Part shown: piece by piece, positions 1-62,886 of the stretch
Position numbering within the stretch: the first letter of the stretch is position 1
Layout: each line of letters begins with the position of its first letter
Assembly: GCA_030536755.1 (NCBI GenBank)
Contig: JAUNPJ010000011.1
Span: 1 to 62,886, forward strand
Direction: 5' to 3'
From: Eubacteriales bacterium
GTDB lineage: Bacteria; Bacillota; Clostridia; Lachnospirales; Lachnospiraceae
Length of the DNA: 62,886 nt
Position numbers and translations under genes: made by a program
Notes under the pieces: generated by a model
Told to the model about the DNA's origin: nothing
What the model saw: only the letters and a program-made list of their open reading frames with translations
Databases searched by the model: none

Positions 1-730
1 GCTTTCGCATCTTCTCATCCATCGGAGCCAGCTTGTAGATCAGGCCCGGAACCTCTGGATTATTATTCTGAAGCCATTTCACTTTTTCGTATTGAATCCA
101 TCCCAGAATATTTACCGTATTGTCCTGAATCATGCGCATCCAATTCGGATTGAAATGAACTTCCTTTTTCAGTTTACTGCTGTCACCCAAGGTATATGGC
201 AAGCGGATCACCGTGCTATCAATCCGTCTGATATACTCGGTTAATCTACGAATACTACCCCACGGCACTTCTTCTGAGCTTTTTGAGAAGAAACCAGCCA
301 AGGCACGACCAGGAACCATATTGGTCAGCTGTTCCTTAGAAAGTTTTAGCTCAGCATTGTGCTCCCGGATTGCATTTTTGATTTCAACTTTAGATGCATT
401 TGCCGGCAGATCACTGAGTTCTGTTAGTTTAAGGACAGCACGTTCCAGACCGTCTCTGACAAGACCATCTGCCTGTATGCCACTAAGGTGAATATGAAAT
501 TCCCTTACGGAATACCATGCATTGCATATCATCTCATCAAGGATTGCATCAAACGTAGTATCCTGAATACCCTCCGAAATGATATCTACAATGGCTTCCA
601 GCCAGTAGAACTTATAACAGTAGGACGGATCCTTCATCATCTGAGAGAAGCCTTCTATATCCAGGGTGTTGTGGTACTCTCCATTGATATGTAAAGAATA
701 TCCTATTTGCGGAGTATCAAATTGAGCCAT
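1..730 (-). CDS. Partial protein, probable N-terminal part of an HNH-endonuclease-family defence protein
   Basis: An open frame of about 243 codons runs leftward from an ATG at 730 and leaves the window without a stop, so the C-terminus is missing. A strong GGAAGGGGTGA ribosome site precedes this ATG, which lies inside the 3' end of the upstream methyltransferase gene, so the two are translationally coupled. The N-terminus starts MAQFDTPQIGYS, then a Trp/Tyr-rich helical stretch (YKFYWLEAIVDII) and an AWYSVREFHIHL segment. This layout resembles bacterial proteins that carry an HNH nuclease at the C-terminus, which would lie outside the window, so no catalytic residues are visible. The family assignment is from memory of the N-terminal pattern and is moderate at best. 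Confidence 0.6.
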   Translation of the reverse strand, partial: MAQFDTPQIGYSLHINGEYHNTLDIEGFSQMMKDPSYCYKFYWLEAIVDIISEGIQDTTFDAILDEMICNAWYSVREFHIHLSGIQADGLVRDGLERAVLKLTELSDLPANASKVEIKNAIREHNAELKLSKEQLTNMVPGRALAGFFSKSSEEVPWGSIRRLTEYIRRIDSTVIRLPYTLGDSSKLKKEVHFNPNWMRMIQDNTVNILGWIQYEKVKWLQNNNPEVPGLIYKLAPMDEKMRK

Positions 731-1287
731 TTCTCATCACCCCTTCCTGGTCTGACATCACCGGTGATCCACTGGTCTTCTATCGTAAGTTCCGGAATCT
801 CTGCTATGAATTCCTTAAAGGAATCCTCAGTAAAATCTGTAAAATACCGACCATTACGCACACCTTCAAAATCACTGTATTTGAAAGATGTGTAAATCAC
901 GCCACTATCCTTCAATGCCATGCACATCTTACAGATAACCGGCAATAGTTCGATCTTCGGCAAGTGTAAAATAGATGAGCAAGCCCATATGCCATCGTAA
1001 GTGCCCATATCATCCAATTCCTGAAACAGCATTTCTTTTACTTCGATACCGGTAAAATCACTGGCCAACCGACAAAGTTCTGCAGATCCATCGGTCGCTG
1101 TTACCTGATAACCCTGATCCAGGAAATATTTCGTGTCACGGCCAGAACCGCAACCGAAATCAAGGATAGCGGCTCCCTCATTCAACAAATGAAGGAATTT
1201 ATCCTGGGCCAGATGCATGTCAACATTCTGCGTATTCTCTATGAAATTTTCTGCATTGAGATTGTAGTAATCAATTGTCTGGTCCAT
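703..1287 (-). CDS. Class I SAM-dependent methyltransferase (TehB/UbiG-like)
   Basis: A 194-residue protein with the glycine-rich SAM-binding motif ILDFGCGSGRDTKYF near residue 42 and an acidic post-I motif (ATDGS) near residue 64, as in small Rossmann-fold methyltransferases. The substrate is unknown; TehB-like enzymes act on small molecules, but other relatives modify proteins or nucleic acids. The gene overlaps the start of the downstream HNH-like gene by 28 bases, so the pair forms a coupled unit. It lies downstream of a large defence operon in the same orientation. Whether it contributes to defence cannot be told from the sequence. Confidence 0.85.
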   Translation of the reverse strand: MDQTIDYYNLNAENFIENTQNVDMHLAQDKFLHLLNEGAAILDFGCGSGRDTKYFLDQGYQVTATDGSAELCRLASDFTGIEVKEMLFQELDDMGTYDGIWACSSILHLPKIELLPVICKMCMALKDSGVIYTSFKYSDFEGVRNGRYFTDFTEDSFKEFIAEIPELTIEDQWITGDVRPGRGDEKWLNLILRK

Positions 1288-1330
1288 AAATAACCTCTTC
1301 TATCGTTTATTCTTATATTCCGTTTCCATT

Positions 1331-1459
1331 TTAAGGATTTGACTCCGGCTTAATGCGCATATCGCATTCTTCGCAGCCGATAATCGTATGCCCATCTTCA
1401 TTCTTCATCAGAGCAACATTCCAATCCCTCGGATTTCCAGACTTTACGACCTGCATCAT
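1331..1459 (-). CDS. Possible 42-residue Cys-pair protein
   Basis: A short frame reading MMQVVKSGNPRDWNVALM, ending with a GCEECDMRIKPESNP tail that contains a CxxC pair like a half zinc ribbon. The composition looks coding, but the two bases either side of the start contain no good ribosome site. A second frame across the same DNA (RGYRVFCEYDAGRKVW) also looks protein-like, so this may be the shuffled remnant of a larger gene. Low confidence as a real gene. Confidence 0.35.
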   Translation of the reverse strand: MMQVVKSGNPRDWNVALMKNEDGHTIIGCEECDMRIKPESNP

Positions 1460-1507
1460 ATTCACAAAAGACACGGTATCCACGGTCTTTGTGGTACAAT
1501 TCTTTTT

Positions 1508-1732
1508 CTAAGCCTCATCCAGTGCTTTTTCTAATTTATTATCCTTGTCAAAGTAGACCTTGTTTCCTTCGTTAATCGCTTTCTCATAAAGCATGGCGTC
1601 TTCTGCTTTTATCTTTAGTTCTTCACCAGCAGAATTTACAAGCGTAACCACAGCCATTACCGGAGCATTTTCTGAACGTTCTTCACAACCAAAGTCCAGG
1701 TCTTCATCAATTCTTTTTACTATATAAATCAT
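1508..1732 (-). CDS. Hypothetical 74-residue acidic protein
   Basis: A small acidic protein (MIYIVKRIDEDLDFGCEERS) with alternating beta-like and helical segments and no transmembrane stretch. I do not recognise the family. It is similar in style to the small accessory proteins common on Clostridia integrative elements. The start follows a degenerate upstream gene fragment by 17 bases and has only a weak ribosome site. No function is proposed. Confidence 0.5.
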   Translation of the reverse strand: MIYIVKRIDEDLDFGCEERSENAPVMAVVTLVNSAGEELKIKAEDAMLYEKAINEGNKVYFDKDNKLEKALDEA

Positions 1733-1749
1733 CGTTTTATCAATCTTCG

Positions 1750-1989
1750 CTACAGCATAATCTTATTGGTCATGCCTGCATTATTACTTCCGGCGCGATT
1801 ATCACTCGGTGTCTTCCCCATGGTAACCATATAACGAGGATCACCTTGATAAGTGATCTTATTTTCTCTTGCAAACATAAACAATGTTTTATAAAGATAA
1901 GGGTATTTACGTGAGGCTACAAAATCACGATTGCATTCCAGCCAGGTGCGATGGTAAAGTGCCTTGATCTTATCCTCATCAACATCAAA
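1750..1989 (-). pseudogene. Remnant of a small conserved protein, 5' end lost
   Basis: A frame of about 79 codons ending in TAG at 1750 reads FDVDEDKIKALYHRTWLECN and continues through YPYLYKTLFMFARENKITYQ. It looks strongly protein-like, but a TGA lies just before the first Phe and no good start codon exists downstream until an internal Met. I interpret it as a gene that has lost its 5' end or gained a nonsense codon. It sits immediately after the Mrr-type nuclease gene. The family is unrecognised. Confidence 0.45.
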
Positions 1990-2007
1990 TCATCCCATCT
2001 TTTCTTT

Positions 2008-2913
2008 TTATTCCTCCATAAAGAAATCTGTATCGATTCGTTTGATCTTATAAACCACTTCTGTTGAAACTCCAAGTTCATATTCAATCATAAGTTTTGC
2101 GAGAGTATCCCCATCAACCAGTATAATACTCTGCCCTTTTGCATAATCGATAGCACCTTGCGAAAAGGATGTGGTTGTAATAAATAACCCTTTGGATGCA
2201 TGCTGACCAGCCATTGCCCCAAAGAATTTTTGAATTTCTGGTCGTGATACTGTTGTCTTTGGATTCCACTTTTTAGCTTGAATATAGATTTTGTCAAATC
2301 CAAGTCTGTCCTGGTATATAATTCCGTCGATACCACCGTCGCCAGTAGATTGTGTAGTCATTCCATGACCATTCAGTTCTTTGCAATATCCCATCTTTTC
2401 CAATAGCTTAACTACCATTCGTTCAAAGTATACAGGCGATTGTTTAAGAACCATTTCCAAAACTTCACCGGCTAGCTCATCATTGATCTGATCATATACT
2501 CTCTGGATAGTATCCTGCGGTGTTTCTTCTTCGTCTTTGACAATTTCTACCGGATCCATTTTTTTCTTAGGAGACATTTTCTTAAATTCACAGAATCCCG
2601 GAAACTGGGTAAGTACGTCATCGTTAATAATTTTATACTGCTGATAGATATTTACTCCATCAGCAGTAATTTTAACCTCAAATCTTGATGGCGTCTCAAT
2701 CAAGCCAGCATGCTTCAGATATGTTTTGTTCCAACCAATACGATTGTCTAGAACAGTCTGTGTTCCACTAGCAAGCATTTGAGCCACATCTTCATCCGAG
2801 AGATCAAAAGCTTCAATTATCCTCTGCTTAATTTCTTTTGTTTTATGTACTTTCTCATCCATTAATGCGCCGAGATAAGGTCGATATATCTCATGATATT
2901 TGGGCATTCCCAT
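2008..2913 (-). CDS. Mrr-type restriction endonuclease, last gene of the DISARM-related operon
   Basis: A 301-residue protein, the normal length for Mrr. Residues 1-95 form the Mrr N-terminal winged helix (starting MGMPKYHEIYRPYLGAL, with the GWNKTYLKHAGLI segment). Residues 155-290 form the PD-(D/E)xK catalytic domain: GDGGIDGIIYQD gives the catalytic Asp near 196 and IYIQAKKW gives the QxK motif near 212-214. Mrr enzymes cut modified DNA. It starts 27 bases after the giant GHKL ATPase gene, so it is probably co-transcribed and could be the effector nuclease of the system. That role is inferred. Its coexistence with an adenine methylase in the same operon implies it does not cut self-methylated sites. 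Confidence 0.9.
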   Translation of the reverse strand: MGMPKYHEIYRPYLGALMDEKVHKTKEIKQRIIEAFDLSDEDVAQMLASGTQTVLDNRIGWNKTYLKHAGLIETPSRFEVKITADGVNIYQQYKIINDDVLTQFPGFCEFKKMSPKKKMDPVEIVKDEEETPQDTIQRVYDQINDELAGEVLEMVLKQSPVYFERMVVKLLEKMGYCKELNGHGMTTQSTGDGGIDGIIYQDRLGFDKIYIQAKKWNPKTTVSRPEIQKFFGAMAGQHASKGLFITTTSFSQGAIDYAKGQSIILVDGDTLAKLMIEYELGVSTEVVYKIKRIDTDFFMEE

Positions 2914-2940
2914 TGCTTTTCACCTCTCGTTATTGCCTTC

Positions 2941-5900
2941 TTACCTCTTTTTATTTCTCTTCTGTCCCTTTTTAACTTCTTTCTCTTCCGCACGTTTCTC
3001 AGATTCCGTCTGATCCTCTATGCTCTTTCCAAGTTTAGGAACCCGTTTTGGTGCTTTCTTTCCCCAGCCCTGAACTCTAAAGATTTCCTGAACCTCCGCT
3101 AGATGCGTTGCTGTAAACGTAATTGTTGAATCTCCTATTGGGATTTCGAACTTTCCTGCTCCGGTAGGATTTACCTTCATGATCTCGGTAATGAAATCAT
3201 TCCAAATGATGTCATTGTATCTCATAAAAATATAATCCTTGCTGCAGGTCAGACATAAGTTCAGATACATCTGATTCCATGCATATGCTGGAGTTTTCTC
3301 AATCTCATTACGTTCAATATATTTCTTATATACTTTCTGCCTACACATCTGACAGAAGCAACGATTCTCGCTAAATGCACTTTGATACATACTATAGGCA
3401 TAATTCTTCTTATCCAAAGCTGTTTTTGGTTTCCACTGGATATATTGTTTCTCTACGTATGGATTTCTTGCATTTTTCCAAAGCGTAACAATATAATTTC
3501 TTAACGAAGATACATTCTTCACTTCTTGCTCAGGAAACTCCTCGTAATAATCATCATCGTCATTATCTCCATTTGCACCAAATTCCAGATTGTATCTTTC
3601 TATTTTGTCTTCAGATATAAGCTCTGCTGCAATCAACTTGCTAATAATTTCAAAAAAATTTTCAAAACCACACTGAAGATCCTCGATATCATCATCTTCG
3701 ATCGTTTTAATCTCTAAATCAAACTCATCATAATGGATCTTCAAAATGCCCTGGCAACCAAGAAACTTTGCAAGTTTCTCATACCGTTCTTCAACTACAT
3801 AAGACAGAATAAGCGGACCAGCAAAGAACTGACCAGTTTCATTCAAATATTTGTTTCCCGTCTTATAAGTACCATTCGCCATCTCAAATGGAATTTCTGC
3901 CAGAAGTCCTTTAAGCGTTGCTTCACACTTCTTAAAAGCAATCGTATTTCTTTCAAACTCGTACAAAATATATTTTGCCTTGTCTGCCAGTGATCGTGAA
4001 CTCTTTATATATGCTTCCAATCCATTGCGATATTTCGCATCGAAAACCTCTTGGGTCAACTCATTGATACGGCCTCTTTTTCCAAGAATTTTGTCCGCAG
4101 TGTCAATTGCAAGCACATTCGAATTCAGAATATAGTAATCATCTCTTGAAACTTCCGTTTTATGACTATAGATGTTGTCCTGATATTGAATATATTCGGT
4201 TCCAATCGAAGTCCTTACCGGAATAAACGGAAGGCACTTAACGCCATCTCCAACACCTTCAAATGCAATATTACCTTGATTACCAGACAAATATGCATAC
4301 AGACCATTTCTAAAAATCTCATCGTTAATATACTTTGACGTAATCTTCTGAAGGCACGTCAAGATTTCAGATCCCTTTGCTTTTCTGCAGCCTATTGCTT
4401 CCAATAACGCTACATACTGACTCTTACCAATGGTATCAATTACAACTCCAGGGAACATCAACGAAATATTTTCATACTCCTGCTGCTTTGCTATAAATTC
4501 TGGAATCATCACACAATTGCTTCCCATTGCTGATACAGAATTACCTCCGCCTAAAACTGGAAGAATTTTCTGCTCTCTCAATGCAATTGCCCAGTTATAT
4601 ATATTTAAATAGTCATCATCAAAATTCTGCCATGTAGTTACACCACCTGCAGATCTGAAACCAACATAACGAAATATTTCTAAACCGGTTTCTTTTTTCA
4701 GATCCATAATATTCAGGATTGCTTTATACATATGTCCACGTATAAACTCGTTCCACTTATTATGAAGCAGGTTCTCTCGTGAAGTTGTAAGTTCAAACGG
4801 AGCGTCAATAATCAGCGGAACATTGATCTTGATTGTTGTCGGCAATCCAGAATACAGAAGCATATCTCGATCCTTTACTCGATCTGGGATATAGCAAATA
4901 ATTCTCTGATTTGGATCTACATTTCGACCGTTAATATTTCTTTCATTTAATGCAGTCTGATCAGAAATTGAGAAATCATATTCAATCTTCTCATATCTAT
5001 ATTTCTGTCCGTCTATTTCTACAGTTCTATAAGCACCTCTCTCTGTAATCTTCACAGTATGATTCAGAATAGTAAGCTCTTTTAAGTTTCTAAGGCATAT
5101 ACATAACTGCAGAATTCTATCAACAGAAAAATAGGAAGATATATCTTTCTTCATGCGGAAAACCATAGTGGTTCCCTCTTTCTGTTCAAGAACTTCACAT
5201 TTTTCCGGAACCGTAGGGAGGGTATCTGTTAATCTGAAATGGAATCCGTTACTATGAATTTCAACAGATTGCGCTACTCCAAATACTGATTTAAAACCTA
5301 CGCCTTTTTCACCAATTGACTGAGTTGATCCTGTCAGCAACAATTTTTTTGTTGATTCACCCATAGCGGTTAAAGCACGTACATTGTCTTTGGTAAATCC
5401 GTCCTCATTATAAGATGCCTGGAGAACATCTCCTCTCATAGCAAGAACAAAATGAGGACTCCTACTACTCTGGGTATACTGGCAATCATCTGCATTCTGC
5501 AAAAGCTCATTCAAGAATCTGCTCTTATCAGTACCTGCATCTCGGACAATCTGAATGTAACTGTTGTACATCTTTGGTCCAAAGGCACTCTTTAAGCTAA
5601 TTCGCACACCTCTAAGAAGCTTTAAGTAATCATCATTTTCTATTGTATCATCTACATCATTCAGCTGTTCTGAAGCCTGACGTATCTGCAATGTCGCAGA
5701 AAATGTTTTTCTCGGATCAAACGGCATAGAAAGTTTTGCAAAAGAGCTTAAAGTATTTTTACCAGACAGAACGATTCCTTCTTTGCCCGCTAAAACAAAG
5801 TCAGACTTAGCATCTGGCAAGACAAATAATTTATAACGAATTAACTTTAAGTAAGCTTCAAAAGCTGGATCCAAATCAATGGAATCGACCAATTCCTCAA

Positions 5901-7722
5901 TTGTATCTCGTAACTCTGTCTTATCTTCTTGACACTCTTTGATGAAGACTTGCGGAGATTTCTTATTCTGTATGGACTCACAGGTTCTTTGCATAAACGC
6001 ATTCGATATCTTCTTATGATTTGAAATGACCTCCAGCTGCTTTCTTGACAGATGAACCGGCTCATTATTTGCGATCAGCTTATAGTAGTTTGCATCTGGA
6101 TTATTTTTCTCAAGCCATACCAAAATATCCTCCAAATATTCTTCATTTGCCAATCCTTGACGGAATAACGCAGAGGTAATATTTCCAATCACCTGTACGT
6201 TGTACCATACCATATCTATCGCATATGGCTGAATAAACAGCCTTTTACTTATACCAAGCAGCCGATGAACCAACAGTGCATCCTCTGGAACCTCTTCCTT
6301 AGGGAAAGAAACGATTCGGTCAGCACTCTCATATACTCCGTCTGTTGTCAAGAATACTTTTTCTTTGCAAATAGTATCTCCCTGCAGCGCTGGAATACAC
6401 AAACAGGCTATTTTTTCATTATCACGCTTAAAGAAAAAACTATGTTTGTTTGGGATATATGTAATAATCTGCTCATTCACGATCCTTGAGAAATCAAGGT
6501 ATACGTTCTTTAAAAACTGCGCTAACTGCGTGGATGTATATGTAAACCACTTATTCTTTCCCTGCGGATCCACAAATTCTCTGGATCCATCCAGCTTATA
6601 AGGCACATGCAGGATAATAGGCGCAGTTGTCTTAATCTGCGTTGGAAGGAATGAATACATCACTCCCTTAAACGCCATAAACTCATCCGTTGCCTTAGGG
6701 AATACTGCAATAATATTATGCTTACGTTCAGTAAAAGCTACATCTTCACCATATCGAGATACACATTCCTCCTGTCCATAGATAATAGGCATAGTATACC
6801 TATAACAATCGATATCACTCTTATAAGCTCGATCTACACCGTTGTTATAATCTTTCATATCAATAGAAACCATTACTGAGTCTTCAAAGAAAATGCCATT
6901 CTTCTCTACTGGCTCTTTTCTCTGTACATCGAACTCAATATAACGGAACCCATCAAAATACATTTTTAAATGTGTAAGCTTGTTTAGGAACAGGATTGGA
7001 TTCTTGTTCAATGCCGCATCTTTTTTTAGATACTGCTCTACCAAACCACGATAAATCCCTTTACATGCTATCTGTGGCATCTCTAATGTTAGTCTTGTTC
7101 CTTCTACGGGCTTAAATCCTTCATACTTAGGAACCGGTACAGTGAAATTATTTTTGTACAACTCAAAAGAGAACATGCCACTTTCAATCAGTACTCGGTC
7201 TGCAATACCAAATACGGACTTAAATCCAATACCCTTTTCTCCGATCTCTACCTTATCTGCAGAGATATTTTTAGATGCCTCAGCAATACCGGTAATGGCA
7301 AAAACATTTTCCGGCTTAAATCCCTTTTCATTATATGTAAAGATAATTCTGGCTGGACTCTCGTGATAGCAGAACTGTATTTCCAGATTACAATTGGAAA
7401 TATCATCGTACTCACAATCATCTACATTCTGAATCAATTCGTAAATAAAACGCTGATTATTAGAATAAACACCATCTTCACCAACAGCGAGAAGCGATTC
7501 CAATGTAGCAACAAACTTCTTACCTAGAAGCTGCATCTCGTCCATACTGGATTGACGAAGTTTCTTCAGAATCTGAACATACATCTTATGCTCTTCTACA
7601 GTAGTCAATTCTTCAGGCGACATCGTCTTAAGCAGGCTATACATTTCTTTCTTCTGATTACTACTCAGATCTCCCGCATCCACGTTTCCATATTGTTCAA
7701 ATAGAGAATAAATCTTTTTCAT
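2941..7722 (-). CDS. Giant protein with two GHKL (HSP90/sacsin-like) ATPase domains
   Basis: A 1593-residue protein with two separate ATPase domains of the HSP90/sacsin type. The first has the N-box YELIQNVDD at 94-102 and the EIGEKGIGFKSVF loop at 159-171. The second has NELLQNADD at 738-746 and SIGEKGVGFKSVF at 802-814. Each is followed by a long beta-rich middle region. Near the C-terminus (about 1455-1505) CQMC and CLTC pairs suggest a treble-clef zinc site; the His expected of an active HNH nuclease is not seen. GHKL proteins couple ATP binding to large conformational change, so a sensor or clamp role is possible (inference). It lies between the DrmD-like and Mrr genes. Not a canonical DISARM component. 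Confidence 0.85.
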   Translation of the reverse strand: MKKIYSLFEQYGNVDAGDLSSNQKKEMYSLLKTMSPEELTTVEEHKMYVQILKKLRQSSMDEMQLLGKKFVATLESLLAVGEDGVYSNNQRFIYELIQNVDDCEYDDISNCNLEIQFCYHESPARIIFTYNEKGFKPENVFAITGIAEASKNISADKVEIGEKGIGFKSVFGIADRVLIESGMFSFELYKNNFTVPVPKYEGFKPVEGTRLTLEMPQIACKGIYRGLVEQYLKKDAALNKNPILFLNKLTHLKMYFDGFRYIEFDVQRKEPVEKNGIFFEDSVMVSIDMKDYNNGVDRAYKSDIDCYRYTMPIIYGQEECVSRYGEDVAFTERKHNIIAVFPKATDEFMAFKGVMYSFLPTQIKTTAPIILHVPYKLDGSREFVDPQGKNKWFTYTSTQLAQFLKNVYLDFSRIVNEQIITYIPNKHSFFFKRDNEKIACLCIPALQGDTICKEKVFLTTDGVYESADRIVSFPKEEVPEDALLVHRLLGISKRLFIQPYAIDMVWYNVQVIGNITSALFRQGLANEEYLEDILVWLEKNNPDANYYKLIANNEPVHLSRKQLEVISNHKKISNAFMQRTCESIQNKKSPQVFIKECQEDKTELRDTIEELVDSIDLDPAFEAYLKLIRYKLFVLPDAKSDFVLAGKEGIVLSGKNTLSSFAKLSMPFDPRKTFSATLQIRQASEQLNDVDDTIENDDYLKLLRGVRISLKSAFGPKMYNSYIQIVRDAGTDKSRFLNELLQNADDCQYTQSSRSPHFVLAMRGDVLQASYNEDGFTKDNVRALTAMGESTKKLLLTGSTQSIGEKGVGFKSVFGVAQSVEIHSNGFHFRLTDTLPTVPEKCEVLEQKEGTTMVFRMKKDISSYFSVDRILQLCICLRNLKELTILNHTVKITERGAYRTVEIDGQKYRYEKIEYDFSISDQTALNERNINGRNVDPNQRIICYIPDRVKDRDMLLYSGLPTTIKINVPLIIDAPFELTTSRENLLHNKWNEFIRGHMYKAILNIMDLKKETGLEIFRYVGFRSAGGVTTWQNFDDDYLNIYNWAIALREQKILPVLGGGNSVSAMGSNCVMIPEFIAKQQEYENISLMFPGVVIDTIGKSQYVALLEAIGCRKAKGSEILTCLQKITSKYINDEIFRNGLYAYLSGNQGNIAFEGVGDGVKCLPFIPVRTSIGTEYIQYQDNIYSHKTEVSRDDYYILNSNVLAIDTADKILGKRGRINELTQEVFDAKYRNGLEAYIKSSRSLADKAKYILYEFERNTIAFKKCEATLKGLLAEIPFEMANGTYKTGNKYLNETGQFFAGPLILSYVVEERYEKLAKFLGCQGILKIHYDEFDLEIKTIEDDDIEDLQCGFENFFEIISKLIAAELISEDKIERYNLEFGANGDNDDDDYYEEFPEQEVKNVSSLRNYIVTLWKNARNPYVEKQYIQWKPKTALDKKNYAYSMYQSAFSENRCFCQMCRQKVYKKYIERNEIEKTPAYAWNQMYLNLCLTCSKDYIFMRYNDIIWNDFITEIMKVNPTGAGKFEIPIGDSTITFTATHLAEVQEIFRVQGWGKKAPKRVPKLGKSIEDQTESEKRAEEKEVKKGQKRNKKR

Positions 7723-7742
7723 TTGTATTTCCTACCGCTTAT

Positions 7743-7841
7743 TTAATGCTGATAATTCTCATACTTCTGCGGCTCCCTTGTCAGGGCTTTCCTCTCGTCC
7801 TTATTCACTTCGTAAATTTTTCGATAATCGATTTTATCCAT
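7743..7841 (-). CDS. Short 32-residue ORF between the SNF2 and GHKL genes
   Basis: The 134-base gap between the DrmD-like helicase and the GHKL ATPase is almost filled by an ATG-to-TAA frame encoding MDKIDYRKIYEVNKDERKAL, then a tail ending YENYQH. It is charged and helical, with no signal or membrane segment. The ATG lies 16 bases after the helicase stop codon; the ribosome site is weak (GTAAAGTGA), so coupling to the preceding gene is likely if it is translated. Its fit in the gap and coding-like composition support a real small gene, but length makes this uncertain. Function unknown. Confidence 0.45.
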   Translation of the reverse strand: MDKIDYRKIYEVNKDERKALTREPQKYENYQH

Positions 7842-7856
7842 AATAAGTCACTTTAC

Positions 7857-10800
7857 TTACTTCACGTGAAGAACACCTCTCACCTGAAGATTTGTATGGA
7901 TATCTACCTGTTTTACCGCAGTATCCAGTTTCTTTTTCTGATCGCTAAAATCAGCAATCAATTTATCCAACTGTGATTGACGCATTCGAATAATTCTTTC
8001 ATCCGATGCTGTCAGAATCTGTTCCTTCAAGATAACCTTACGTTTATTGAAAGAATGACTGAGCTGTTCTAAACGATATTCGCAATCGTTACGAACATCT
8101 GTTGTATAAGCGGCCTTTGATTTTTGCCATTCTTCATAATGGAGTTGATCCATTTCTTCCCACTTATCCTCGTGCTCGTCATCGTCAAATTCATACTCAG
8201 AACTATACTGAAGATAGCCAAGAATATTTTTCTGAACGATTTCGTTTTCAGCAACTGCAACTAATCTAATGTCTGGACGTAGTCCAACAAATTTCCAAAC
8301 ATAAATCAAGAATTCATAATCTCCTGCCGGAAGTTCATCTGTCGAAATAGAGACGCCCACTTCACACGGAAGTTCATTCGACTCAAATGTCGCAGCCTGA
8401 ATTACCAATGGATGCATCTGTGTAAGGAATGTTGCATCTCTATTATCCTTAGCACATACACTATCGAAAGTAATCGCAAGTGTTGGCTTTGCAGATTTTA
8501 AGTATGCTTTCCACAATCTGAATGCAGTATTGTTATTTGTAATCTTAACTTCACCTAAGTTTTCCAGCAGTTTTCTTCTCTTATCTTGGGAAAGTCTGAG
8601 ATTCTTTAAATCGCCTTTGCCACGAATGTATTCTCCATCATCCAGATAGTCTCGAAGGAATGTTTCCACCATTTCTTGTACGCTCTGAGGAGTTATCCAC
8701 ATATTTTCTGCATCCTGCACATCCTTATTCTGAATAAAATTAGAAAGATCAAATCCATATAAGGATTTTTCTTCCTGCTCAAGGCGCTGCATCTCCTGAA
8801 CCTTCATGACCTCGTTATCAGCCATCTTTTCAATCTTCATGTTACGCTCAGCTTCTGTTAAACCAGGCTCAAACATGATTTTCATAATCTGTTCACTAAT
8901 GTCTCCCAGAATTTCAGAGCAATCACCGATACTAGCTTCAAACACACCGATCTTATCTAAACAACGATAATATACGGTTGCATCGATCGTTCCTTCTGTA
9001 ATCATGTTGTAAATCTGAACGGTATCAGACTTCTGACCACGACGGTCAATACGTCCAATTCTCTGTTCAATTCTCATTGGATTCCATGGAAGATCATAGT
9101 TGATCATGGTATCACAGAACTGGTAGTCCAAACCTTCACAACCAACTTCACTGAATAAGAGAACATCAAGTGCCTCATCATTATCACGATCCATCATGAA
9201 TCGCTGACGCAGATTAAATCTCTCTTCATCCGGTACTGAACCATCTACCTGTCCAACTCGAATGCCTCTCTTTTCAAGATTGGTTCGGATGTATTTCAGC
9301 GTATGTCGAAAAGAACTAAAGATAATTACTCTGTTATTCTCTTCATTCTGCTTTCTCTGAATCACCTCAAACATCTTCTCAAATTTAGGATCCGTCTCTG
9401 GAAGTTGAGCAACTAAAGAATCAATCTCATCTGCTAATTCGAACAAAGAATTACCATCGTCATCATTCAAATCAAAATCGAATTCAAACAATTCCCCGTC
9501 TTCCTGAACCTGATCCATTCGCTTATTAATCAGGTCCTGTAAAAATGGCGCAAGTCCATAAATACAGCTTGCAGCCTGTCGCATCAATGTGCACATCATG
9601 AAACGAACACTACGACTGCCATAGATCATTGCTAATGAAGTACTCTCAAAATCAATCACAGCTTCATACAAATCTCTTTGAGCAGAATTCATTGATGCCT
9701 GAACCGTCTGTGTACGACGAACGCAGAAATCCTCAATATCTCTTCGTCTTGTACGATTGATCAGATCATGGAAAGAGTGTAAAGACTCAATCTTATAAAT
9801 CATCTCAATCTTTTCCTCACGTGTTACCTCTTCTTTTTCAAGGAATGCATATATTTTCTCAAAGTCCGGATTATGCTGAATAACACTGCGTCCCCAAGAA
9901 GTATTCAAAATGTTACCGATCTGCTCTTTTCCGGCAGCCTGCCATCCTTTTTCCTGTGTACGAACAATTCTAAGCAATGCATTGATATATCCATTCGGTT
10001 CCGCCATGGTCTGGAAAGTTTCTGGATCCAGCACAATATCCGGACGCAGAAGATTCAATAATGTAAACAGATCTTTATTACTGTTCTGAAGCGGTGTCGC
10101 AGTCAAAAATACAACAGCATCTGCATTTCGGCAGAAGATTTCCACTCCCTTGTATGCCCAGGTATTCTGATTCCGGATATTATGTGCTTCATCTACAATA
10201 ACCAAGTCAAAATGCGGAATTGGGTCTAACTCTGCTAATCCAATATTCTTTCTTCTCTTACCAGAAGTAGATCTTGTACCCTCTAACATATCCTCTCCAA
10301 ACAGAGAATATGGAACAATCATTTTGCTAAAACGCTCCGGCCAAGCCTGATCTCTATGCATCTCAGAGATAGCTTCCGTCAACATCTGTCCATTCATCTG
10401 AACAAAGTTTTCATCAAATCGTTTCATCTCCAATTCCCATTTGCGCTCTGCGACCAATGGTCTTGGGCAAATAATAAGAACAGATTGAATGCTTGATCTT
10501 GCTTCTAATTCTTTCAGAATAAGTCCAGCCTCGATTGTCTTACCAACACCGACATCATCTGCCACTAACAAACGAGGATTGTCTGCTTTAATCATTTTCA
10601 ATGCCGGTCTAAACTGATAAGGAACAAAATCAATACGTGCAGAATTCAATGAATACAGGCTGCTAGACCCTGGATTACTTATCTGATAAGCAGTAAGCGC
10701 GGTTCGAACACGTGATAAAGAAACATGCTGTCTCTCATCATCATCGACAACAAGCTCTAACTGCTCCGCGTAGTAATATTCTTTCTTGCCATTGATAACA

Positions 10801-11420
10801 ACACGGTATTTTTTTCCGGTTTTTCCAGTAACTGCTCCGATTATATCATGATTGCTCACCAACGTTACTGTGCTACCAATTTCTATCTCTCCTGTTTCCT
10901 GCTCTTTGCGAGCCATCTGCTTGGACTTTGTCTCTTCTTTCTTTGGTGGCTCAATCTGAATATCTGCATCATCCTCAATGTCAAATATGAAGAGTTCCAT
11001 ATCTCTGGTTTCCTTCATTGGTGCATCAAATGTCTGCATTAACTCAATAATTGTATTAACATCATCAAGCACCTTCTCTTTAGAGATATCCGTTGAAGCT
11101 ATATGAGCCCAGGAGTTTCGTACTCCCATCATTTTCTTTATGTTGTATCGTTCCTTATTATTGATATAAAAGGCACTCGTAATACTAAACCAGTTTCGGT
11201 CAATAATACGAAGAACCGCTGCCAGATCAAGTCCACTGAGTTCTGTGATATGGTGTAATTCCACCATATCTTTTTGCATAGAGCTAAGGTTATTTAACAC
11301 AAGCTCCTGCCACCAATTATCCGTAATTTTCGGAAGTTTTTTGGATAGCCAGCCACCCATTCGCGAATTCAACTGGAACATATACTCATTCATCTTACTA
11401 ATGATATAAGCATCGTTCAT
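7857..11420 (-). CDS. drmD: DrmD-like SNF2 helicase with an N-terminal Swt1-type HEPN domain
   Basis: A 1187-residue protein. Residues 1-130 are all-helical and contain RNSWAH at 101-106, an Rx4H motif of HEPN domains, in the arrangement of Swt1-type HEPN. The SNF2 helicase follows: Walker A DDVGVGKTIEAG at 288-299, DEAH at 410-413, the TATPLQN motif III, and a C-terminal lobe with EQRIGRIDRRGQ (motif VI). DrmD is the SNF2 helicase of class 1 DISARM, and the size and position beside an adenine methylase, DrmA and DrmB fit. HEPN domains often act as ribonucleases, so this helicase may carry a second activity (inference). It could also be compared with DpdE of the Dpd system. Ribosome site GGAGG is preceded by a hairpin. 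Confidence 0.8.
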   Translation of the reverse strand: MNDAYIISKMNEYMFQLNSRMGGWLSKKLPKITDNWWQELVLNNLSSMQKDMVELHHITELSGLDLAAVLRIIDRNWFSITSAFYINNKERYNIKKMMGVRNSWAHIASTDISKEKVLDDVNTIIELMQTFDAPMKETRDMELFIFDIEDDADIQIEPPKKEETKSKQMARKEQETGEIEIGSTVTLVSNHDIIGAVTGKTGKKYRVVINGKKEYYYAEQLELVVDDDERQHVSLSRVRTALTAYQISNPGSSSLYSLNSARIDFVPYQFRPALKMIKADNPRLLVADDVGVGKTIEAGLILKELEARSSIQSVLIICPRPLVAERKWELEMKRFDENFVQMNGQMLTEAISEMHRDQAWPERFSKMIVPYSLFGEDMLEGTRSTSGKRRKNIGLAELDPIPHFDLVIVDEAHNIRNQNTWAYKGVEIFCRNADAVVFLTATPLQNSNKDLFTLLNLLRPDIVLDPETFQTMAEPNGYINALLRIVRTQEKGWQAAGKEQIGNILNTSWGRSVIQHNPDFEKIYAFLEKEEVTREEKIEMIYKIESLHSFHDLINRTRRRDIEDFCVRRTQTVQASMNSAQRDLYEAVIDFESTSLAMIYGSRSVRFMMCTLMRQAASCIYGLAPFLQDLINKRMDQVQEDGELFEFDFDLNDDDGNSLFELADEIDSLVAQLPETDPKFEKMFEVIQRKQNEENNRVIIFSSFRHTLKYIRTNLEKRGIRVGQVDGSVPDEERFNLRQRFMMDRDNDEALDVLLFSEVGCEGLDYQFCDTMINYDLPWNPMRIEQRIGRIDRRGQKSDTVQIYNMITEGTIDATVYYRCLDKIGVFEASIGDCSEILGDISEQIMKIMFEPGLTEAERNMKIEKMADNEVMKVQEMQRLEQEEKSLYGFDLSNFIQNKDVQDAENMWITPQSVQEMVETFLRDYLDDGEYIRGKGDLKNLRLSQDKRRKLLENLGEVKITNNNTAFRLWKAYLKSAKPTLAITFDSVCAKDNRDATFLTQMHPLVIQAATFESNELPCEVGVSISTDELPAGDYEFLIYVWKFVGLRPDIRLVAVAENEIVQKNILGYLQYSSEYEFDDDEHEDKWEEMDQLHYEEWQKSKAAYTTDVRNDCEYRLEQLSHSFNKRKVILKEQILTASDERIIRMRQSQLDKLIADFSDQKKKLDTAVKQVDIHTNLQVRGVLHVK

Positions 11421-11435
11421 CTTATTCCTCCTTCA

Positions 11436-11456
11436 GAGAGGCAATCGCTACCTCTC
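11436..11456 (-). promoter_or_regulatory. RNA hairpin abutting the ribosome site of the SNF2 gene
   Basis: In the 90-base gap before the DrmD-like gene the transcript can form GAGAGG - nine-base loop - CCTCTC, directly upstream of GAAGGAGG. This is the only sizeable gap in the first half of the operon. The hairpin may affect translation or act as a processing site; no run of T follows, so it is not a terminator. Confidence 0.4.
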
Positions 11457-11510
11457 CTATATCATTTGTTCAATATTGCATTTTTAGAGTCTCTCTTTTT
11501 TCTAAATAAC

Positions 11511-13817
11511 CTATAATATTAGCAATCCCATGATCCATTCATGAATACTTTTTACATAGCTATACTCATCTACCGGAACACTATATGAGTCCTTAAGAAG
11601 CTTGTTTTTAATTGCGCTTAATCGTAAGATCCATTCGGTTTTAGCATCTTTACCACCTGCAATTTTTACTTCCTCTGGACGAACGAGCATTTCTTCAAAG
11701 AATGTGGACCAGTTCTTACCATTCAGAACAATTGGCTTAATATCCGCAAGTGGAACAAAATCCCAGATATCTACTTCTTCCTCTTCATTATTGTTGACGA
11801 TCAAATCGTAAGTCTTATCGTCCGCCAATTTCTTTGCTTTAGTATAAATATTCTTTGGAAGTCCTTTTACCAACCAGGCATCACCAAAGTAATCCTGAAG
11901 ATTTTCAGCCACGATAGATCTAAGTTTGTTCTCAATCTCACCAAGCATGATCCTTGTCGACTCGTTATATGTCTTAGCTTCATTCAGCCAGTATTCTTCT
12001 AAGCCTTCTGGCTTAAAATCTGGTCTGGCATCAGCAATAGCTTTCTGATAAGCCCTCCAGAAACGAACATCTCCGCCGCCACCAAAGACCTTCTTTAAAG
12101 CCTTTCGTTGTTCAGAATCCAGATTATTAATGTATTCAGTGAGCGGTTTCAGGTAATAGCTAATCAAGCCAAACATATCTTCTACGTCTTGAGATTTGGG
12201 ATTGATCATATTTTTCTCAACCAGCATTGTAACAATATCATCAATGACACGGATTACACCATGCATTCCTCGATTGATTGTCAACATACCATCTTCTTTA
12301 TCACCCTTATTCCATTCTTCAAGACAATTCTCTCGAATATAAAGCAGGCATTTTTCAATAAAAGGATAAAACAGATCACATGATTCCTGATTATCGTCTA
12401 AATCGAAAGTGCCTTCGGATGTCAATTCATTCTTTTTATTGTATGTATTGAAAAAGTGGCATTTTTTTAATGCCGCTTGAAGTGCCTCAATTGTTATACA
12501 ACGACCAGGTGTAAGTTCGGCTTCACCAATCAGTACTTTCGAATTCAAAGGAGACGTTGGTTCTTCGCCAAGCATCTGTGCAATCTTTGAACGCAAGGCC
12601 TGTCGACGCTCGTTTAAATCTTTAGACTCCCAAAGCATATCTGCGTTTAAGGTAACTCTAAGTGATTTAGGTACCGCTTTCTGATTTTCATTAATATCCA
12701 TGAAAAGCTTAATCTGCTCAGTTCTTGCAAGATCTACAAATGCAACTACAGGAACTGTATTGGAGCTTGCATACTTGGAATCTGAATAACCATATAATCG
12801 ATGCTGACCATCAATTATGTATGCAGTGCGATATCTCTTAGGAATATGTAATATGCCCAGCTTTGAAATCGAACCATCCACTTTAGTAGCAGACTGATCG
12901 AAAGTTAATCCCTTACCACCTGTATCGATACTAATGATGATTGAGTTAGGGAAATAACCACCCTCATCAATAAAACTTCGAACCGATTTCAGTCTAGTCT
13001 TTTTAATAATTCTTTGATAAGTTGGCATCATATTTTGATTTGCTTCATTTCTATGAAGCACATAACCAACCTTTAAAAGTTTCTCTGGTTCAATCGAAAA
13101 AGAATAATATGTGTAACCACCCATCTTTCCCTGAATTGCCGGAATTCGATTATCCATGTTTTTGATTTCCTGGTTGGCAAACAAATTGCCCAGCAGTTGA
13201 TATCTTGAGCATGATCCAAGATGCTTAGAAAGATCAGAGTAATACTCTACTGCGGAATCATTGAAATATACCATTCCAGCTTTTTCCAATGCCAGCAAAT
13301 CTTTTTTATGAATAATGTAATTATGTGTAGCCCATATGAACTTAGATTTTCTATTTGGATACTTCTTTAAAGCCTCTTTTCTAAGTCCAGAAATACGTTC
13401 ACTGAAAGTTTTGATCTCTTCAGTAAAACTTGCCTCTGTCATTTCATCTGCTGCATGGCATTCTACAATAATGATTGTTTCATCATCGACAGCCATAACG
13501 TCAATCTGCTGAGTTAATATATCGTCATGAAAGTCATATGACATATAAAAATCACGATCAGCATTCATGACTGAAAAGCCCATACTCGCAAATAGCATCC
13601 ATATCTTATTTTCGAATTGCTCCTGCATAGTTTTTTCTTTAGAAACCGCTACGAATTTTGGGTTCTTATATTCTTTGCTTTTCTCCCAGCCCTCATCAAC
13701 ATACGCGGGAAGATCTGCCACGTTAATCTTTTTCGTATCGAACAACTTTTTACGTTCGCTCTTTGCCAAATTTAACGCTTTTTCGTATACCATCTTTTCC
13801 CAATTTGTGTTTGACAT
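11511..13817 (-). CDS. DGQHR-domain (DndB-like) protein with a degenerate nuclease-like N-terminus
   Basis: A 768-residue protein. Residues 60-160 look like a PD-(D/E)xK fold: QQIDVMAVDD with Asp near 106, then TIIIVECHAADE, where the expected ExK is E-C-H (119-121), so catalysis is doubtful. IDGQHRLYGY at 335-344 is the signature DGQHR motif of the DndB/DpdB-type family, followed by a VNENQKAV-like stretch (INENQKAVPKSL). DndB regulates DNA phosphorothioation and relatives occur in Dpd and other defence loci. The ATG overlaps the Dam stop (TGATG), so translation is coupled. No DndC/D/E or DpdA gene is nearby, so this protein has been recruited into a different context. It is about twice the size of DndB. 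Confidence 0.8.
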   Translation of the reverse strand: MSNTNWEKMVYEKALNLAKSERKKLFDTKKINVADLPAYVDEGWEKSKEYKNPKFVAVSKEKTMQEQFENKIWMLFASMGFSVMNADRDFYMSYDFHDDILTQQIDVMAVDDETIIIVECHAADEMTEASFTEEIKTFSERISGLRKEALKKYPNRKSKFIWATHNYIIHKKDLLALEKAGMVYFNDSAVEYYSDLSKHLGSCSRYQLLGNLFANQEIKNMDNRIPAIQGKMGGYTYYSFSIEPEKLLKVGYVLHRNEANQNMMPTYQRIIKKTRLKSVRSFIDEGGYFPNSIIISIDTGGKGLTFDQSATKVDGSISKLGILHIPKRYRTAYIIDGQHRLYGYSDSKYASSNTVPVVAFVDLARTEQIKLFMDINENQKAVPKSLRVTLNADMLWESKDLNERRQALRSKIAQMLGEEPTSPLNSKVLIGEAELTPGRCITIEALQAALKKCHFFNTYNKKNELTSEGTFDLDDNQESCDLFYPFIEKCLLYIRENCLEEWNKGDKEDGMLTINRGMHGVIRVIDDIVTMLVEKNMINPKSQDVEDMFGLISYYLKPLTEYINNLDSEQRKALKKVFGGGGDVRFWRAYQKAIADARPDFKPEGLEEYWLNEAKTYNESTRIMLGEIENKLRSIVAENLQDYFGDAWLVKGLPKNIYTKAKKLADDKTYDLIVNNNEEEEVDIWDFVPLADIKPIVLNGKNWSTFFEEMLVRPEEVKIAGGKDAKTEWILRLSAIKNKLLKDSYSVPVDEYSYVKSIHEWIMGLLIL

Positions 13818-14659
13818 CAGACTTCCTCCTCCCCGTCGTTATTATTAACTTGCGGTATATTCGTTAAAATATATTCTTGAACCTTGCCTCTCTTAGCAGC
13901 TTTTCCGCCAATATTGCAAGTTCTATCATATTCCAATGTTAAATCACCTTCAAATATTTTTGCAATAGTCTCATGATGAGCATTGGTAAGAATATAATAA
14001 GCACCCTTTTCATTAATAGAATCAATTAAATCTTTTAATCGGCGTTGATCTTCCAATGAGAACAATGTTGCATTATATGCTATAAAATGATCATTCTCCC
14101 CAGTCTTCGAAGAAACAGTATATGGAGGATCAAGAAAAACTAGATCTCCCGTCCCGATATTCAAATCGCTGTCCATAAAATCTTGACACCGAATATCTAC
14201 ACCTTGTAATTTTTCACTTACCGGATCCAGACGATCATAATTGAATTCTCCGGTTCTGCGCCCATACGGGACATTATATTTTCCTCTGCTATTCACACGA
14301 TATATACCGTTAAACGAATAGAAATTCAAATACAAAAATCTTGCCGCAATCTCTATATCCGTTGTTGGTTCTATATCTCTAATTTTATAATAAGAGTCCT
14401 TATCTGTTTTATATCCCTTTAGAGTATTCTTTACTTCTTCCAGGTTATCACGTATCTGAATAAACGTTGTAACTAATTCTTCATTAATATCCGAAAGGAA
14501 TGCCTGATGCGGTATATCTAATGCAAAAAATATTGAAGCCCCACCCATAAATGGCTCTAAATAATTATTAAATTGTATGTCTTTTATAAGATCCTTTACA
14601 CCATCAACAAACCAAGATTTGCCTCCAGCCCATCTTATAAACGAATGATTCTTCGCCAT
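13817..14659 (-). CDS. Dam/D12-class DNA adenine-N6 methyltransferase
   Basis: A 280-residue protein, the usual Dam length. FIRWAGGKSWFV (7-18) is the D12-class SAM-binding motif and FLDPPYTV (near 180) is the catalytic DPPY motif. It should methylate adenine in a short DNA target; the exact site cannot be read from sequence. In class 1 DISARM an adenine methylase (DrmMI) marks self DNA, but DrmMI proteins are usually larger, so this is a functional analogue rather than a clear ortholog. It overlaps its upstream neighbour by one base (TAATG) and its downstream neighbour by one base (TGATG). Confidence 0.9.
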   Translation of the reverse strand: MAKNHSFIRWAGGKSWFVDGVKDLIKDIQFNNYLEPFMGGASIFFALDIPHQAFLSDINEELVTTFIQIRDNLEEVKNTLKGYKTDKDSYYKIRDIEPTTDIEIAARFLYLNFYSFNGIYRVNSRGKYNVPYGRRTGEFNYDRLDPVSEKLQGVDIRCQDFMDSDLNIGTGDLVFLDPPYTVSSKTGENDHFIAYNATLFSLEDQRRLKDLIDSINEKGAYYILTNAHHETIAKIFEGDLTLEYDRTCNIGGKAAKRGKVQEYILTNIPQVNNNDGEEEV

Positions 14660-16269
14660 TATGAGTATCTCCTAACCAGTTCCAATAAATAGTATTTTGC
14701 TCTTGTATAAGCAATATAGTTCATGTTCGAAGTAGAGTTTGGGGAATGGATATAAATCACCATATCCGATTCGAGTCCTTTAAATTCTTCCACCGAACTA
14801 ATCTTTATTTCATTTGCAGCGGAAGGTTCCCCCCTAGTAAATCTCCATTTGGCAATACCAACAGGATATGCTTCCTCAAATCTTTCAACGTCTTCCAACA
14901 AAAAAACTATCTTGTCATTTGCCAGATGCTCTTCATCAATATATTTTTTCAACAGAGATTCCAATCGATGCGTCATCTGTAAATGCTCATGAATATTCTC
15001 TGTTGCAGGTGTTGGTCCTTCAACTGGATTTACGATAACATCTTTTCCCAGATTCGTTTTTTCAGCAGTCCAGGAATAAATATTAGCAGTATTTCTTATA
15101 TTCTCTCTTAGCAGATACGGTTCCCCTGTGATACCAAATCCGTTACCAAAGCTGTTCTCTCTAAAAATCTGCACATCATCATAAAAAATTCCTAACCTTG
15201 ACTTCTCCGGATCTTTCAATAGCCTTCTTGTTATACGAGCCCACTCTTCAGTAAAATCTTGAGCTTCATCCACAAAAATAGCATCATATACTTCATCAGT
15301 ACTTATACTATCTTCGATTCCTTTATAGATTGGACTCTCGTAATTTTCAAAGTTTGTTGATATTTTCTGAAATAGCTGAGACACACAATATGCGTCAATC
15401 TTATCTGCAACAGCAGGATTCATCGCCAAATCTTTCTTAACATTGTCACTTAAAGTCGGTGATGTACATAAGAACAGCACTTTATGATTATTCTGTTCCA
15501 CTTCTTGAATAGCCATCTTTTTGGCAATCCAGGTTTTTCCTGTGCCCGCTCCGCCCTTCATATAGAATTGTGTCACATTACTTAGCAGATAAACATAGTT
15601 GTCTTGTACTCGATTAATAACCTGCAATTGATGTTCTTTGTATTGAACTAATGCACCTGCGGCTGCAGATAACGCTACTTTCTGACGAATCAATTCCAGT
15701 AATGCTTTATGCTGATTTTCTCTGTAAACTCTAAAACCATACGAACGACCAGCCCATAATCTAAACATCTTTTTTATTTTTTCATACAGATGATTCATTT
15801 CTCTGCAATCGATCGTACAATCTCTATGTCTATGGTCTATTGATTTATGTTCAGGCACCGCAAAAAACGGGAAAATAACCCCCGCTGCATAAATTCCGGG
15901 GTACGGTATATGATTTGTATTGGTATACACCTTTTCAAAATAATACATACTTCTTTCTGCCTGATCATATGGGGAACATGATAAATTACGATCTCCATTG
16001 GTATGATCTATTAGTTTCCAATGATTATTTTCATCAATCTCAATACCATTACCGCCCTTTACTTCCAGACAGAGAAATCCGTATTCCGGACTTGCAACAA
16101 TAAAATCAGCTTCTGATTGAATACGTTGGCCTTTTTCATATGTAGTCCACTTAACTGAATAAAAAACATCAAAAGATTTCGGCAACTGACTCTTCAGCGC
16201 ATAGTACACCACCTTCTCAGAATCTTCTGGCAAATATTCAGCTATATTCTTCGGATACATATTAGCCAT
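14659..16269 (-). CDS. NERD nuclease domain fused to SF1 (UvrD-like) helicase
   Basis: A 536-residue protein. The N-terminal NERD domain shows SEADFIVASPEYGFLCLEVKGG (Asp near 55, Glu 69, Lys 71), an apparently complete PD-(D/E)xK core. The helicase part has Walker A GGAGTGKTW near 239-247, VDEAQDF near 335, and the UvrD motif VI-like YIAYTRAKYYLLEL at the C-terminus. The helicase is short and looks like a DUF2075-type minimal SF1 ATPase. It should unwind or translocate on DNA and could cut it. It lies three bases after drmB. No such gene is part of canonical DISARM; NERD helicases do occur in other defence operons. Confidence 0.85.
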   Translation of the reverse strand: MANMYPKNIAEYLPEDSEKVVYYALKSQLPKSFDVFYSVKWTTYEKGQRIQSEADFIVASPEYGFLCLEVKGGNGIEIDENNHWKLIDHTNGDRNLSCSPYDQAERSMYYFEKVYTNTNHIPYPGIYAAGVIFPFFAVPEHKSIDHRHRDCTIDCREMNHLYEKIKKMFRLWAGRSYGFRVYRENQHKALLELIRQKVALSAAAGALVQYKEHQLQVINRVQDNYVYLLSNVTQFYMKGGAGTGKTWIAKKMAIQEVEQNNHKVLFLCTSPTLSDNVKKDLAMNPAVADKIDAYCVSQLFQKISTNFENYESPIYKGIEDSISTDEVYDAIFVDEAQDFTEEWARITRRLLKDPEKSRLGIFYDDVQIFRENSFGNGFGITGEPYLLRENIRNTANIYSWTAEKTNLGKDVIVNPVEGPTPATENIHEHLQMTHRLESLLKKYIDEEHLANDKIVFLLEDVERFEEAYPVGIAKWRFTRGEPSAANEIKISSVEEFKGLESDMVIYIHSPNSTSNMNYIAYTRAKYYLLELVRRYS

Positions 16270-16272
16270 TTT

Positions 16273-18195
16273 TTACATCTCCCAAAAACCAATCTTAGGG
16301 CCTTGAACGCCTTCAATAGAATACATATATTTTCTTCCCAATCCAGCATTAAAATGATTACATGAAATTTCTGGAATGATCAGACATGCATGACATGCCG
16401 TATCATCACGTTCTGTACATACTGGATCAAAAATACAATTTCTTGTATCTTCAAATACACGACGCAAGAAATACTCATATCTCATCTCCGCCATACCAGA
16501 TAAAGCACCAAGCGGTACTCCCTGACTTGTCTGAGAATAGATAAAAATACTTGCAGTCTCAACAAATATAATTTCTGTCAACGAATTGCTACTCAGACCA
16601 CTGATTTCTCCAGCCGCCTGAATGAATGCATGTGACATAGAATGGAGCAAACCGAATACATTCTTTGTAATTGCCTCATCACCTTCAATTTCTCCAAACA
16701 TAGAAATCAAGTCACCATGAACATGCTCGGCAAACCATTTCTTCACAGCCAATTCATCATCTAAGTCAATAACCTGTTCCTGGCGAATAATATTATTATC
16801 TAGAAGCCATTGAATAATCTTTGCCTGGTCAATTTCGAATAAAATACCTTCTGTATCGAGTTTAGCCCCGTATACAAGATTCGCTGTTCCTTCTTTATTC
16901 TTATCGTAGGCATTCAATTTTAACTGCGGCCAATTGGTATTCTTATTATTCTTTGGATCCGCAACAATTCTTGAATATCCATATGTACAATTCACAATTT
17001 GAATATCACAGGAGACCTGCATATTCTTGATGCCCAACTTACTATGCCAGCCTAAAATGTCCTGTGGCGTTTCTATAAATTCCATCTCAATCTGGCGATC
17101 AATGGAGTCCTGAAGGCTGATTACTCTTCTGGCATATTTAACTGTATTGTACTGCATCAGTTTGAAAGAATAGTGGTTCAGCCATTCTTTGTAAGCTACA
17201 GGGTTCTGATTTACGAACTGTCTGCAGATATCATCACATGCAGCTGCGAAACGTTCAATGCTAATATTTCCACTATTACTTTTAGCCATAATGCCAGCAA
17301 CAGCTGTTTCAAAATCAGTTTCATTAATCAATCCTAATGTAATAAGACCTCTAACCTGATTTTCTGCTTCTTGTCTCTTTGCATCGGAACGAAACTGATC
17401 ACTAAAGGCAAGCTCTACATTATCCAATATCTGCTCATATTCATTCTGCGTCATCTTACCAAACCACATGGCAACAATCGCCTTTTGAGCCTCTATACCT
17501 TTTTTGTAAAACTCTCCGCTTCGATGGTCAACCAGGTTAATAATGCATAACGTAAATGCTTTATAGTTTCGCCCTGAATTTGCGTTGTCCGGCAATAATC
17601 TTTTCCCACAGGTTGGACAGATCTGTGCAATATCAATTGCCTTCTCACTATTACCCACTTTATAGAACATTTTGAATCGTTCGTTAAACTGGTTTGGACG
17701 ATAGATAAAATCGTGAACACCTTTCACATATGGTATTTTCACCGGCTGCGCATATCCACATTCACAAGCGTAAATCATCTGAAGCTGTTTCACTGAATGC
17801 TTTTTACAATTCGGATTTGTGCACCACCAGGTTCCTCTATCAACATCACTGGCTTTCTTCTTTTCGATTACTTTGCCACATGAGCTACAATAGAAGACCA
17901 ATGGTGAAATTTTTCCCAGGATATCAGGAACCTCATCAATGCAGTTTGGTTCGACAACTACAAACGAATGCACTCCATCCCGAATATCAAAGGAAGAGAT
18001 ATCACCGCCTCTATCACCGAATAATTTGATCTGTCTTTTAATCTCGTTCTCTATGAAATCTTCATAGATCCCTTTCATTTCTTTATAGCTCCAATGGGTA
18101 ATCTGCGCAGTTACAGCCACACCATTGTCATCCCTCTCCGAAATCCAGGTACGTGGTAAAAATTTATATACTGCTTGACTTTTACTTCGCTTCAT
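16273..18195 (-). CDS. drmB: DrmB, DUF1998-domain protein of DISARM-type systems
   Basis: A 640-residue protein. Zinc-binding pairs occur at YCSSCG (103-106), CTNPNC (125-130) and CECG (144-147), then CPTCGK near 192. The C-terminal DUF1998 region (about 500-640) contains the Cys/His cluster from CTERDDTACHACL to EISCNHFNAGLGR, which is diagnostic of DrmB and its relatives. In DISARM, DrmA and DrmB form the core complex that loads on incoming DNA. The gene is 11 bases downstream of drmA, the conserved DISARM order. Confident as a DrmB-family member; whether it partners the non-canonical proteins here is inferred. Confidence 0.88.
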   Translation of the reverse strand: MKRSKSQAVYKFLPRTWISERDDNGVAVTAQITHWSYKEMKGIYEDFIENEIKRQIKLFGDRGGDISSFDIRDGVHSFVVVEPNCIDEVPDILGKISPLVFYCSSCGKVIEKKKASDVDRGTWWCTNPNCKKHSVKQLQMIYACECGYAQPVKIPYVKGVHDFIYRPNQFNERFKMFYKVGNSEKAIDIAQICPTCGKRLLPDNANSGRNYKAFTLCIINLVDHRSGEFYKKGIEAQKAIVAMWFGKMTQNEYEQILDNVELAFSDQFRSDAKRQEAENQVRGLITLGLINETDFETAVAGIMAKSNSGNISIERFAAACDDICRQFVNQNPVAYKEWLNHYSFKLMQYNTVKYARRVISLQDSIDRQIEMEFIETPQDILGWHSKLGIKNMQVSCDIQIVNCTYGYSRIVADPKNNKNTNWPQLKLNAYDKNKEGTANLVYGAKLDTEGILFEIDQAKIIQWLLDNNIIRQEQVIDLDDELAVKKWFAEHVHGDLISMFGEIEGDEAITKNVFGLLHSMSHAFIQAAGEISGLSSNSLTEIIFVETASIFIYSQTSQGVPLGALSGMAEMRYEYFLRRVFEDTRNCIFDPVCTERDDTACHACLIIPEISCNHFNAGLGRKYMYSIEGVQGPKIGFWEM

Positions 18196-18206
18196 AACTA
18201 CCCACC

Positions 18207-21200
18207 TTAAATCTTAATCTCAATCTGCTCTTCTGTGTCTCTCAGACTTCGCATAGGCTTTAATCGCCCATGGGAGAATTGTCCGATTGCGTCTGATAAG
18301 AACACATCCTTTTCGAATGTTCCGTTCTGAATACCTCCAAGAATCTTTGGCACTTCCTCTCGGATAATTTCTTTATATGCAATGGACATCTTCTCGTTAT
18401 CCCGGCAATCATAAATGGCAATAATCATATTAACCACATAATCAATATCAATGAGCCCGTCCATAAGGAGCTTCTTCACCTTGATTGCCTGATACAAATT
18501 ATCGTTGTTTGTTTCGACAGTATAATACTGCATTAACACACCAGATAAGATACCTGGCAGAGTACTATATATAGCATTCTTGGCCCATCTATTAATCGGT
18601 ACCGATTCGACAAGATCATCCTTGTTCTGATGGAAAGTCACAAAGTTTTTCAGGTATGATCTATCTCTTACTCGCATTAGGCGAATGATATCTACAACAA
18701 TACCGGTATACTTACGACCTGTACGAGAATATGCCTGAATATATTCGGCATTATTATTCGGCATACCGAAGAAATACATAATATTAAAGGAGTCCTCATC
18801 TACACCATGCGAAATTGTACTGGTCGCCAAAATAAGGTTTGTACTATCATATTTCTTACGATTTTCCTGAATATCGAAGAGTGTTTTTCTTACCGTCTGG
18901 AAATCGACATCACTCGTCATCTGCTCTACAACGAACTCAGGAATTCCCTTTGCCTGCAGGAAGTTATTACCCTGGTTCTTAAAGGCATTCTCAAGTTCCA
19001 TTGCATCTTGTTTTCGATTGTTATATACAAGTTCGATCCAGTAATCAAAGAGCATATTCTTGTACTCTTCTTCCGAAGCATCGAATCCTTTTTCACAAAG
19101 AGCCTGATATGATTCTTGCCAGTTTCGGATCATGCGATAAACAACCAGACGCATGATATAAACCGATTCCCACATTCCATCTGTGATGGATCTTCCATAT
19201 GGTGCATAACCGAGAATAATTCGTGTAATATCCTGTTCGTTGGTAAATGAATAGAAGTCTTCTCCATTTTTTACCGAAGGATACTCACAAGGGAATCTTC
19301 TTGCATCCATATGATAAAGATTTTTAATGTGTTCTTCATACATAGAGATAGTAGCTGTTGCACCAATAAAACGAATCTGTTTACGGTGCTCTGGCTTGAC
19401 CATCTTTCTGGCATAGTAATATAAGAAAGACTCGTAATGAGAATCGAATGTTCCAAGGCTCTCCTTGATTAAATGCATCTCATCCTGAATCATCAGTGTA
19501 GGAACAGGGTCCTTTAAGTAATTCACATTCTGAACATGTCCACTACAACCTGCACAAGTACATCTGGATCCAACAGAAAATCCATGTGTCGGACACCACT
19601 TCTTAACCTGTCCAAAAAGCATTTTGAATTCATTCGTTGTTCCAATCATGGACATCTTATCAATAGTACTTACAACTACCGATGGAAGATATCTATAAAT
19701 TTCACTATCGACAATAAAAAGTGGTAATGTTTCCATCTCACACTCTGGATTGTCACAGACGTGTTCAAGGACCCATCTCTCTTTATTAAATCGTACATTG
19801 ATTTGCTTCTTTCCACAGCATGGACAGGTATCAATAAATCTATAGTACTCATTCAAAGTTTCCTGATCACTTTCAAGAATAAGATCCAGATCCTGCTGCT
19901 GACCACCTCGACTACTTAATCGCTCCTTGATATCAATCTTATTCGGGGTGTTATTATTTCCTACATAGAATCCAACTCTAAATTCAGTCATCTCACGAAG
20001 AGCTGCGGATTCCGTACGAACCTTATTGGCCTTCATAATAATTGTAAGCACACGATCTAGCTGCTGCACAGCCAACAATCTAAGTGGATACTTTAAGAAT
20101 GCCGTAATACCCTGATTTTTTCCACGCAAACGATCAAAGAACATTGTAAATACTGTAATACCAAGGAATGCTTCGGTTTTGCCACCGCCGGTTGGAAAGT
20201 ACAGAAGATTTGCTACTTCAAGATCTGCAGCACTTAATGACGCATCCTCTCTATATTCACTACGAACTGCCTCTGCAAGCATAGATACAATAAACACAAT
20301 CTGGAAAAGTCTCCATCCTGTAATATTCTTCCTGCTTGCAGGATTTAGTTTAGTCTGGAAAGTCTTATTCATGTATGTAAATGCAGTCTTCACCGTATCT
20401 TTATACTCAATCAGATGAATTCCTGTTTCAAATCGATCAATTTCTCCTCTATAAGCAATCAATGCTTTCTGATATTTCTCTTTGGCCATAGCTGAAAGAT
20501 CTGGCAGTTGTTCGAATTCAGATTCACATCGTTCGTAATCCTCATTCATTCTGTCCAGGATGAAATTCAAATTCGTAATAGGATCATTAATCAATTTTTC
20601 AAATGTGACATATCCTTTTAAGTCATCCTTAGTTATCAAACGCTTCTGATAATACTTCGGAATATTGTCCGTTTGAATCTCACATACTCTTCCAGCATCA
20701 TCTTTCACATAACGAGCTGACGTATTTTCTGTAACTGCATAAATCGGATCCCTTTCCTTATATCCAGTACTAAAGTAATCCAATTTTATTTCCTGGAATT
20801 CAACATGCTCGTTTCCAGTAACAGTTATTCCTGCATCGAAAATCTTTGGTAAATATCCTACGTTTTTCCCATCATTAACTGGCGTCTTATTTACCATCTG
20901 AAGCAAAAAGCGCAGACTATCCCCTTCCTCAACAATATGGGTGAAAATATCCACTTTCCAGCTTGGATATACTGGCTCATTTTTGATTGTCAGTGCCTGT
21001 TCAAACTTCTCTTCTGAAACCAAATCTAAAAATGGAATTCTAGTCTTATTCACAATACGGATCTCCGGGCTGATCAAACTAGCAATTTCATTTAATTTAT
21101 TTTGAATCTGTGCCTCTAAATGAATATTAGATGTACCAAGCTCCGAAAGCGAAAGTTCAATCCCATCTCCAAATTTTTCTGCGATGTCGATCTTCTTGTA

Positions 21201-21614
21201 GGTAAGTGGCACAGAGATTTTTTTATCTGCATAAGTATCACTTAATTCAACAATATTGGCATAAGGATGCTTGTCCTTCTCCCTATACTTTTGCAGAATA
21301 TAATCAATCGTCATATCATAATCTGGCTGAATCATATAAAAGAATAATCCTCTCGGAATAATCCTTACAATACCCTGATTCTTCTTCACCACAAAAGACA
21401 AACTGATTGACGGAACACTCTCAAACTTAGTGCTACTATTTTCAGCATAACCACCTTGAAATGTTGTATCGATACGATTCTCTGCAAGCATTCCGACCAT
21501 AACTCGTTCAGCTGGATCGTCCTCCACAAAAGTATCAGGCAGATCTTTTCCAGATACTCGTTCTATATACTTTGACACGATATAATCGGCCATAATATTG
21601 TAATTATTTGCCAT
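18207..21614 (-). CDS. drmA: DrmA, SF2-like helicase of DISARM-type systems
   Basis: A 1135-residue protein. After a 450-residue N-terminal region come Walker A LLYFPTGGGKTEAFL (470-484), a cysteine-rich insert (CPCCGKK near 597, CDNPEC near 620, CPTHG and CTCAGC near 674-690), the Walker B variant IQDEMHLI (709-716), motif III IGATATIS, and the C-terminal lobe with STISHGVDED and YIQAYSRTGR (about 925-965). The zinc insert between helicase motifs and the GGGKT loop are typical of DrmA. DrmA-DrmB threads DNA and its entry is gated in characterised DISARM. Ten bases separate it from the upstream SF1 helicase gene, so it is the second gene of the operon. Confidence 0.88.
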   Translation of the reverse strand: MANNYNIMADYIVSKYIERVSGKDLPDTFVEDDPAERVMVGMLAENRIDTTFQGGYAENSSTKFESVPSISLSFVVKKNQGIVRIIPRGLFFYMIQPDYDMTIDYILQKYREKDKHPYANIVELSDTYADKKISVPLTYKKIDIAEKFGDGIELSLSELGTSNIHLEAQIQNKLNEIASLISPEIRIVNKTRIPFLDLVSEEKFEQALTIKNEPVYPSWKVDIFTHIVEEGDSLRFLLQMVNKTPVNDGKNVGYLPKIFDAGITVTGNEHVEFQEIKLDYFSTGYKERDPIYAVTENTSARYVKDDAGRVCEIQTDNIPKYYQKRLITKDDLKGYVTFEKLINDPITNLNFILDRMNEDYERCESEFEQLPDLSAMAKEKYQKALIAYRGEIDRFETGIHLIEYKDTVKTAFTYMNKTFQTKLNPASRKNITGWRLFQIVFIVSMLAEAVRSEYREDASLSAADLEVANLLYFPTGGGKTEAFLGITVFTMFFDRLRGKNQGITAFLKYPLRLLAVQQLDRVLTIIMKANKVRTESAALREMTEFRVGFYVGNNNTPNKIDIKERLSSRGGQQQDLDLILESDQETLNEYYRFIDTCPCCGKKQINVRFNKERWVLEHVCDNPECEMETLPLFIVDSEIYRYLPSVVVSTIDKMSMIGTTNEFKMLFGQVKKWCPTHGFSVGSRCTCAGCSGHVQNVNYLKDPVPTLMIQDEMHLIKESLGTFDSHYESFLYYYARKMVKPEHRKQIRFIGATATISMYEEHIKNLYHMDARRFPCEYPSVKNGEDFYSFTNEQDITRIILGYAPYGRSITDGMWESVYIMRLVVYRMIRNWQESYQALCEKGFDASEEEYKNMLFDYWIELVYNNRKQDAMELENAFKNQGNNFLQAKGIPEFVVEQMTSDVDFQTVRKTLFDIQENRKKYDSTNLILATSTISHGVDEDSFNIMYFFGMPNNNAEYIQAYSRTGRKYTGIVVDIIRLMRVRDRSYLKNFVTFHQNKDDLVESVPINRWAKNAIYSTLPGILSGVLMQYYTVETNNDNLYQAIKVKKLLMDGLIDIDYVVNMIIAIYDCRDNEKMSIAYKEIIREEVPKILGGIQNGTFEKDVFLSDAIGQFSHGRLKPMRSLRDTEEQIEIKI

Positions 21615-21624
21615 TGTTCATCAC

Positions 21625-23580
21625 CTATTTTTTTAATATTTCTTCCATTGGACTGCCCGGCTTTAAATCACTTAACACGTATAAAATGTCTCTTGCTCTT
21701 GAGCATGCTGTATAAATTGCACGCATCTGACTTTGAACCTGTGCCTGATCATCATCATCCATTCCCTTGATGGCATTCCACGAACTAATCTCTTTTTTAT
21801 AATAATTATCACCAAAGATGTAATTGTAAGGATATAAACCAGCAACAATTACCGCTTTAAAATCCAATCCTAACGAAGAGTCTATTGTAGATACTACAAC
21901 ACCATTAGTATCGCTATATCTCTTACGGTCGAAGGCTCCATCTAACGAAGACGTGATTAAGGAATAGGGTATGTCTTCTTCGTTCAATGCCTTCTCAAGC
22001 CAATATAAGAAATAGTACTTGATAAGTTTATGTTGTTTATATGGGAATAAAACTGCAATCTCGGAATAGCTTAGTTTGTATTTCTGCGCAATCTCCTTTA
22101 TTGCATCAACAGTTTTCTGAGTAATGTCTATTCGACTCAAACCGGTTTTAACATTAAGAGCCAATGTCTTATTCTCACCAACTTCAAAAGAATCATATTC
22201 AAATTCTTTGAAGTTTATCAGATCCAACATTTTCATTCGCTCATTCATATGCTGAAGCATATGACATAAGTACAAACCAATCTGCTTACTATTTCTGTAA
22301 TTCTTGCGAATGTATTTAACTCGTCCTGTAAAATCCAAAGTAACGCCAGCAATCTTCTTCCAAGGGACATCTCCCCGTCTACTCTTCTTTCTAACAGTCT
22401 GATTCAGATCACCAGCCATAAGAAATGTATTGTCCTCAGAATCTTCTAAGAGCAAATAGCATAGTTCCAGATACTGTGGATCAAAAATTTGTACCTCATC
22501 AATAAAAATTGCTTTGAATCTCAATTTCAATCTTCCAGTTTTTACGAGATTGATGCAGTTTTGAATCTCCTCTGGAGTAGCAATGTTGTCTGCACATCTT
22601 GCATTTAAGCATTCCTCGTAAATCTTTTTCACCAGTTTATGGAATGTCATGATATGCAAATTGGAATCATCTCCAAAATTGGCACAGCTTCTTTTAAAAC
22701 AATATGCATCTGCAAGATTGCTGTTATAACAGGTAAGCAAGATATTAGACTCTTTATACATGCTGGCATATTTAAATGCTTTAGAAAGAAGAAGAACACT
22801 TTTTCCAGCTCCTGGATTTGCAAGAATTACTCTATGCCCACGTCCCATGTCATTTACTTGACCAACCTGATAGTCATCCAGGAAAAAAGTTTTGTACTCC
22901 AATTCATCTCCAGTAATTCTCAGCTCTTCTTCTGTATGAATTTTGTTAGCTACTGGAACTTTTACATCTTCAATTTCATTCATCACTACAGTATATTCCG
23001 GAGCCAATCGTTCGAAGATTGCTTTCTGTTCAATCTCTGTCATCTGCTTGAAATTTGGATCATATTCTTTTCTAATATTGGAAAATATTTTTAGATCTGT
23101 CACATGCTTCTCTTTTCCTTCTGAATCCATCGGGTGAAAAAATTTGTACGAAGCATATGTAGCTAAACGTTTTCTCTGAGCTTCTGTAATTTCTCTTCCG
23201 TCGGTTGTCTCTTCCGGGAAAAGAATAATATGCTTGTATGGAAACTTAAGGACTTTATAATCACCGGTTCTAACGATAAGCATCTTAGATTCCAAGAGTC
23301 TCTCATAGATTTTATCTTCGATCATATTCACATACATAATATATGTATCAATCATTGATCCATCTACTTTTCCCTGATATGTTGAAAAAGTGATTAGCCC
23401 CTCACTCGGCGAAATGTACAATCCCATTTTAACCTTGTCTGAACTCATTCTTAACGGATCAATATCTACAGCGAAATGGCCATCCTTTAAATTTCTGGAT
23501 GCATTTCGCAGCAATACCTTTTCGCCTTGTGAAATATGCTCTTTTTTTGAATAATCTCTTGGCCATAAACGAATCGGCAT
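21625..23580 (-). CDS. SF1 UvrD/Rep-like helicase, first gene of the defence operon
   Basis: A 651-residue protein. The first 230 residues have no recognised nuclease motif but resemble NERD-like regions in other helicases. Walker A is ANPGAGKSVLLL (254-265), Walker B is IFIDEVQIFD (358-367), and the C-terminal lobe carries STIDSSLGLDFKAVIVAG and YTACSRARDILYVL. It should be a 3'-5' DNA translocase or helicase. It opens the operon, with GGAGGG ribosome site and a recognisable -10 upstream. It is the second SF1 helicase of the operon; such a protein is not part of class 1 or 2 DISARM. Confidence 0.85.
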   Translation of the reverse strand: MPIRLWPRDYSKKEHISQGEKVLLRNASRNLKDGHFAVDIDPLRMSSDKVKMGLYISPSEGLITFSTYQGKVDGSMIDTYIMYVNMIEDKIYERLLESKMLIVRTGDYKVLKFPYKHIILFPEETTDGREITEAQRKRLATYASYKFFHPMDSEGKEKHVTDLKIFSNIRKEYDPNFKQMTEIEQKAIFERLAPEYTVVMNEIEDVKVPVANKIHTEEELRITGDELEYKTFFLDDYQVGQVNDMGRGHRVILANPGAGKSVLLLSKAFKYASMYKESNILLTCYNSNLADAYCFKRSCANFGDDSNLHIMTFHKLVKKIYEECLNARCADNIATPEEIQNCINLVKTGRLKLRFKAIFIDEVQIFDPQYLELCYLLLEDSEDNTFLMAGDLNQTVRKKSRRGDVPWKKIAGVTLDFTGRVKYIRKNYRNSKQIGLYLCHMLQHMNERMKMLDLINFKEFEYDSFEVGENKTLALNVKTGLSRIDITQKTVDAIKEIAQKYKLSYSEIAVLFPYKQHKLIKYYFLYWLEKALNEEDIPYSLITSSLDGAFDRKRYSDTNGVVVSTIDSSLGLDFKAVIVAGLYPYNYIFGDNYYKKEISSWNAIKGMDDDDQAQVQSQMRAIYTACSRARDILYVLSDLKPGSPMEEILKK

Positions 23581-23624
23581 GTCCTATTCCCTCCACATGC
23601 TCAATAAAACTTGCATAATAATTT

Positions 23625-23630
23625 ATTATA
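23625..23630 (-). promoter_or_regulatory. Candidate -10 box of the defence operon
   Basis: On the minus strand a perfect TATAAT lies 44 bases before the SF1 helicase ATG, within an AT-rich stretch. No good -35 hexamer is present at 16-18 bases, so the promoter may need an activator or be weak at rest. This is the only good promoter seen for the 21-kb operon. Confidence 0.45.
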
Positions 23631-23862
23631 ACATATAATGTATGTTTTAGCTTAGCAATCTGTGCAATTTTGACAAAAAGCAAGCCTTTATAATTGCACA
23701 AAAGGCAAGCATAAAACATTTACACTTGCCCATAACAACTTAAACCATATTCACAAAGACGTTATGGATTACCATTCAAACTCTTCTTCGAGTAATTTTT
23801 CTTAAGCTTCTGATACCCAACAGCAGGTAAGTATTTTTCAGCTCCGCCTCTTCAATCACCAT

Positions 23863-23952
23863 CTATGCAACAACTGCGATAATTGAAAAAGGTCCATATG
23901 CTATTCCTGATTTTTCTCTCATCTCACATTTTCTACTAATTTCCTTAAACAT
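23863..23952 (-). CDS. Possible 29-residue peptide; the rest of the gap looks degenerate
   Basis: The 364-base gap between the defence operon and the element backbone (23581-23944) holds a short frame MFKEISRKCEMREKSGIAYG ending FSIIAVVA, preceded by AGGAGG. A second scrap (MVIEEAELKNTYLLLGIRSL) follows it in the same frame after a TAG. Both look like pieces of decayed genes rather than a functional protein. The gap also has a GCCTTT-AAAGGC hairpin near 23682-23706. Confidence 0.3.
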   Translation of the reverse strand: MFKEISRKCEMREKSGIAYGPFSIIAVVA

Positions 23953-24208
23953 ATCCCATCCTCCTAAAAATCAAACTCATCCGGATCCATCCTGCTTCTT
24001 CCAGCACTTCTCTTCTTTCTTCCGGATCCATAAACTCTAACTCATCGTAATCAAGCCCTGCCTCAACAAATACATCTGTTTCGTCATCATCGTCGAATGA
24101 ATCAGATTCTCCGCTCTTCAGCATTTCATCCATAAACTGAGCAGCTCTCTCGAATACATCCAAACGTCCATCCCGGTTAAAATCAAACATCTTATCAAAT
24201 CCAAACAT
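23945..24208 (-). pseudogene. Small acidic element protein, C-terminus frameshifted
   Basis: The protein starts MFGFDKMFDFNRDGRLDVFE, a pattern familiar from small acidic proteins of Clostridia integrative elements that usually end in a DPDxFDF tail. Here the frame leaves that pattern after EEAG and continues WIRMSLIFRRMGYV. Adding one base near 23988 restores AGLDPDEFDF followed by TAG just before the AGGAGG of the next gene. So a one-base deletion probably altered the last residues. The function of the family is unknown. The gene follows ssb, and a good ribosome site (GGGAGGA) precedes it. Confidence 0.65.
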
Positions 24209-24229
24209 AATTTATCCTCCCAAATCTCT

Positions 24230-24667
24230 TTATGAAAATGGCAATTCATCATCGATGTTATCCGGAATAGTCATGAATCCATTTGCATCCGAAGGTGCTG
24301 ATGATGATCTGCTGTAATTACCCTGACCACCATTTCCTGCTGCAGCTGCTTTGCTTTCCACAAACTCCTACTCCTCTACAACAATGTCCGTTGTATAAAC
24401 TTTCTGGCCATCACGATTCGTGTAACTACCGGTTTGAATTCTTCCGGTTAATACGATCTTTGTTCCCTGGCGCAGATATTTCTCTGCAAATTCTGCGTTA
24501 CACCCGAAGGCAACACAGCCGATGAAGTCTGCACTCTGCTCACCGTCTCTTTTGAATCTGCGATCAACTGCGATGGTATATCTTGCAACTGCAGTAGAAT
24601 TCTCCCCAGCGCCATACCTTACTTCCGGATCTCTGGTCAATCGTCCCATCAGAATTACTTTATTCAT
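24230..24667 (-). pseudogene. ssb: Single-stranded DNA-binding protein interrupted by an amber stop
   Basis: From the ATG at 24667 the frame encodes an SSB OB-fold starting MNKVILMGRLTRDPEVRYG, with FIGCVAFGCNAEFAEKYL, and reaches VVEE at a TAG (24368-24370). The same frame then continues through EFVESKAAAAGNGGQ to the classic acidic tip DDELPFS and TAA at 24230. A single CAG-to-TAG change would explain this (VEEQEFVESK is typical). The truncated product keeps the DNA-binding fold but loses the tip that recruits partner proteins. The start overlaps the HIRAN gene by 8 bases. Part of the mobile-element backbone. Confidence 0.85.
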
Positions 24668-25004
24668 CGACTGCTTCCTCCATCTTCTTATGTTTGTTAT
24701 CAATCAGACTCTTCTTACTGAGACTGCAGATCGTTCCATGTGGTGTTACCAGGACAACCTTGGCCTTTGCAGTGTCACCGATCTTGTCATAGATGCGTCC
24801 GGCACTCATGCTCTCACCAATGACGGTGTGTGCGCTATTTGCCACATGTCCAATCTCGCCAAGTCCCTCCTTCTTTACAACGATAGCCTCTTTATCGAAC
24901 TTGTTATCCGGTTCCTTCTTAAGTTTCAGTTTCATTCCTGGCTTCAGGAATTCGTTGCCGTGATAATACTTGGTTCCTGTCAGTGTGAAATAAATCTTTC
25001 TCAT
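24660..25004 (-). CDS. HIRAN-domain protein
   Basis: A 114-residue protein starting MRKIYFTLTGTKYYHG, with KPGMKLKLKKEPDNKFDKEAIVV and GEIGHVANSAHTV, matching the HIRAN fold that binds DNA 3' ends or damaged DNA in larger helicases. Standalone HIRAN proteins are common beside ssb on Clostridia integrative elements. It is probably an accessory DNA-processing protein for element maintenance. It is upstream of ssb, with overlapping ends. Confidence 0.8.
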   Translation of the reverse strand: MRKIYFTLTGTKYYHGNEFLKPGMKLKLKKEPDNKFDKEAIVVKKEGLGEIGHVANSAHTVIGESMSAGRIYDKIGDTAKAKVVLVTPHGTICSLSKKSLIDNKHKKMEEAVDE

Positions 25005-25016
25005 CGCCCTTCCTCC

Positions 25017-25118
25017 TTAGTCTTCCATAAATTCAAAATATTCTTTATCGCTGGCAAATAAAATGTACTTGCCATCTACGTATCCCATGTATCCGTTGCT
25101 TGTAACATATCCCTTCAT
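25017..25118 (-). CDS. 33-residue conserved element peptide
   Basis: A short gene with a strong AAGGAGG ribosome site seven bases before its ATG, encoding MKGYVTSNGYMGYVDGKYIL and ending FASDKEYFEFMED. It looks like the small Gly/Tyr-rich proteins found beside HIRAN and ssb genes in Lachnospiraceae elements. It is the first gene of the leftward set, 12 bases before the HIRAN gene. Function unknown. Confidence 0.6.
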   Translation of the reverse strand: MKGYVTSNGYMGYVDGKYILFASDKEYFEFMED

Positions 25119-25482
25119 TTGCCGTCCTCCTTGATTCCTTTTCTGATGCTACCAGTTTACAACAAATAGCTGTGCAAAAATCCTGACAACCAACCGGTCT
25201 CCGAGGGGTTTTGTGCCCAAATCTACCCTATCCGGGCAATTTTTCAGAGCATTTTCGAAAATGTGTCTAAACTTCCCCTGACATTTTTGTATTTAGTAGT
25301 TGAGGGATAGAGAATAGCAAGGACAGGAAATGTCATGACATTCCACTTCCGAGCATTCGCCACAAGACCGGGACCCTACCCAATCTTCACGCAAGCTACG
25401 AGCTTTGCGAAGACAGCCGTGACCGAGATGAAGCGCAGCGTAATCGAGGTTGAAAGCTCTGTTCCTCAGAAAGGAGATTTAC
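25119..25482. other. Divergent intergenic region, probable oriT of the element
   Basis: This 364-base non-coding region separates leftward ssb-side genes from rightward mobC-relaxase, the usual place for an origin of transfer. It contains a perfect 14-base palindrome AATGTCATGACATT at 25329-25342 and a near-perfect hairpin CGCAAGCT-ACG-AGCTTTGCG at 25390-25409, followed by a GC-rich tract just before mobC. The nick site cannot be assigned from sequence alone. Promoters for both directions must also lie here. Confidence 0.5.
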
Positions 25483-25812
25483 ATGGCTAACAGAACCAGA
25501 GATATCCCAATTCAGTTTTTTGTAACCGCTGAAGAGAAAAAGATGATTCGTAAGAAAATGATCCTGTCCAAAACAGCAAATATGGGAGCCTATCTTCGCA
25601 AGATGGCTATTGATGGAATCATCGTAAACACAGATACGACTTACCTTGAGAAACAATTTTATGAGATGCACAAGATCGGTGTGAACGTAAACCAGCTGGC
25701 AAGGCTTGCCAATTCCACTGGTGCTGTTACACCGGAAGAGATGAAAGAATTGAAGGGGATGATAAAAGAGCTATGGCATATATTAAGATCTTCGGCATCA
25801 AATCTACAGTAA
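25483..25812 (+). CDS. mobC: MobC-type relaxosome accessory protein
   Basis: A 109-residue protein starting MANRTRDIPIQFFVTAEEKK with an N-terminal ribbon-helix-helix-like segment and a helical C-terminus (LEKQFYEMHKIGVNVNQLARL), as in MobC proteins that bind oriT and help the relaxase nick. The ATG at 25483 has AAAGGAG eight bases upstream; an upstream TTG is less likely. Its 3' end overlaps the relaxase gene by 40 bases, so translation is coupled. Confidence 0.85.
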   Translation: MANRTRDIPIQFFVTAEEKKMIRKKMILSKTANMGAYLRKMAIDGIIVNTDTTYLEKQFYEMHKIGVNVNQLARLANSTGAVTPEEMKELKGMIKELWHILRSSASNLQ

Positions 25813-27152
25813 AGAAAGCTATCGGTTATATCACGAATCCGGATAAAACCGATGACCAGAACCTGGTTTCTTCCTATGGCTGTTCACCGGAAACTGCCGA
25901 TCTGACATTTGCTATGACTGCAAAGCTTGGAAAAGATAATGTGATGGAGAAAGGAGACAACCTTGCCTGGCATATGATCATTTCCTTCAAACCAGGTGAA
26001 ATTACAGATCCGAATGTCGCTCATGAAGTTGCAACAAAAATTGCTGATGCAACGCTGAAAGGGAAACATGAGTATGTTCTTTCCACTCACATTGATAAAG
26101 ATCATGTCCATTGCCATCTGATTTTTAACGCAACAAATTTTGTGGATTACCACAAATACGTTTCCAACAAACGGAACTATCACAAGATCTGTAAACTCAG
26201 CAATCGCATTTGCCGGGAATATGGTCTGGAAGAGTCCATGCCCACCGGACAGAAAGCAAAATCATATAAGGAAAATATGGAGTACAAACGCGGAAACAGC
26301 TGGAAAGCAAAACTCAAATATAACGTGGACCGTGCCATTTGGTCTTCCGTTTCCTTTGATGAATTTCTGATGAAGATGAAAGAAGCAGGATATGAAATCC
26401 GGCAGGGAAAGTATCTGGCTTTCCGTGCTCCTGATCAGAAACATTTCACCAATGTCAAAACTCTGGGAGCCTATTATGCGGAAGACAGCATCCTAAGACG
26501 TCTGGAGAAGAATCGTCATAAGGCACGCATTCCTCAAAATGCATCATTCAAAATAAGGATGTTTGTACAGATGACCTCCTATGTTGCGGAAGGCAATCGC
26601 CCTGGCTTTGAACAGTGGGCCAGAAAAAATAATCTGAAAGAGGCAGCCAAGACTTTCAGTTATCTTTCACAGCACAATCTATTGAACTATGAAGAATTCC
26701 AAAATCACATTTCTGATCTGGAGGCTTCCATTCAAGCTGCGGATGATCAGATCCTTCAAACACAAAAAGCTATTCTAAATCAGAAGATTATTAAGAAGCG
26801 CTGTGAAGTCTATCGTGCATGTCGTGATGTGGTTCGTGCTGAGAAGGATGCTCCGGACAAAGCACTCTACCGCAAACAACATCAGGCAGAATATCAGCTG
26901 CATGATGTCACTTTAAAAGAACTGGCTGAACTTGGTATTCACAAACTTCCGTCTTCCGAAAAGCTGCAGCAACAGCAGCTGGAACTGGAAGAAGAACTTG
27001 CCTCTGCCAAAAAAGAAAAGCAGGATCTCCAAAAACAACAGAAGACCCTGCAGGTGATTGAACATAATTTTGATGCTATGATCCGTGAAGCCGGCATAAA
27101 GATTCCGGAGAAAGAGCCATCACCAAAAACACAGGAGGACATATTATCATGA
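25773..27152 (+). CDS. MobA/VirD2-type relaxase
   Basis: A 459-residue relaxase starting MAYIKIFGIKSTVKKAIGYI. The histidine cluster HIDKDHVHCH (about 109-118) is motif III that binds the metal, and a Tyr near residue 19 is a candidate nucleophile. The C-terminal third is coiled coil (repeated QQQLELEEELASAKKE). This is the MOBP-like relaxase of Tn1549-type elements; it nicks oriT and pilots the strand through a type IV secretion channel. No coupling protein or secretion gene is present in the window, so transfer would need a helper element. Confidence 0.9.
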   Translation: MAYIKIFGIKSTVKKAIGYITNPDKTDDQNLVSSYGCSPETADLTFAMTAKLGKDNVMEKGDNLAWHMIISFKPGEITDPNVAHEVATKIADATLKGKHEYVLSTHIDKDHVHCHLIFNATNFVDYHKYVSNKRNYHKICKLSNRICREYGLEESMPTGQKAKSYKENMEYKRGNSWKAKLKYNVDRAIWSSVSFDEFLMKMKEAGYEIRQGKYLAFRAPDQKHFTNVKTLGAYYAEDSILRRLEKNRHKARIPQNASFKIRMFVQMTSYVAEGNRPGFEQWARKNNLKEAAKTFSYLSQHNLLNYEEFQNHISDLEASIQAADDQILQTQKAILNQKIIKKRCEVYRACRDVVRAEKDAPDKALYRKQHQAEYQLHDVTLKELAELGIHKLPSSEKLQQQQLELEEELASAKKEKQDLQKQQKTLQVIEHNFDAMIREAGIKIPEKEPSPKTQEDILS

Positions 27153-27424
27153 TCACCATCGGAACACGAATCAAATATCTCCGTATGAAACACGGAATGA
27201 CAATGAAATATCTCGGACAGATGATTGGCTTCCCTGCAGCCAGCGCCGATGTCAGGATCTCTCAATACGAGAACGATTCCCGTACTCCCAAGCCTGAATT
27301 GATTCGCAAGCTTGCTGATGTGCTTGAAATTGCTCCGGAGTATTTATCGATCCCCGTACCATCAACACCAGAAGAAATTAAGGTGATAGAATTCTGGCAG
27401 GAAGAATTATCTTCCAGTGATTAA
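27149..27424 (+). CDS. XRE-family helix-turn-helix regulator
   Basis: A 91-residue protein: IGTRIKYLRMKHGMTMKYLG, then ISQYENDSRTPKPELIRKLA give a Cro/CI-type HTH over residues 3-60. It overlaps the relaxase stop by four bases (ATGA), so it is the last gene of the mobilization operon and probably regulates it. Confidence 0.85.
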   Translation: MITIGTRIKYLRMKHGMTMKYLGQMIGFPAASADVRISQYENDSRTPKPELIRKLADVLEIAPEYLSIPVPSTPEEIKVIEFWQEELSSSD

Positions 27425-27718
27425 ATACTCCTCTTCTCCCAGAAGATATTTTTCATAATCTACTCGAATCAGCTCCTGCTCACCGATACGCTTCGCGGAT
27501 TGAAATGCCATATGGCCAGTCCATCCCACATGACTGATCGTCCAATCACGATTGACCACATAGAGATTATTTCCCGGTCTGGCTGTTGGCTTTTCTCCAT
27601 CTCCAAAAGTGAATCCCTCATTCTCTGCATCCTGCAAAAACCTTCTTGCAATCACTTCATCTCTCAGATACACATACTCTTTCCCATTCAGTTTTGATAA
27701 TTCAGTTACATTGCGCAT
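27407..27718 (-). CDS. 103-residue protein under SAM-riboswitch control
   Basis: A soluble 103-residue protein starting MRNVTELSKLNGKEYVYLRD, with ARPGNNLYVVNRDWTISHVG in the middle and no recognised catalytic motif. It has a GAGGAGG ribosome site and sits downstream of a promoter, a SAM-type riboswitch and a terminator, so its expression should rise when S-adenosylmethionine is scarce. Its 3' end overlaps the XRE gene tail by 18 bases on the opposite strand. I do not recognise the family; regulation points to sulfur or methyl metabolism, but it lies in a mobile element. Confidence 0.7.
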   Translation of the reverse strand: MRNVTELSKLNGKEYVYLRDEVIARRFLQDAENEGFTFGDGEKPTARPGNNLYVVNRDWTISHVGWTGHMAFQSAKRIGEQELIRVDYEKYLLGEEEYLITGR

Positions 27719-27772
27719 GCTCTCATGCCTCCTCTTCGATCTATGATCCTATGAAGAGCGGCAAAAGGAAAA

Positions 27773-27798
27773 GGCCCCCATCGTTTCCGACAGGAGCC
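27773..27798 (-). terminator. Intrinsic terminator of the riboswitch leader
   Basis: The minus-strand RNA forms GGCTCCTGTCG-GAAA-CGATGGGGGCC, an 11-pair stem (with G-U pairs) and a GNRA-type tetraloop, followed by TTTTCCTTTT. It lies between the riboswitch aptamer and the 103-residue gene, the standard position of an expression platform. Confidence 0.85.
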
Positions 27799-27821
27799 AT
27801 AATTCTCAAATACATAACGCC

Positions 27822-27902
27822 CATCGGTCAAGCTTTAGCACCTTGCAAATGCAGGTTGCTGTGCGGTCATCGAGCTTGTCTCTCGCGCACTCTTTATAGG
27901 TC
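27822..27902 (-). promoter_or_regulatory. SAM-I clan (S-box or SAM-I/IV variant) riboswitch
   Basis: The minus-strand RNA has the S-box core: GATGACC, then CAGCAACC, a small P3 stem (TGCATTTGCA) and AAGGTGCTAAA. A GTGCG-CGCAC stem encloses a loop with CAAGC, which can pair with GCTTG just after GTGCTAAA, the pseudoknot of SAM-I aptamers. A P1 helix is less clear and no long P4 is seen, which favours the SAM-I/IV variant form. It is followed by a terminator and a single small gene. Binding of SAM is expected to favour termination. Confidence 0.75.
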
Positions 27903-27908
27903 TTTATC

Positions 27909-27937
27909 ATTATAGCTGAGAACGAATATCTTCTCAA
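27909..27937 (-). promoter_or_regulatory. Promoter of the riboswitch transcript
   Basis: On the minus strand TTGAGA (27932-27937) and TATAAT (27909-27914) are separated by 17 bases. The start point would be about 27902, at the base of the riboswitch. An inverted repeat GAGAA-TTCTC overlaps the spacer. Confidence 0.75.
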
Positions 27938-27956
27938 GGTGCAGATGTGCCACCTG

Positions 27957-28640
27957 CTATTCAGCAAGACTGCTGATCCACTCAGTCACATCTTCTTCAG
28001 ATGCATTGTTAAATCGTTTACCAGTTACAATATGTAAGTCTGGATACAGCGTCTGCAGATCAGAAATACTCTTTTCAATACCACTTCCACCTGAGGTACA
28101 GAAGGTATAGATTGTGGCATCTGTCAGGTCATAAGTATCTAGGAAGGTCTGGATGATACGAGGGTTTGTACCCCACCAGATCGGATGTCCGAGATAAATG
28201 GTATCGTATTCTTCCACCGCACTCAGATTATTTTCAATCGCAGGTCTTGCATCAGGGTCATCTTGTTCCTTATTGGCCCTGCAGTTGTCATCATTATAAT
28301 TCAGATCTTCGTCTGCATATTTTTCTGCAGGAATGATTTCGAATAAATCACCACCGGTTACATCGGCAATCGTCTCTGCGACAGCCATGGTGTTTCCGGT
28401 TCCGGAGAAGCAGACCACTGCAGTTTTAACCTCAAAAACTTCTTCCAGAACAACTTCATCCGATTCATTGGTTCCGTTTATCTCTTCGGTGCTCTCACTA
28501 TCCTCTGTGGCTTCCGAAGTACTCTCTCTAATAGCCTCTGTAGATTCATTCTCTGAGCTTGCAGCCGGGGCACTGTTTCCGCACGCAGTCATAGCAAAGA
28601 GAAGTACAAAGCAAAGGAGAACTGCCCATAACTTTTTCAT
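27957..28640 (-). CDS. Flavodoxin-domain lipoprotein
   Basis: A 227-residue protein with a lipoprotein signal peptide (MKKLWAVLLCFVLLFAMTAC, lipobox AMTAC), a Ser/Glu-rich linker (about 25-65), and a flavodoxin domain starting KTAVVCFSGTGNTMAVAETI (FMN phosphate loop). It should be anchored outside the membrane and bind FMN. It is the last gene of a seven-gene redox operon controlled by a divergent MerR gene. Neighbouring soluble flavodoxin is a likely paralog. Confidence 0.85.
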   Translation of the reverse strand: MKKLWAVLLCFVLLFAMTACGNSAPAASSENESTEAIRESTSEATEDSESTEEINGTNESDEVVLEEVFEVKTAVVCFSGTGNTMAVAETIADVTGGDLFEIIPAEKYADEDLNYNDDNCRANKEQDDPDARPAIENNLSAVEEYDTIYLGHPIWWGTNPRIIQTFLDTYDLTDATIYTFCTSGGSGIEKSISDLQTLYPDLHIVTGKRFNNASEEDVTEWISSLAE

Positions 28641-28655
28641 CCGGAGTCGCCTCCC

Positions 28656-29126
28656 TTACAGCATCTTAATCAGGGCATCGATATCTTTATCTGTCGCACG
28701 ATTCAGAAGCTTTCCTTCTACGATTTCTGCTTCAGGAGCGGATGGTTTCAGTTCTTTTACCGTGTTTCCAAAACCGCTGCCGCCGGAGGTTGCGAAGAAA
28801 ACAATCTTCTTTCCGGCAAAATCATAGCTTTCAAGGAAAGTATTAATGATGGTTGGTGCCACATACCACCAAATCGGGAAGCCAACCAGAATAGTATCGT
28901 ACTGAGATAAGTCCAAATCATCTTTCACAATTTCCGGTCTGAAGGACTTGTTTCCCATCTCTACGCTACTTCTCGATTTCTTGTCCATCCAGTTCAGATC
29001 AGCCTTGGTATATGGAACTGCAGGCTTGATTTCATAGATATCTGCTTTTGCAGCTGCGGCCAGTTTTTCCGCAGTCTTCTTTGTTACGCCACTGGCACTG
29101 AAATATGCTACTAATGTTTTTGCCAT
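28656..29126 (-). CDS. Flavodoxin
   Basis: A flavodoxin of about 156 residues from the ATG at 29126 ([20 protein letters not shown]). The SASGVTKKT loop binds FMN phosphate; FPIWWYVAP and ATSGGSGF are flavin-contacting loops. AGGTGA lies six bases before this ATG, which I prefer over the ATG nine bases upstream. It probably carries electrons or acts as an FMN-dependent quinone or aldehyde reductase in a stress operon. Confidence 0.85.
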
Positions 29127-29135
29127 AATTGTCAC

Positions 29136-29465
29136 CTATTCCTTTATGAATTTCTTATCCGAATCCGGTATGCCATCCTCTGATACATAACGCTCAACCT
29201 TCATATGAAGATTATACTTTTCTCGTAATTTCATGATAGTATTCATCATTGGAGATGCATGATGCATATCAATCGCTTCCTGATTTTTCCAGCTATCGAT
29301 CAACAATACCGTTTCTTCATCATCTAACGGCGAAAAGTATTCATAGCGGAGATTTCCAGTTTCTTTCCTGATAGCATCCACCGTTCCGCTTTCTGTCATT
29401 TCCCTTGCAAATTGTTTTGCTGCAGACCCAGTCCCTTTATAATAAATATTTACAGTTATAGCCAT
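29136..29465 (-). CDS. Antibiotic biosynthesis monooxygenase (ABM) domain protein
   Basis: A 109-residue ferredoxin-like fold protein (MAITVNIYYKGTGSAAKQFA, with LLIDSWKNQEAIDMHHAS, the ABM signature helix). Relatives are YgiN/YwcB-like cofactor-free monooxygenases acting on quinones or reactive carbonyls. It sits between the flavodoxin and the carboxymuconolactone decarboxylase genes in the same operon. Confidence 0.8.
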   Translation of the reverse strand: MAITVNIYYKGTGSAAKQFAREMTESGTVDAIRKETGNLRYEYFSPLDDEETVLLIDSWKNQEAIDMHHASPMMNTIMKLREKYNLHMKVERYVSEDGIPDSDKKFIKE

Positions 29466-29483
29466 TGCAATTCACCTTTATCA

Positions 29484-30260
29484 TTAATCGAGCTTGCCAT
29501 ATTGCTCATCATCTACTGCTTCCAGCCACTCATTGGAGCCATCCTTGCCAGGCACTTCAATTGCCAGATGGCTGAACCAGGAATCCGGTGCAGCTCCATG
29601 CCAGTGCTTTACGCCTACCGGAATATTGATGCAGTCTCCCGGCTTCATTTCTACTGCATCCTTGTCCCATTCCTGATAGTAACCACGGCCTGCCACGCAG
29701 ACAAGGATCTGTCCGCCGCCCTCTGTTGCATGATGAATGTGCCAGTTATTTCTGCACCCCGGCTCAAAAGTTACATTAAAGATTCCAACCTGACTTGTTG
29801 ATATAGGTGCAAGAAAGCTTTTACCAGTAAAATATTGTGCAAATCCATCATTTGGTGCTCCGATCGGGAATACCATTTCCTTTGCATGTGCTCTCATAGC
29901 TTCGTCTTCGTAAGGAAGATCACCTTCTCCTGTTTCCCATACTTCTTTAGCCAGGTTGAATACGGCCCAGCCATTTGGCCATCCTGCATAGAATGCCACA
30001 TGTGTGATCACTGCTGCGATTTCCTTCTGGGTCACACCATGGGCTTTCGCATTCTGCAGATGATATTTCAGAGAAGAATCCGTAATGCCTGAGGACATCA
30101 ATGCAACTACGGTGATTATGCTTCTTGTTTTTACATCGATATCCTGATTATTCCAGTTCTCTCCAAAGAGAACATCGTCATTATAATGAGCAAACTCCGG
30201 CGCGAATTCACCGAGAGCAGCTCTGCCTGCTGTCTGTACTATCTTCTTCATAATTTCCAT
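29484..30260 (-). CDS. Carboxymuconolactone decarboxylase-like domain fused to cupin
   Basis: A 258-residue fusion. Residues 5-110 are a CMD/AhpD-like helical domain (ALMSSGITDSSLKYHLQNAK, THVAFYAGWPNGWAVF); the CxxC of AhpD peroxidases is absent. Residues 145-240 are a cupin with NNWHIHHATEGGGQ and the later KHWHG histidines that bind metal. Such fusions are common in MerR-controlled redox operons. The likely role is detoxification of a reactive small molecule; the substrate is unknown. The start could be the Met three codons in. Confidence 0.85.
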   Translation of the reverse strand: MEIMKKIVQTAGRAALGEFAPEFAHYNDDVLFGENWNNQDIDVKTRSIITVVALMSSGITDSSLKYHLQNAKAHGVTQKEIAAVITHVAFYAGWPNGWAVFNLAKEVWETGEGDLPYEDEAMRAHAKEMVFPIGAPNDGFAQYFTGKSFLAPISTSQVGIFNVTFEPGCRNNWHIHHATEGGGQILVCVAGRGYYQEWDKDAVEMKPGDCINIPVGVKHWHGAAPDSWFSHLAIEVPGKDGSNEWLEAVDDEQYGKLD

Positions 30261-30263
30261 TCC

Positions 30264-30446
30264 CTACTTTCTGATTGTTAAAGTGATATCTCCATTTGAG
30301 AGAAGCTCCTCAAGCGTGTCCTGAGACAGATCCCTCCCAACAGCTACAACGGTTTCCGCTTGAGTCTCTTCCTGTTGACTCTGTTCGCAACCTGATAAAG
30401 AACTGCTCACGAAAACACTGAGCAGGATTACCCATATTTTTCTCAT
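30264..30446 (-). CDS. Short lipoprotein, probably truncated
   Basis: A 60-residue product with a lipoprotein signal (MRKIWVILLSVFVSSSLSGC) and a short tail ending ISNGDITLTIRK-like residues. It looks like the N-terminus of a longer secreted protein (the family is often about 150-200 residues), so it may be a decayed gene retained in the operon. It abuts its neighbours by 2-3 bases, which argues it is still translated. Confidence 0.5.
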   Translation of the reverse strand: MRKIWVILLSVFVSSSLSGCEQSQQEETQAETVVAVGRDLSQDTLEELLSNGDITLTIRK

Positions 30447-30448
30447 TT

Positions 30449-30991
30449 TTACAGAGCCTTTCCGAGCTCATAGGCCCTCTTCATGATCTCTTCATGATTC
30501 GGAGCGTCATTCGCATCACCGATGCCGCCACCCGTTACGAGACCCTTGAGTTCTGCCTTTTCAAAGCAGTCCACCCAGCCTTGAAGACCGTTGTAGGCTT
30601 TTTCAAATGCACTTTCCTCCTCCTCTGCGGCAGTTGCAATCATATAGATATCGCGAAAAGCATAATCCATCGGATACATCGGGTTCATTCTGTCCAGAAG
30701 CGTCTTCATCTGTCCGCTCATCTCGTAATAGTAGATTGGAGTTGCATAGACGATAACCTCGGCAGCCAGCACCTTTTCCATAATCTCTGCCACATCATCT
30801 GTAAGTACGCAGCTGCCTTTTGTCTGACAGGTCAAACATCCGATACAAAACCTAATGTCCTTTCCCTTCAGGGAAATGTATTCTACCTCGTGTCCGGCCT
30901 CTTTTGCTCCCTTTTCACATTCCTTTGCAAAAATGTCGGAATTACTGCCGCCACGAAGGCTTGTCGAAATAATAAGTACTTTCTTTGCCAT
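30449..30991 (-). CDS. NADPH-dependent FMN reductase (flavodoxin-like fold)
   Basis: A 180-residue protein starting MAKKVLIISTSLRGGSNSD, the T/SxRxxS flavin-phosphate loop of the family, with CIGCLTCQTKGSC (cysteines near 50-60) and YATPIYYYEMSGQMKTLLDR. These iron-sulfur-like cysteines occur in IsfA-type flavoproteins. It should reduce flavin or quinone and is the second gene of the redox operon. Confidence 0.85.
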   Translation of the reverse strand: MAKKVLIISTSLRGGSNSDIFAKECEKGAKEAGHEVEYISLKGKDIRFCIGCLTCQTKGSCVLTDDVAEIMEKVLAAEVIVYATPIYYYEMSGQMKTLLDRMNPMYPMDYAFRDIYMIATAAEEEESAFEKAYNGLQGWVDCFEKAELKGLVTGGGIGDANDAPNHEEIMKRAYELGKAL

Positions 30992-30992
30992 C

Positions 30993-31991
30993 TTAACCTA
31001 CCCCGTTTTCATTTAAGAACTGCTGCATCTTGTCAAATGGAATGACTTTCAGGTTGTCATACAGATCTGTATGCACTGCACCCGGGATGGTGAGAAGTTC
31101 TTTGTTCTCTGTATATTTGCTGTCCTTGATCATAGCTTCATAAGCATCCTTTCCAAAGTAATAGCTGTGCGCCTTATCGCCGTGCATAATCAATACGGCA
31201 CTTCTGATCTCATTGCTGTATGTAAGAATAGGCTGATTCATAAAGGACTGGCAGCCAATACTATTCCAGCCTTCATTAGAGTTAAGGCTTCTCGCATGGT
31301 AGCATCTTCCCTTGTAGTATTCGCTGTAATCCTTTACGAAGAATGGAGCATCTTCCGGTACCGGAAGTGGAAGACATCCGCCGGCTCTTGAGTATTCACC
31401 CTTTTTGTATTCCTCTGTTCTGAGGGCATTCATAGCCTGCTTCTTTGCAAATCGTACCTCCTCGCTGGCTTCTGAGTCGAAATATCCGTTGGCATTGACT
31501 CTTGTCATGTCGTACATGGTAGAAACAACAGTAGCTTTGATTCTGGTATCAAGAGCTGCTGTATTGAGGGCCATGCCGCCCCATCCACAGATACCGATGA
31601 TACCGATTTTTTCAGCATCAACATTGTCTTGAACAGACAGGAAGTCTACTGCAGCCATGAAATCCTCTGTATTGATATCCGGAGATGCCATATATCTTGG
31701 CTGTCCACCACTCTCACCTGTGAAAGAAGGATCGAATGCGATGGTCAGGTATCCTCTCTCAGCCATAGTCTGGGCATAGAGTCCCGAACACTGCTCCTTT
31801 ACGGCACCAAAAGGTCCGGAAACTGCGATTGCAGGAAGACTGCCTTCTGCATTCTTTGGTGTATACATATCAGCTGCCAGGGTAATTCCGTAACGGTTAA
31901 TGAATGTCACCTTCTTGTGATCTACCTTGTCGCTCTTTGGAAATGTCTTATCCCATTCAGCAACCAACGTAAGTTCTTCTGTCTTCATCAT
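30993..31991 (-). CDS. Alpha/beta hydrolase (dienelactone hydrolase/YcjY-like)
   Basis: A protein of about 332 residues. The nucleophile elbow reads GICGWGG, with Cys in place of Ser as in dienelactone hydrolases; an Asp (LIMHGDKAHSYY) and His (PGAVHTDLYD) complete a triad. I chose the ATG at 31991, seven bases after AGGAGG. It is the first gene of the operon transcribed away from merR. It probably hydrolyses an ester or lactone released in stress or xenobiotic exposure. Confidence 0.8.
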   Translation of the reverse strand: MMKTEELTLVAEWDKTFPKSDKVDHKKVTFINRYGITLAADMYTPKNAEGSLPAIAVSGPFGAVKEQCSGLYAQTMAERGYLTIAFDPSFTGESGGQPRYMASPDINTEDFMAAVDFLSVQDNVDAEKIGIIGICGWGGMALNTAALDTRIKATVVSTMYDMTRVNANGYFDSEASEEVRFAKKQAMNALRTEEYKKGEYSRAGGCLPLPVPEDAPFFVKDYSEYYKGRCYHARSLNSNEGWNSIGCQSFMNQPILTYSNEIRSAVLIMHGDKAHSYYFGKDAYEAMIKDSKYTENKELLTIPGAVHTDLYDNLKVIPFDKMQQFLNENGVG

Positions 31992-32055
31992 TATTTTTAT
32001 CCTCCTTGCGGTCATTTTTCTTGAATATTACTGGAATATATCTTATAATGATCTT

Positions 32056-32086
32056 ATCATACAACCTAAACCTAACTTTAGGTCAA
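32056..32086 (-). promoter_or_regulatory. MerR-type promoter of the redox operon
   Basis: On the minus strand TTGACC (32081-32086) and TATGAT (32056-32061) are separated by 19 bases, the abnormally long spacer of MerR-activated promoters. A dyad ACCTAAA-N6-TTTAGGT (32064-32083) fills the spacer. This is the expected operator for the adjacent MerR protein, which would twist the DNA to allow open-complex formation. Confidence 0.85.
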
Positions 32087-32111
32087 GAACTTTTTTGAAG
32101 GAAGGTGCATC

Positions 32112-32549
32112 ATGTACACGATTGGTCAGGTTTCGGAGATGTACAATCTCCCTATTTCGACTTTAAGATATTATGACAAGGAAGGATTCTTCCCAAATCT
32201 GATGAGAAAGGGCAATATCCGTTACTTCAGCGACGATGAACTGGAGGCTATCCGCGTGATTGAGTGCCTCAAACGCTCCGGTCTTGAGATCAAGGATATC
32301 AAGCAGTTCTTCCAGTGGGTTATGGAAGGCCCTTCCAGCTATGGGAAGAGAAAAGAGATGTTCGAGACCAGAAAAGCTGCCGTGGAAGACGAGATCAAAG
32401 CCCTGGAGAGAACCCTTGCTCTGCTGAAGTTTAAATGCTGGTACTACGAGACCGCGATAAAAGACGGCAATGAAGATGGCATCAATGCCATGCTGCCGGA
32501 CAAACTCCCGGAAGAGATTCAGAGGCTTTACGATATTTCGCACGAATAA
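32112..32549 (+). CDS. MerR-family transcriptional regulator
   Basis: A 145-residue protein starting MYTIGQVSEMYNLPISTLRY with the MerR winged HTH (residues 1-70), then a coiled-coil dimer helix (EDEIKALERTLALLKFKCWY) and a short C-terminus. One Cys (FKCWYYE) may sense electrophiles. It is divergent from the redox operon and shares the operator region. Related regulators (AdhR group) respond to aldehydes or other reactive carbonyls, which fits the cargo. Confidence 0.9.
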   Translation: MYTIGQVSEMYNLPISTLRYYDKEGFFPNLMRKGNIRYFSDDELEAIRVIECLKRSGLEIKDIKQFFQWVMEGPSSYGKRKEMFETRKAAVEDEIKALERTLALLKFKCWYYETAIKDGNEDGINAMLPDKLPEEIQRLYDISHE

Positions 32550-32563
32550 CCAACAACGAAAAA

Positions 32564-32605
32564 GCCCACTGAAAGACCTGCTGTATAAACAGGCCTCCAG
32601 TGGGC
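32564..32605 (-). terminator. Terminator of the leftward ardC-like operon
   Basis: An outer stem GCCCACTG/CAGTGGGC encloses an inner CCTG/CAGG stem; on the minus strand TTTTT follows. It ends transcripts coming from the 83-residue gene and separates that operon from merR. Confidence 0.8.
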
Positions 32606-32617
32606 AAAATTGTCACT

Positions 32618-32869
32618 TTACATCTCAGCCGGAGTCTCCGACTCCTCTTCTTCCGAATCAAGCAGATGCTCCTTTTTCATCTGGAAAAACTCCTTATTCG
32701 TACAGATTTCAAGCTGTTCCATCAGATTTTCAAGAAGTTCCAGCATCTCCGGATCTTCACCTGTGCTTTTCAGTTCTTCCCTGGATCTGTGCATTTCACG
32801 GATGACTTTTGTCTTGCCACCTTCATAACAGTTCAAGATCATTTTCTGTTCTTCTGTAAGTCTCATCAT
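32618..32869 (-). CDS. Hypothetical 83-residue helical protein
   Basis: A Glu/Lys-rich helical protein (MMRLTEEQKMILNCYEGGKT ... acidic tail). Its ATG overlaps the stop of the ArdC-like gene by four bases, so it is the last gene of that operon. Such small proteins often follow the large ArdC/DUF-type genes in Tn1549-like elements. Function unknown. Confidence 0.65.
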   Translation of the reverse strand: MMRLTEEQKMILNCYEGGKTKVIREMHRSREELKSTGEDPEMLELLENLMEQLEICTNKEFFQMKKEHLLDSEEEESETPAEM

Positions 32870-35800
32870 GCTAACTCAACTCCTCTCTGCAGACTATCTT
32901 TTCCCGGCTTTTTTGCAATCTCCTTTTTCTTCTCCTGTAATCTGGCATGGATAGATTTCTTCGGAGCTTCATCCATCAGTTTTCCCTTTGCAGTTTTCGT
33001 CTGTGTCACAGCTTTACTTTCTTTACCGGAAGGAGCTGTCTTTGTACTCTCCTCTGCAATGGCTGCACTTCCTCTTTCTTCCAGGCTGACGAACTGCTGC
33101 AGATAAGGAAGTGCATGTTCCTGCGTATCCCGAAGCTCTGCCATATAAGACTGGAAATTGTCTGCTCCCTGGCCCTTCTTATAGTCCAGCCAGGCCTGAT
33201 TATGCAGATACTCTTCCACTTCCTGCTGCAGATTGCCAAGGATCCCGCCGCGTCCATCACCGATAAATGCTGTACCGCCAACCGACTTCATATGATCTTC
33301 TTCGGCATAAATGATTTCATATGATACGATCAGCACTCTGGCTTCTCCCTGATGACTGGCATTGAAATCTGCCTGTCTTTCATCTGCTGCACGGAATCTT
33401 TTATCTGCTTCTGCCAGAGGTATCATGCTTCCTTCTTTAAATTCCGAATCCTGGCTGAACTGAATTTTCACCATCGGCTGAATCTCCTCCGTAAGCTCCG
33501 GACTATATTCTTTCAGTTTTCCAAGTAAGGCTTCTGCTTTTGGTGCCAGCTCTCTGCTTTCTTCTTTCACATCCTTTAGAAACGCCGCATACTCCTGCAT
33601 GCCATTTCCAGCCAACAGGTTATACTTAATTTCCATTAATGCATCTTCAGGATTTTCTACCTGGTCCATAAATTCATAAGCATCAAATTCTTTTGCAAGA
33701 TCCATAAGTGCTCCATCAAGTTTCTCTGTGGTCATATGCTCCGGATAAAAACTCTCTTTGATTTCTGTAGGTGCTACAAATCGATACTCTGGAAATGCTT
33801 CTCTGATAAGTTCCAAAGCTTCTCTTGCAAGAGGATGAACTGCCAGTGCTTTTACAAAATCCAGGTTGTCGCCTTCGATAACAGAACCCTCCACCAGAGG
33901 AAATGCATAACCATTGTAATGTTCCAAAGATTCATCGTGGATCTCCACGCCCATGGCATTTCCATAATAGGCGAGTCTCGGATCCTGGCGGATCTCTTTG
34001 TATTTTTCTACGGCATCCTCAAAGGTAAGTCCCTCATAGCAGGCCTGCATGCTGTGGAACTCTTCGCAGACTGCAACATAAAATGTCATGCTGGCTCCGG
34101 TCTGCTCCTGATACCTGGCCTCTTCCACGCGAATTATTTCACGACGTTCCTTCTCGCCATATCCATTGTTCAGAACGTTATCGACCATGTTGTAATTCTG
34201 TTCTTCCATTTCTTCCACCTTTACAAGTGATCGATACTGCTGCTGAGGTGAAGCCTCCTGCACCACTCCGCCCATACTCTTAGGATCGACACGATTAAAT
34301 TCAAGAGTCATCTCATGAAGATGACTAAAGAAAATACGCATCATCCTGCTGTTGCCATCGATATTTCCCTGCACCGGTAATCGGGTATAAGTTCCTGTCT
34401 CTGCATTGAAAACAGGTTCTCGTAAATCCTGAACGATGTCTTTCGCAGCTTTCATAAGATCCACATCACTCTCATATCTGCCACCATCAATCAGCTGATA
34501 GTGTTCTGAATAAATTGAATAATCATAACCGCCATCTGTTTCATGAATCTCCAGATATCGGTCTTCAATCTGAAATGCTGCTTCGCTGATTTCTTCCGGA
34601 CGCTTATAAAAACGGCTCATGAATTCCTCTGTCACATCTGCAAAACCAAAACTGTCTACGAAATATGCCTTAACCTCACCCTCTCTGTTCATGACTACGA
34701 TATCGCTGACAGAAAGTGAATGTCCCTTGAAATCTTCCGGGCGATCAATATTGAAATGTTCATAGATCGTATCCAAAGTATCTGCCTCCGTCAGTGGAGC
34801 CACATATTCCAGACGATAATCCTCTCGATTAAGCTCCATCTCTTCTGACTCCATGAAATCATGACTCAGGAAAATGTATTCTCTTCCATTACCTTCCGGA
34901 TCAATCTGATAAATACAAAACTGATTCTCAGGCATATAAAGAAGCTGCGTTTCCTCCAGAGTAACCATCTCCTCATGCAGATCCATTTCTGTTCGAAGTT
35001 CCACATATACTCTCATCTGATCCTTCGGCATTCGAAGCCAGGAATCATCCGGCATTTCCATAACCTGATCCGCAGTAACTTCTTCAAATCTTCCTTTGCT
35101 GACGGATGTATATACCGTCTGCCCCAGGGCAATTGCTTCAAGAGCATCTGCCTTGTCCATATAGGTGAAGCGCATTTCCTCCATCTCTTCACTGATGCCG
35201 GTGATGATCTCACCTGCTGTATCTTTGATCACCTGAAGGGATGCTGTAAGCTCCGGGAGTTCTTTGTTTCTGGACCAAGATGCCACGTAGCCCCAGCTGT
35301 TGGCACTGGTGTCAATGCCGAAGTAAGAACTGACTACCGCAGCAATACTTTCAGTCTCAACTTCCATGGTTCTCTGATCCTTGCCTCTGGCCTTTGCAGA
35401 TTCCTTCAAGTTGTTGGGATCCAGTGCATGTAGCTTGGCATGGGCCAGTTCATGAATCATGGCAGCCATAGTCTGAGTCTCACTCATATTCTCATTGATA
35501 GCGATACGCTTTTCTACCTGATGATAGTAGCCATCCTTTCCTTCCATCTCCTCAAATCCCACCGGTACCGGTGAAATGTTCCGGATAGCCTGCACGAAAT
35601 CCTGATATCTTTCCACATTTCCTTCTAACTCATCCACCAGAGTAGGAAGAGGCGGGCCACTGGTCTGAGAAATATCAAATACATTTGTTACTCGAAACGA
35701 CGGTACTGTTACCTCAATGATTTCTTTGCGAACAGATCCGTCCGGATTGCGAAGGGGCTGATCGGTTGCCTGATCGATCATGTCCACTTCCTTCTTTCTC

Positions 35801-36093
35801 TTATAGGTCATCGGCGCAAATATCTTGATTGCCTTTTCACCACGGTTTACCTGACGGCCAAAGTTCTTCTGCCAGGCAGTATAACCGGCAACCATGGAAG
35901 CCTGCCCGCCTGTCTGCATGGCAATGAGGATGGTGTTATTCACCGAATAATGAGTAAAGTGCGACATCACCTTCAGGTACTGGGCATATTTCTCCGATTC
36001 AAAGACAGATTTCACGCCTTCTTCCAACTGCTGCGTCAGATCCTGAACCTGCTGCTGACGCTGTTCATTGGTTAATGTATATCTATTTGCCAT
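32866..36093 (-). CDS. Large ArdC-like antirestriction/ssDNA-binding protein with zincin motif
   Basis: A 1075-residue multidomain protein. Residues 8-100 match the ArdC N-terminal ssDNA-binding domain (HYSVNNTILIAMQTGGQAS, GYTAWQKNFGRQVNRGEKAI). HELAHAKLH near 215 is a zinc metallopeptidase-like motif. The remaining 750 residues hold repeated YodL/LPD-like domains typical of element-encoded proteins (about 420-900), and a basic Lys-rich end (ARLQEKKKEIAKK). Such proteins are thought to protect incoming element DNA from host restriction. It has AAGGAG before the ATG and leads an operon with the 83-residue gene. Confidence 0.8.
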   Translation of the reverse strand: MANRYTLTNEQRQQQVQDLTQQLEEGVKSVFESEKYAQYLKVMSHFTHYSVNNTILIAMQTGGQASMVAGYTAWQKNFGRQVNRGEKAIKIFAPMTYKRKKEVDMIDQATDQPLRNPDGSVRKEIIEVTVPSFRVTNVFDISQTSGPPLPTLVDELEGNVERYQDFVQAIRNISPVPVGFEEMEGKDGYYHQVEKRIAINENMSETQTMAAMIHELAHAKLHALDPNNLKESAKARGKDQRTMEVETESIAAVVSSYFGIDTSANSWGYVASWSRNKELPELTASLQVIKDTAGEIITGISEEMEEMRFTYMDKADALEAIALGQTVYTSVSKGRFEEVTADQVMEMPDDSWLRMPKDQMRVYVELRTEMDLHEEMVTLEETQLLYMPENQFCIYQIDPEGNGREYIFLSHDFMESEEMELNREDYRLEYVAPLTEADTLDTIYEHFNIDRPEDFKGHSLSVSDIVVMNREGEVKAYFVDSFGFADVTEEFMSRFYKRPEEISEAAFQIEDRYLEIHETDGGYDYSIYSEHYQLIDGGRYESDVDLMKAAKDIVQDLREPVFNAETGTYTRLPVQGNIDGNSRMMRIFFSHLHEMTLEFNRVDPKSMGGVVQEASPQQQYRSLVKVEEMEEQNYNMVDNVLNNGYGEKERREIIRVEEARYQEQTGASMTFYVAVCEEFHSMQACYEGLTFEDAVEKYKEIRQDPRLAYYGNAMGVEIHDESLEHYNGYAFPLVEGSVIEGDNLDFVKALAVHPLAREALELIREAFPEYRFVAPTEIKESFYPEHMTTEKLDGALMDLAKEFDAYEFMDQVENPEDALMEIKYNLLAGNGMQEYAAFLKDVKEESRELAPKAEALLGKLKEYSPELTEEIQPMVKIQFSQDSEFKEGSMIPLAEADKRFRAADERQADFNASHQGEARVLIVSYEIIYAEEDHMKSVGGTAFIGDGRGGILGNLQQEVEEYLHNQAWLDYKKGQGADNFQSYMAELRDTQEHALPYLQQFVSLEERGSAAIAEESTKTAPSGKESKAVTQTKTAKGKLMDEAPKKSIHARLQEKKKEIAKKPGKDSLQRGVELA

Positions 36094-36162
36094 TGTTTGT
36101 TCTCCTTTCCGACCGGCTATAATTCCGGTGCTTTTGTTTTATTTATCACTGACCGCTTTGAC

Positions 36163-36954
36163 TTACTTCCCTGCTTCACACCTTCTTTTCGCCAGGACGA
36201 TCAGTCGTCCATTGGTACTGGAATACTCGCAGGTAGATAAAGAAAGCAGCTCATCATCCTGTGTCACAGTAAGTCCTGTGTCATAGAGCTGATAAGCTGC
36301 CATCTTATTCTGTAAATATTTAATTTGTTCTTCTCTGGTATTTCCGTGAAGGTAATTGTAATAGCCTCCACTCCTTGCAATATTGGTCACATAGACCGCC
36401 ACCACATCGTAGCTGTATTTCTGATTACGAAGGTACAAGGTTATTTCCGGATGCTCCTTATAGAAGTCCTTATCCTTGTATCCATTCAGTTGCTTAAACA
36501 TAGATCCGTCCTTCATCTGATGTCCGTAAAGGATCAGATGCTCTCTGGCCAGATCAATGTCATTGCGGTAATCCATGAAGATTGCTCCACAGATTGCAGA
36601 CTCCTGATTGAAATTACGGTGAAGATAAATACTATTATCTACCGCCTGCACAACCGGATAATCTATATCTGTTCCATCGATACGGATCCAACCAACACAG
36701 TCACTGTTAATGGCCAGTAAGGAATCATAATCAAAATCACTGGCCTCCTTTTCTTTCTCTGTTTCATCATCGGGAATATCCCCATCCTGATTATCTGCAT
36801 CATCCGGAAAGCCAATATTTATGATGTCCGAATAGGCGTTTCTGTTTTCCGCAGACTGAGCAAAGTAATCATAAAGATATTTTCCGCATACACCGATCAT
36901 GCTGCAACAGATCATCAGCACGAGCAGTTTCCTTGTCTTCATCTTGTAAATCAC
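36163..36954 (-). CDS. Class B sortase
   Basis: A 263-residue membrane-anchored transpeptidase. N-terminal TM segment (KLLVLMICCSMIGVCGKYLY), catalytic His in LILYGHQMKDGSMF (about 140), catalytic Cys in SLSTCEYSSTNGRLIVLAKR (about 240) with the Arg. It should join a sorting-signal protein to the wall or to pilus subunits. Its probable substrate is the Cna-B protein at 42-44 kb, which ends in an NPKTG motif. That gene is frameshifted, so the sortase may now be orphaned. Confidence 0.9.
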   Translation of the reverse strand: MIYKMKTRKLLVLMICCSMIGVCGKYLYDYFAQSAENRNAYSDIINIGFPDDADNQDGDIPDDETEKEKEASDFDYDSLLAINSDCVGWIRIDGTDIDYPVVQAVDNSIYLHRNFNQESAICGAIFMDYRNDIDLAREHLILYGHQMKDGSMFKQLNGYKDKDFYKEHPEITLYLRNQKYSYDVVAVYVTNIARSGGYYNYLHGNTREEQIKYLQNKMAAYQLYDTGLTVTQDDELLSLSTCEYSSTNGRLIVLAKRRCEAGK

Positions 36955-36968
36955 CTAGCTTCAAAAAA

Positions 36969-36996
36969 GAACAGTGTCTCCGACGATCCACTGTTC
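36969..36996 (-). terminator. Terminator after the subtilisin gene
   Basis: Perfect GAACAGTG-N12-CACTGTTC stem; on the minus strand TTTTTT follows. It ends the AAA-subtilisin operon just before the sortase gene. Confidence 0.85.
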
Positions 36997-37009
36997 TTTA
37001 CATTTCATA

Positions 37010-39298
37010 TTATTGGCGTTGTCTAATCTGATGTCTTGTTTCAATATTATTGGTAATATAACTTCGCTCTTTCAATCCATTCACCATATCAGAGTACACA
37101 TCATGTTGCTCAGTGATGTCCCTAATAGTCAACACTAGTACAAACTCCTGTGGCGGAGCAATTAGTCCATTTCGAGGAGTCATATCAATTCTAATCTTCC
37201 ATCCATCTTTTACATCTATACCTCTCGAACTTATCTTACGATAATAAGATTTTACAGGACTCCATTTAAATCCATGCTCAACACGCGATTGTTCAAATTT
37301 TTCATCCCATGCCCTTTCAAGTGGAACTTGTCCATTGTAAGATAATACACCTGTATCTTTCACCTTATACGTTCCAAAACTAACATCAACGTTAGTTCTA
37401 CAATACTCTTTTCCATAATTCTGATCAAGTATTGGCGAATATACAAGAGTCATACATATCTCACCTTTACATTTTCCATTAGTAATCAAAGATTTGGGAT
37501 ATGGAAAATCGAACATTTCTAAGTGTGTACCTTGCTGAATAGCCTGTTTAAACACTAATGTCATTTCGTGATCAGAGCAATGTAAAATATCAGATATATT
37601 TATGGATGGATTTCCGAAGCCGTAATAATTAATATTTTCCTGTAAATCATCATTCAGTAAATCACGTGAATTCATCCTAGCAGAATGCACGAGTAATGCT
37701 TTTGCCAATAATAGGTCTTTATCAACCATTTCATCAAATACAGCAGCGCATTTTTGTGTGATTCGTGGTGTAGAATAACTCGTTCCATTTCCTTCAATCA
37801 TCTTACCTTCTGGGCTCAAAGCCCTCATTGCCAAATTCTTTTGATCATACGTTATGGACAAGTTTCCGCCATAGTCCACCAAATCTGGCTTAACAATATA
37901 ATTTGATCCAGGTCCGCGTCTACTAAATGGCGATGGTTCATTTTCTTTCACTATAGAGTCTGCAGAATCATATAATGCAACAGACCCAACCGTGATTGCT
38001 CTTACTGAATCTGCTGGGGAAATAATTCTATCACGTTCTTTCATGTCCTTCTGTGACGGCCATGTTCGTAAAGGTATTTCCTCCAAATTTCCAGCTGATA
38101 CAATAATCTGTACGTTGTATTTATCTTGAATATAATCGAGAAATATTCCTAAGTCTGACATACTTTTTCCGCAAAGCTTATTTGGAATCCCCAAAGACAT
38201 ATTCCATATTTTTACTTTATCAGAATGTTTTTCCATCACTTCCTCGATAATATCCATCAAATCATCTTCGGAAATAGTATCAGTTTTTCCTTTATTCTTG
38301 TCACCATTCGGAATAGCCACAACATCAAACAATTTAAATCGATAGTTATTTTTAGCTGATAGCTGATTAAGTTCATTTCCGAACTCTATTGTTGAAGCAA
38401 TAAACGTTCCATGTTCATGGTTTTGATAATCAGGTGCCACAAAAACTTCTCTGCCTACTATATATGGCTGAAGATAAGAACATTTATCACTAATACCACC
38501 ATCGATTATTCCAATAATCGTATCGCATTCCTGATATTCACTTGATAATAAAGTTTCCAATTCAGTGTTGGAAAATGTGTCTATTGGAAGTGAATACTTT
38601 TGAAAAAAATCTATATTCTTCACACCATTAATGTCTGCAATCTGCTCTACCTGTTCATATGAAGAAACCGCCACCTTAATATATTTTATATGTGATCCGT
38701 ATTGTATTATCTCTGCTTTTTCATATAAGCCTAATTCCTGAAGTTTTCTTAATACATAATCCCATACCTGCTGATTATCAAAATCGTCATCAAAATCAAA
38801 AATTTTCACTTTAATCTTGCCTTGGATTTCAGATAACAATCCTTGACTAACCACAACTTTTAAATCCTCAGATATTTTATCCTGCTGCCTTATAGGTTCG
38901 ATCGATGAGATTGCTGTCATATTAGCTTTAAATTTTTCAGTAGGCGGATTTTGAATCAAGCAAAGTGTATCGGCAATACCTTTTTTACTCACTTTAATGT
39001 AAATTTCATCAAGATCTTCACCTCCAATAATCGGACAACATCTACAAAGATCATTCGGCTTATGAGATTTTGCTATAGCATCCGGCTTTACCGTTATTTT
39101 ACCAACTGCTGGTACCGTTGTTTCTTTATCAAAAAAATCATCATAGTATTTTAAGACATCAGAAAACATAGTATGAATATTCTTCCGGACACTGTCGTTA
39201 CATTCGCCAAAATACTTTATAGAACCACCACCGATATTTCCCTGTGTATCAGAACTTTTCGGTAACACCATTTTAATTGGCAAATTTTTCTCAGCCAT
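37010..39298 (-). CDS. Subtilisin-like S8 serine protease partnered with an AAA ATPase
   Basis: A 762-residue protein without signal peptide. The S8 catalytic triad is visible: Asp in TIIGIIDGGIS (about 265), His in NHEHGTFIAS (about 295), oxyanion Asn in IVSAGNLEE, and Ser in GNGTSYSTPRI (about 515). The N-terminal 240 residues and the C-terminal 200 residues are extra domains without recognised motifs. It overlaps the AAA gene by one base (TAATG). Cytoplasmic subtilisin-ATPase pairs recur in accessory DNA and look like triggered protease systems, possibly anti-phage; that role is inferred. Confidence 0.85.
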   Translation of the reverse strand: MAEKNLPIKMVLPKSSDTQGNIGGGSIKYFGECNDSVRKNIHTMFSDVLKYYDDFFDKETTVPAVGKITVKPDAIAKSHKPNDLCRCCPIIGGEDLDEIYIKVSKKGIADTLCLIQNPPTEKFKANMTAISSIEPIRQQDKISEDLKVVVSQGLLSEIQGKIKVKIFDFDDDFDNQQVWDYVLRKLQELGLYEKAEIIQYGSHIKYIKVAVSSYEQVEQIADINGVKNIDFFQKYSLPIDTFSNTELETLLSSEYQECDTIIGIIDGGISDKCSYLQPYIVGREVFVAPDYQNHEHGTFIASTIEFGNELNQLSAKNNYRFKLFDVVAIPNGDKNKGKTDTISEDDLMDIIEEVMEKHSDKVKIWNMSLGIPNKLCGKSMSDLGIFLDYIQDKYNVQIIVSAGNLEEIPLRTWPSQKDMKERDRIISPADSVRAITVGSVALYDSADSIVKENEPSPFSRRGPGSNYIVKPDLVDYGGNLSITYDQKNLAMRALSPEGKMIEGNGTSYSTPRITQKCAAVFDEMVDKDLLLAKALLVHSARMNSRDLLNDDLQENINYYGFGNPSINISDILHCSDHEMTLVFKQAIQQGTHLEMFDFPYPKSLITNGKCKGEICMTLVYSPILDQNYGKEYCRTNVDVSFGTYKVKDTGVLSYNGQVPLERAWDEKFEQSRVEHGFKWSPVKSYYRKISSRGIDVKDGWKIRIDMTPRNGLIAPPQEFVLVLTIRDITEQHDVYSDMVNGLKERSYITNNIETRHQIRQRQ

Positions 39299-40434
39299 TA
39301 ACCATCACTCTCCTCTTTAAGTAACTTTTGAATAGTTGTTTTTGAACTACACAAGATATTAGCAATTATTTGAAGGCTAAAAATTCTTTCATCTATTGAT
39401 CTTAAAAATTTAGCCTTAATTTTAAGAACCTCTCTGTTTGAAAGATCATTTTGAGGAACAATTTTCTTGAATGTAAATAACTCTTCGTAAATTCCATGAA
39501 TTGTAATTTCATTATTTTCTATTACAGCAACTCTTATTGTTTTCTTAATTATTTCTTCTATATTAGCTCCGCTTAATCCCTGAAATACATATGACAGTTC
39601 ATTCAGTTCTTTTTCTGTAATATTTATTGAATTTCCTAAAAACAAAGGAATCATTTCTTTGATTGCCTTTCTATCAGGAAGTTCTATTTCTAAACGATAA
39701 TCAAATCGTCTCCAAACTGCAGAATCTAATAAATAATCATGATTTGTTGCAGCAATCAACAAACTATCTCGGTTAAGATTGTCAACATTTTGTAATAGAC
39801 TATTTACAACTCTTTTTAATTCGCCCAACTCATTGTTGTCATCTCTTGCCTTAGCTATTGCATCAAATTCATCCAAAAACAAAACACAGGGTGTTCTTTG
39901 TGCAAACTCAAACAATGAACGAATATTTTTTGCTGTAGTACCAAGATATGAAGAGATAAGACTATCTAGTCTTGCAACAACTAATGGAAGACCTAATTGT
40001 TGAGCAATTAAGTATGCACATTTTGTTTTTCCGCAACCCGGTGGTCCGTACAATAATAAAGTGTTTGAAATACCTATTCCTAGAGAGTTTAACAAATCTG
40101 CTTTTTGGTAACTCTTAACAAATGCGGATATTTTTTCGTTATTACTCTCTGACAATACAACTTTTGTTTCATTTTCTGTTGGCATAATAATATCAGCTAA
40201 TAGAGTTCTAGATTCGTTATCAACAGGTACAGAATACTCTGCTGATCCCATACCAACAGGTGACAAACTATTTTCATTATTTTGTAGTAATAATCTCTGA
40301 AATTTACCTACAGCTCTGGATTCTCCATCTTGATCTAACTTTTCTATTAACTGTTTTGTATAATTTATAACTTTGACATAGTCATGTTTTAATGCCCCTT
40401 CAACTATTTTTCCTATCTCAACTGAATACTTCAT
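39298..40434 (-). CDS. AAA ATPase of the subtilisin-ATPase module
   Basis: A 378-residue protein. Walker A YGPPGCGKTKCAYLI (about 130), Walker B VLFLDEFDAIA (about 185), sensor and arginine-finger region DSAVWRRFDYRLEIELPDRK (about 235). The arrangement is FtsH/Spastin-like classical AAA. The C-terminus (SLQIIANILCSSKTTIQKLL) resembles a helix-turn-helix, so the protein might bind its own operator repeats (inference). It may control or feed substrates to the protease. Confidence 0.85.
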   Translation of the reverse strand: MKYSVEIGKIVEGALKHDYVKVINYTKQLIEKLDQDGESRAVGKFQRLLLQNNENSLSPVGMGSAEYSVPVDNESRTLLADIIMPTENETKVVLSESNNEKISAFVKSYQKADLLNSLGIGISNTLLLYGPPGCGKTKCAYLIAQQLGLPLVVARLDSLISSYLGTTAKNIRSLFEFAQRTPCVLFLDEFDAIAKARDDNNELGELKRVVNSLLQNVDNLNRDSLLIAATNHDYLLDSAVWRRFDYRLEIELPDRKAIKEMIPLFLGNSINITEKELNELSYVFQGLSGANIEEIIKKTIRVAVIENNEITIHGIYEELFTFKKIVPQNDLSNREVLKIKAKFLRSIDERIFSLQIIANILCSSKTTIQKLLKEESDG

Positions 40435-40450
40435 GGCAACACCTCCAACT

Positions 40451-40554
40451 TTATTATACAGGAACGATGTCTTTTTGTAAAGAACGATTAATTACTTTTT
40501 GTTAACTATTTTATTATTTACAGGAACGATATATATAAATATGAGAACGTTTAC
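40451..40554 (-). promoter_or_regulatory. Promoter with four phased operator repeats
   Basis: Minus-strand promoter TTTACA (40476-40481) - 17 bases - TATAAT (40453-40458), 19 bases before the AAA start. Four copies of a GAACG-centred box lie at 40457-40470, 40477-40490, 40519-40532 and 40541-40554 (plus-strand consensus TACAGGAACGAT). Their centres are 20, 42 and 21 bases apart, so they face the same side of the helix. Two overlap the promoter, which suggests repression. Confidence 0.8.
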
Positions 40555-40575
40555 ATTTTTGTCAATCACAAAAAA

Positions 40576-40603
40576 GGAGATAGTCATCCTATAAACTATC
40601 TCC
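40576..40603 (-). terminator. Terminator of the DUF5688 gene
   Basis: A perfect 9-pair stem GGAGATAGT/ACTATCTCC with a 10-base loop; TTTTTT follows on the minus strand. It marks the upstream border of the AAA-subtilisin cassette. Confidence 0.9.
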
Positions 40604-40625
40604 ACTTACTTCTTAAATATATATT

Positions 40626-41708
40626 TTATAATTCCGCGCCTTTATCCTTCTTCACCGCCTTATCCACAGCTTTCTCTGCTTTCTTTGCAGCGCTCTGCTG
40701 TTTCTTTTCTCCCAGGCGTTCATGAATACTCTTCTTGGCAGCTTTTGTTTCTGCTTTTTCCTTCTCGAGACGGGATGCACGTTTCTCCGCATTTTCCATG
40801 ACCGCTTCCTTGCGGTCATAATGCTGGACGTGATCGGATAAGCGATCCTCTCTGGATACTTCTGTCCGGTTAATCTGCTGTACCATGGCAGAAAGTTCTT
40901 TCAACTCAATATCCACAGTTTCCGGCACTACAATCACCTCATGACAACTGGAAGGAAGGATATAGAAATCTCCTCCTACGATTTCTCCGATCTGCTGCAT
41001 AATATTTTCCTGAAGGATTAAGCCGGCACCATCGATCTTAACGCCATTGGTAAGACAATACATGCCCATACCGGCTCCCTGATCAGGATTACCATCTAAA
41101 AGGTTCTTCGGTTCTGCACCAAACATCATGCTCTCCATCATACTACCCATGTCACAGAACATTGGATCACGATTCATATCCGCTGCAAGTGCATCCTGAT
41201 GGAGCTGATCCACGCTGACTCCCCACGTTTCAAGAAGATCCTGAGTGACTGCCATACTGGCTGTTCCCTCTTCTGTTTCCTGAAGATTGACATGATAAGT
41301 GGCAGAGAAATCACTGTGCTCTGTGTGCACAAGATTGGCAAGTCTTTCCTGGTTCTCCTGTGTATCACAAAGACGGATCTGGAGACTTTCCTTTACAGCG
41401 TCATAATTCATAATCTTCTGTGCCACCTCCGGACCAATTCCCGGCGTGTCGTATTCAATACGCATATCTGCAATATCTCCTACAATCTCATCGATATTTT
41501 TCCCGTTCTGGTAATTGTTCCAGAAGTTTTCAATATAAATATTCGGTACCACATGCTCACCGGGTTTTGCAATGGAAATGCCGGTAAGATGTGTATCATT
41601 GTTTTTTATCACCTCGTTGAAAGTGATTTTCGCATCTGCATAACTCTCAGGCAGAAAATCCTTAATGGTCTCCTGCAGATACTGCTGAAATTCTTTTCTG
41701 TTCATCAT
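40626..41708 (-). CDS. DUF5688-family protein
   Basis: A 360-residue protein starting MMNRKEFQQYLQETIKDFLP, with NVAL-like GEHVVPNIYIENFWNNYQNG and the characteristic MYCLTNGVKIDGAGLILQEN. It is a common conserved protein of Clostridia elements; the function is unknown. The C-terminal 60 residues are Lys/Glu/Ala-rich, sharing the KKSIHERLGEKKQQ motif with the end of the ArdC-like protein, which suggests a common interaction tail. Confidence 0.8.
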   Translation of the reverse strand: MMNRKEFQQYLQETIKDFLPESYADAKITFNEVIKNNDTHLTGISIAKPGEHVVPNIYIENFWNNYQNGKNIDEIVGDIADMRIEYDTPGIGPEVAQKIMNYDAVKESLQIRLCDTQENQERLANLVHTEHSDFSATYHVNLQETEEGTASMAVTQDLLETWGVSVDQLHQDALAADMNRDPMFCDMGSMMESMMFGAEPKNLLDGNPDQGAGMGMYCLTNGVKIDGAGLILQENIMQQIGEIVGGDFYILPSSCHEVIVVPETVDIELKELSAMVQQINRTEVSREDRLSDHVQHYDRKEAVMENAEKRASRLEKEKAETKAAKKSIHERLGEKKQQSAAKKAEKAVDKAVKKDKGAEL

Positions 41709-41714
41709 ATGTTA

Positions 41715-41861
41715 CTACCCCCTTCTGATCATGTGACGGTTCGGAAGTTTTCTGGAAATTGCTCTTTCCGCCAGTTTCTGATAAGCCTTCATACGGCTTA
41801 CTACCTTCATTTCGTTCTCATGCATATTCTTTTTATTCTCGGTTTTTCCCATAGTTCTCAT
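41715..41861 (-). CDS. Small basic hypothetical protein
   Basis: A 48-residue basic protein starting MRTMGKTENKKNMHENEMKV. The ATG at 41861 has GAGGA eight bases upstream; a longer frame starting at 41900 lacks a site. It ends six bases before the DUF5688 start, so the two genes are co-transcribed. Function unknown. Confidence 0.55.
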   Translation of the reverse strand: MRTMGKTENKKNMHENEMKVVSRMKAYQKLAERAISRKLPNRHMIRRG

Positions 41862-41928
41862 AGATAAATCCTCCTCGATTGTTGTATTGATTACGTTCAA
41901 AATGTCCTTTCAGACTTTTGAGAAAATG

Positions 41929-41943
41929 TTCGACAGTGTCGAA
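41929..41943. promoter_or_regulatory. Perfect 15-base dyad, possible operator
   Basis: TTCGACA-G-TGTCGAA lies in the short gap between the Cna-B terminator and the small basic gene, where the promoter of the DUF5688 operon should be. It could be a repressor or ParB-type site; it differs from the Bacillus parS sequence. Confidence 0.45.
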
Positions 41944-41955
41944 TGAATTGAAAAA

Positions 41956-41986
41956 GGCACCCTCCGGAATAATTCCAGAGAGCACC
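41956..41986 (-). terminator. Terminator after the Cna-B gene
   Basis: The minus-strand RNA pairs GGTGCTCTCTGGAA with TTCCGGAGGGTGCC over 14 positions (with G-U pairs) around a 3-base loop, and TTTTT follows. Confidence 0.9.
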
Positions 41987-42012
41987 TTCATTGATTTAGG
42001 ATCAGATACTTC

Positions 42013-44230
42013 TTAGTCCTCTTTCTTATTCAGTTTTTTCTTCTTTCTGCTTCCAAAAAGAATACCGGCTACCATACTACCCGCAGCCAGCATAAGTGCG
42101 ATTGGAAGCCAGAGATTTGTATCATCTCCTGTTTTTGGATTGCTTCCCGGATTACCCGGAGTTCCAGGATTTTCAGGAATCTTTTCCTTGTTGGTCAGGT
42201 TCTTTGTCACCTCGATAATCGGTGTGTTCTGATCCACATATTCAAACACGATCTCGTGCTGTGTGGTATCGAGAGTATAACCGTCAAGGGCCTTTGTCTC
42301 TACCAGATAATACTTAATCGGATCACCGAATTCACCGTTTTTGTAAGTAGCGATCTCATAGAGACCGCTTTCTGCATGACCGGCTACATCTGTCACAAGC
42401 TTCTCAAGTACTTTTCCATCACTGTCGCGGAGTTCGAATTCTACACCTTTCAGTGGTTCTTCGTTATCTGCATCCGTTTTATTGATGATGACCTTACCCT
42501 TGGCCGTATCATCTTTCATGGCTACTGTCTGGATTTCGGCCGTATCGACCACTTCGAAAATCACATCGTTAGAGAGAACGAATCCCTTTGGAGCCTGCTC
42601 TTCACGAAGAGTGTATTTACCGATTGGCAGCTTCTCTACATAATGAGGCTCATTTGTGGAAGTCCAGCTCTCTACGACCTGATCATCTTCATCAAGGATC
42701 GTAAGTTTCGCACCAGGGATTTTCACGTCGCCGGTGATATCCGTCTTGCTGATTTTCACCTTTGTCACATCGTCAAGCATCTCGTGCTTCTGTACTTCTG
42801 CTGTATTCTCAATGACAAATTCAATACTTTCTGCAGTCACATAGCCATCGGCAGGCTTTGTCTCTGTAAGAGTATAGGTTTTACCAACCACAAGCTCTTT
42901 GATTACATGAGGTTCTTCTGTAGAAATCCACTCATCGATCACATTACCATCTTTGTCCGCGACTTTCAGATATGCGCCGGGAATCTCTTCGCCGGTAGTA
43001 AGATCTGCTTTTGTGATCTCTACTGTGGTAGGTTCATTTTCAAAAGTGAAGTTGTAAATCATCACAGGTTCATTTACATCACCATATTCAAAGGTAAATT
43101 CCTGCTTCTCTTCTGTAGTAACAAAACCATCCGGAGCATAGATCTCCTTCACATAGTATTTGCCATCGATTGGAAGATCTGCGATGAACTTGATCTGACC
43201 ATTGGCATCCGCTGCTTTCAGCTCAATGAGCTCATCTGCTTCGATCAAGCACCTTGCCGAATGCAGACACGATATCTGCTGCAGCATAAAGGCCAAAAGT
43301 AGCTCCTTCCAGGACACGTTCGGTATTCTTTTCCTTTTTCAGGACATTGACAAATACTCTCTGACGGTTGTTCTGCCAATCTTCGTCATAAGTTACCACA
43401 GGAGTCTCCTGATCACGGTAGCTTAAGTCTACATAGCGAGGCTCGCCGTCAAGGACATAGCCATGAGCGGTTGCCACTTCTTTCACATAGTATTTGCCTA
43501 CAGGGAGTTCCCCCATCTGGGCAATACCGGTTTCGTCAGTTGTGATGGTTCCGATCAGTTCATCGGCTTTGAAATAATCCCCGCTGACACCATCTGCTGC
43601 TTTGATATCCTCTGCAGCATAAATTTCAAATGTTACTTCGGTAAGAGAGCCGGTAATGTACTCAAAGATATGCTCCACTGTACCCTTGGTGTGCTCTACG
43701 AGAGATACATTATCCAGGAACTGACCCTTCTTGTTGATAATCAGAAGTGCGGTAGGAACTTCGTCCTTCATCTCTACCTTTTGAACCTCTGCAGTATCTT
43801 CTACGGAAAACTCTACATCAGTTGCCTTCAGATATCCGTAAGGAGCAAATTCCTCACGAAGAGTGTAAGTTTCACCTACCACAAGGCGTTTGATCACATG
43901 TGGCTGATCTTTTACAGAAGTCCAGCTATCGATGGTATTGCCATCCTTATCAAATACAGTAAGGGTTGCACCATCAAGCTCAACTCCTGTTGTGACATCA
44001 GACTTTGTGAATTCAAAGGTTGTAGGTTCATTCTTTTTAATCTGGTTTAATCGGATTACCGGAATATCCTGGCCCTGATAAGATGCGTCAAAGGAAAGTA
44101 CTTCATCAGAGGATACAAATCCTGCTGGTGCCTTAAGCTCCTTCACGTAATACTGACCAAGTGGAAGATCCACCGTAAATGCTGCCTTACCATTCTCATC
44201 AGAAGTCATTTTCTGGAGTAAGGTATAGAT
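42013..44230 (-). pseudogene. Cna-B/SpaA-type surface protein: 5' end deleted and frameshifted
   Basis: About seven Cna-B repeats (for example KVKISKTDITGDVKIPGAKL, with LREEQAP isopeptide glutamates) end in a sorting signal NPKTGD, a TM stretch LWLPIALMLAAGSMVAGILF and a RKKKK tail. One extra T near 43246 (CTTGATC instead of CTGATC) shifts the frame between repeat four and five; without it the protein reads GKVLIEADELIELKAADANG. The 5' end, including the signal peptide, is missing: the gene joins a truncated repA at about 44225. So this is a dead surface-adhesin gene of the element. Confidence 0.9.
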
Positions 44231-44376
44231 AAGGACATGCGGTCCAGAAGTACCGAATACAGCATCTTGGACTGCAGTGTTAATGAAGAAAATATTTCCT
44301 CTGTCAGCAGCATCCTTGGTATCCGTATGAAACTGAACTGGTCCGCCTGGGATCCATAGTAATAATCGAATTCCAT
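44206..44376 (-). pseudogene. repA: Truncated replication initiator RepA, N-terminal 50 residues
   Basis: From the ATG at 44376 the frame reads MEFDYYYGSQADQFSFIRIP and LLTEEIFSSLTLQSKMLYSVLLDRMSLS, the conserved N-terminus of RepA_N initiators of Clostridia elements. It then runs out of homology (IPYSRK, stop), where the sequence becomes the Cna-B gene. The normal protein is several hundred residues. It follows parB by one base, the usual order. Confidence 0.85.
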
Positions 44377-44377
44377 A

Positions 44378-45292
44378 TCACTCAGACTCCTTTCCCTGAC
44401 TCCATTGCTCCAGAAGTTCCACAATGACACTTCTCATATCTTCTTCCGTATAATCAGCCGGAAAATACTTTCTCAGTTTCTTCTCTGAAATCAGATTCTT
44501 CGTGCTTGGAGTTCTGCCCGGCTGACTATCGTTTAAAATTGCAATCAACTTGCCTTCTGTCATGATTCCTGTTTTGCATACTTCTCTCAGTAATGCAATC
44601 TGCTTCGGCTTCACCAATCCATTGTCCCTGATGTACTCAAACAGCCACTTCTGGATTTCCTGATCTAAATATGAAATCTCTACCCCTGATGTCACCGGAA
44701 TTCTCTTCAAATCCACATACTCAAGCAACTCGGGAATTAATTCTGTTAATCGTATATATCTTGAAACCTGGTTTTTACTAACACCAGCACTTTCAGCAAC
44801 TATATCTCTTGATTTCATTCCATCACACTTGTGCCCATTTTGGGCACAAGTTAAATCCGCTCGTTCTCCTTGATGTTTAATTGCTTCGAGCTTCATTTTA
44901 AACGCATATCCCTTCTCACTCGGCAGTAATTCCTCCCTCTGAATATTAGCGTCCACCATCGCGATTACTGCTTCATCATCTGTCATCTCTCTGATAATAG
45001 AAGGGATTGCAGTAAGTCCTGCCAGCTGTGCAGCATGCAGTCTTCTGTGACCGGAGATCATTTCATAGGTATCCATACCTGTTGGCCGGATCAGAACCGG
45101 TGATAATACACCGTTTACCTTTATACTTTCCACCAGTTCCTGCATCTTCTCATCGTCAACAACTTTGAAGGGATGACCCTTAAAACCAGAAATCTTATAG
45201 ATTTCAATATCCATAGCCGCTTCTTCATTTACTACACCGAGCAGTTCCTCCACACTCTTGAAATTCAATCTCTCGCTCATCTTACTTGCCAT
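44378..45292 (-). CDS. parB: ParB/Spo0J-type partition protein
   Basis: A 304-residue protein: the ParB N-terminal nuclease-like domain with ISGHRRLHAAQLAGL (about 76-90), then KSRDIVAESAGVSKNQVSRYI (HTH, about 155-175). It should bind a centromere-like site and partner ParA. It overlaps parA by 11 bases and precedes repA. Confidence 0.9.
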   Translation of the reverse strand: MASKMSERLNFKSVEELLGVVNEEAAMDIEIYKISGFKGHPFKVVDDEKMQELVESIKVNGVLSPVLIRPTGMDTYEMISGHRRLHAAQLAGLTAIPSIIREMTDDEAVIAMVDANIQREELLPSEKGYAFKMKLEAIKHQGERADLTCAQNGHKCDGMKSRDIVAESAGVSKNQVSRYIRLTELIPELLEYVDLKRIPVTSGVEISYLDQEIQKWLFEYIRDNGLVKPKQIALLREVCKTGIMTEGKLIAILNDSQPGRTPSTKNLISEKKLRKYFPADYTEEDMRSVIVELLEQWSQGKESE

Positions 45293-46067
45293 CGTTCAAC
45301 ACCTCCTTCGTCAATTCTTTATAAGCAGTAGCGACTTTACAATTTACGCAGTGACCATAGATACTGATTCCCTCAGCACTGGCCTCTGCCGCTTTTACTG
45401 ATACCGGAATTACACTTTCAAAGATTGGTATATTGGTTCCATAGGTTTCTCTGACCTTTGTAGATACGTCCTTCGCATAATTCGTTCTGAAATCTACCAT
45501 AGTAAGAAGGATTCCTTCGATTATCAGTCGTCTGTTCAGACGTCTCTTTACCATGGAAATAGTTTTGATCAGCTGCTGAAGACCCTTGACCGGCAGGTAT
45601 GCAGCCTGAACAGGAATGAGTACGCTATCTGAAGCAACCAAAGCATTGATTGTCATGGTTCCAAGGGATGGCATACAGTCAATGATGATGTAATCGTATC
45701 TTTCTCTCTGCATCTCGATATACTCTCGCATGATCATCTCCCTGCTCATCACATTGGCCAGAGTCAGCTCCATAACAGATAATTCGATATTGCCAGGAAG
45801 CAGATCCACCTCTTCCTCGTGGTGATAAATACCTTCTTCCGGATCGATATTCTTCTCATTTACGATATTCATAAGAATCGTTGCCAGTGTTGTCTTGATT
45901 TCATCCGGCTCCCCGATACCAAGACTGGCACTTAAAGAACCCTGCGGATCCGCATCGATCAGGAGCACTTTCTTGCCTTCTTTTGCCAATCCAATGCCTA
46001 AATTTACTGCTGTGGTAGTCTTTCCGACTCCGCCTTTCTGGTTTGCAATAGAAATAACCTTACACAT
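45282..46067 (-). CDS. parA: ParA/Soj partition ATPase
   Basis: A 261-residue ATPase with the deviant Walker A NQKGGVGKTTTAVNLG (8-23) and IIIDCMPSLGTM (about 126). It moves or positions the element DNA together with ParB. It lies between two parB-type genes, with an 8-base overlap upstream. Confidence 0.92.
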   Translation of the reverse strand: MCKVISIANQKGGVGKTTTAVNLGIGLAKEGKKVLLIDADPQGSLSASLGIGEPDEIKTTLATILMNIVNEKNIDPEEGIYHHEEEVDLLPGNIELSVMELTLANVMSREMIMREYIEMQRERYDYIIIDCMPSLGTMTINALVASDSVLIPVQAAYLPVKGLQQLIKTISMVKRRLNRRLIIEGILLTMVDFRTNYAKDVSTKVRETYGTNIPIFESVIPVSVKAAEASAEGISIYGHCVNCKVATAYKELTKEVLNDGK

Positions 46068-46995
46068 TTTTCTTTTCCTCCTTCTTTCTCTGGCGTTCTT
46101 TGCGTTTGTAATCTTTCTCTAAAAGTGCGATAATCTCTTCCTTCATTTGCTCGGCACTGTAATACCGTGGAAAGTACTTATACATCTGAGAGTTCTTGAA
46201 GATGACTCTGCTCATATCTGACTTCTTGATTTCACTCAGGATCTCATTGATTTTCTGCTGGGTCAGCTTCTTTTCCTGGCTTAAAGCCTTGATCCTTTTG
46301 GCCTGAGAAACGGAAGGAGTTGCCTGTGCGTAATCCATACCGTTCAGTACCCATTTCTGCTCAACTTCAGATAAAAAGGAGAGTTCCACAGCCGGATTAA
46401 ATGAAATCTTTCCTTCATCCAGCATATCCAGTAACTCCGGAACCAATAATGTCAAACGAATATACCTGAGTACCTGCCTTGGACTTTCACCAGTTTCCTT
46501 TCCAATCAGCTGAATTGTCTTGGTTCCCTTGATGGATTCCAGCTGTCCTTCCTGCGTTCTTCTTCGTTTTCCCGTCTTTCTCTTCATTGCTTCATTCTTC
46601 ATGTAATAAGCAAATGCTTTTTCACTAAACAGGATCTTGTCCCTGTGAAGATTTGAATCCACCATAGAAATAATCGAATCATCTTCCTTCATGTATCGGA
46701 TGATTACCGGCACCTGGGTATATCCAAGCTTTTCAGCACAATACTTTCTTCGATGACCAGATACAATCTGATAGAAACCTTCTTTTGTCGGCATCACGAT
46801 CAATGGATTCATAATTCCATATCGCTCAATACTTTCCATGAGCTGAGCCATAGCTTCATCTTCTTTTACCTTGAATGGATGGTTCTCAAATGGCCTTAAT
46901 CTTTCAATTCCAATCTCGACAACCTTCTCAACGCCAGGATTGAACAGTCGTTTTTCTTCACCAGGATTGCTGCTCGCATTCTTTTTGCAATTCAT
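46060..46995 (-). CDS. Second ParB-like protein, first gene of the par operon
   Basis: A 311-residue ParB/RepB-like protein: IVSGHRRKYCAEKLGYTQVP (about 80-99), HTH region QLIGKETGESPRQVLRYIRL, and a Lys/Arg-rich C-terminus (KRKERQRKKEEKKN). It is diverged from the ParB downstream, so the element carries two. Ribosome site GGAGGGA. It may act as an operon regulator. Confidence 0.85.
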   Translation of the reverse strand: MNCKKNASSNPGEEKRLFNPGVEKVVEIGIERLRPFENHPFKVKEDEAMAQLMESIERYGIMNPLIVMPTKEGFYQIVSGHRRKYCAEKLGYTQVPVIIRYMKEDDSIISMVDSNLHRDKILFSEKAFAYYMKNEAMKRKTGKRRRTQEGQLESIKGTKTIQLIGKETGESPRQVLRYIRLTLLVPELLDMLDEGKISFNPAVELSFLSEVEQKWVLNGMDYAQATPSVSQAKRIKALSQEKKLTQQKINEILSEIKKSDMSRVIFKNSQMYKYFPRYYSAEQMKEEIIALLEKDYKRKERQRKKEEKKNV

Positions 46996-47039
46996 TAGAA
47001 ATCCCTCCTTTTTCAGCTATTCAAATGCAAATAAAAAAT

Positions 47040-47077
47040 GCCCATTCACGAGACCATTTACAGATCTGTGAATGAGC
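47040..47077 (-). terminator. Leader terminator or attenuator upstream of the par operon
   Basis: GCTCATTCAC ... GTGAATGGGC forms a 10-position stem with one mismatch; on the minus strand ATTTTTTATTT follows. It lies between the putative promoter repeats and the ParB-like ATG at 46995. It could attenuate the par operon or end transcripts arriving from the integrase side. Confidence 0.6.
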
Positions 47078-47078
47078 A

Positions 47079-47115
47079 TTGTCATTCGATAACTTATATA
47101 GAGTTGTCATTCGAT
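47079..47115. promoter_or_regulatory. Two direct repeats, possible ParB operator/centromere
   Basis: TTGTCATTCGAT occurs at 47079-47090 and 47104-47115, 25 bases apart, just upstream of the par operon leader. Direct repeats near partition genes often serve as operator or centromere sites. Confidence 0.5.
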
Positions 47116-47370
47116 GAATTTTTGCTAAGAAAGTACTGATTTTAACAATACTTAACGCTAACCATACTGGCGAAAACAGCATCGTCGCCATAATTTCTTA
47201 GAAGAATTCATTTTCATGTTTTGGAAATAGGTGCGTTTTCGTTGGGAAAATTTCTTTGCCCGAGTTCCTATTTCGTTTGCAATTCCGAGGGGAAAACGGA
47301 ATGTTTTTACACCGTTACAAAGACAAATCGGAATGATTTCGCAATTTCTGCTAATCATTCCGATGCCCAC

Positions 47371-47412
47371 CGTCGACAAGAGGATTTGAACCTCCGACCC
47401 TTCGCTTAGGAG
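47371..47412 (-). other. 3' fragment of tRNA-Arg(CCU), probable attachment site
   Basis: The minus strand reads CTCCTAAGCGAAGGGTCGG, then a T-arm AGGTTCAAATCCT and an acceptor end. This is the tRNA-Arg(CCU) sequence from the anticodon loop to the 3' end; no 5' half adjoins. Tyrosine integrases commonly use such 3' tRNA ends, so this is likely one attachment site of an integrated element. The intact tRNA is elsewhere, outside the window. Confidence 0.75.
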
Positions 47413-47744
47413 AAAAAATGGCGACCGTTCTGGGGCTCACATCCCTCCTCATCCGTTTTTGTCCGTATCCCTTGGAAACCCTTATTTTATAAGAAAAAAT
47501 AACTTTTCGGATTACTGTCAAACCTGTCTGTATCGCTCTGTAAAGACCTGTGATAAATTAGCTGGAAATTAGCGCAGCTAATATTTGGCGATAACTCGTC
47601 CGATACCGGAAATCATATATATCGATCCCTTTTCCATTAGTCATGGTAAAGCGGAAAGGATGTTATATATTTGTTTGATCAGTTACATTCATTATACACT
47701 CTTCGGTTGAATTTGTCTAAAACTTTCGAAATGATTTTTTAAAT
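47413..47744. other. Non-coding stretch next to the attachment site
   Basis: No gene is seen in these 330 bases. There is an inverted repeat TTAGCTG-N10-CAGCTAA near 47558-47581 and AT-rich sequence. It may hold integrase arm-binding sites. Confidence 0.4.
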
Positions 47745-48211
47745 TTTTGACCGAAAGAAAAGAGACAGCATCAGACTGTCCCTTCATCTATCATTCTTAT
47801 TCAGTTTTCAATTTCCCCCAAGCGTTCTTGCCAGTGATGTAAGCAGCGCCGTCAGTTCCGGATTGCCAAGTACCTTTGCCAGAACTTCTGCGTCTACTCC
47901 TTCCGGTACCTGAAGTATTTTACCATTGGCTGTATCATGGATCTTTGGAGCCAAATTCTTTTTTGCATAGAATGCTTCCTCAAACAAGATTACATTCTGC
48001 TTTCGATTTTCATCAATCATATGAGAATATACATCAGTGACCATACTTATCTGCGCATGACCCGAGTCACCCTGTACTGCTTTTACATCACCGCCATTCA
48101 ACTTCAGCTTACAGGTAACCGATGTATGGCGGAGGCTGTGAAAACAATCGGCGGAAGATCATGTTCCTTGATCAGTTTCTTCAATACTCCACGGATCAGG
48201 ATATCTCCCAT
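47745..48211. repeat. Copy A of a direct repeat holding the integrase 3' end
   Basis: These bases align with 49023-49493 (copy B, the 3' end of the intact integrase and its terminator), differing by scattered substitutions and a one-base deletion. The two copies lie in the same orientation and flank the toxin-antitoxin pair. Confidence 0.85.
47762..47782 (-). terminator. Integrase-type terminator, copy A
   Basis: GGGACAG-TCTGATG-CTGTCTC followed by TTTTCTTT on the minus strand; identical hairpin to that at 49040-49060. Confidence 0.8.
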
Positions 48212-48295
48212 AGAAAAGATCTTGTCTTTCGCTGTATATTCCTTTCCTGTCATCTTTCCTCCTTTCCATCGAAATAGACATAAGTAAAAGGCCAT
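47808..48295 (-). pseudogene. Tyrosine integrase 3' remnant
   Basis: The part up to 48101 reads MNGGDVKAVQGDSGHAQISM with the TDVYSHMIDE active-site Tyr region; the upstream part in another frame reads GDILIRGVLKKLIKEHDLPP. A one-base loss in an A run near 48139 separates the two and destroys HxLRH. The remnant matches the intact integrase at 49-50.5 kb. It lacks the N-terminal two-thirds. Confidence 0.85.
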
Positions 48296-48342
48296 CTATC
48301 GTCTTCACGGTAAATGACCTTCCCTAAAAATCCCATTTTCAA

Positions 48343-48657
48343 TTAAATCATTTTGTTTTCATAATCCTGCAATTCATGAAAAATATTATCTACAAACACA
48401 ATATCCTCAACAATTCTATACAGCATAAAATACCTATGTGAGAGAAAATTTATCCTTCGATACCCCAGTTCTTTTAATCGAGGATTATCACACGGCTTCA
48501 AACTTCCTGCAACACTTTTAAGGCTCCGAATAGTAGCCTCAAAATCATCCAAAACATTTTTTGCCGCCTGATCACTTTTTTTCACAGTAAGCAAATATCT
48601 GATGTATTGATTTAGATCTTCTTCTGCATCTGCTGTTACTACTACTTTATATTCCAT
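48343..48657 (-). CDS. RelE/ParE-family toxin
   Basis: A 104-residue protein MEYKVVVTADAEEDLNQYIR with the family fold and RRINFLSHRYFMLYRI core. It inhibits translation or gyrase when free. It overlaps the antitoxin gene by 11 bases, in the antitoxin-toxin order. Exact target not decidable from sequence. Confidence 0.85.
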   Translation of the reverse strand: MEYKVVVTADAEEDLNQYIRYLLTVKKSDQAAKNVLDDFEATIRSLKSVAGSLKPCDNPRLKELGYRRINFLSHRYFMLYRIVEDIVFVDNIFHELQDYENKMI

Positions 48658-48940
48658 ACTTTTCCCTCATATCAGCAATAACCGCATCCGCAGATCGATA
48701 GTTACCCTTTGATGCAGATACTCTTGATTTCTCCAGTTTCTCCAACATCATTTTTTCAGACATGGCAGCATACGGATTATGCTCCACCCGTTTTATCTCA
48801 AATGGAAAACCGTTATTTGCAACAGCTTGTGTCAAAAACATCCGAATTGCAGAAGTAGTATCTGTGCCAAGATCTTTAAACAACTGGTCTGACTTACTCT
48901 TTAACTCATCATCAACACGTACTTGAATTGTACTAGCCAT
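48647..48940 (-). CDS. RelB/DinJ-family antitoxin
   Basis: A 97-residue protein starting MASTIQVRVDDELKSKSDQL, the ribbon-helix-helix DNA-binding domain, with TSAIRMFLTQAVANNGFPFE. It neutralises the downstream toxin and autoregulates. It may stabilise the surrounding element. Confidence 0.88.
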   Translation of the reverse strand: MASTIQVRVDDELKSKSDQLFKDLGTDTTSAIRMFLTQAVANNGFPFEIKRVEHNPYAAMSEKMMLEKLEKSRVSASKGNYRSADAVIADMREKYGI

Positions 48941-49039
48941 TCATTATTCCTCCATTTCTTTTTTATTATTATAATACATAATCATTGCTATTTCAATTCA
49001 TTTGTATTGATTGAATCTTTAGTTTTGACCGTAAGAAAA

Positions 49040-49060
49040 GAGACAGCATCAGACTGTCCC
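49040..49060 (-). terminator. Integrase terminator, copy B
   Basis: GGGACAG-TCTGATG-CTGTCTC and TTTTCTTA on the minus strand, 26 bases after the integrase stop. Confidence 0.8.
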
Positions 49061-49085
49061 TTCATCTATCATTCTTATTCAGCTT

Positions 49086-50504
49086 TCAATTTCCCTCCAG
49101 AGTTCTTGCCAATGAAGTAAGCAACGCTGTCAATTCCGGATTACCAAGTACCTTAGCCAGAACTTCCGCATCAACACCTTCCGGTACCTGAAGTATTTTA
49201 CCATTGCCAGTTTCATGGATCTTCGGATCCAGATTCTTTTTGGCATAAAATGCTTCCTCAAACAGGACTGCGTTCTGCTTTCTGTCGTCATCAATGATAT
49301 GTGAATAAACATCCGTCACCATACTAACCTGTGCATGGCCGGAGTCCCCCTGTACCGCCTTCACATCACCGCCATTCAATTTCAGCTTGTAGGTGACCGA
49401 GGTGTGGCGGAGACTGTGAAAAACAACCGGTGGAAGATTATGTTCTTTGATAAGTTTCTTCAAAGCTCCACGGATCAGAGTATCACCCAGTGGATAGCCG
49501 AACGTTCCTGCCATGACCAGATTGTAATCCGTATATTCAGAGCCAAGAATATCCTTTCTTTCTTCCTGCGCATTTTTCCATTCCACCATCATCTCTGCTA
49601 CACTTCTCGGAAGAAATACTTTACGGACACTGCTTTCTGTCTTTGGTGTCTTCAATACCAATACAGTTGTATTCGTTTTGCTCTTTTCCGGAAAAATCAG
49701 AAGAATATCCTTTGCATCCAGTTCCCGAACTGCATCTTTCGTTACTCTCTGAAGTTCCTTGTTCACATAGATATGCGCCTGATTGGTTTCAATGGCTTCC
49801 TTACTTATATCGCAACAATCCCAGGTGAGGCCCAGTATCTCTCCCATGCGAAGTGAGCATGAAAAAGCTAAATTCAGTGCAATCCTTAATCTGTCATCAT
49901 CACAAACTTCCAACGCATGCATCAGTGTTTCAGCTGTCCAGATCTCTCTTTTTTCCGCTTTATGTTTGGGTACGGTTGCAAGCAAAGCCGGGTTCTTCTC
50001 CATAAGATCCCATTTTACTGCCTGCTGAAAACAATTGCGAAGTATCTTGTGAATATCACGGATTGTGCTCCTGCCAACAGTTCTCACATCGCCATTACTG
50101 GTTTCTTTTTTTACCTTATCTTTCTTTCCTCTTGAAATAGCTGGCATAACTAACAGCTCCTGATAAAACTGCTCAATGAATCTTGTGTTGATGTCCCTCA
50201 GTTTAGTATCTCCAATAAGCGGAATAATGTAGGTATTAATCTTTGTCACATTGCTTTCGTAGGTACTCAAAGCCCACTTATCTTTTCCATAAACAGCAAT
50301 GTACTCTTCCATCAATTCTTTTATGGTCTTGCAATCCGGAACTACAAATGTACCAAGATTCGATTTGTACTCTATTTCATTTTTCCTCTTTTTCGCTTCT
50401 TCTTTGGTATTGTAGGTTTCCCATTTCTGTTTTTTCTGTCCATCCGGTGTGACGTAATTATAAATCACGCAGTATTTATTGTTTCGTTTCTTAATTGTTG
50501 CCAT
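49086..50504 (-). CDS. int: Tyrosine recombinase/integrase
   Basis: A 472-residue integrase with AP2-like N-terminal domain (MATIKKRNNKYCVIYNYVTP), SAM-like core-binding domain (about 65-170) and catalytic domain: Arg in SLRMGEILGL, HSLRHTSVTY, GHAQVSMVTDVYSHI with Tyr nucleophile (about 425). It probably integrates into tRNA-Arg(CCU), whose 3' fragment lies 1.7 kb away. The start overlaps the upstream HTH gene by 14 bases. Confidence 0.92.
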   Translation of the reverse strand: MATIKKRNNKYCVIYNYVTPDGQKKQKWETYNTKEEAKKRKNEIEYKSNLGTFVVPDCKTIKELMEEYIAVYGKDKWALSTYESNVTKINTYIIPLIGDTKLRDINTRFIEQFYQELLVMPAISRGKKDKVKKETSNGDVRTVGRSTIRDIHKILRNCFQQAVKWDLMEKNPALLATVPKHKAEKREIWTAETLMHALEVCDDDRLRIALNLAFSCSLRMGEILGLTWDCCDISKEAIETNQAHIYVNKELQRVTKDAVRELDAKDILLIFPEKSKTNTTVLVLKTPKTESSVRKVFLPRSVAEMMVEWKNAQEERKDILGSEYTDYNLVMAGTFGYPLGDTLIRGALKKLIKEHNLPPVVFHSLRHTSVTYKLKLNGGDVKAVQGDSGHAQVSMVTDVYSHIIDDDRKQNAVLFEEAFYAKKNLDPKIHETGNGKILQVPEGVDAEVLAKVLGNPELTALLTSLARTLEGN

Positions 50505-51462
50505 CTGCCGCTACTGTCTCCTTTCGTTTAGCCAGCCACTGTTCAAATTCTCTCAAAGGAATTCTGATACCGTTCCCAATAATATTTACGGGGAATTCAC
50601 CTTCCCGATACCATTTTGAAACCATACCTCTGCTGACCCCTGCAAGTTCTGCAGCCTCTTCTCGTGTTAGATATTTCTTTTCAGAAATAGTTTTCTTTTC
50701 ATACATGCTATCCAATGCTACAGCATTATCATTCTCCTCTTCTGGTTTCGCAATCATAACCTGCGTAGTCTCAGCGGATGCTTTCAGTTGATACTGATCC
50801 TGGCCTGCAAGAAATTCTTCGAATCCTTTTCGATAAATTCTTTTCCGATCCGCAATGATTACAGATTCAAAATAATGCATATACTTTTCATTTCTGAGAA
50901 TGTTATATATCTCCTGTCGTGTTACCCCCAAAAGCCCGGCCATTTCCGGCATCGTAAGCGTCTCTGCTTCAACTGCAGCATCTCTTTCCCTGTCTTCCTT
51001 TGTGCGGTAGCGGGACTGGCTGTGATACCAGTCCCAGAACACCTCCTTCGGAACACGCTTCCAATAATCGACGATAACGGTCTCCAGCTTATTCTGCCGG
51101 ATAATGCTGTAAGCAGTATCTGTTGTAACGCCCAACAGATCTGCAATATCCCCAGGAGAAAGTGACCTTTCTTTCAATTCCAGTCCCGGTTCTTCTCCGG
51201 TTACTTTGCGGTATTTAACCTGGTTGGCATACCATTTTTCAAAACTGGCAATATCAACTCTGAGCATTCCCATCACATTTTCCGTGCGGAAATAATTCTT
51301 GTGGATCAGCCAGTACCGGTCTGTCTTCTTAAGTCCCAGAAGCTTACCCATTTCTGATGCAGACATCCATTTCCTGGGTTTTGGCTCTACTCTCCCATAG
51401 GGCGACATTGTTTCTACCTTTTTACGTAATTTTTCAAATTCCTGCTCTTCATTTTCCTTCAC
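50491..51462 (-). CDS. Protein with four excisionase-type helix-turn-helix units
   Basis: A 323-residue protein built of four repeated winged-HTH units: MSASEMGKLLGLKKTDRYWL, SPGDIADLLGVTTDTAYSII, TMPEMAGLLGVTRQEIYNIL and TREEAAELAGVSRGMVSKWY, at about 30, 105, 180 and 275. Single units of this kind are excisionases. It probably bends several att or operator sites at once to control integrase. Directly upstream of int. Confidence 0.75.
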   Translation of the reverse strand: MKENEEQEFEKLRKKVETMSPYGRVEPKPRKWMSASEMGKLLGLKKTDRYWLIHKNYFRTENVMGMLRVDIASFEKWYANQVKYRKVTGEEPGLELKERSLSPGDIADLLGVTTDTAYSIIRQNKLETVIVDYWKRVPKEVFWDWYHSQSRYRTKEDRERDAAVEAETLTMPEMAGLLGVTRQEIYNILRNEKYMHYFESVIIADRKRIYRKGFEEFLAGQDQYQLKASAETTQVMIAKPEEENDNAVALDSMYEKKTISEKKYLTREEAAELAGVSRGMVSKWYREGEFPVNIIGNGIRIPLREFEQWLAKRKETVAADGNN

Positions 51463-51488
51463 TTATTTAACCACCTCATAATCCATCT

Positions 51489-51692
51489 TTACTCTTCCTG
51501 CACCATGGCAAAGGCCTCCTGATGATCCAGCCACTGATCGAAGCTTACCTTCGAAATACGATATATTCCGCTATCAAGTTTTACCCAACTGAATTCTTTG
51601 CGTTTCAGAAGACTGTAAATTGACTGCCTGCCCACATCCAGCATCACCATGAGTTCAGCTACTGAATAACATCTTTTTTCTTTTTCGTTCAT
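51489..51692 (-). CDS. Excisionase-type HTH protein
   Basis: From the ATG at 51692 (AAGGAGG upstream) the 67-residue protein reads MNEKEKRCYSVAELMVMLDV then GRQSIYSLLKRKEFSWVKLD, a MerR/Xis-type winged HTH ending in SFDQWLDHQE. The longer frame from 51782 lacks a ribosome site. Confidence 0.8.
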   Translation of the reverse strand: MNEKEKRCYSVAELMVMLDVGRQSIYSLLKRKEFSWVKLDSGIYRISKVSFDQWLDHQEAFAMVQEE

Positions 51693-51820
51693 TTTGAACC
51701 TCCTTGTAAATAATCTGATTTTGCCGTTACTTTGTCTTTTGATTTCAGCAATCCCTACCACCGTATAAGCTGTGGCATTCACATATAGCTTACTATATGG
51801 CAGGAAAAATTGTTAGGATG

Positions 51821-52000
51821 TCACAGATTTTCTTGTTGATCCAGCCACTGGTCGAAACTTACCTTTGAAATACGATAAGCACCGCTTGTTAATTTCACTG
51901 CAGAGAATGCTTTTTTCTTAATTAAACTTACAACTGCCTGTCTGCCGCAGCCCAGTATTTCCTGAATTTCTGCCACTGTGTAACATCTTTTTTCGTTCAT
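51821..52000 (-). CDS. Second excisionase-type HTH protein
   Basis: A 59-residue protein reading MNEKRCYTVAEIQEILGCGR, then QAVVSLIKKKAFSAVKLTSG and SFDQWLDQQENL. It is a paralog of the 67-residue HTH protein just downstream, with about half of residues shared. The ribosome site is weak (AAAGAGGATACAGAC). It was short enough to be overlooked. Confidence 0.75.
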   Translation of the reverse strand: MNEKRCYTVAEIQEILGCGRQAVVSLIKKKAFSAVKLTSGAYRISKVSFDQWLDQQENL

Positions 52001-52144
52001 GTCTGTATCCTCTTTTCTTTAAATTTGAAAGTTAATCTTTCTAATATCCTAGGACAAAGTTATGGACGAAAATAAAGGAAATTCATGAAGTAATTTTTAC
52101 AAACTTGTCCAAATATGGTCAATCCGGCCAAATTCGTCATTTTC

Positions 52145-52825
52145 TTACAGATTTTCACCGAAAACATAGAGTCTGCGCAGTCTGGTCAGAGCATATTTCA
52201 GGCGGCTGTGCAGGGTCTGCGGAGTAACTCCCATGCTTCTGGCAACCTCCACCTGTGAAAGTCCCTTGAAGAAAACTTCATTAATAATGTACTGATCCTG
52301 CTCTGACAGCATGGATACCTTTTCATGCAGTTTTTCATATTCCAGCTGCTTCATCACGACAGCTTCCGTGCTCTGCGGATTCTCTCCCGGCATATCCTGT
52401 ACGGATAAATCAAATGCATTTTCACTGAACACACAGTCCAGCATGATTTCTCTCGGGATCACGAGTTTACGTTTCTTTGGTTCAGTTCCCTTTTTTTCTT
52501 TTTTTCCATCTGCTTTCTGATCTGCTTTTTTCTGCGCAGCCTCTGCTTCAGCGGCTTTCTTTTCAGATTCTTTTTCTTCCTGCTCCAGTTCATCCATCAG
52601 TTCTTTACAGCTGTCGAGTTCTTCCTTCTCTTTCTTTTTCTTCTGTTCAGAATTTTCATCATCGTTATCTTCCTCGCCTCTGTACCCCCATTTTTTATCG
52701 TAATTTTTGTAATTGCGGTAAAAAGACAGCATGACCTTTGCCTGCTCTCTGGTAATTTCAATCAGTTCTCCGTCAACCTTTGCGTAATACACTCCGTCGT
52801 ATTTAAATGGATGTTCAATATACAT
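52145..52825 (-). CDS. Sigma-70 region-4-like protein with a charged linker
   Basis: A 226-residue protein. N-terminus MYIEHPFKYDGVYYAKVDGE looks like a small beta domain; residues 60-120 are almost entirely Glu, Lys, Asp and Ala; residues 150-226 are a sigma region 4-type HTH (LSQVEVARSMGVTPQTLHSR). It is typical of element regulators placed upstream of xis-int. The linker is unusually long. It likely controls the integration genes. Confidence 0.7.
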   Translation of the reverse strand: MYIEHPFKYDGVYYAKVDGELIEITREQAKVMLSFYRNYKNYDKKWGYRGEEDNDDENSEQKKKKEKEELDSCKELMDELEQEEKESEKKAAEAEAAQKKADQKADGKKEKKGTEPKKRKLVIPREIMLDCVFSENAFDLSVQDMPGENPQSTEAVVMKQLEYEKLHEKVSMLSEQDQYIINEVFFKGLSQVEVARSMGVTPQTLHSRLKYALTRLRRLYVFGENL

Positions 52826-53097
52826 ATCCGTTCCTCCTGAATTTGAATTGGTTTTCCAGTTTCAAATCCAGGAACGGCGGTCCACGGATACAGAAATTGT
52901 GTCTGTAAAATGACATATGCCCGAAATGATTCCTTCCATGTCCACCAGCACCAGGGCAGTACTGTGGCTATTGGCCGGAAACACTCAGGCACTTGTTTTT
53001 GAGCACGAAAAAAAGCCCCCACAGGCGTTAACCTGTAGAGGCTCCTTCAAAGCTATCAATATTAATTTTTCTGGCCGGCCTTCTGATTCCAGCATAA
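52826..53097. other. Non-coding leader of the sigma-like gene
   Basis: I see no convincing gene. The GGAGGAACGG ribosome site of the sigma-like gene lies at the left end; a strong minus-strand terminator occupies 53014-53043. A plus-strand open frame (52917-53252) exists but lacks a ribosome site and crosses the terminator. Confidence 0.5.
53014..53043 (-). terminator. Strong intrinsic terminator
   Basis: AGCCTCTACAGG-N6-CCTGTGGGGGCT, 12 pairs, then TTTTTTT on the minus strand. It ends transcripts arriving from the right. Confidence 0.9.
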
Positions 53098-53343
53098 TCA
53101 TTCTATCAGACAAAGATCCGGAAAGTGTCCAGAATTCTGAGGGAAAAGTCCGGAACATTGGCGAAAAAGTCCGAAGTTTTGATAACGTATTTCTTTTTGA
53201 CACAAATCAAGTGCCTCATTCACTACATCAAGTGAATAAAACTCATCATTAGTCATTTCCACAAATGGACAATGTATTTTTGAATCTACGTAAGTATATA
53301 TCTGAAAATCAGAAATTGCGTCATCATATTTCTGTTCCATCAT
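53098..53343 (-). pseudogene. Remnant of a small protein running into short repeats
   Basis: The first 55 residues (MMEQKYDDAISDFQIYTYVD ... NEALDLCQKEIRYQ) look real, but the rest (FGLFRQCSGLFPQ) is encoded by three degenerate copies of a 20-24 base unit (plus strand AAAGTGTCCAGAATTCTG / AAAAGTCCGGAACATTGG / AAAAAGTCCGAAGTTTTG) at about 53125-53181. Such tandem units occur at the ends of IS21-type insertion sequences. So a gene was probably cut by an IS end that is now lost. Confidence 0.4.
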
Positions 53344-53412
53344 ATGATGATAACCACTTCGTAATGTTACATATCTTTTTTGTTGCCAATCATCGGAGAT
53401 GAATAGGTAGAT

Positions 53413-53463
53413 CTTTACTTTCCAGAGAAATTCCGACTGAAGGAATTTCTCTGGAAAGTAAAG
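53413..53463 (+). terminator. Perfect 22-base inverted repeat followed by T run
   Basis: Left arm 53413-53434 and right arm 53442-53463 are exact reverse complements with a 7-base loop; TTTTT follows on the plus strand. It behaves as a plus-strand terminator although no plus-strand gene precedes it. It lies 60 bases after the MATE gene and may be a small mobile hairpin. Confidence 0.6.
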
Positions 53464-53523
53464 TTTTTGTTTGGTGCTGTCAGCTCTAAAAAACGTTATT
53501 TACCGACAGCTCCCTGTTTTGTT

Positions 53524-54864
53524 TTAATGATATTTATGCATCCGTACATAATAGCTGATGCATAAGATCACAGTGGCTCCGCTCCATGCTGCAATCTCTG
53601 CAAAGAAAATACCGTCCTGTCCGATAAAATGGGGAAGGATCAGTGCAGCACTGATACGCATGACAAATTCAGCCATACCACTTACCATAGGCATTAAGGT
53701 ATCTCCCAGCCCCTGAAGTACAGATCTGTACACGTACAGGAAGTACAAAACCCAGAGCATGGCAGCCATAATAGAAAGGTATTTAAAAGCAATTGCCAAT
53801 ACCTGCTGTGTCTGCTGCGGTTCACCTGAGATGAAAAGTGAGAGAATATTTTTTCCAAATAAAAACATGGCAGAAGAAATGATCAGTGAGGTAAGCAGGG
53901 AAAGCAGCATACTGCTGCGGACGCCTTTTCTGATCCTGTCAATCTTTCCGGCTCCCAGATTCTGACCCACATAGGTAACGATGGCATATCCATAGGAAAT
54001 AGCAGCCATTTCCAGCAGACCATAAAGCTTGTTTGTAGCTGTAAATCCTGCTACAAAAAGGAAACCGTAGCCATTGATCACATACTGGACTACCAGACCG
54101 CCCACACCGATGATGATATTCTGAAATACAACAGGAATACCAAGCTTCATCAGGCGGGCATTCATGCCGGAGGCAGGCATAAAATCTGCTCTGGTCAGAT
54201 GAACGATATCAATTCTGCGTAAAATCAGGAAACAGTAAACAGCGGAGAAGCTCTGTGCAATCACAGTTGCGATTGCTGCTCCTGCCACACCCCATCCGAA
54301 GCCTGCCACAAAAAGGATGTCCAGTGAGATATTCAGCACAGATGCGATGATCATTGCGGTCAGCGGTGTTTTACTGTTTCCCATAGCCCTTAGAGCAGAG
54401 GCAAACATATTATAGGCTGCTGTGGCGGGGATTCCACAGAAAATGATGCGCAGATATAACAGAGACATTCCGATAATATTGGAAGGTGTATGCAGCCCTG
54501 TTAATACCAGCGAAGCAAATGACTGGCTGAGAATCAATACTCCGGCTGCGATGAATGCGGTCAGCCGGTAACTGTGAGCCAGAGATTTACGCAGATTTTC
54601 GAAATCCTTTGCCCCATAATACTGGGAGAGTTGAATAGAAAATCCCTGAGTGAGTCCTGTGGATATTCCTGTGACAACCCACATCAGAAAGTCAACAGCA
54701 CCCAGTGCGGCAAGAGCCTCCACACCTGCAACCTGGCCAACAACCATGGTATCCACCATTGTATAAAGCTGCTGACAGATATTTCCCAGCATCAGGGGAA
54801 TTGCAAAAAGAATGATCAACCGTCCCGGTGAACCGGAGGTCATATCCTGAATCTTGGTTTTCAT
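53524..54864 (-). CDS. MATE-family multidrug/cation efflux protein
   Basis: A 446-residue protein from ATG 54864 (AAAGGACC upstream). Twelve hydrophobic segments; N-terminal MTSGSPGRLIILFAIPLMLG and the MATE motif region QLYTMVDTMVVGQVAGVEAL. It exports cationic drugs or metabolites by Na+ or H+ exchange. A second, broken MATE gene is divergent from it. Confidence 0.9.
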   Translation of the reverse strand: MKTKIQDMTSGSPGRLIILFAIPLMLGNICQQLYTMVDTMVVGQVAGVEALAALGAVDFLMWVVTGISTGLTQGFSIQLSQYYGAKDFENLRKSLAHSYRLTAFIAAGVLILSQSFASLVLTGLHTPSNIIGMSLLYLRIIFCGIPATAAYNMFASALRAMGNSKTPLTAMIIASVLNISLDILFVAGFGWGVAGAAIATVIAQSFSAVYCFLILRRIDIVHLTRADFMPASGMNARLMKLGIPVVFQNIIIGVGGLVVQYVINGYGFLFVAGFTATNKLYGLLEMAAISYGYAIVTYVGQNLGAGKIDRIRKGVRSSMLLSLLTSLIISSAMFLFGKNILSLFISGEPQQTQQVLAIAFKYLSIMAAMLWVLYFLYVYRSVLQGLGDTLMPMVSGMAEFVMRISAALILPHFIGQDGIFFAEIAAWSGATVILCISYYVRMHKYH

Positions 54865-54970
54865 TAGTATAAAAGGTCCTTTCCGGAGCATATTTGAAAA
54901 AGTTTAGAAATGATTATTCGAATATGCCCTGATATTTACATTGATAATTTTAAATCATTAACGTGAAAAA

Positions 54971-55102
54971 TGAAATATAATATTTCATCAGAATGATATA
55001 AATTTATCAATACCTGCTATAAGCAGCATGTTGTTGAAATTATTATGCATAGCGCCTGAGAGGAGTTTTTGATTGCTATTTTTTAAAATACAGATATATA
55101 AT
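54971..55102 (+). promoter_or_regulatory. Divergent control region of the two MATE genes
   Basis: A perfect dyad TGAAATAT-A-ATATTTCA at 54971-54987 is a candidate operator. For the plus-strand MATE copy, TTGCTA (55073-55078) and TATAAT (55097-55102) are separated by 18 bases, and AAGGAG lies upstream of the ATG at 55137. Confidence 0.55.
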
Positions 55103-55136
55103 AGAAGGCAAGTCTTTACGGAAGGAGACAAGAATT

Positions 55137-55557
55137 ATGCTGAAAAGATTCACTAAAAATGTAACCCAGAGTGTTGCCGGAATGATCGGGATTTCCGTTT
55201 ATGTTCTGGCAGATACTTTCTTTATATCTGTATATTCCGGTGCTGACGGACTGGCAGTTCTCAATTTGATCCTGCCGGTTTATGGACTGATCTATGCGAT
55301 TGGGGCTATGATCGGGATTGGTTCCGCTACCAGGTATGCCATAAGCAGGGCAAAAGGAGAAAATACAGAACATTATTTCGTACAGTCAGTAACCTGAAGC
55401 ATACTGGTTGCAGTTCCATTTATGCTGATCGGAATTTTTATTCCGGACAAAGCATTGGCTTTGCTGGGTGCAGATGCCGGACTGATCGGACTTGGACGAA
55501 ACTATGTGAGAATTATTCTGATCGCAACACCATTCTTCATGTTAGTCCGCTTTCAGA
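55137..55557 (+). pseudogene. Truncated MATE exporter gene
   Basis: The frame starts MLKRFTKNVTQSVAGMIGIS and shows MATE-like TM segments. It reaches a TGA after FVQSVT (probably a Trp codon lost) and continues in frame as SILVAVPFMLIGIFIPDKAL to FFMLVRFQ, where homology stops at about 55557 against the 3' end of the DUF6870 gene. About one third of a MATE protein remains. A nonsense change plus a truncation show it is dead. Confidence 0.85.
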
Positions 55558-55851
55558 TTAACATAGATCCACTACAATTCCCATGACATCACACCTTATC
55601 CTCAGGACTTCTTTCAATGTTCTGGCAAACTGTTCAAAGCAATCCTTAAGAGAAATACCTTCAGAGCTGTAAACATTCTTAACAACCATATCCCCTACAC
55701 GGAAGCAATATGGATTCTTGACCTGCTTTACAAACTCAGCCGCTCTTTCCTCTTTTGTCATATCATCACTGATGAGAGTCCCGGTAACATCCACCAGGCT
55801 CTCAGGAACCACGGTTCTGATATCAACTGCTTTCATTTCTTCGATACCCAT
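55558..55851 (-). CDS. DUF6870-like small element protein
   Basis: From the ATG at 55851 (or 55836) a 92-97-residue protein reads MKAVDIRTVVPESLVDVTGT and then KNPYCFRVGDMVVKNVYSSE, matching the small DUF6870-type proteins found on Clostridia elements. Upstream in-frame sequence to 56052 lacks coding character. It abuts the truncated MATE pseudogene. Function unknown. Confidence 0.7.
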   Translation of the reverse strand: MGIEEMKAVDIRTVVPESLVDVTGTLISDDMTKEERAAEFVKQVKNPYCFRVGDMVVKNVYSSEGISLKDCFEQFARTLKEVLRIRCDVMGIVVDLC

Positions 55852-56005
55852 AAAAACTAGACCTCTAGAATTCCCTTTTCTGAAGGTCTGGTTAAATTTA
55901 TATGTGTTTTCCGATTTTTTAGTGATTTTACTCGAATAAAGACGGAATAATATCCGCAAGGACAGTGATTCATCGCAACCACCATTTTGATACAATCCAA
56001 CGATT

Positions 56006-56048
56006 GCACCCCCTAATGCACCCCCTAAATACAGGAGATGCACCCCCT
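56006..56048. repeat. Three copies of GCACCCCCT
   Basis: Copies at 56006-56014, 56018-56026 and 56040-56048. On the minus strand they read AGGGGGTGC. They lie in non-coding sequence upstream of the DUF6870 gene. Purpose unknown; possibly recombination-related. Confidence 0.6.
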
Positions 56049-56067
56049 CCATCCGGGCATTGGTTTA

Positions 56068-56104
56068 GACTACTCTTCATTTTATGAAGAATCGCAGAGT
56101 AGTC
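56068..56104 (+). terminator. Hairpin with T run
   Basis: GACTACTC ... GAGTAGTC, 8 pairs with an inner TTCAT-ATGAA stem, then TTTTC on the plus strand. Downstream of no intact plus gene; probably a relic of a removed gene end. Confidence 0.55.
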
Positions 56105-56120
56105 TTTTCTTTCACGAAAA

Positions 56121-56155
56121 AAGAGATATCAACGCGCCTATGGTCAATATCTCTT
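56121..56155 (-). terminator. Terminator of the Zn-ribbon gene
   Basis: AAGAGATAT-N17-ATATCTCTT; on the minus strand TTTTTT follows. Ends the 82-residue gene. Confidence 0.75.
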
Positions 56156-56163
56156 TCTTCTTA

Positions 56164-56412
56164 TTATAATTCACTTGTCAAGCTTTCGCAGTATTCCTCT
56201 TCCCAGGCAAAATGTTCTTCTGAACATTTTTCGCACCGATTGAAAGCATCATCCATGATAATTCCCATGTCGGCCATGTCCGCTATGAAATTGATGGGAT
56301 CATCGATTGGAACCATACTACCACAAGTCTCGCAGTGAACATAGATGTTGTTTTCTCTAAGCGGATGAAATGAAATAGTTCCGTCCTCGTTTGCTATTCT
56401 CACATAAAGCAT
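56164..56412 (-). CDS. Small zinc-ribbon-like element protein
   Basis: An 82-residue acidic protein starting MLYVRIANEDGTISFHPLRE. CETCG (28-32) and CEKC (60-63) form two knuckles of a zinc ribbon. Ribosome site GAGGT. It is of the type found on Tn1549-like elements. Function unknown, perhaps DNA or protein binding. Confidence 0.75.
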   Translation of the reverse strand: MLYVRIANEDGTISFHPLRENNIYVHCETCGSMVPIDDPINFIADMADMGIIMDDAFNRCEKCSEEHFAWEEEYCESLTSEL

Positions 56413-56522
56413 ATTGAAATACCTCCTCGTTTTGGTATGTCTATATACGCTCTATATTAAGAAAATAGCAACGATAATTCACACTATATAATTAACAAAT
56501 ATGAAATCGTCAAACTGAAATT

Positions 56523-57020
56523 TTACTTTTCTTTATATTCGTCTGGTACTGCTATTTGAAATGTCTCACATAATAGCATCACATCATGCATATCATTTTC
56601 ATCGTGTTCATACCCCAAATGAAACATTACCTGACTCAATGGATCAATACAAGAAACAGTTATATCTCCAACTTTTCCAATCCCGGAAAAAGTTTCTGAT
56701 GGAAATATATCTCCCTCATAAACAATTCCATCATTTGTAAATTCAAAACAATGTAAATCAATGATTCTTTGTTTATCATCTTTCCAAATAGTATGACCAT
56801 CTGTTGTATAATCTGTAGTCATTTCCCTAAATCCATGCTGCTTAATCACATGAATATAATCACGATAATGTTTCAGTTCAACAAATAAATCAATATCATT
56901 GTGTATTCTTGATTCTCTGCCAAGAAGTGCATCAACACCCCAGCCACCATCTAAATATACTTTAATGTCGTTTTGCAAAGCACATTTTATAATTTCACAT
57001 GCATCCTCTGTACGTACCAT
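56523..57020 (-). CDS. Lincosamide/aminoglycoside-type nucleotidyltransferase (Lnu-like)
   Basis: A 165-residue protein with DGGWGVDALLGRESRIHNDIDLFVE, the GGWGVDxLxG...DxD motif of Lnu(A/C)-type lincosamide nucleotidyltransferases (catalytic Asp residues near 45-47). Length fits Lnu (about 161-164). It should transfer a nucleotide to clindamycin or lincomycin. Exact allele is not assignable. Not linked to a promoter cassette visible here. Confidence 0.75.
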   Translation of the reverse strand: MVRTEDACEIIKCALQNDIKVYLDGGWGVDALLGRESRIHNDIDLFVELKHYRDYIHVIKQHGFREMTTDYTTDGHTIWKDDKQRIIDLHCFEFTNDGIVYEGDIFPSETFSGIGKVGDITVSCIDPLSQVMFHLGYEHDENDMHDVMLLCETFQIAVPDEYKEK

Positions 57021-57088
57021 TTATCTATTCTCCAAATTCAAATTCTTATGTGTTTTCAATCTCTCTGCAAGACTGAAATTTGACTTGC

Positions 57089-57412
57089 CTATTTTCTTAA
57101 AATCTCATGTGGAGCTTCTATTTCATTTGCCAAGGTATGCTCTGTTAATTCTGACATCAATTTCAATTTTCTATTAATCAATGGTCGCATACAATTAGGA
57201 ACATGTTCCTGATGCGCTCTGTGGATTGCTACACATTCCTTACAGTTTCCGTGATAACGACAGGCTTTCAGGCAAGGACAGTGATCTTTGTCTTTATACT
57301 CCTTACGAAATTCCGCTGCAAATTCTTCTTGCAGTCTCAGCCCCTCGACACGGTTTCCCTTATGAAATTCAACCATTGCATCCAGTTCTTTCTGGTTCCC
57401 TTCAATCTTCAT
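57089..57412 (-). CDS. Small Cys-rich protein (DUF6485-like)
   Basis: From ATG 57412 a 107-residue protein reads MKIEGNQKELDAMVEFHKGN, with the cluster CPCLKACRYHGNCKECVAIH (about 46-65) and a later Cys, a likely zinc or iron-binding site. N-terminal and C-terminal parts are helical. Function unknown. Confidence 0.7.
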   Translation of the reverse strand: MKIEGNQKELDAMVEFHKGNRVEGLRLQEEFAAEFRKEYKDKDHCPCLKACRYHGNCKECVAIHRAHQEHVPNCMRPLINRKLKLMSELTEHTLANEIEAPHEILRK

Positions 57413-57518
57413 GTTATTATAGCGCCTCCATTTCAACTATTCCTCATTTTCTGATAAATTCCAATTTTGTTGTCATCTTCATTATACTTCATCGCCTATC
57501 GAAAAGATAGCATATTTT

Positions 57519-57800
57519 ATGAAACTTGTCGGCTGGGAACATCTTCTTGATGACCTCAATCTCATTATCCGGGATATTCGGGAAACCCACAAAAAAGACA
57601 GCGAGAGTGCGCCCCAGACCACCGTTGCCGATGAACTGAAAGAAAATCTGAAAGCTATCGAAAATTTCAAAGGCAGTCGGGATGAAAAGCTGGTTGTTCT
57701 TTATTGCAAGCAGCTTGGTATCAACTATAAAAATCTGTCAGATGAAGAATTTCGCTGGATTGTGCTTTTCCTTTCTTTTCTTTTTCTTCCCTTTAATTAG
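57519..57800 (+). CDS. Possible small protein or gene fragment
   Basis: A 93-residue frame MKLVGWEHLLDDLNLIIRDI with QLGINYKNLSDEEFRWIVLF. The first 80 residues look coding, but the ATG has no ribosome site and the hydrophobic C-terminus looks like readthrough. Probably the remnant of a larger gene. Confidence 0.4.
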   Translation: MKLVGWEHLLDDLNLIIRDIRETHKKDSESAPQTTVADELKENLKAIENFKGSRDEKLVVLYCKQLGINYKNLSDEEFRWIVLFLSFLFLPFN

Positions 57801-57966
57801 CCATGAACTGCGTGGTTCACAAAACTGCCAGACCAAATTGAAAAGCCCAAACCAGTTACGCTTGCATCCTTCTTATTAAGAGCATCCTCATAACCTTCAA
57901 GCCAAGACAGTTTATAATTGTTCCACGCTCATAATCATCAAGAGCTATGCAATACTTCTTTGACAT
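57793..57966 (-). pseudogene. Chimeric remnant of small element proteins
   Basis: The ATG at 57966 has GGAGTG upstream and encodes MSKKYCIALDDYERGTIINC, the start of a well-known small element protein that then leaves its pattern. In another frame the same DNA ends with KKDASVTGLGFSIWSGSFVN, the tail of a different protein. A deletion probably fused the two. The region around it (57801-58110) has no intact gene. Confidence 0.5.
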
Positions 57967-57991
57967 ATATTTCACTCCTTCAAAAAACAAA

Positions 57992-58085
57992 ACGACGGCT
58001 TTGATTGTTGTTCAAAGCCGTCGTGAGTTCAATTTGACACGAGAAAACGACTGCTGTACGACGGCTTTTTTTCTTTTGCCGTCGT
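57992..58085. terminator. Tandem ACGACGGC hairpins downstream of vanT
   Basis: A perfect 12-pair stem ACGACGGCTTTG/CAAAGCCGTCGT (57992-58024) and a second ACGACGGC/GCCGTCGT stem (58058-58085) share the same arm sequence. Several pairings are possible. One of them (the arm at 58017-58024 with that at 58058-58065) is followed by T7 on the plus strand. They probably terminate both the van operon and opposing transcription. Confidence 0.65.
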
Positions 58086-58110
58086 GTGGCAGATAATTAC
58101 AGTGTATAAG

Positions 58111-60171
58111 TTAAACTATCATTCTGTTCAAGCGGCTACCCAAGCGACTTAACAGTTCATTGGTAATTGTCCCACTTGCTTCTGCAAGGTCATAGGCAGT
58201 GATTTCATACTGGCCTGATTTTCCTATGATGACAGCAATATCACTGCTTTTTACATCTGGTAAATCCGTAATATCGACGATCATTTGATCCATACAGATG
58301 CGTCCAATTATTGGTGCTTCGTATCCGTTTATCAATACTTTGCCATGATTGCACGACAGAGCGCGAGGAATGCCATCTGCGTATCCAATAGACAAAACTG
58401 CGATTTTCCTATCGCTTTCCGCGACATATTCCAGTCCATACCCTGCGCCCTCGCCGGTATGTAAATCCTTTGTAAGTGCGATGCGTGCTTTCAATGACAA
58501 TACTGGGCGCAAAGCAATCGGGCAATCATCCAGATCCCTCCGATTACTTAAAACCCCATAGAGGGCAATGCCTACCCTTGCATAATCTCCTGCCAGCTCC
58601 GGGTATCGAAGTAATCCATAACTGGATAGCAGATGGGTCTTGCCACAGTTAAGGCCCCGATCATTCAAATTGCAGATTACTCGTTGAAACGCTTCTGCCT
58701 GTCTTAATGTAAAGGCCTTCTTTTCCACTGTCTTCTCATCAGCAACACACAAATGCGTAAAAATGCCCTCAATGGCAAGGTTTTTCATTTGAAATATGCT
58801 GGCGATTCTTTCTGGTTGATCTGCTGATATTCCCAAACGGTGCATACCGGTATCAATTTTCAAATGGACCTTGAGCTTTTTCCCGTAGGCGTTCAGAAGT
58901 CGTGCATAGGGCATATCAATGACGGTTTGTGTAAGCCGGTATTTTCTCAGAGAAGAAAATTGTTCCGGGTGAGTATAGCCCAGCACCAGAATTTCACCCT
59001 TGACGCCTCCACGCCGCAGCTCCATTCCTTCCGATACCGTAGCCACACAAAAAGACCGTATTCCGCTGTGGTTGAGTTCCTTTGCAATCAATACCGCACC
59101 GTGCCCATAAGCATTTGCTTTGACCGCTGGCATGAGGGTGCAGTTTTCCGTGAGAATAGACTGTAACTGATTGACATTATGGCGTAAAGTAGACAAATCC
59201 AGTTCTATCCACGCTCGTCCAGTTTGAAAAGGTCTGGACGGCCTAAGCCACAAGAGCAGCTGCGACAGAAAAAGACTGGACGCTAAGACCAGGAGAAAAA
59301 GGATGACCGTATTTTCCACCAACAGGCCAGTCAGACCAACTAACTTTGCCATTCCCCGAACCAACACAATGCACCATGGATGGATTAGGTACACAATTGC
59401 AGACAACTGCCGCAAATTGCGCCGCTCCCCTTGGTTTGCCTCAAGAAGCAAAGAGAATAGAAACACCATTAAGAATGGGTAAAACAAATACATACTATCG
59501 TGTCTTTGAATGCCGGAACTATGAAGCAAAAGCGCCTCCACAATCAATGCCACGAAAGAACATAGTAATCCGATTACAGCGACTTTACGGCGGAATATGA
59601 TGCCTGCCGCTCCCAGCAGAAGGAACAGAGGTACATAAAAAAGTCCGTTTCGGGTATAGTCAAACACCAAAAATATGCCATTGTAAAAGGTCGCCAGCAC
59701 CGGAACGCCTGATACGAGGCCGTAATAGCTTTCACCGCCCAGCCCGATTAGATACAATATCCCCGCTATGGGAATCGCGGCCTCCGGCTTGAAGCGGGTG
59801 AGGCAATAGGCAATCGGAGTACCCAGCAGGAGCGCGGGAAGATACCACAGGTGATAGAAACTTCCGTCAAATATCGCCCGGCGGAAAAAATCCAATGATA
59901 ACTGACCGGCGTAATAATTCAAGGGCAGATACAGCAGAATGCTTACACCATAGAGCATAGCGGTTTTTTTTAAGAATTTTCCTGTGGCGCGCCAGTTTCC
60001 ACGGGCCAGAAAATAACCGCTGACCATAATAAAGAACGGAACGGCTATCCGGCGCAAAACTGTCAGAAGCCAAAGAATTTCGCTATCCGTAGAACGAGTA
60101 TGGACAGCTACCACAAGGATTGCGGCAATCAGGCGAAAATCGTCTAAAGCCGGGAATTTTTTTTCTTTCAC
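58111..60171 (-). CDS. vanT: VanT, membrane-bound serine racemase
   Basis: A 686-residue protein. Residues 1-330 form an acyltransferase-3-like membrane domain with about ten helices; residues 330-686 are an alanine-racemase fold with the PLP lysine in PAVKANAYGHGAV (about 368) and the GYGLEYVAES and IGYADGIPRAL loops. It makes D-Ser from L-Ser for D-Ala-D-Ser peptidoglycan ends. Last gene of the vanG-type operon; overlaps vanXY by four bases. Confidence 0.92.
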   Translation of the reverse strand: MKEKKFPALDDFRLIAAILVVAVHTRSTDSEILWLLTVLRRIAVPFFIMVSGYFLARGNWRATGKFLKKTAMLYGVSILLYLPLNYYAGQLSLDFFRRAIFDGSFYHLWYLPALLLGTPIAYCLTRFKPEAAIPIAGILYLIGLGGESYYGLVSGVPVLATFYNGIFLVFDYTRNGLFYVPLFLLLGAAGIIFRRKVAVIGLLCSFVALIVEALLLHSSGIQRHDSMYLFYPFLMVFLFSLLLEANQGERRNLRQLSAIVYLIHPWCIVLVRGMAKLVGLTGLLVENTVILFLLVLASSLFLSQLLLWLRPSRPFQTGRAWIELDLSTLRHNVNQLQSILTENCTLMPAVKANAYGHGAVLIAKELNHSGIRSFCVATVSEGMELRRGGVKGEILVLGYTHPEQFSSLRKYRLTQTVIDMPYARLLNAYGKKLKVHLKIDTGMHRLGISADQPERIASIFQMKNLAIEGIFTHLCVADEKTVEKKAFTLRQAEAFQRVICNLNDRGLNCGKTHLLSSYGLLRYPELAGDYARVGIALYGVLSNRRDLDDCPIALRPVLSLKARIALTKDLHTGEGAGYGLEYVAESDRKIAVLSIGYADGIPRALSCNHGKVLINGYEAPIIGRICMDQMIVDITDLPDVKSSDIAVIIGKSGQYEITAYDLAEASGTITNELLSRLGSRLNRMIV

Positions 60172-60746
60172 ATCGTTACCTCTCTGAAAAACGGGCTTCG
60201 ATGCAGGTGATATTCTTCCAAAGTCCAGTTATGATCCACCATTATCTTCGCATGAGGTACGCCAACATAACGAAAGTGCCACGGCTCGTGCGCGATCCCA
60301 GTAATGGCCTCTTTTCCAGCTGGGTATCGTTCAATAAATCCGTAATCCGCAGCTAACTCTCGGAATGTCTGGCAAATTCCTTCATAGGGAAAGTTTGGGC
60401 GGAGAAAGTCAATATCCGGCTGTTTCAAGCCTAAATCAATGGCAAGCCCTGTTTGATGTTCGCTATGCCCAGGGCGGGCCACAAATTTATTTGTGAATTC
60501 TTCTCCGTTTTCCAAAAGCGATTGAAGATAAATTTCACGCTGTTCTTCCTGGGAACGCCAGCCACTTACTGCCGTGATATACCGCCAGCCGTCTAATTCT
60601 TCCATAAGTTGATTGAGAGCTGTGGCTGCACATTGCTCCAGCAGCACTTGTCCGCCGACTAATACCAATGAGCGCGGACTTAGAGATACTGGGTGCTGCT
60701 GGTTCACCAGCATTAGAGCCCTAAGTTGAGAAAAATCGATAATCAT
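60168..60746 (-). CDS. vanXY: VanXY-type D,D-peptidase/D,D-carboxypeptidase
   Basis: A 192-residue zinc peptidase with SGWRSQEEQREIY, GHSEHQTGLAIDLG (Sx(2)H and D ligands) and EPWHFRYVG (ExxH). It removes D-Ala-terminated precursors so that only D-Ala-D-Ser remains. No membrane segment. Overlaps vanG by four bases. Confidence 0.92.
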   Translation of the reverse strand: MIIDFSQLRALMLVNQQHPVSLSPRSLVLVGGQVLLEQCAATALNQLMEELDGWRYITAVSGWRSQEEQREIYLQSLLENGEEFTNKFVARPGHSEHQTGLAIDLGLKQPDIDFLRPNFPYEGICQTFRELAADYGFIERYPAGKEAITGIAHEPWHFRYVGVPHAKIMVDHNWTLEEYHLHRSPFFREVTM

Positions 60747-61792
60747 TTCCTCACCGCCAGTTCGATAAGGGAAGAAATGACTTGTTCAAAGGACATTCCG
60801 GCAGCCTTCATCATATTGGGATAACGGCTATGGGCTGTAAATCCGGGAATGGTGTTGACCTCATTGAAAACAAGTTTGCCATCCGGCGTTAAAAACTGAT
60901 CCACACGGGCAAACCCCTGACAGTCCAGCGCCTGGTAAATCCGTTTGGCACTTTCCTTAATCTGCTCCCGCTGTTCTGCGGTCACACGGGCAGGTACATG
61001 AATGGTGGAAGTTTCCAGGGTGTACTTTTCTTTGAAGTTAAAGAACCCATTTGATAGCTCAATTTCGTCCGGTTCTCCCACAAGCAGCGCCTCGTTTCCC
61101 AATACGGCGCAGCCAACTTCAAAGCCGGGGATCGCTTCTTCCAAAATGATGTGGTCATCGTATTGAAATGCCAGTTCGACGGCAGCAGACAGCTGCTCAC
61201 TTCCCGTAACCTTTGTGATGCCATAGGAAGAACCGGCCCTGACGGGCTTGATAAACAAAGGGTATCCCAGTGCATCTGCTTTCGCCCGCACGATATCGAG
61301 ATTTGCACAGCGCTCCAGAACAATAGAATGTGGTATTGCCACCCCCGCAGCCTGCACCAGCTTGTGAGCGCGTTCTTTGTCCATGCACAAAGCTGAAGCC
61401 AGTACACCGCACCCCACAAGCGGAATGCCTGCCAATTCAAAAAGGCCCTGCACCGTCCCATCTTCTCCATTCTGACCGTGAAGGACGGGAAAGGCGGCGT
61501 CCAGATGAATTTTCTGCATATCCCCCCGCCCAAATACCAGGAGAGCCGGTTCGCTTCGGTTCGGCAGCACCACGGTGGGGGTGCAGATTTCCGGGTCAAA
61601 CCAGGTGTCATTTTTGATATTTTCAATCGGCCCGGTGTAGGAATACCAGTCGCCCGTTTTTGATATGCCGACCATTACTGCTTCATACTTGTTGCTGTCC
61701 ATATTCTGAAGCACAGCGGCTGCGGACTGGAGAGACACGCTATACTCCGGGGAACAGCCGCCAAACAAAACAGCGATTTTCAATCTTTTCAT
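60743..61792 (-). CDS. vanG: VanG-type D-Ala-D-Ser ligase
   Basis: From ATG 61792 (overlapping the vanY stop, ATGA) a 349-residue ATP-grasp ligase reads MKRLKIAVLFGGCSPEYSVS. The omega loop has KEKYTLETSTIHVPAR, EKY being typical of D-Ser ligases, and the end carries FNEVNTIPGFTAHSRYPNM. It produces low-affinity targets for vancomycin. A longer start at 61831 would lie inside vanY and is unlikely. Confidence 0.95.
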   Translation of the reverse strand: MKRLKIAVLFGGCSPEYSVSLQSAAAVLQNMDSNKYEAVMVGISKTGDWYSYTGPIENIKNDTWFDPEICTPTVVLPNRSEPALLVFGRGDMQKIHLDAAFPVLHGQNGEDGTVQGLFELAGIPLVGCGVLASALCMDKERAHKLVQAAGVAIPHSIVLERCANLDIVRAKADALGYPLFIKPVRAGSSYGITKVTGSEQLSAAVELAFQYDDHIILEEAIPGFEVGCAVLGNEALLVGEPDEIELSNGFFNFKEKYTLETSTIHVPARVTAEQREQIKESAKRIYQALDCQGFARVDQFLTPDGKLVFNEVNTIPGFTAHSRYPNMMKAAGMSFEQVISSLIELAVRK

Positions 61793-62601
61793 TGCTCTAC
61801 CTGCCTTTCTGCCAAATATTCCTCCAAGCACAGCCCTTTTTCATACATCTCTGTGGCGGCCTCAACGCCAACATACCGATAATGCCATACTTCCTCGGCA
61901 ACGCCCGTGATGTCGGTTTTATCTCCAGGGTAACGGAAGATAAAACCGTATTTGTAGCTGTTTTCTTGCAGCCAGAAATAAAGATCATAGGTGGCTCCGT
62001 TGATGTCCACGGCTAAACCAATTTGATGTTCACTGTATCCGGGAACAGATACCCATTGCTTTGCCAGTTCCTCCGCTTCGCTCTGGGAATTTCCCTCTTT
62101 GCGGTATCCAGCCACTTTGTCGTCATAGAGCTGCTGCTGCTTTTTCTGCGTGCGGTAACCGGATACGACCATAGGCAGTTGATCCCAATTTCCTTCCTTT
62201 GCTGCTTCCAACATCTCCATGAGAGGATCATAGATGCGTTCATCTACTTTCTCACCGCTGGGCACCTCTACCAGTTTTGGCTCGTAGTTTTCGGGGATCG
62301 CGTTTTCATAGTTTACCAACACCAAGTTCCAGTCGGTGTCATCATTTGCTGTCTGCGTGTTTTGGGGTGAGCTTTCATCCAAAAGGCCAACTTGCACATC
62401 ATCAGGCCCCTGCGTTGTGGTGTCGTTTACTTGGGAATTTTCAGGCGATTCTTTATCTCCAAACACTGTGAACGCATTTACACAAACAGCCACGACCAGA
62501 ATGACTGTGGCAATACTTCCCCAAGGAAAGCGCCTCCGCCGCTTCTTTTGCCTCCGGCGATGACCTTCATTGGGAACAGGCAGCATTTTTTCTTCCATCA
62601 T
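61789..62601 (-). CDS. vanY: VanY-type membrane-anchored D,D-carboxypeptidase
   Basis: A 270-residue protein with a cytoplasmic basic stretch (RRRQKKRRRR), one TM helix (SIATVILVVAVCVNAFTVFG, about 29-48), and an outer zinc peptidase domain with SGYRTQKKQQQLY, YSEHQIGLAVDING and EVWHYRYVG. It trims D-Ala from pentapeptide precursors. First gene of the operon seen here; AAAGGAGG lies seven bases upstream. VanW, found between vanY and vanG in enterococcal vanG operons, is absent. Confidence 0.9.
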   Translation of the reverse strand: MMEEKMLPVPNEGHRRRQKKRRRRFPWGSIATVILVVAVCVNAFTVFGDKESPENSQVNDTTTQGPDDVQVGLLDESSPQNTQTANDDTDWNLVLVNYENAIPENYEPKLVEVPSGEKVDERIYDPLMEMLEAAKEGNWDQLPMVVSGYRTQKKQQQLYDDKVAGYRKEGNSQSEAEELAKQWVSVPGYSEHQIGLAVDINGATYDLYFWLQENSYKYGFIFRYPGDKTDITGVAEEVWHYRYVGVEAATEMYEKGLCLEEYLAERQVEQ

Positions 62602-62630
62602 ATAAAGCCTCCTTTCTGAAGGGGAACAAA

Positions 62631-62714
62631 AGCGCCCCTGTCAGCATTTATTGTACTGAACAGCGGCGCTTGGAACTTTAATATAAAGTTGTTTATTTCC
62701 TAAGAAAATCCTAA
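62631..62714 (-). promoter_or_regulatory. van operon control region: activator repeats, -10 and leader hairpin
   Basis: Two TTAGGA direct repeats (minus strand; 62709-62714 and 62698-62703) are 11 bases apart, as expected for an OmpR-type response regulator such as VanR. A TATATT -10 candidate lies at 62680-62685. The leader then forms AGCGCC ... GGGCGCT (62631-62670) followed by TTTT, which would act as an attenuator or read as the end of an upstream transcript. Confidence 0.5.
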
Positions 62715-62733
62715 TGTAAAGGGGAGATTTTAC

Positions 62734-62886
62734 TTATAATCTAATCTCATTCCTATATAGTAGCAAAAAATCTTCTGCTTTTTCCGCAGAGGCAGTAGGC
62801 ACGGAAAAATCTGTGTCAGTCGTATCCTTCCCATCATTTCGCTCCTTTCGGTGATTTGTTTCATAAAAGAGCAAATCCATGCTCCT
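62734..62886 (-). CDS. Possible C-terminal tail of an upstream gene, partial
   Basis: An open minus-strand frame from the right window edge ends at TAA 62734 and reads RSMDLLFYETNHRKERNDGK to EDFLLLYRNEIRL. It could be the end of a regulatory gene upstream of the van operon or a short protein starting at the internal Met. No domain can be recognised. Confidence 0.3.
   Translation of the reverse strand, partial: RSMDLLFYETNHRKERNDGKDTTDTDFSVPTASAEKAEDFLLLYRNEIRL

Follow-up and report, generated by a model that had tools for sequence, protein, structure and literature searches.

Gene Content and Organization of the Locus

The stretch of DNA analyzed here (hereafter "the window"; 62,886 nucleotides of contig JAUNPJ010000011.1, from a Lachnospiraceae genome) carries nine large open reading frames on the minus strand, running from position 23580 down to 2008 and each opening with ATG; an earlier note on this sequence had described nine large genes on one strand. 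The domain assignments of all nine proteins in that note were upheld by profile searches (PADLOC, Pfam, NCBIfam). In gene order, they are:

g1: 21625..23580, minus strand; SF1 UvrD/GajB-like helicase, 651 aa; Walker A and DEVQ motifs; first gene of module A
g2: 18207..21614, minus strand; DrmA (YprA-like SF2 helicase), 1135 aa, class 2-like (PADLOC, PDB, tree)
g3: 16273..18195, minus strand; DrmB (MZB/DUF1998 domain), 640 aa (PADLOC, Pfam MZB, alignment)
g4: 14659..16269, minus strand; NERD nuclease + SF1 helicase fusion, 536 aa (profiles; D55/E69/K71 alignment)
g5: 13817..14659, minus strand; D12-class Dam/DpnM-like adenine methyltransferase, 280 aa (profiles, PDB match)
g6: 11511..13817, minus strand; PD-(D/E)xK-like N-terminal domain (by motif only), DGQHR (ParB-like) domain and C-terminal region, 768 aa
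g7: 7857..11420, minus strand; HEPN_Swt1-like + DrmD-like SNF2 helicase, 1187 aa; module B (profiles, neighbors)
g8: 2941..7722, minus strand; double GHKL (sacsin/TmtA-like) ATPase, 1593 aa; module B (profiles)
g9: 2008..2913, minus strand; Mrr restriction endonuclease, 301 aa; adjoins module B (profiles)

Genes g1–g4 are separated by 10, 11, and 3 nt, and one-base overlaps occur at two joints (g4/g5 and g5/g6) rather than at the "several" first reported; the remaining gaps are 90 nt (g6/g7), 134 nt (g7/g8), and 27 nt (g8/g9). The small additional ORF that had been proposed found no support, as one candidate (23459-23719) overlaps g1, the other (23945-24208) is located 364 nt upstream, and Pfam returned no match to either.

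Conservation of a Six-Gene Module

Genes g1–g6 (module A) occur in the same order at nine loci, i.e., the window and eight others, two of which (L055 and L058) are near-identical and were both kept though not independent; the contig end truncates g1 at L051, and at L054 the gene is split into two ORFs. The pairwise identities of g2–g6 co-vary (r 0.82–0.97 for the 10 gene pairs), and for each pair none of 2000 permutations reached a correlation as high. Together with the retained order, this indicates an association of the genes beyond chance. Genes g7–g9, in contrast, are absent from all six of the other module A loci that have >5 kb of downstream sequence (L052 and L054 have <1 kb after g6). 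The earlier note had tied its reading to conservation of the genes together, and the neighborhood survey finds this for g1–g6 and not for the set of nine. The run thus splits into module A and module B (g7–g8, with the Mrr gene g9 beside it), and it does not form a single nine-gene subtype.

Four more loci (G648, G313, L059, and L060) carry the core g1–g4 without the full module A, which gives 13 core loci; L063 (3.6 kb, flanks unreadable) and L056 and L057 (duplicate records of G648 and G313) were left out of the counts.

The Core and Its Relationship to DISARM

Several lines of evidence relate this core to DISARM. The g2 protein matches PADLOC DrmA at 457 bits, the DrmA structure 7s9v at 157 bits, and the NCBIfam DrmA equivalog at 362 bits (cut-off 950), while g3 matches PADLOC DrmB at 148 bits and scores 96.5 of 240 bits against the NCBIfam DrmB model. 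In the DrmA tree, the core sequences form one clade (100/100) that joins class 2 DISARM at 98/96—specifically, two haloarchaeal, class 2-type DrmAs—though the class 2 rows have long branches and do not themselves form one clade. Shared with class 2 DISARM (DrmE-DrmA-DrmB-DrmC-DrmMII) are homologous, adjacent DrmA and DrmB in the same order, one gene ahead of DrmA, and a nuclease after DrmB. However, the nine-gene run lacks the DrmC phospholipase-D (PLD) nuclease, DrmE, and the 5mC methylase of that class, and has instead a UvrD helicase, a NERD nuclease-helicase, a D12 methylase, and a DGQHR protein. The absence of DrmC, already recorded in the earlier note, was borne out: PADLOC and Pfam profiles gave no DrmC match for any of the nine, and a PLDc_2 search of the whole genome gave none on the window contig. 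As a positive control, the same profile library scored DrmC at 322 bits in L047 and 320 bits in L044, the two DISARM loci from this bacterial class that were scanned. None of the nine is a DISARM methylase; g5 belongs to the D12/Dam family, and there is no second DNA methylase among them.

With class 1 DISARM (DrmD, DrmMI, DrmA, DrmB, DrmC), the window shares DrmA and DrmB and a downstream DrmD-like gene. The "class 1 logic" first seen here nevertheless fails, as the tree places its DrmA in the other clade, with class 2, its methylase resembles Dam and not PglX, DrmC is lacking, and relatives of the DrmD-like gene have other partners elsewhere. Two candidate identities for g1 were also rejected. 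By position it might have been a DrmE homolog, yet it has no PADLOC match to DrmE and an hhalign probability of 0.2% against an alignment of four proteins (one confirmed DrmE, from L089, and three taken by position, at 18–23% identity to it); a motif-based guess that its N-terminal ~220 aa are a dead NERD domain received an hhalign probability of 0.1%. No DrmE or DrmD is seen as a conserved partner of DrmAB: g1 has no DrmE match, the DrmD-like g7 is missing from the six long-flank loci, and in four of four genomes the relatives of g7 stand without DrmAB.

What follows DrmB directly at all 13 core loci, the window included, is the NERD nuclease-helicase, whose site (D55/E69/K71 in g4) does not vary among the 12 aligned sequences.

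DNA-Marking Genes Beside the Core

A DNA-modification module adjoins the core at every one of the 13 loci, all of which have readable flanks. Eleven have a D12 methylase, from two distant lineages, and two (L059 and L060, in Catonella morbi and an Alphaproteobacteria MAG) have a complete Dnd set (DndBCDE-DndA) with DpdE/F/H. The D12 proteins of G648 and G313, whose core loci have no g6, are 54% identical to one another and each 32–33% identical to g5, and so represent a separate lineage. In the two Dnd-type genomes, DpdA was sought and a single TGT match found in each, which leaves no second candidate for this enzyme. That relatives of one core stand beside different DNA-marking genes suggests that a single cutting machine can be paired with more than one kind of self-mark. 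In the window, g5 matches D12/Dam methylases at 244 bits, with M.DpnII (2dpm; 153 bits) as its best PDB match, and its target is likely GATC.

The DGQHR domain of g6 (156 bits, cut-off 58.85) is kept in all 13 g6 copies considered, i.e., nine core-linked and four outside the core (D12+g6 pairs at L014, L016, and L086, and g6 beside DpnII-like genes at L017; a weak fifth match, G192/L013, covering the DGQHR region only, was left out). All four D12-linked copies that lie apart from the core have an intact PD-(D/E)xK-like triad, whereas in all nine core-linked ones it is broken, with K replaced by H in the window copy; the fold is read from the motif, and the profile gave no PDB match. In the g6 tree the core-linked copies form one clade (100/100) in which the window is the first branch, having retained D and E and not K. 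This loss probably happened once, in a single clade, and the nine broken triads should not be counted as nine independent losses. The K position also varies beyond this clade, since two plasmid homologs without D12 have R or T there.

The Neighboring Genes g7–g9

Matches to DrmD-like SNF2 helicases (g7; 397 bits) and to TmtA profiles (g8; 246 bits) characterize module B. Relatives of g7 (43–65% identity) adjoin a TmtA-type GHKL gene in four of four genomes (three of the four GHKL neighbors were profiled), with no DrmA or DrmB in the stretches read, and none of these genomes is among the 13 with a DrmA match. The GHKL partners are shorter than g8 (1057–1286 aa) and about 21–36% identical to it over short stretches, so the pairing of g7 with g8 is one of type and not of close orthology; at E 1e-20, a search of 391 genomes of the class matched g8 nowhere but in the window. 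Linkage of the Mrr gene g9 to module B is seen in the window only.

Tiamat is a single-gene system built on TmtA. While g8 matches its profiles, it differs in having two GHKL domains and in standing next to a HEPN-DrmD-like helicase. Taken jointly with the explanation of module A given below, we consider it probable that module B (g7–g8, perhaps with g9) is a neighboring, separate defense-like unit.

Comparison with Other Defense Systems and Carriers

No named system in the profile libraries and literature searched matches the gene set exactly, in agreement with the earlier note, and none of the titles and passages covered, largely from open-access papers, describes module A. The proposal in that note of a new DISARM subtype or fusion stands insofar as the locus is DISARM-related, lacks DrmC, and is joined to a modification module, and falls insofar as it meant one nine-gene subtype. 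Similarities to Dpd and Dnd systems are the DGQHR domain of g6, as in DpdB and DndB, and the union of the core with DpdE/F/H and DndBCDE-A in the two Dnd-type genomes. However, the nine window proteins include no Dnd or Dpd modification enzyme: none has a TGT (DpdA) match in Pfam, DndC, DndD, and DndE are absent from them though present in L059 and L060, and g6 falls far under the cut-offs of DpdB (71 of 300 bits) and DndB (39 of 328 bits). Compared with type II restriction-modification of the DpnII kind, a Dam/DpnM-like methylase is present and the putative endonuclease domain, that of g6, no longer has its K.

The YprA-family systems ARMADA, BRIGADE, and TALON, in the available text of PMC12458937, share with module A a YprA-like helicase, as well as a GajB-like helicase (ARMADA II), a NERD nuclease (TALON), and mixing with Dpd parts (BRIGADE). 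They differ from it in that module A encodes DrmA and DrmB as two genes and has no PglX-like methylase; its methylase is of the D12 class, Pfam gives no Vsr match, and our DrmA tree contained no ARMADA sequence. The Figure 1 legend of that paper notes a large number of uncharacterized DISARM-like classes, and the DrmA proteins found here may be among those in its supplement. The main text of a Dnd survey (PMC10853773) contains no mention of DISARM, DUF1998, or Dpd.

No mobile element carrying the core emerged, whether from viral contigs (searched with a DrmB alignment) or from phage records (searched with DrmA), and all plasmid matches to DrmA or DrmB are <60% identical. Single g6 and g8 protein queries likewise found none in viral contigs, and a g6 alignment found one (L086), without the core.

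A Model for Module A and Its Alternatives

Module A would, we infer, serve in anti-phage defense. The explanation we favor, and consider probable from these sequence comparisons, is that a class 2-type DrmAB core underlies an anti-phage system resembling restriction-modification, guided by modification and with exchangeable marking modules. The g5 enzyme would methylate adenines of the host DNA, probably at GATC, as a presumed self-mark, and g6, its N-terminal nuclease motif lost, may serve as a DGQHR DNA-binding sensor or adaptor at unmarked sites. DrmAB and the g1 helicase would then load where unmarked DNA exposes a single strand, and the g4 NERD nuclease-helicase, encoded at the usual DrmC position, is the putative cutter. 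In this scheme g1–g4 would be the engine and the adjoining modification module (D12+g6, the other D12 lineage, or Dnd with DpdE/F/H) its exchangeable part. The DISARM work on which it draws, as far as the available text of PMC9142583 goes, describes a DrmAB complex that loads on 5' overhangs and discriminates by DNA structure and methylation, with an ATPase that responds more weakly to 5mC-methylated DNA; DrmC is described as non-essential for activity, and the authors propose that another nuclease is recruited. As DISARM can also restrict phage without methylation sites and needs no DrmC (PMC9142583), guidance by modification may be partial. More tentatively, and with less confidence than in the system as such, g1–g4 might be a modification-agnostic engine with three marking modules and two self-marks, m6A on the base (two distant D12 lineages) and phosphorothioate in the backbone (Dnd), where the module, or an adaptor like the DGQHR protein g6, would read the mark and where the nuclease of an acquired methylase-nuclease pair would have died and been kept as a reader.

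Three other explanations bear on these data. The first, that the whole run is a single new DISARM subtype whose DrmAB works together with the DrmD-like helicase, the GHKL ATPase, and Mrr, draws on the unbroken same-strand run, where no gap exceeds 134 nt, on the place of DrmD in class 1 DISARM, on the similar GC of the two halves of the run (0.37 and 0.38), and on g8, which is unmatched elsewhere in the 391 class genomes and whose pairing with g7 is one of type only; we nonetheless hold it to be very unlikely, with g7–g9 at none of the six informative module A loci, close g7 relatives beside a GHKL gene without DrmAB in 4/4 genomes, and wider spacing on either side of g7 (90 and 134 nt) than within g1–g6, where it is 11 nt or less. 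Somewhat less remote, though still unlikely, is a D12+g6 pair that is independent (RM-like or selfish) and merely lies beside the DrmAB core, with g6 decaying and no cooperation between them. The core-less pairs (L014, L016, and L086), g6 with DpnII-like genes at L017, and the broken triad of core-linked g6 are what such a pair would predict, but the core-linked g6 proteins are close to full length, all nine retain DGQHR, and they co-diversify with DrmA (r 0.97) across nine loci, and g5 and g6 overlap by one base in the window. Retention of an open frame at all nine loci is not what one would expect of a decaying gene.

To a reading in which the core senses damage or structure independently of modification, as a helicase-nuclease comparable to Hachiman or Druantia with the methylases as extra protection, we give a similarly low probability. 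It accords with the discrimination of DrmAB by 5' overhang as well as by methylation (in the available text of PMC9142583) and with the two further SF1 helicases of the core, yet it is hard to reconcile with one of three kinds of modification module at 13/13 readable core loci, two of them with a complete Dnd set.

How DISARM cuts and how it reads the self-mark are the two questions that the g1–g4 core family could help to address. The NERD nuclease-helicase after DrmB bears on the effector, and as one core stands naturally beside both m6A-type and phosphorothioate marking, the questions of effector and mark-reader would be testable by module exchange.

Two modules in one run of genes

The window, an entire contig from a Clostridia genome, holds a candidate defence operon of nine large open reading frames (g1–g9, in transcription order) on the minus strand, running from 23580 down to 2008, which family searches typed as follows.

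g1, minus strand, UvrD/GajB-like helicase
g2, minus strand, DrmA
g3, minus strand, DrmB
g4, minus strand, NERD nuclease with SF1 helicase
g5, minus strand, D12/Dam methylase
g6, minus strand, DGQHR protein
g7, minus strand, HEPN_Swt1 with DrmD-like SNF2 helicase
g8, minus strand, TmtA/sacsin double GHKL protein
g9, minus strand, Mrr

Successive gaps within g1–g6 (hereafter module A) are 10, 11, 3, -1 and -1 nt, and those at g6/g7, g7/g8 and g8/g9 are 90, 134 and 27 nt. Upstream of the operon lie a MobA/VirD2 relaxase and an ArdC/LPD-domain protein (window 25773–27152 and 32866–36093), and GC content steps from 0.37 to 0.44 near 24 kb; a mobile element may carry or adjoin the run. At its other end, the small methyltransferase after g9 (window 703–1287) shares 59% identity with the C-terminal half of a NUDIX-methyltransferase fusion (L062:20857–21858) that adjoins a DUF3427 PLD helicase, and another defence-like module may start there.

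A DrmB alignment searched in a genome collection (84,980 species per the tool's description) matched 13 loci, a lower bound for the collection based on two peptide patterns. Eight of these (L051–L055, L058, L061 and L062; 57–73% identity to the window) carry g1–g6 in the same order, as does the window, and in seven of these nine loci all six genes are complete (the contig end truncates g1 in L051, and g1 is split in L054). Across the nine, pairwise identities of g2–g6 correlate (r 0.82–0.97), and none of the ten gene pairs attained its observed value in 2000 label permutations; g1, incomplete in two loci, was excluded from this test. The correlation fits one unit inherited together after a single joining. 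DrmA relatives at ≥60% are rare: searches of 299 family and 391 class genomes found them in 3 and 2, respectively, window included. The g1 proteins of L053, L055, L058 and L061 have a C-terminal extension of ~200 aa and that of L062 one of ~100 aa, which is absent from the window g1.

The earlier note had treated the nine genes as one set, a view that gives way to two modules. No match to g7, g8 or g9 was found in any of the six other module A loci with >5 kb after g6. Conversely, a g7 search of the 299 family genomes returned four relatives besides the window (43–65%), each directly followed by a GHKL gene locally similar to g8. No DrmB match or DrmA gene appeared in the stretches read around these four (the G448 contig ends ~0.9 kb upstream), and none of their genomes is among the 13 genomes matched in a DrmA search. 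The GHKL neighbours match TmtA models (profiled in three of the four genomes), but are shorter than g8 (1057–1286 vs 1593 aa) and align to it over short stretches at ~21–36% identity; apart from the window, none of 391 class genomes yielded a g8 match at E 1e-20. The g7–GHKL pairing is thus one by type. Because it occurs without DrmAB elsewhere, and module A loci occur without g7–g9, g7–g8 is best read as a separate unit. The gene after the GHKL gene is PDC-S68 RecD-like in two genomes and weakly UvrD-like in one (L079, L082, L084), while G448 has a 121-aa ORF and the window Mrr in that place; linkage of g9 to g7–g8 was seen only in the window.

Relation to DISARM

Among 32 DrmA proteins placed in a tree, the 13 from loci with the g1–g4 core formed one clade (100/100). 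It groups with two DrmAs of class 2 type from haloarchaea (98/96); three plasmid-borne class 1 DrmAs and those of nine class 1-like loci in Clostridia lie elsewhere. The tree holds five long-branch rows (three labelled class 2, two "other"), and its class 2 rows are not one clade. Of the nearest class 2 records, L089 encodes a confirmed DrmE, DrmB and a PLD protein matching DrmC, with a cytosine methylase ~6 kb beyond; in L090, DrmA is preceded by a gene without annotation and followed by DrmB and a PLD protein. In comparison, g1 occupies the place of DrmE but shows no DrmE match, and g4 occupies that of DrmC with a nuclease of another family. The reported lack of DrmC was borne out: none of the window's nine proteins matches DrmC, whereas both loci checked, of the nine in Clostridia, have a DrmC. 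In those nine (L042–L050), DrmA/DrmB have as neighbours an SNF2 helicase, Mod- and Res-like genes and a gene that by its motif resembles a 5mC methylase; in L047, the one locus profiled for Mod/Res, the pair is type III-like.

One core beside different modification modules

Four more loci (G648, G313, L059 and L060) carry the core without g6. G648 has a D12 methylase directly upstream and nothing related downstream. G313 (Pseudobutyrivibrio sp. YE44, same family as the window genome) has a D12 methylase, a predicted type II REase and an AIPR protein upstream and, directly after g4, a 1375-aa protein (L040:15351–19478) with no Pfam, PADLOC or NCBIfam match. In Catonella morbi (L059) and an Alphaproteobacteria MAG (L060), the genes after the core encode, in order, DpdE, DpdF, an untyped 265–269 aa protein and DpdH, then an untyped 218–219 aa protein, DndB, DndC, DndD, DndE and a DndA-like desulfurase. 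DndB–DndE exceed curated cut-offs in both loci; DndA, DpdE, DpdF and DpdH (the last scored on cut pieces of ~600 aa each) fall below their own. The D12 methylases of G648 and G313 share 54% identity, vs 32–33% between each and g5.

All 13 core loci whose flanks could be read thus have a modification module next to the core (L063, too short to read, is left out of core counts), and the three different kinds need at least two exchanges. The individual parts are known; among the matches listed, the accessible portions of the searchable literature (including PMC12458937, PMC9142583, PMC12839542, PMC10853773, PMC4619093, PMC11090510 and PMC11888242) contained neither the combination nor the exchange of marks on one core.

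Active sites of g4 and g6

All 12 g4 proteins that were aligned share the NERD residues D55, E69 and K71. A D...ExK nuclease pattern stands at the g6 N-terminus in all four D12-linked copies without the core (L014, L016, L086 and L017), whereas the nine core-linked copies have lost K in nine, E in eight and D in seven cases, the window g6 keeping D and E; in two plasmid-borne homologues that lack D12, the K position is occupied by R in one and T in the other. DGQHR is retained in all 15 g6 rows examined. As the core-linked copies form one clade (100/100) with the window as first branch, the triad was probably lost once, the site then decaying further. The putative PD-(D/E)xK nuclease fold is assigned by motif; a PDB search with the g6 profile gave no match.

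Pairs of D12 methylase and g6-type gene also occur outside the core. On a prophage-like viral contig, one (L086:9176–12280, plus strand; 49% to g5 and g6, triad intact) stands alone amid phage-like genes, a candidate portable two-gene restriction-like unit. Others lie in Clostridia without DrmAB (L014:9753–12877, L016:1494–4616 and L017:7947–12724); the genes preceding the g6-type gene of L017 resemble a DpnII system. In G192, a shorter DGQHR protein (575 aa; L013:937–3532), left out of g6 counts, adjoins a gene with an SPPY-type methylase motif, perhaps another methylase–DGQHR pairing. Homologues of g6 on Novosphingobium and Agrobacterium plasmids (L087:7977–14475 and L088:7989–14693; 89–91% of the query covered) have a second DGQHR protein, a radical SAM protein and ATPases as neighbours, possibly another DNA-marking system.

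Proposed mechanism

Sequence data and published DISARM work together suggest how g1–g6 may function. The methylase g5 would put m6A on self DNA, probably at GATC, as M.DpnII and Dam are its closest relatives with solved structures. The g6 protein would read DNA through the DGQHR (ParB-like) domain, whose superfamily is thought, in PMC4619093, to bind DNA and recognise modification sites. DrmAB of DISARM is activated by 5' single-strand DNA and less by 5mC-methylated DNA, as PMC9142583 describes; here, unmarked DNA bearing a 5' single strand would activate DrmAB, and g1 and g4 would contribute additional unwinding and cleavage. The role of g6 would fall to DndB or DpdE–H in the Dnd-type loci.
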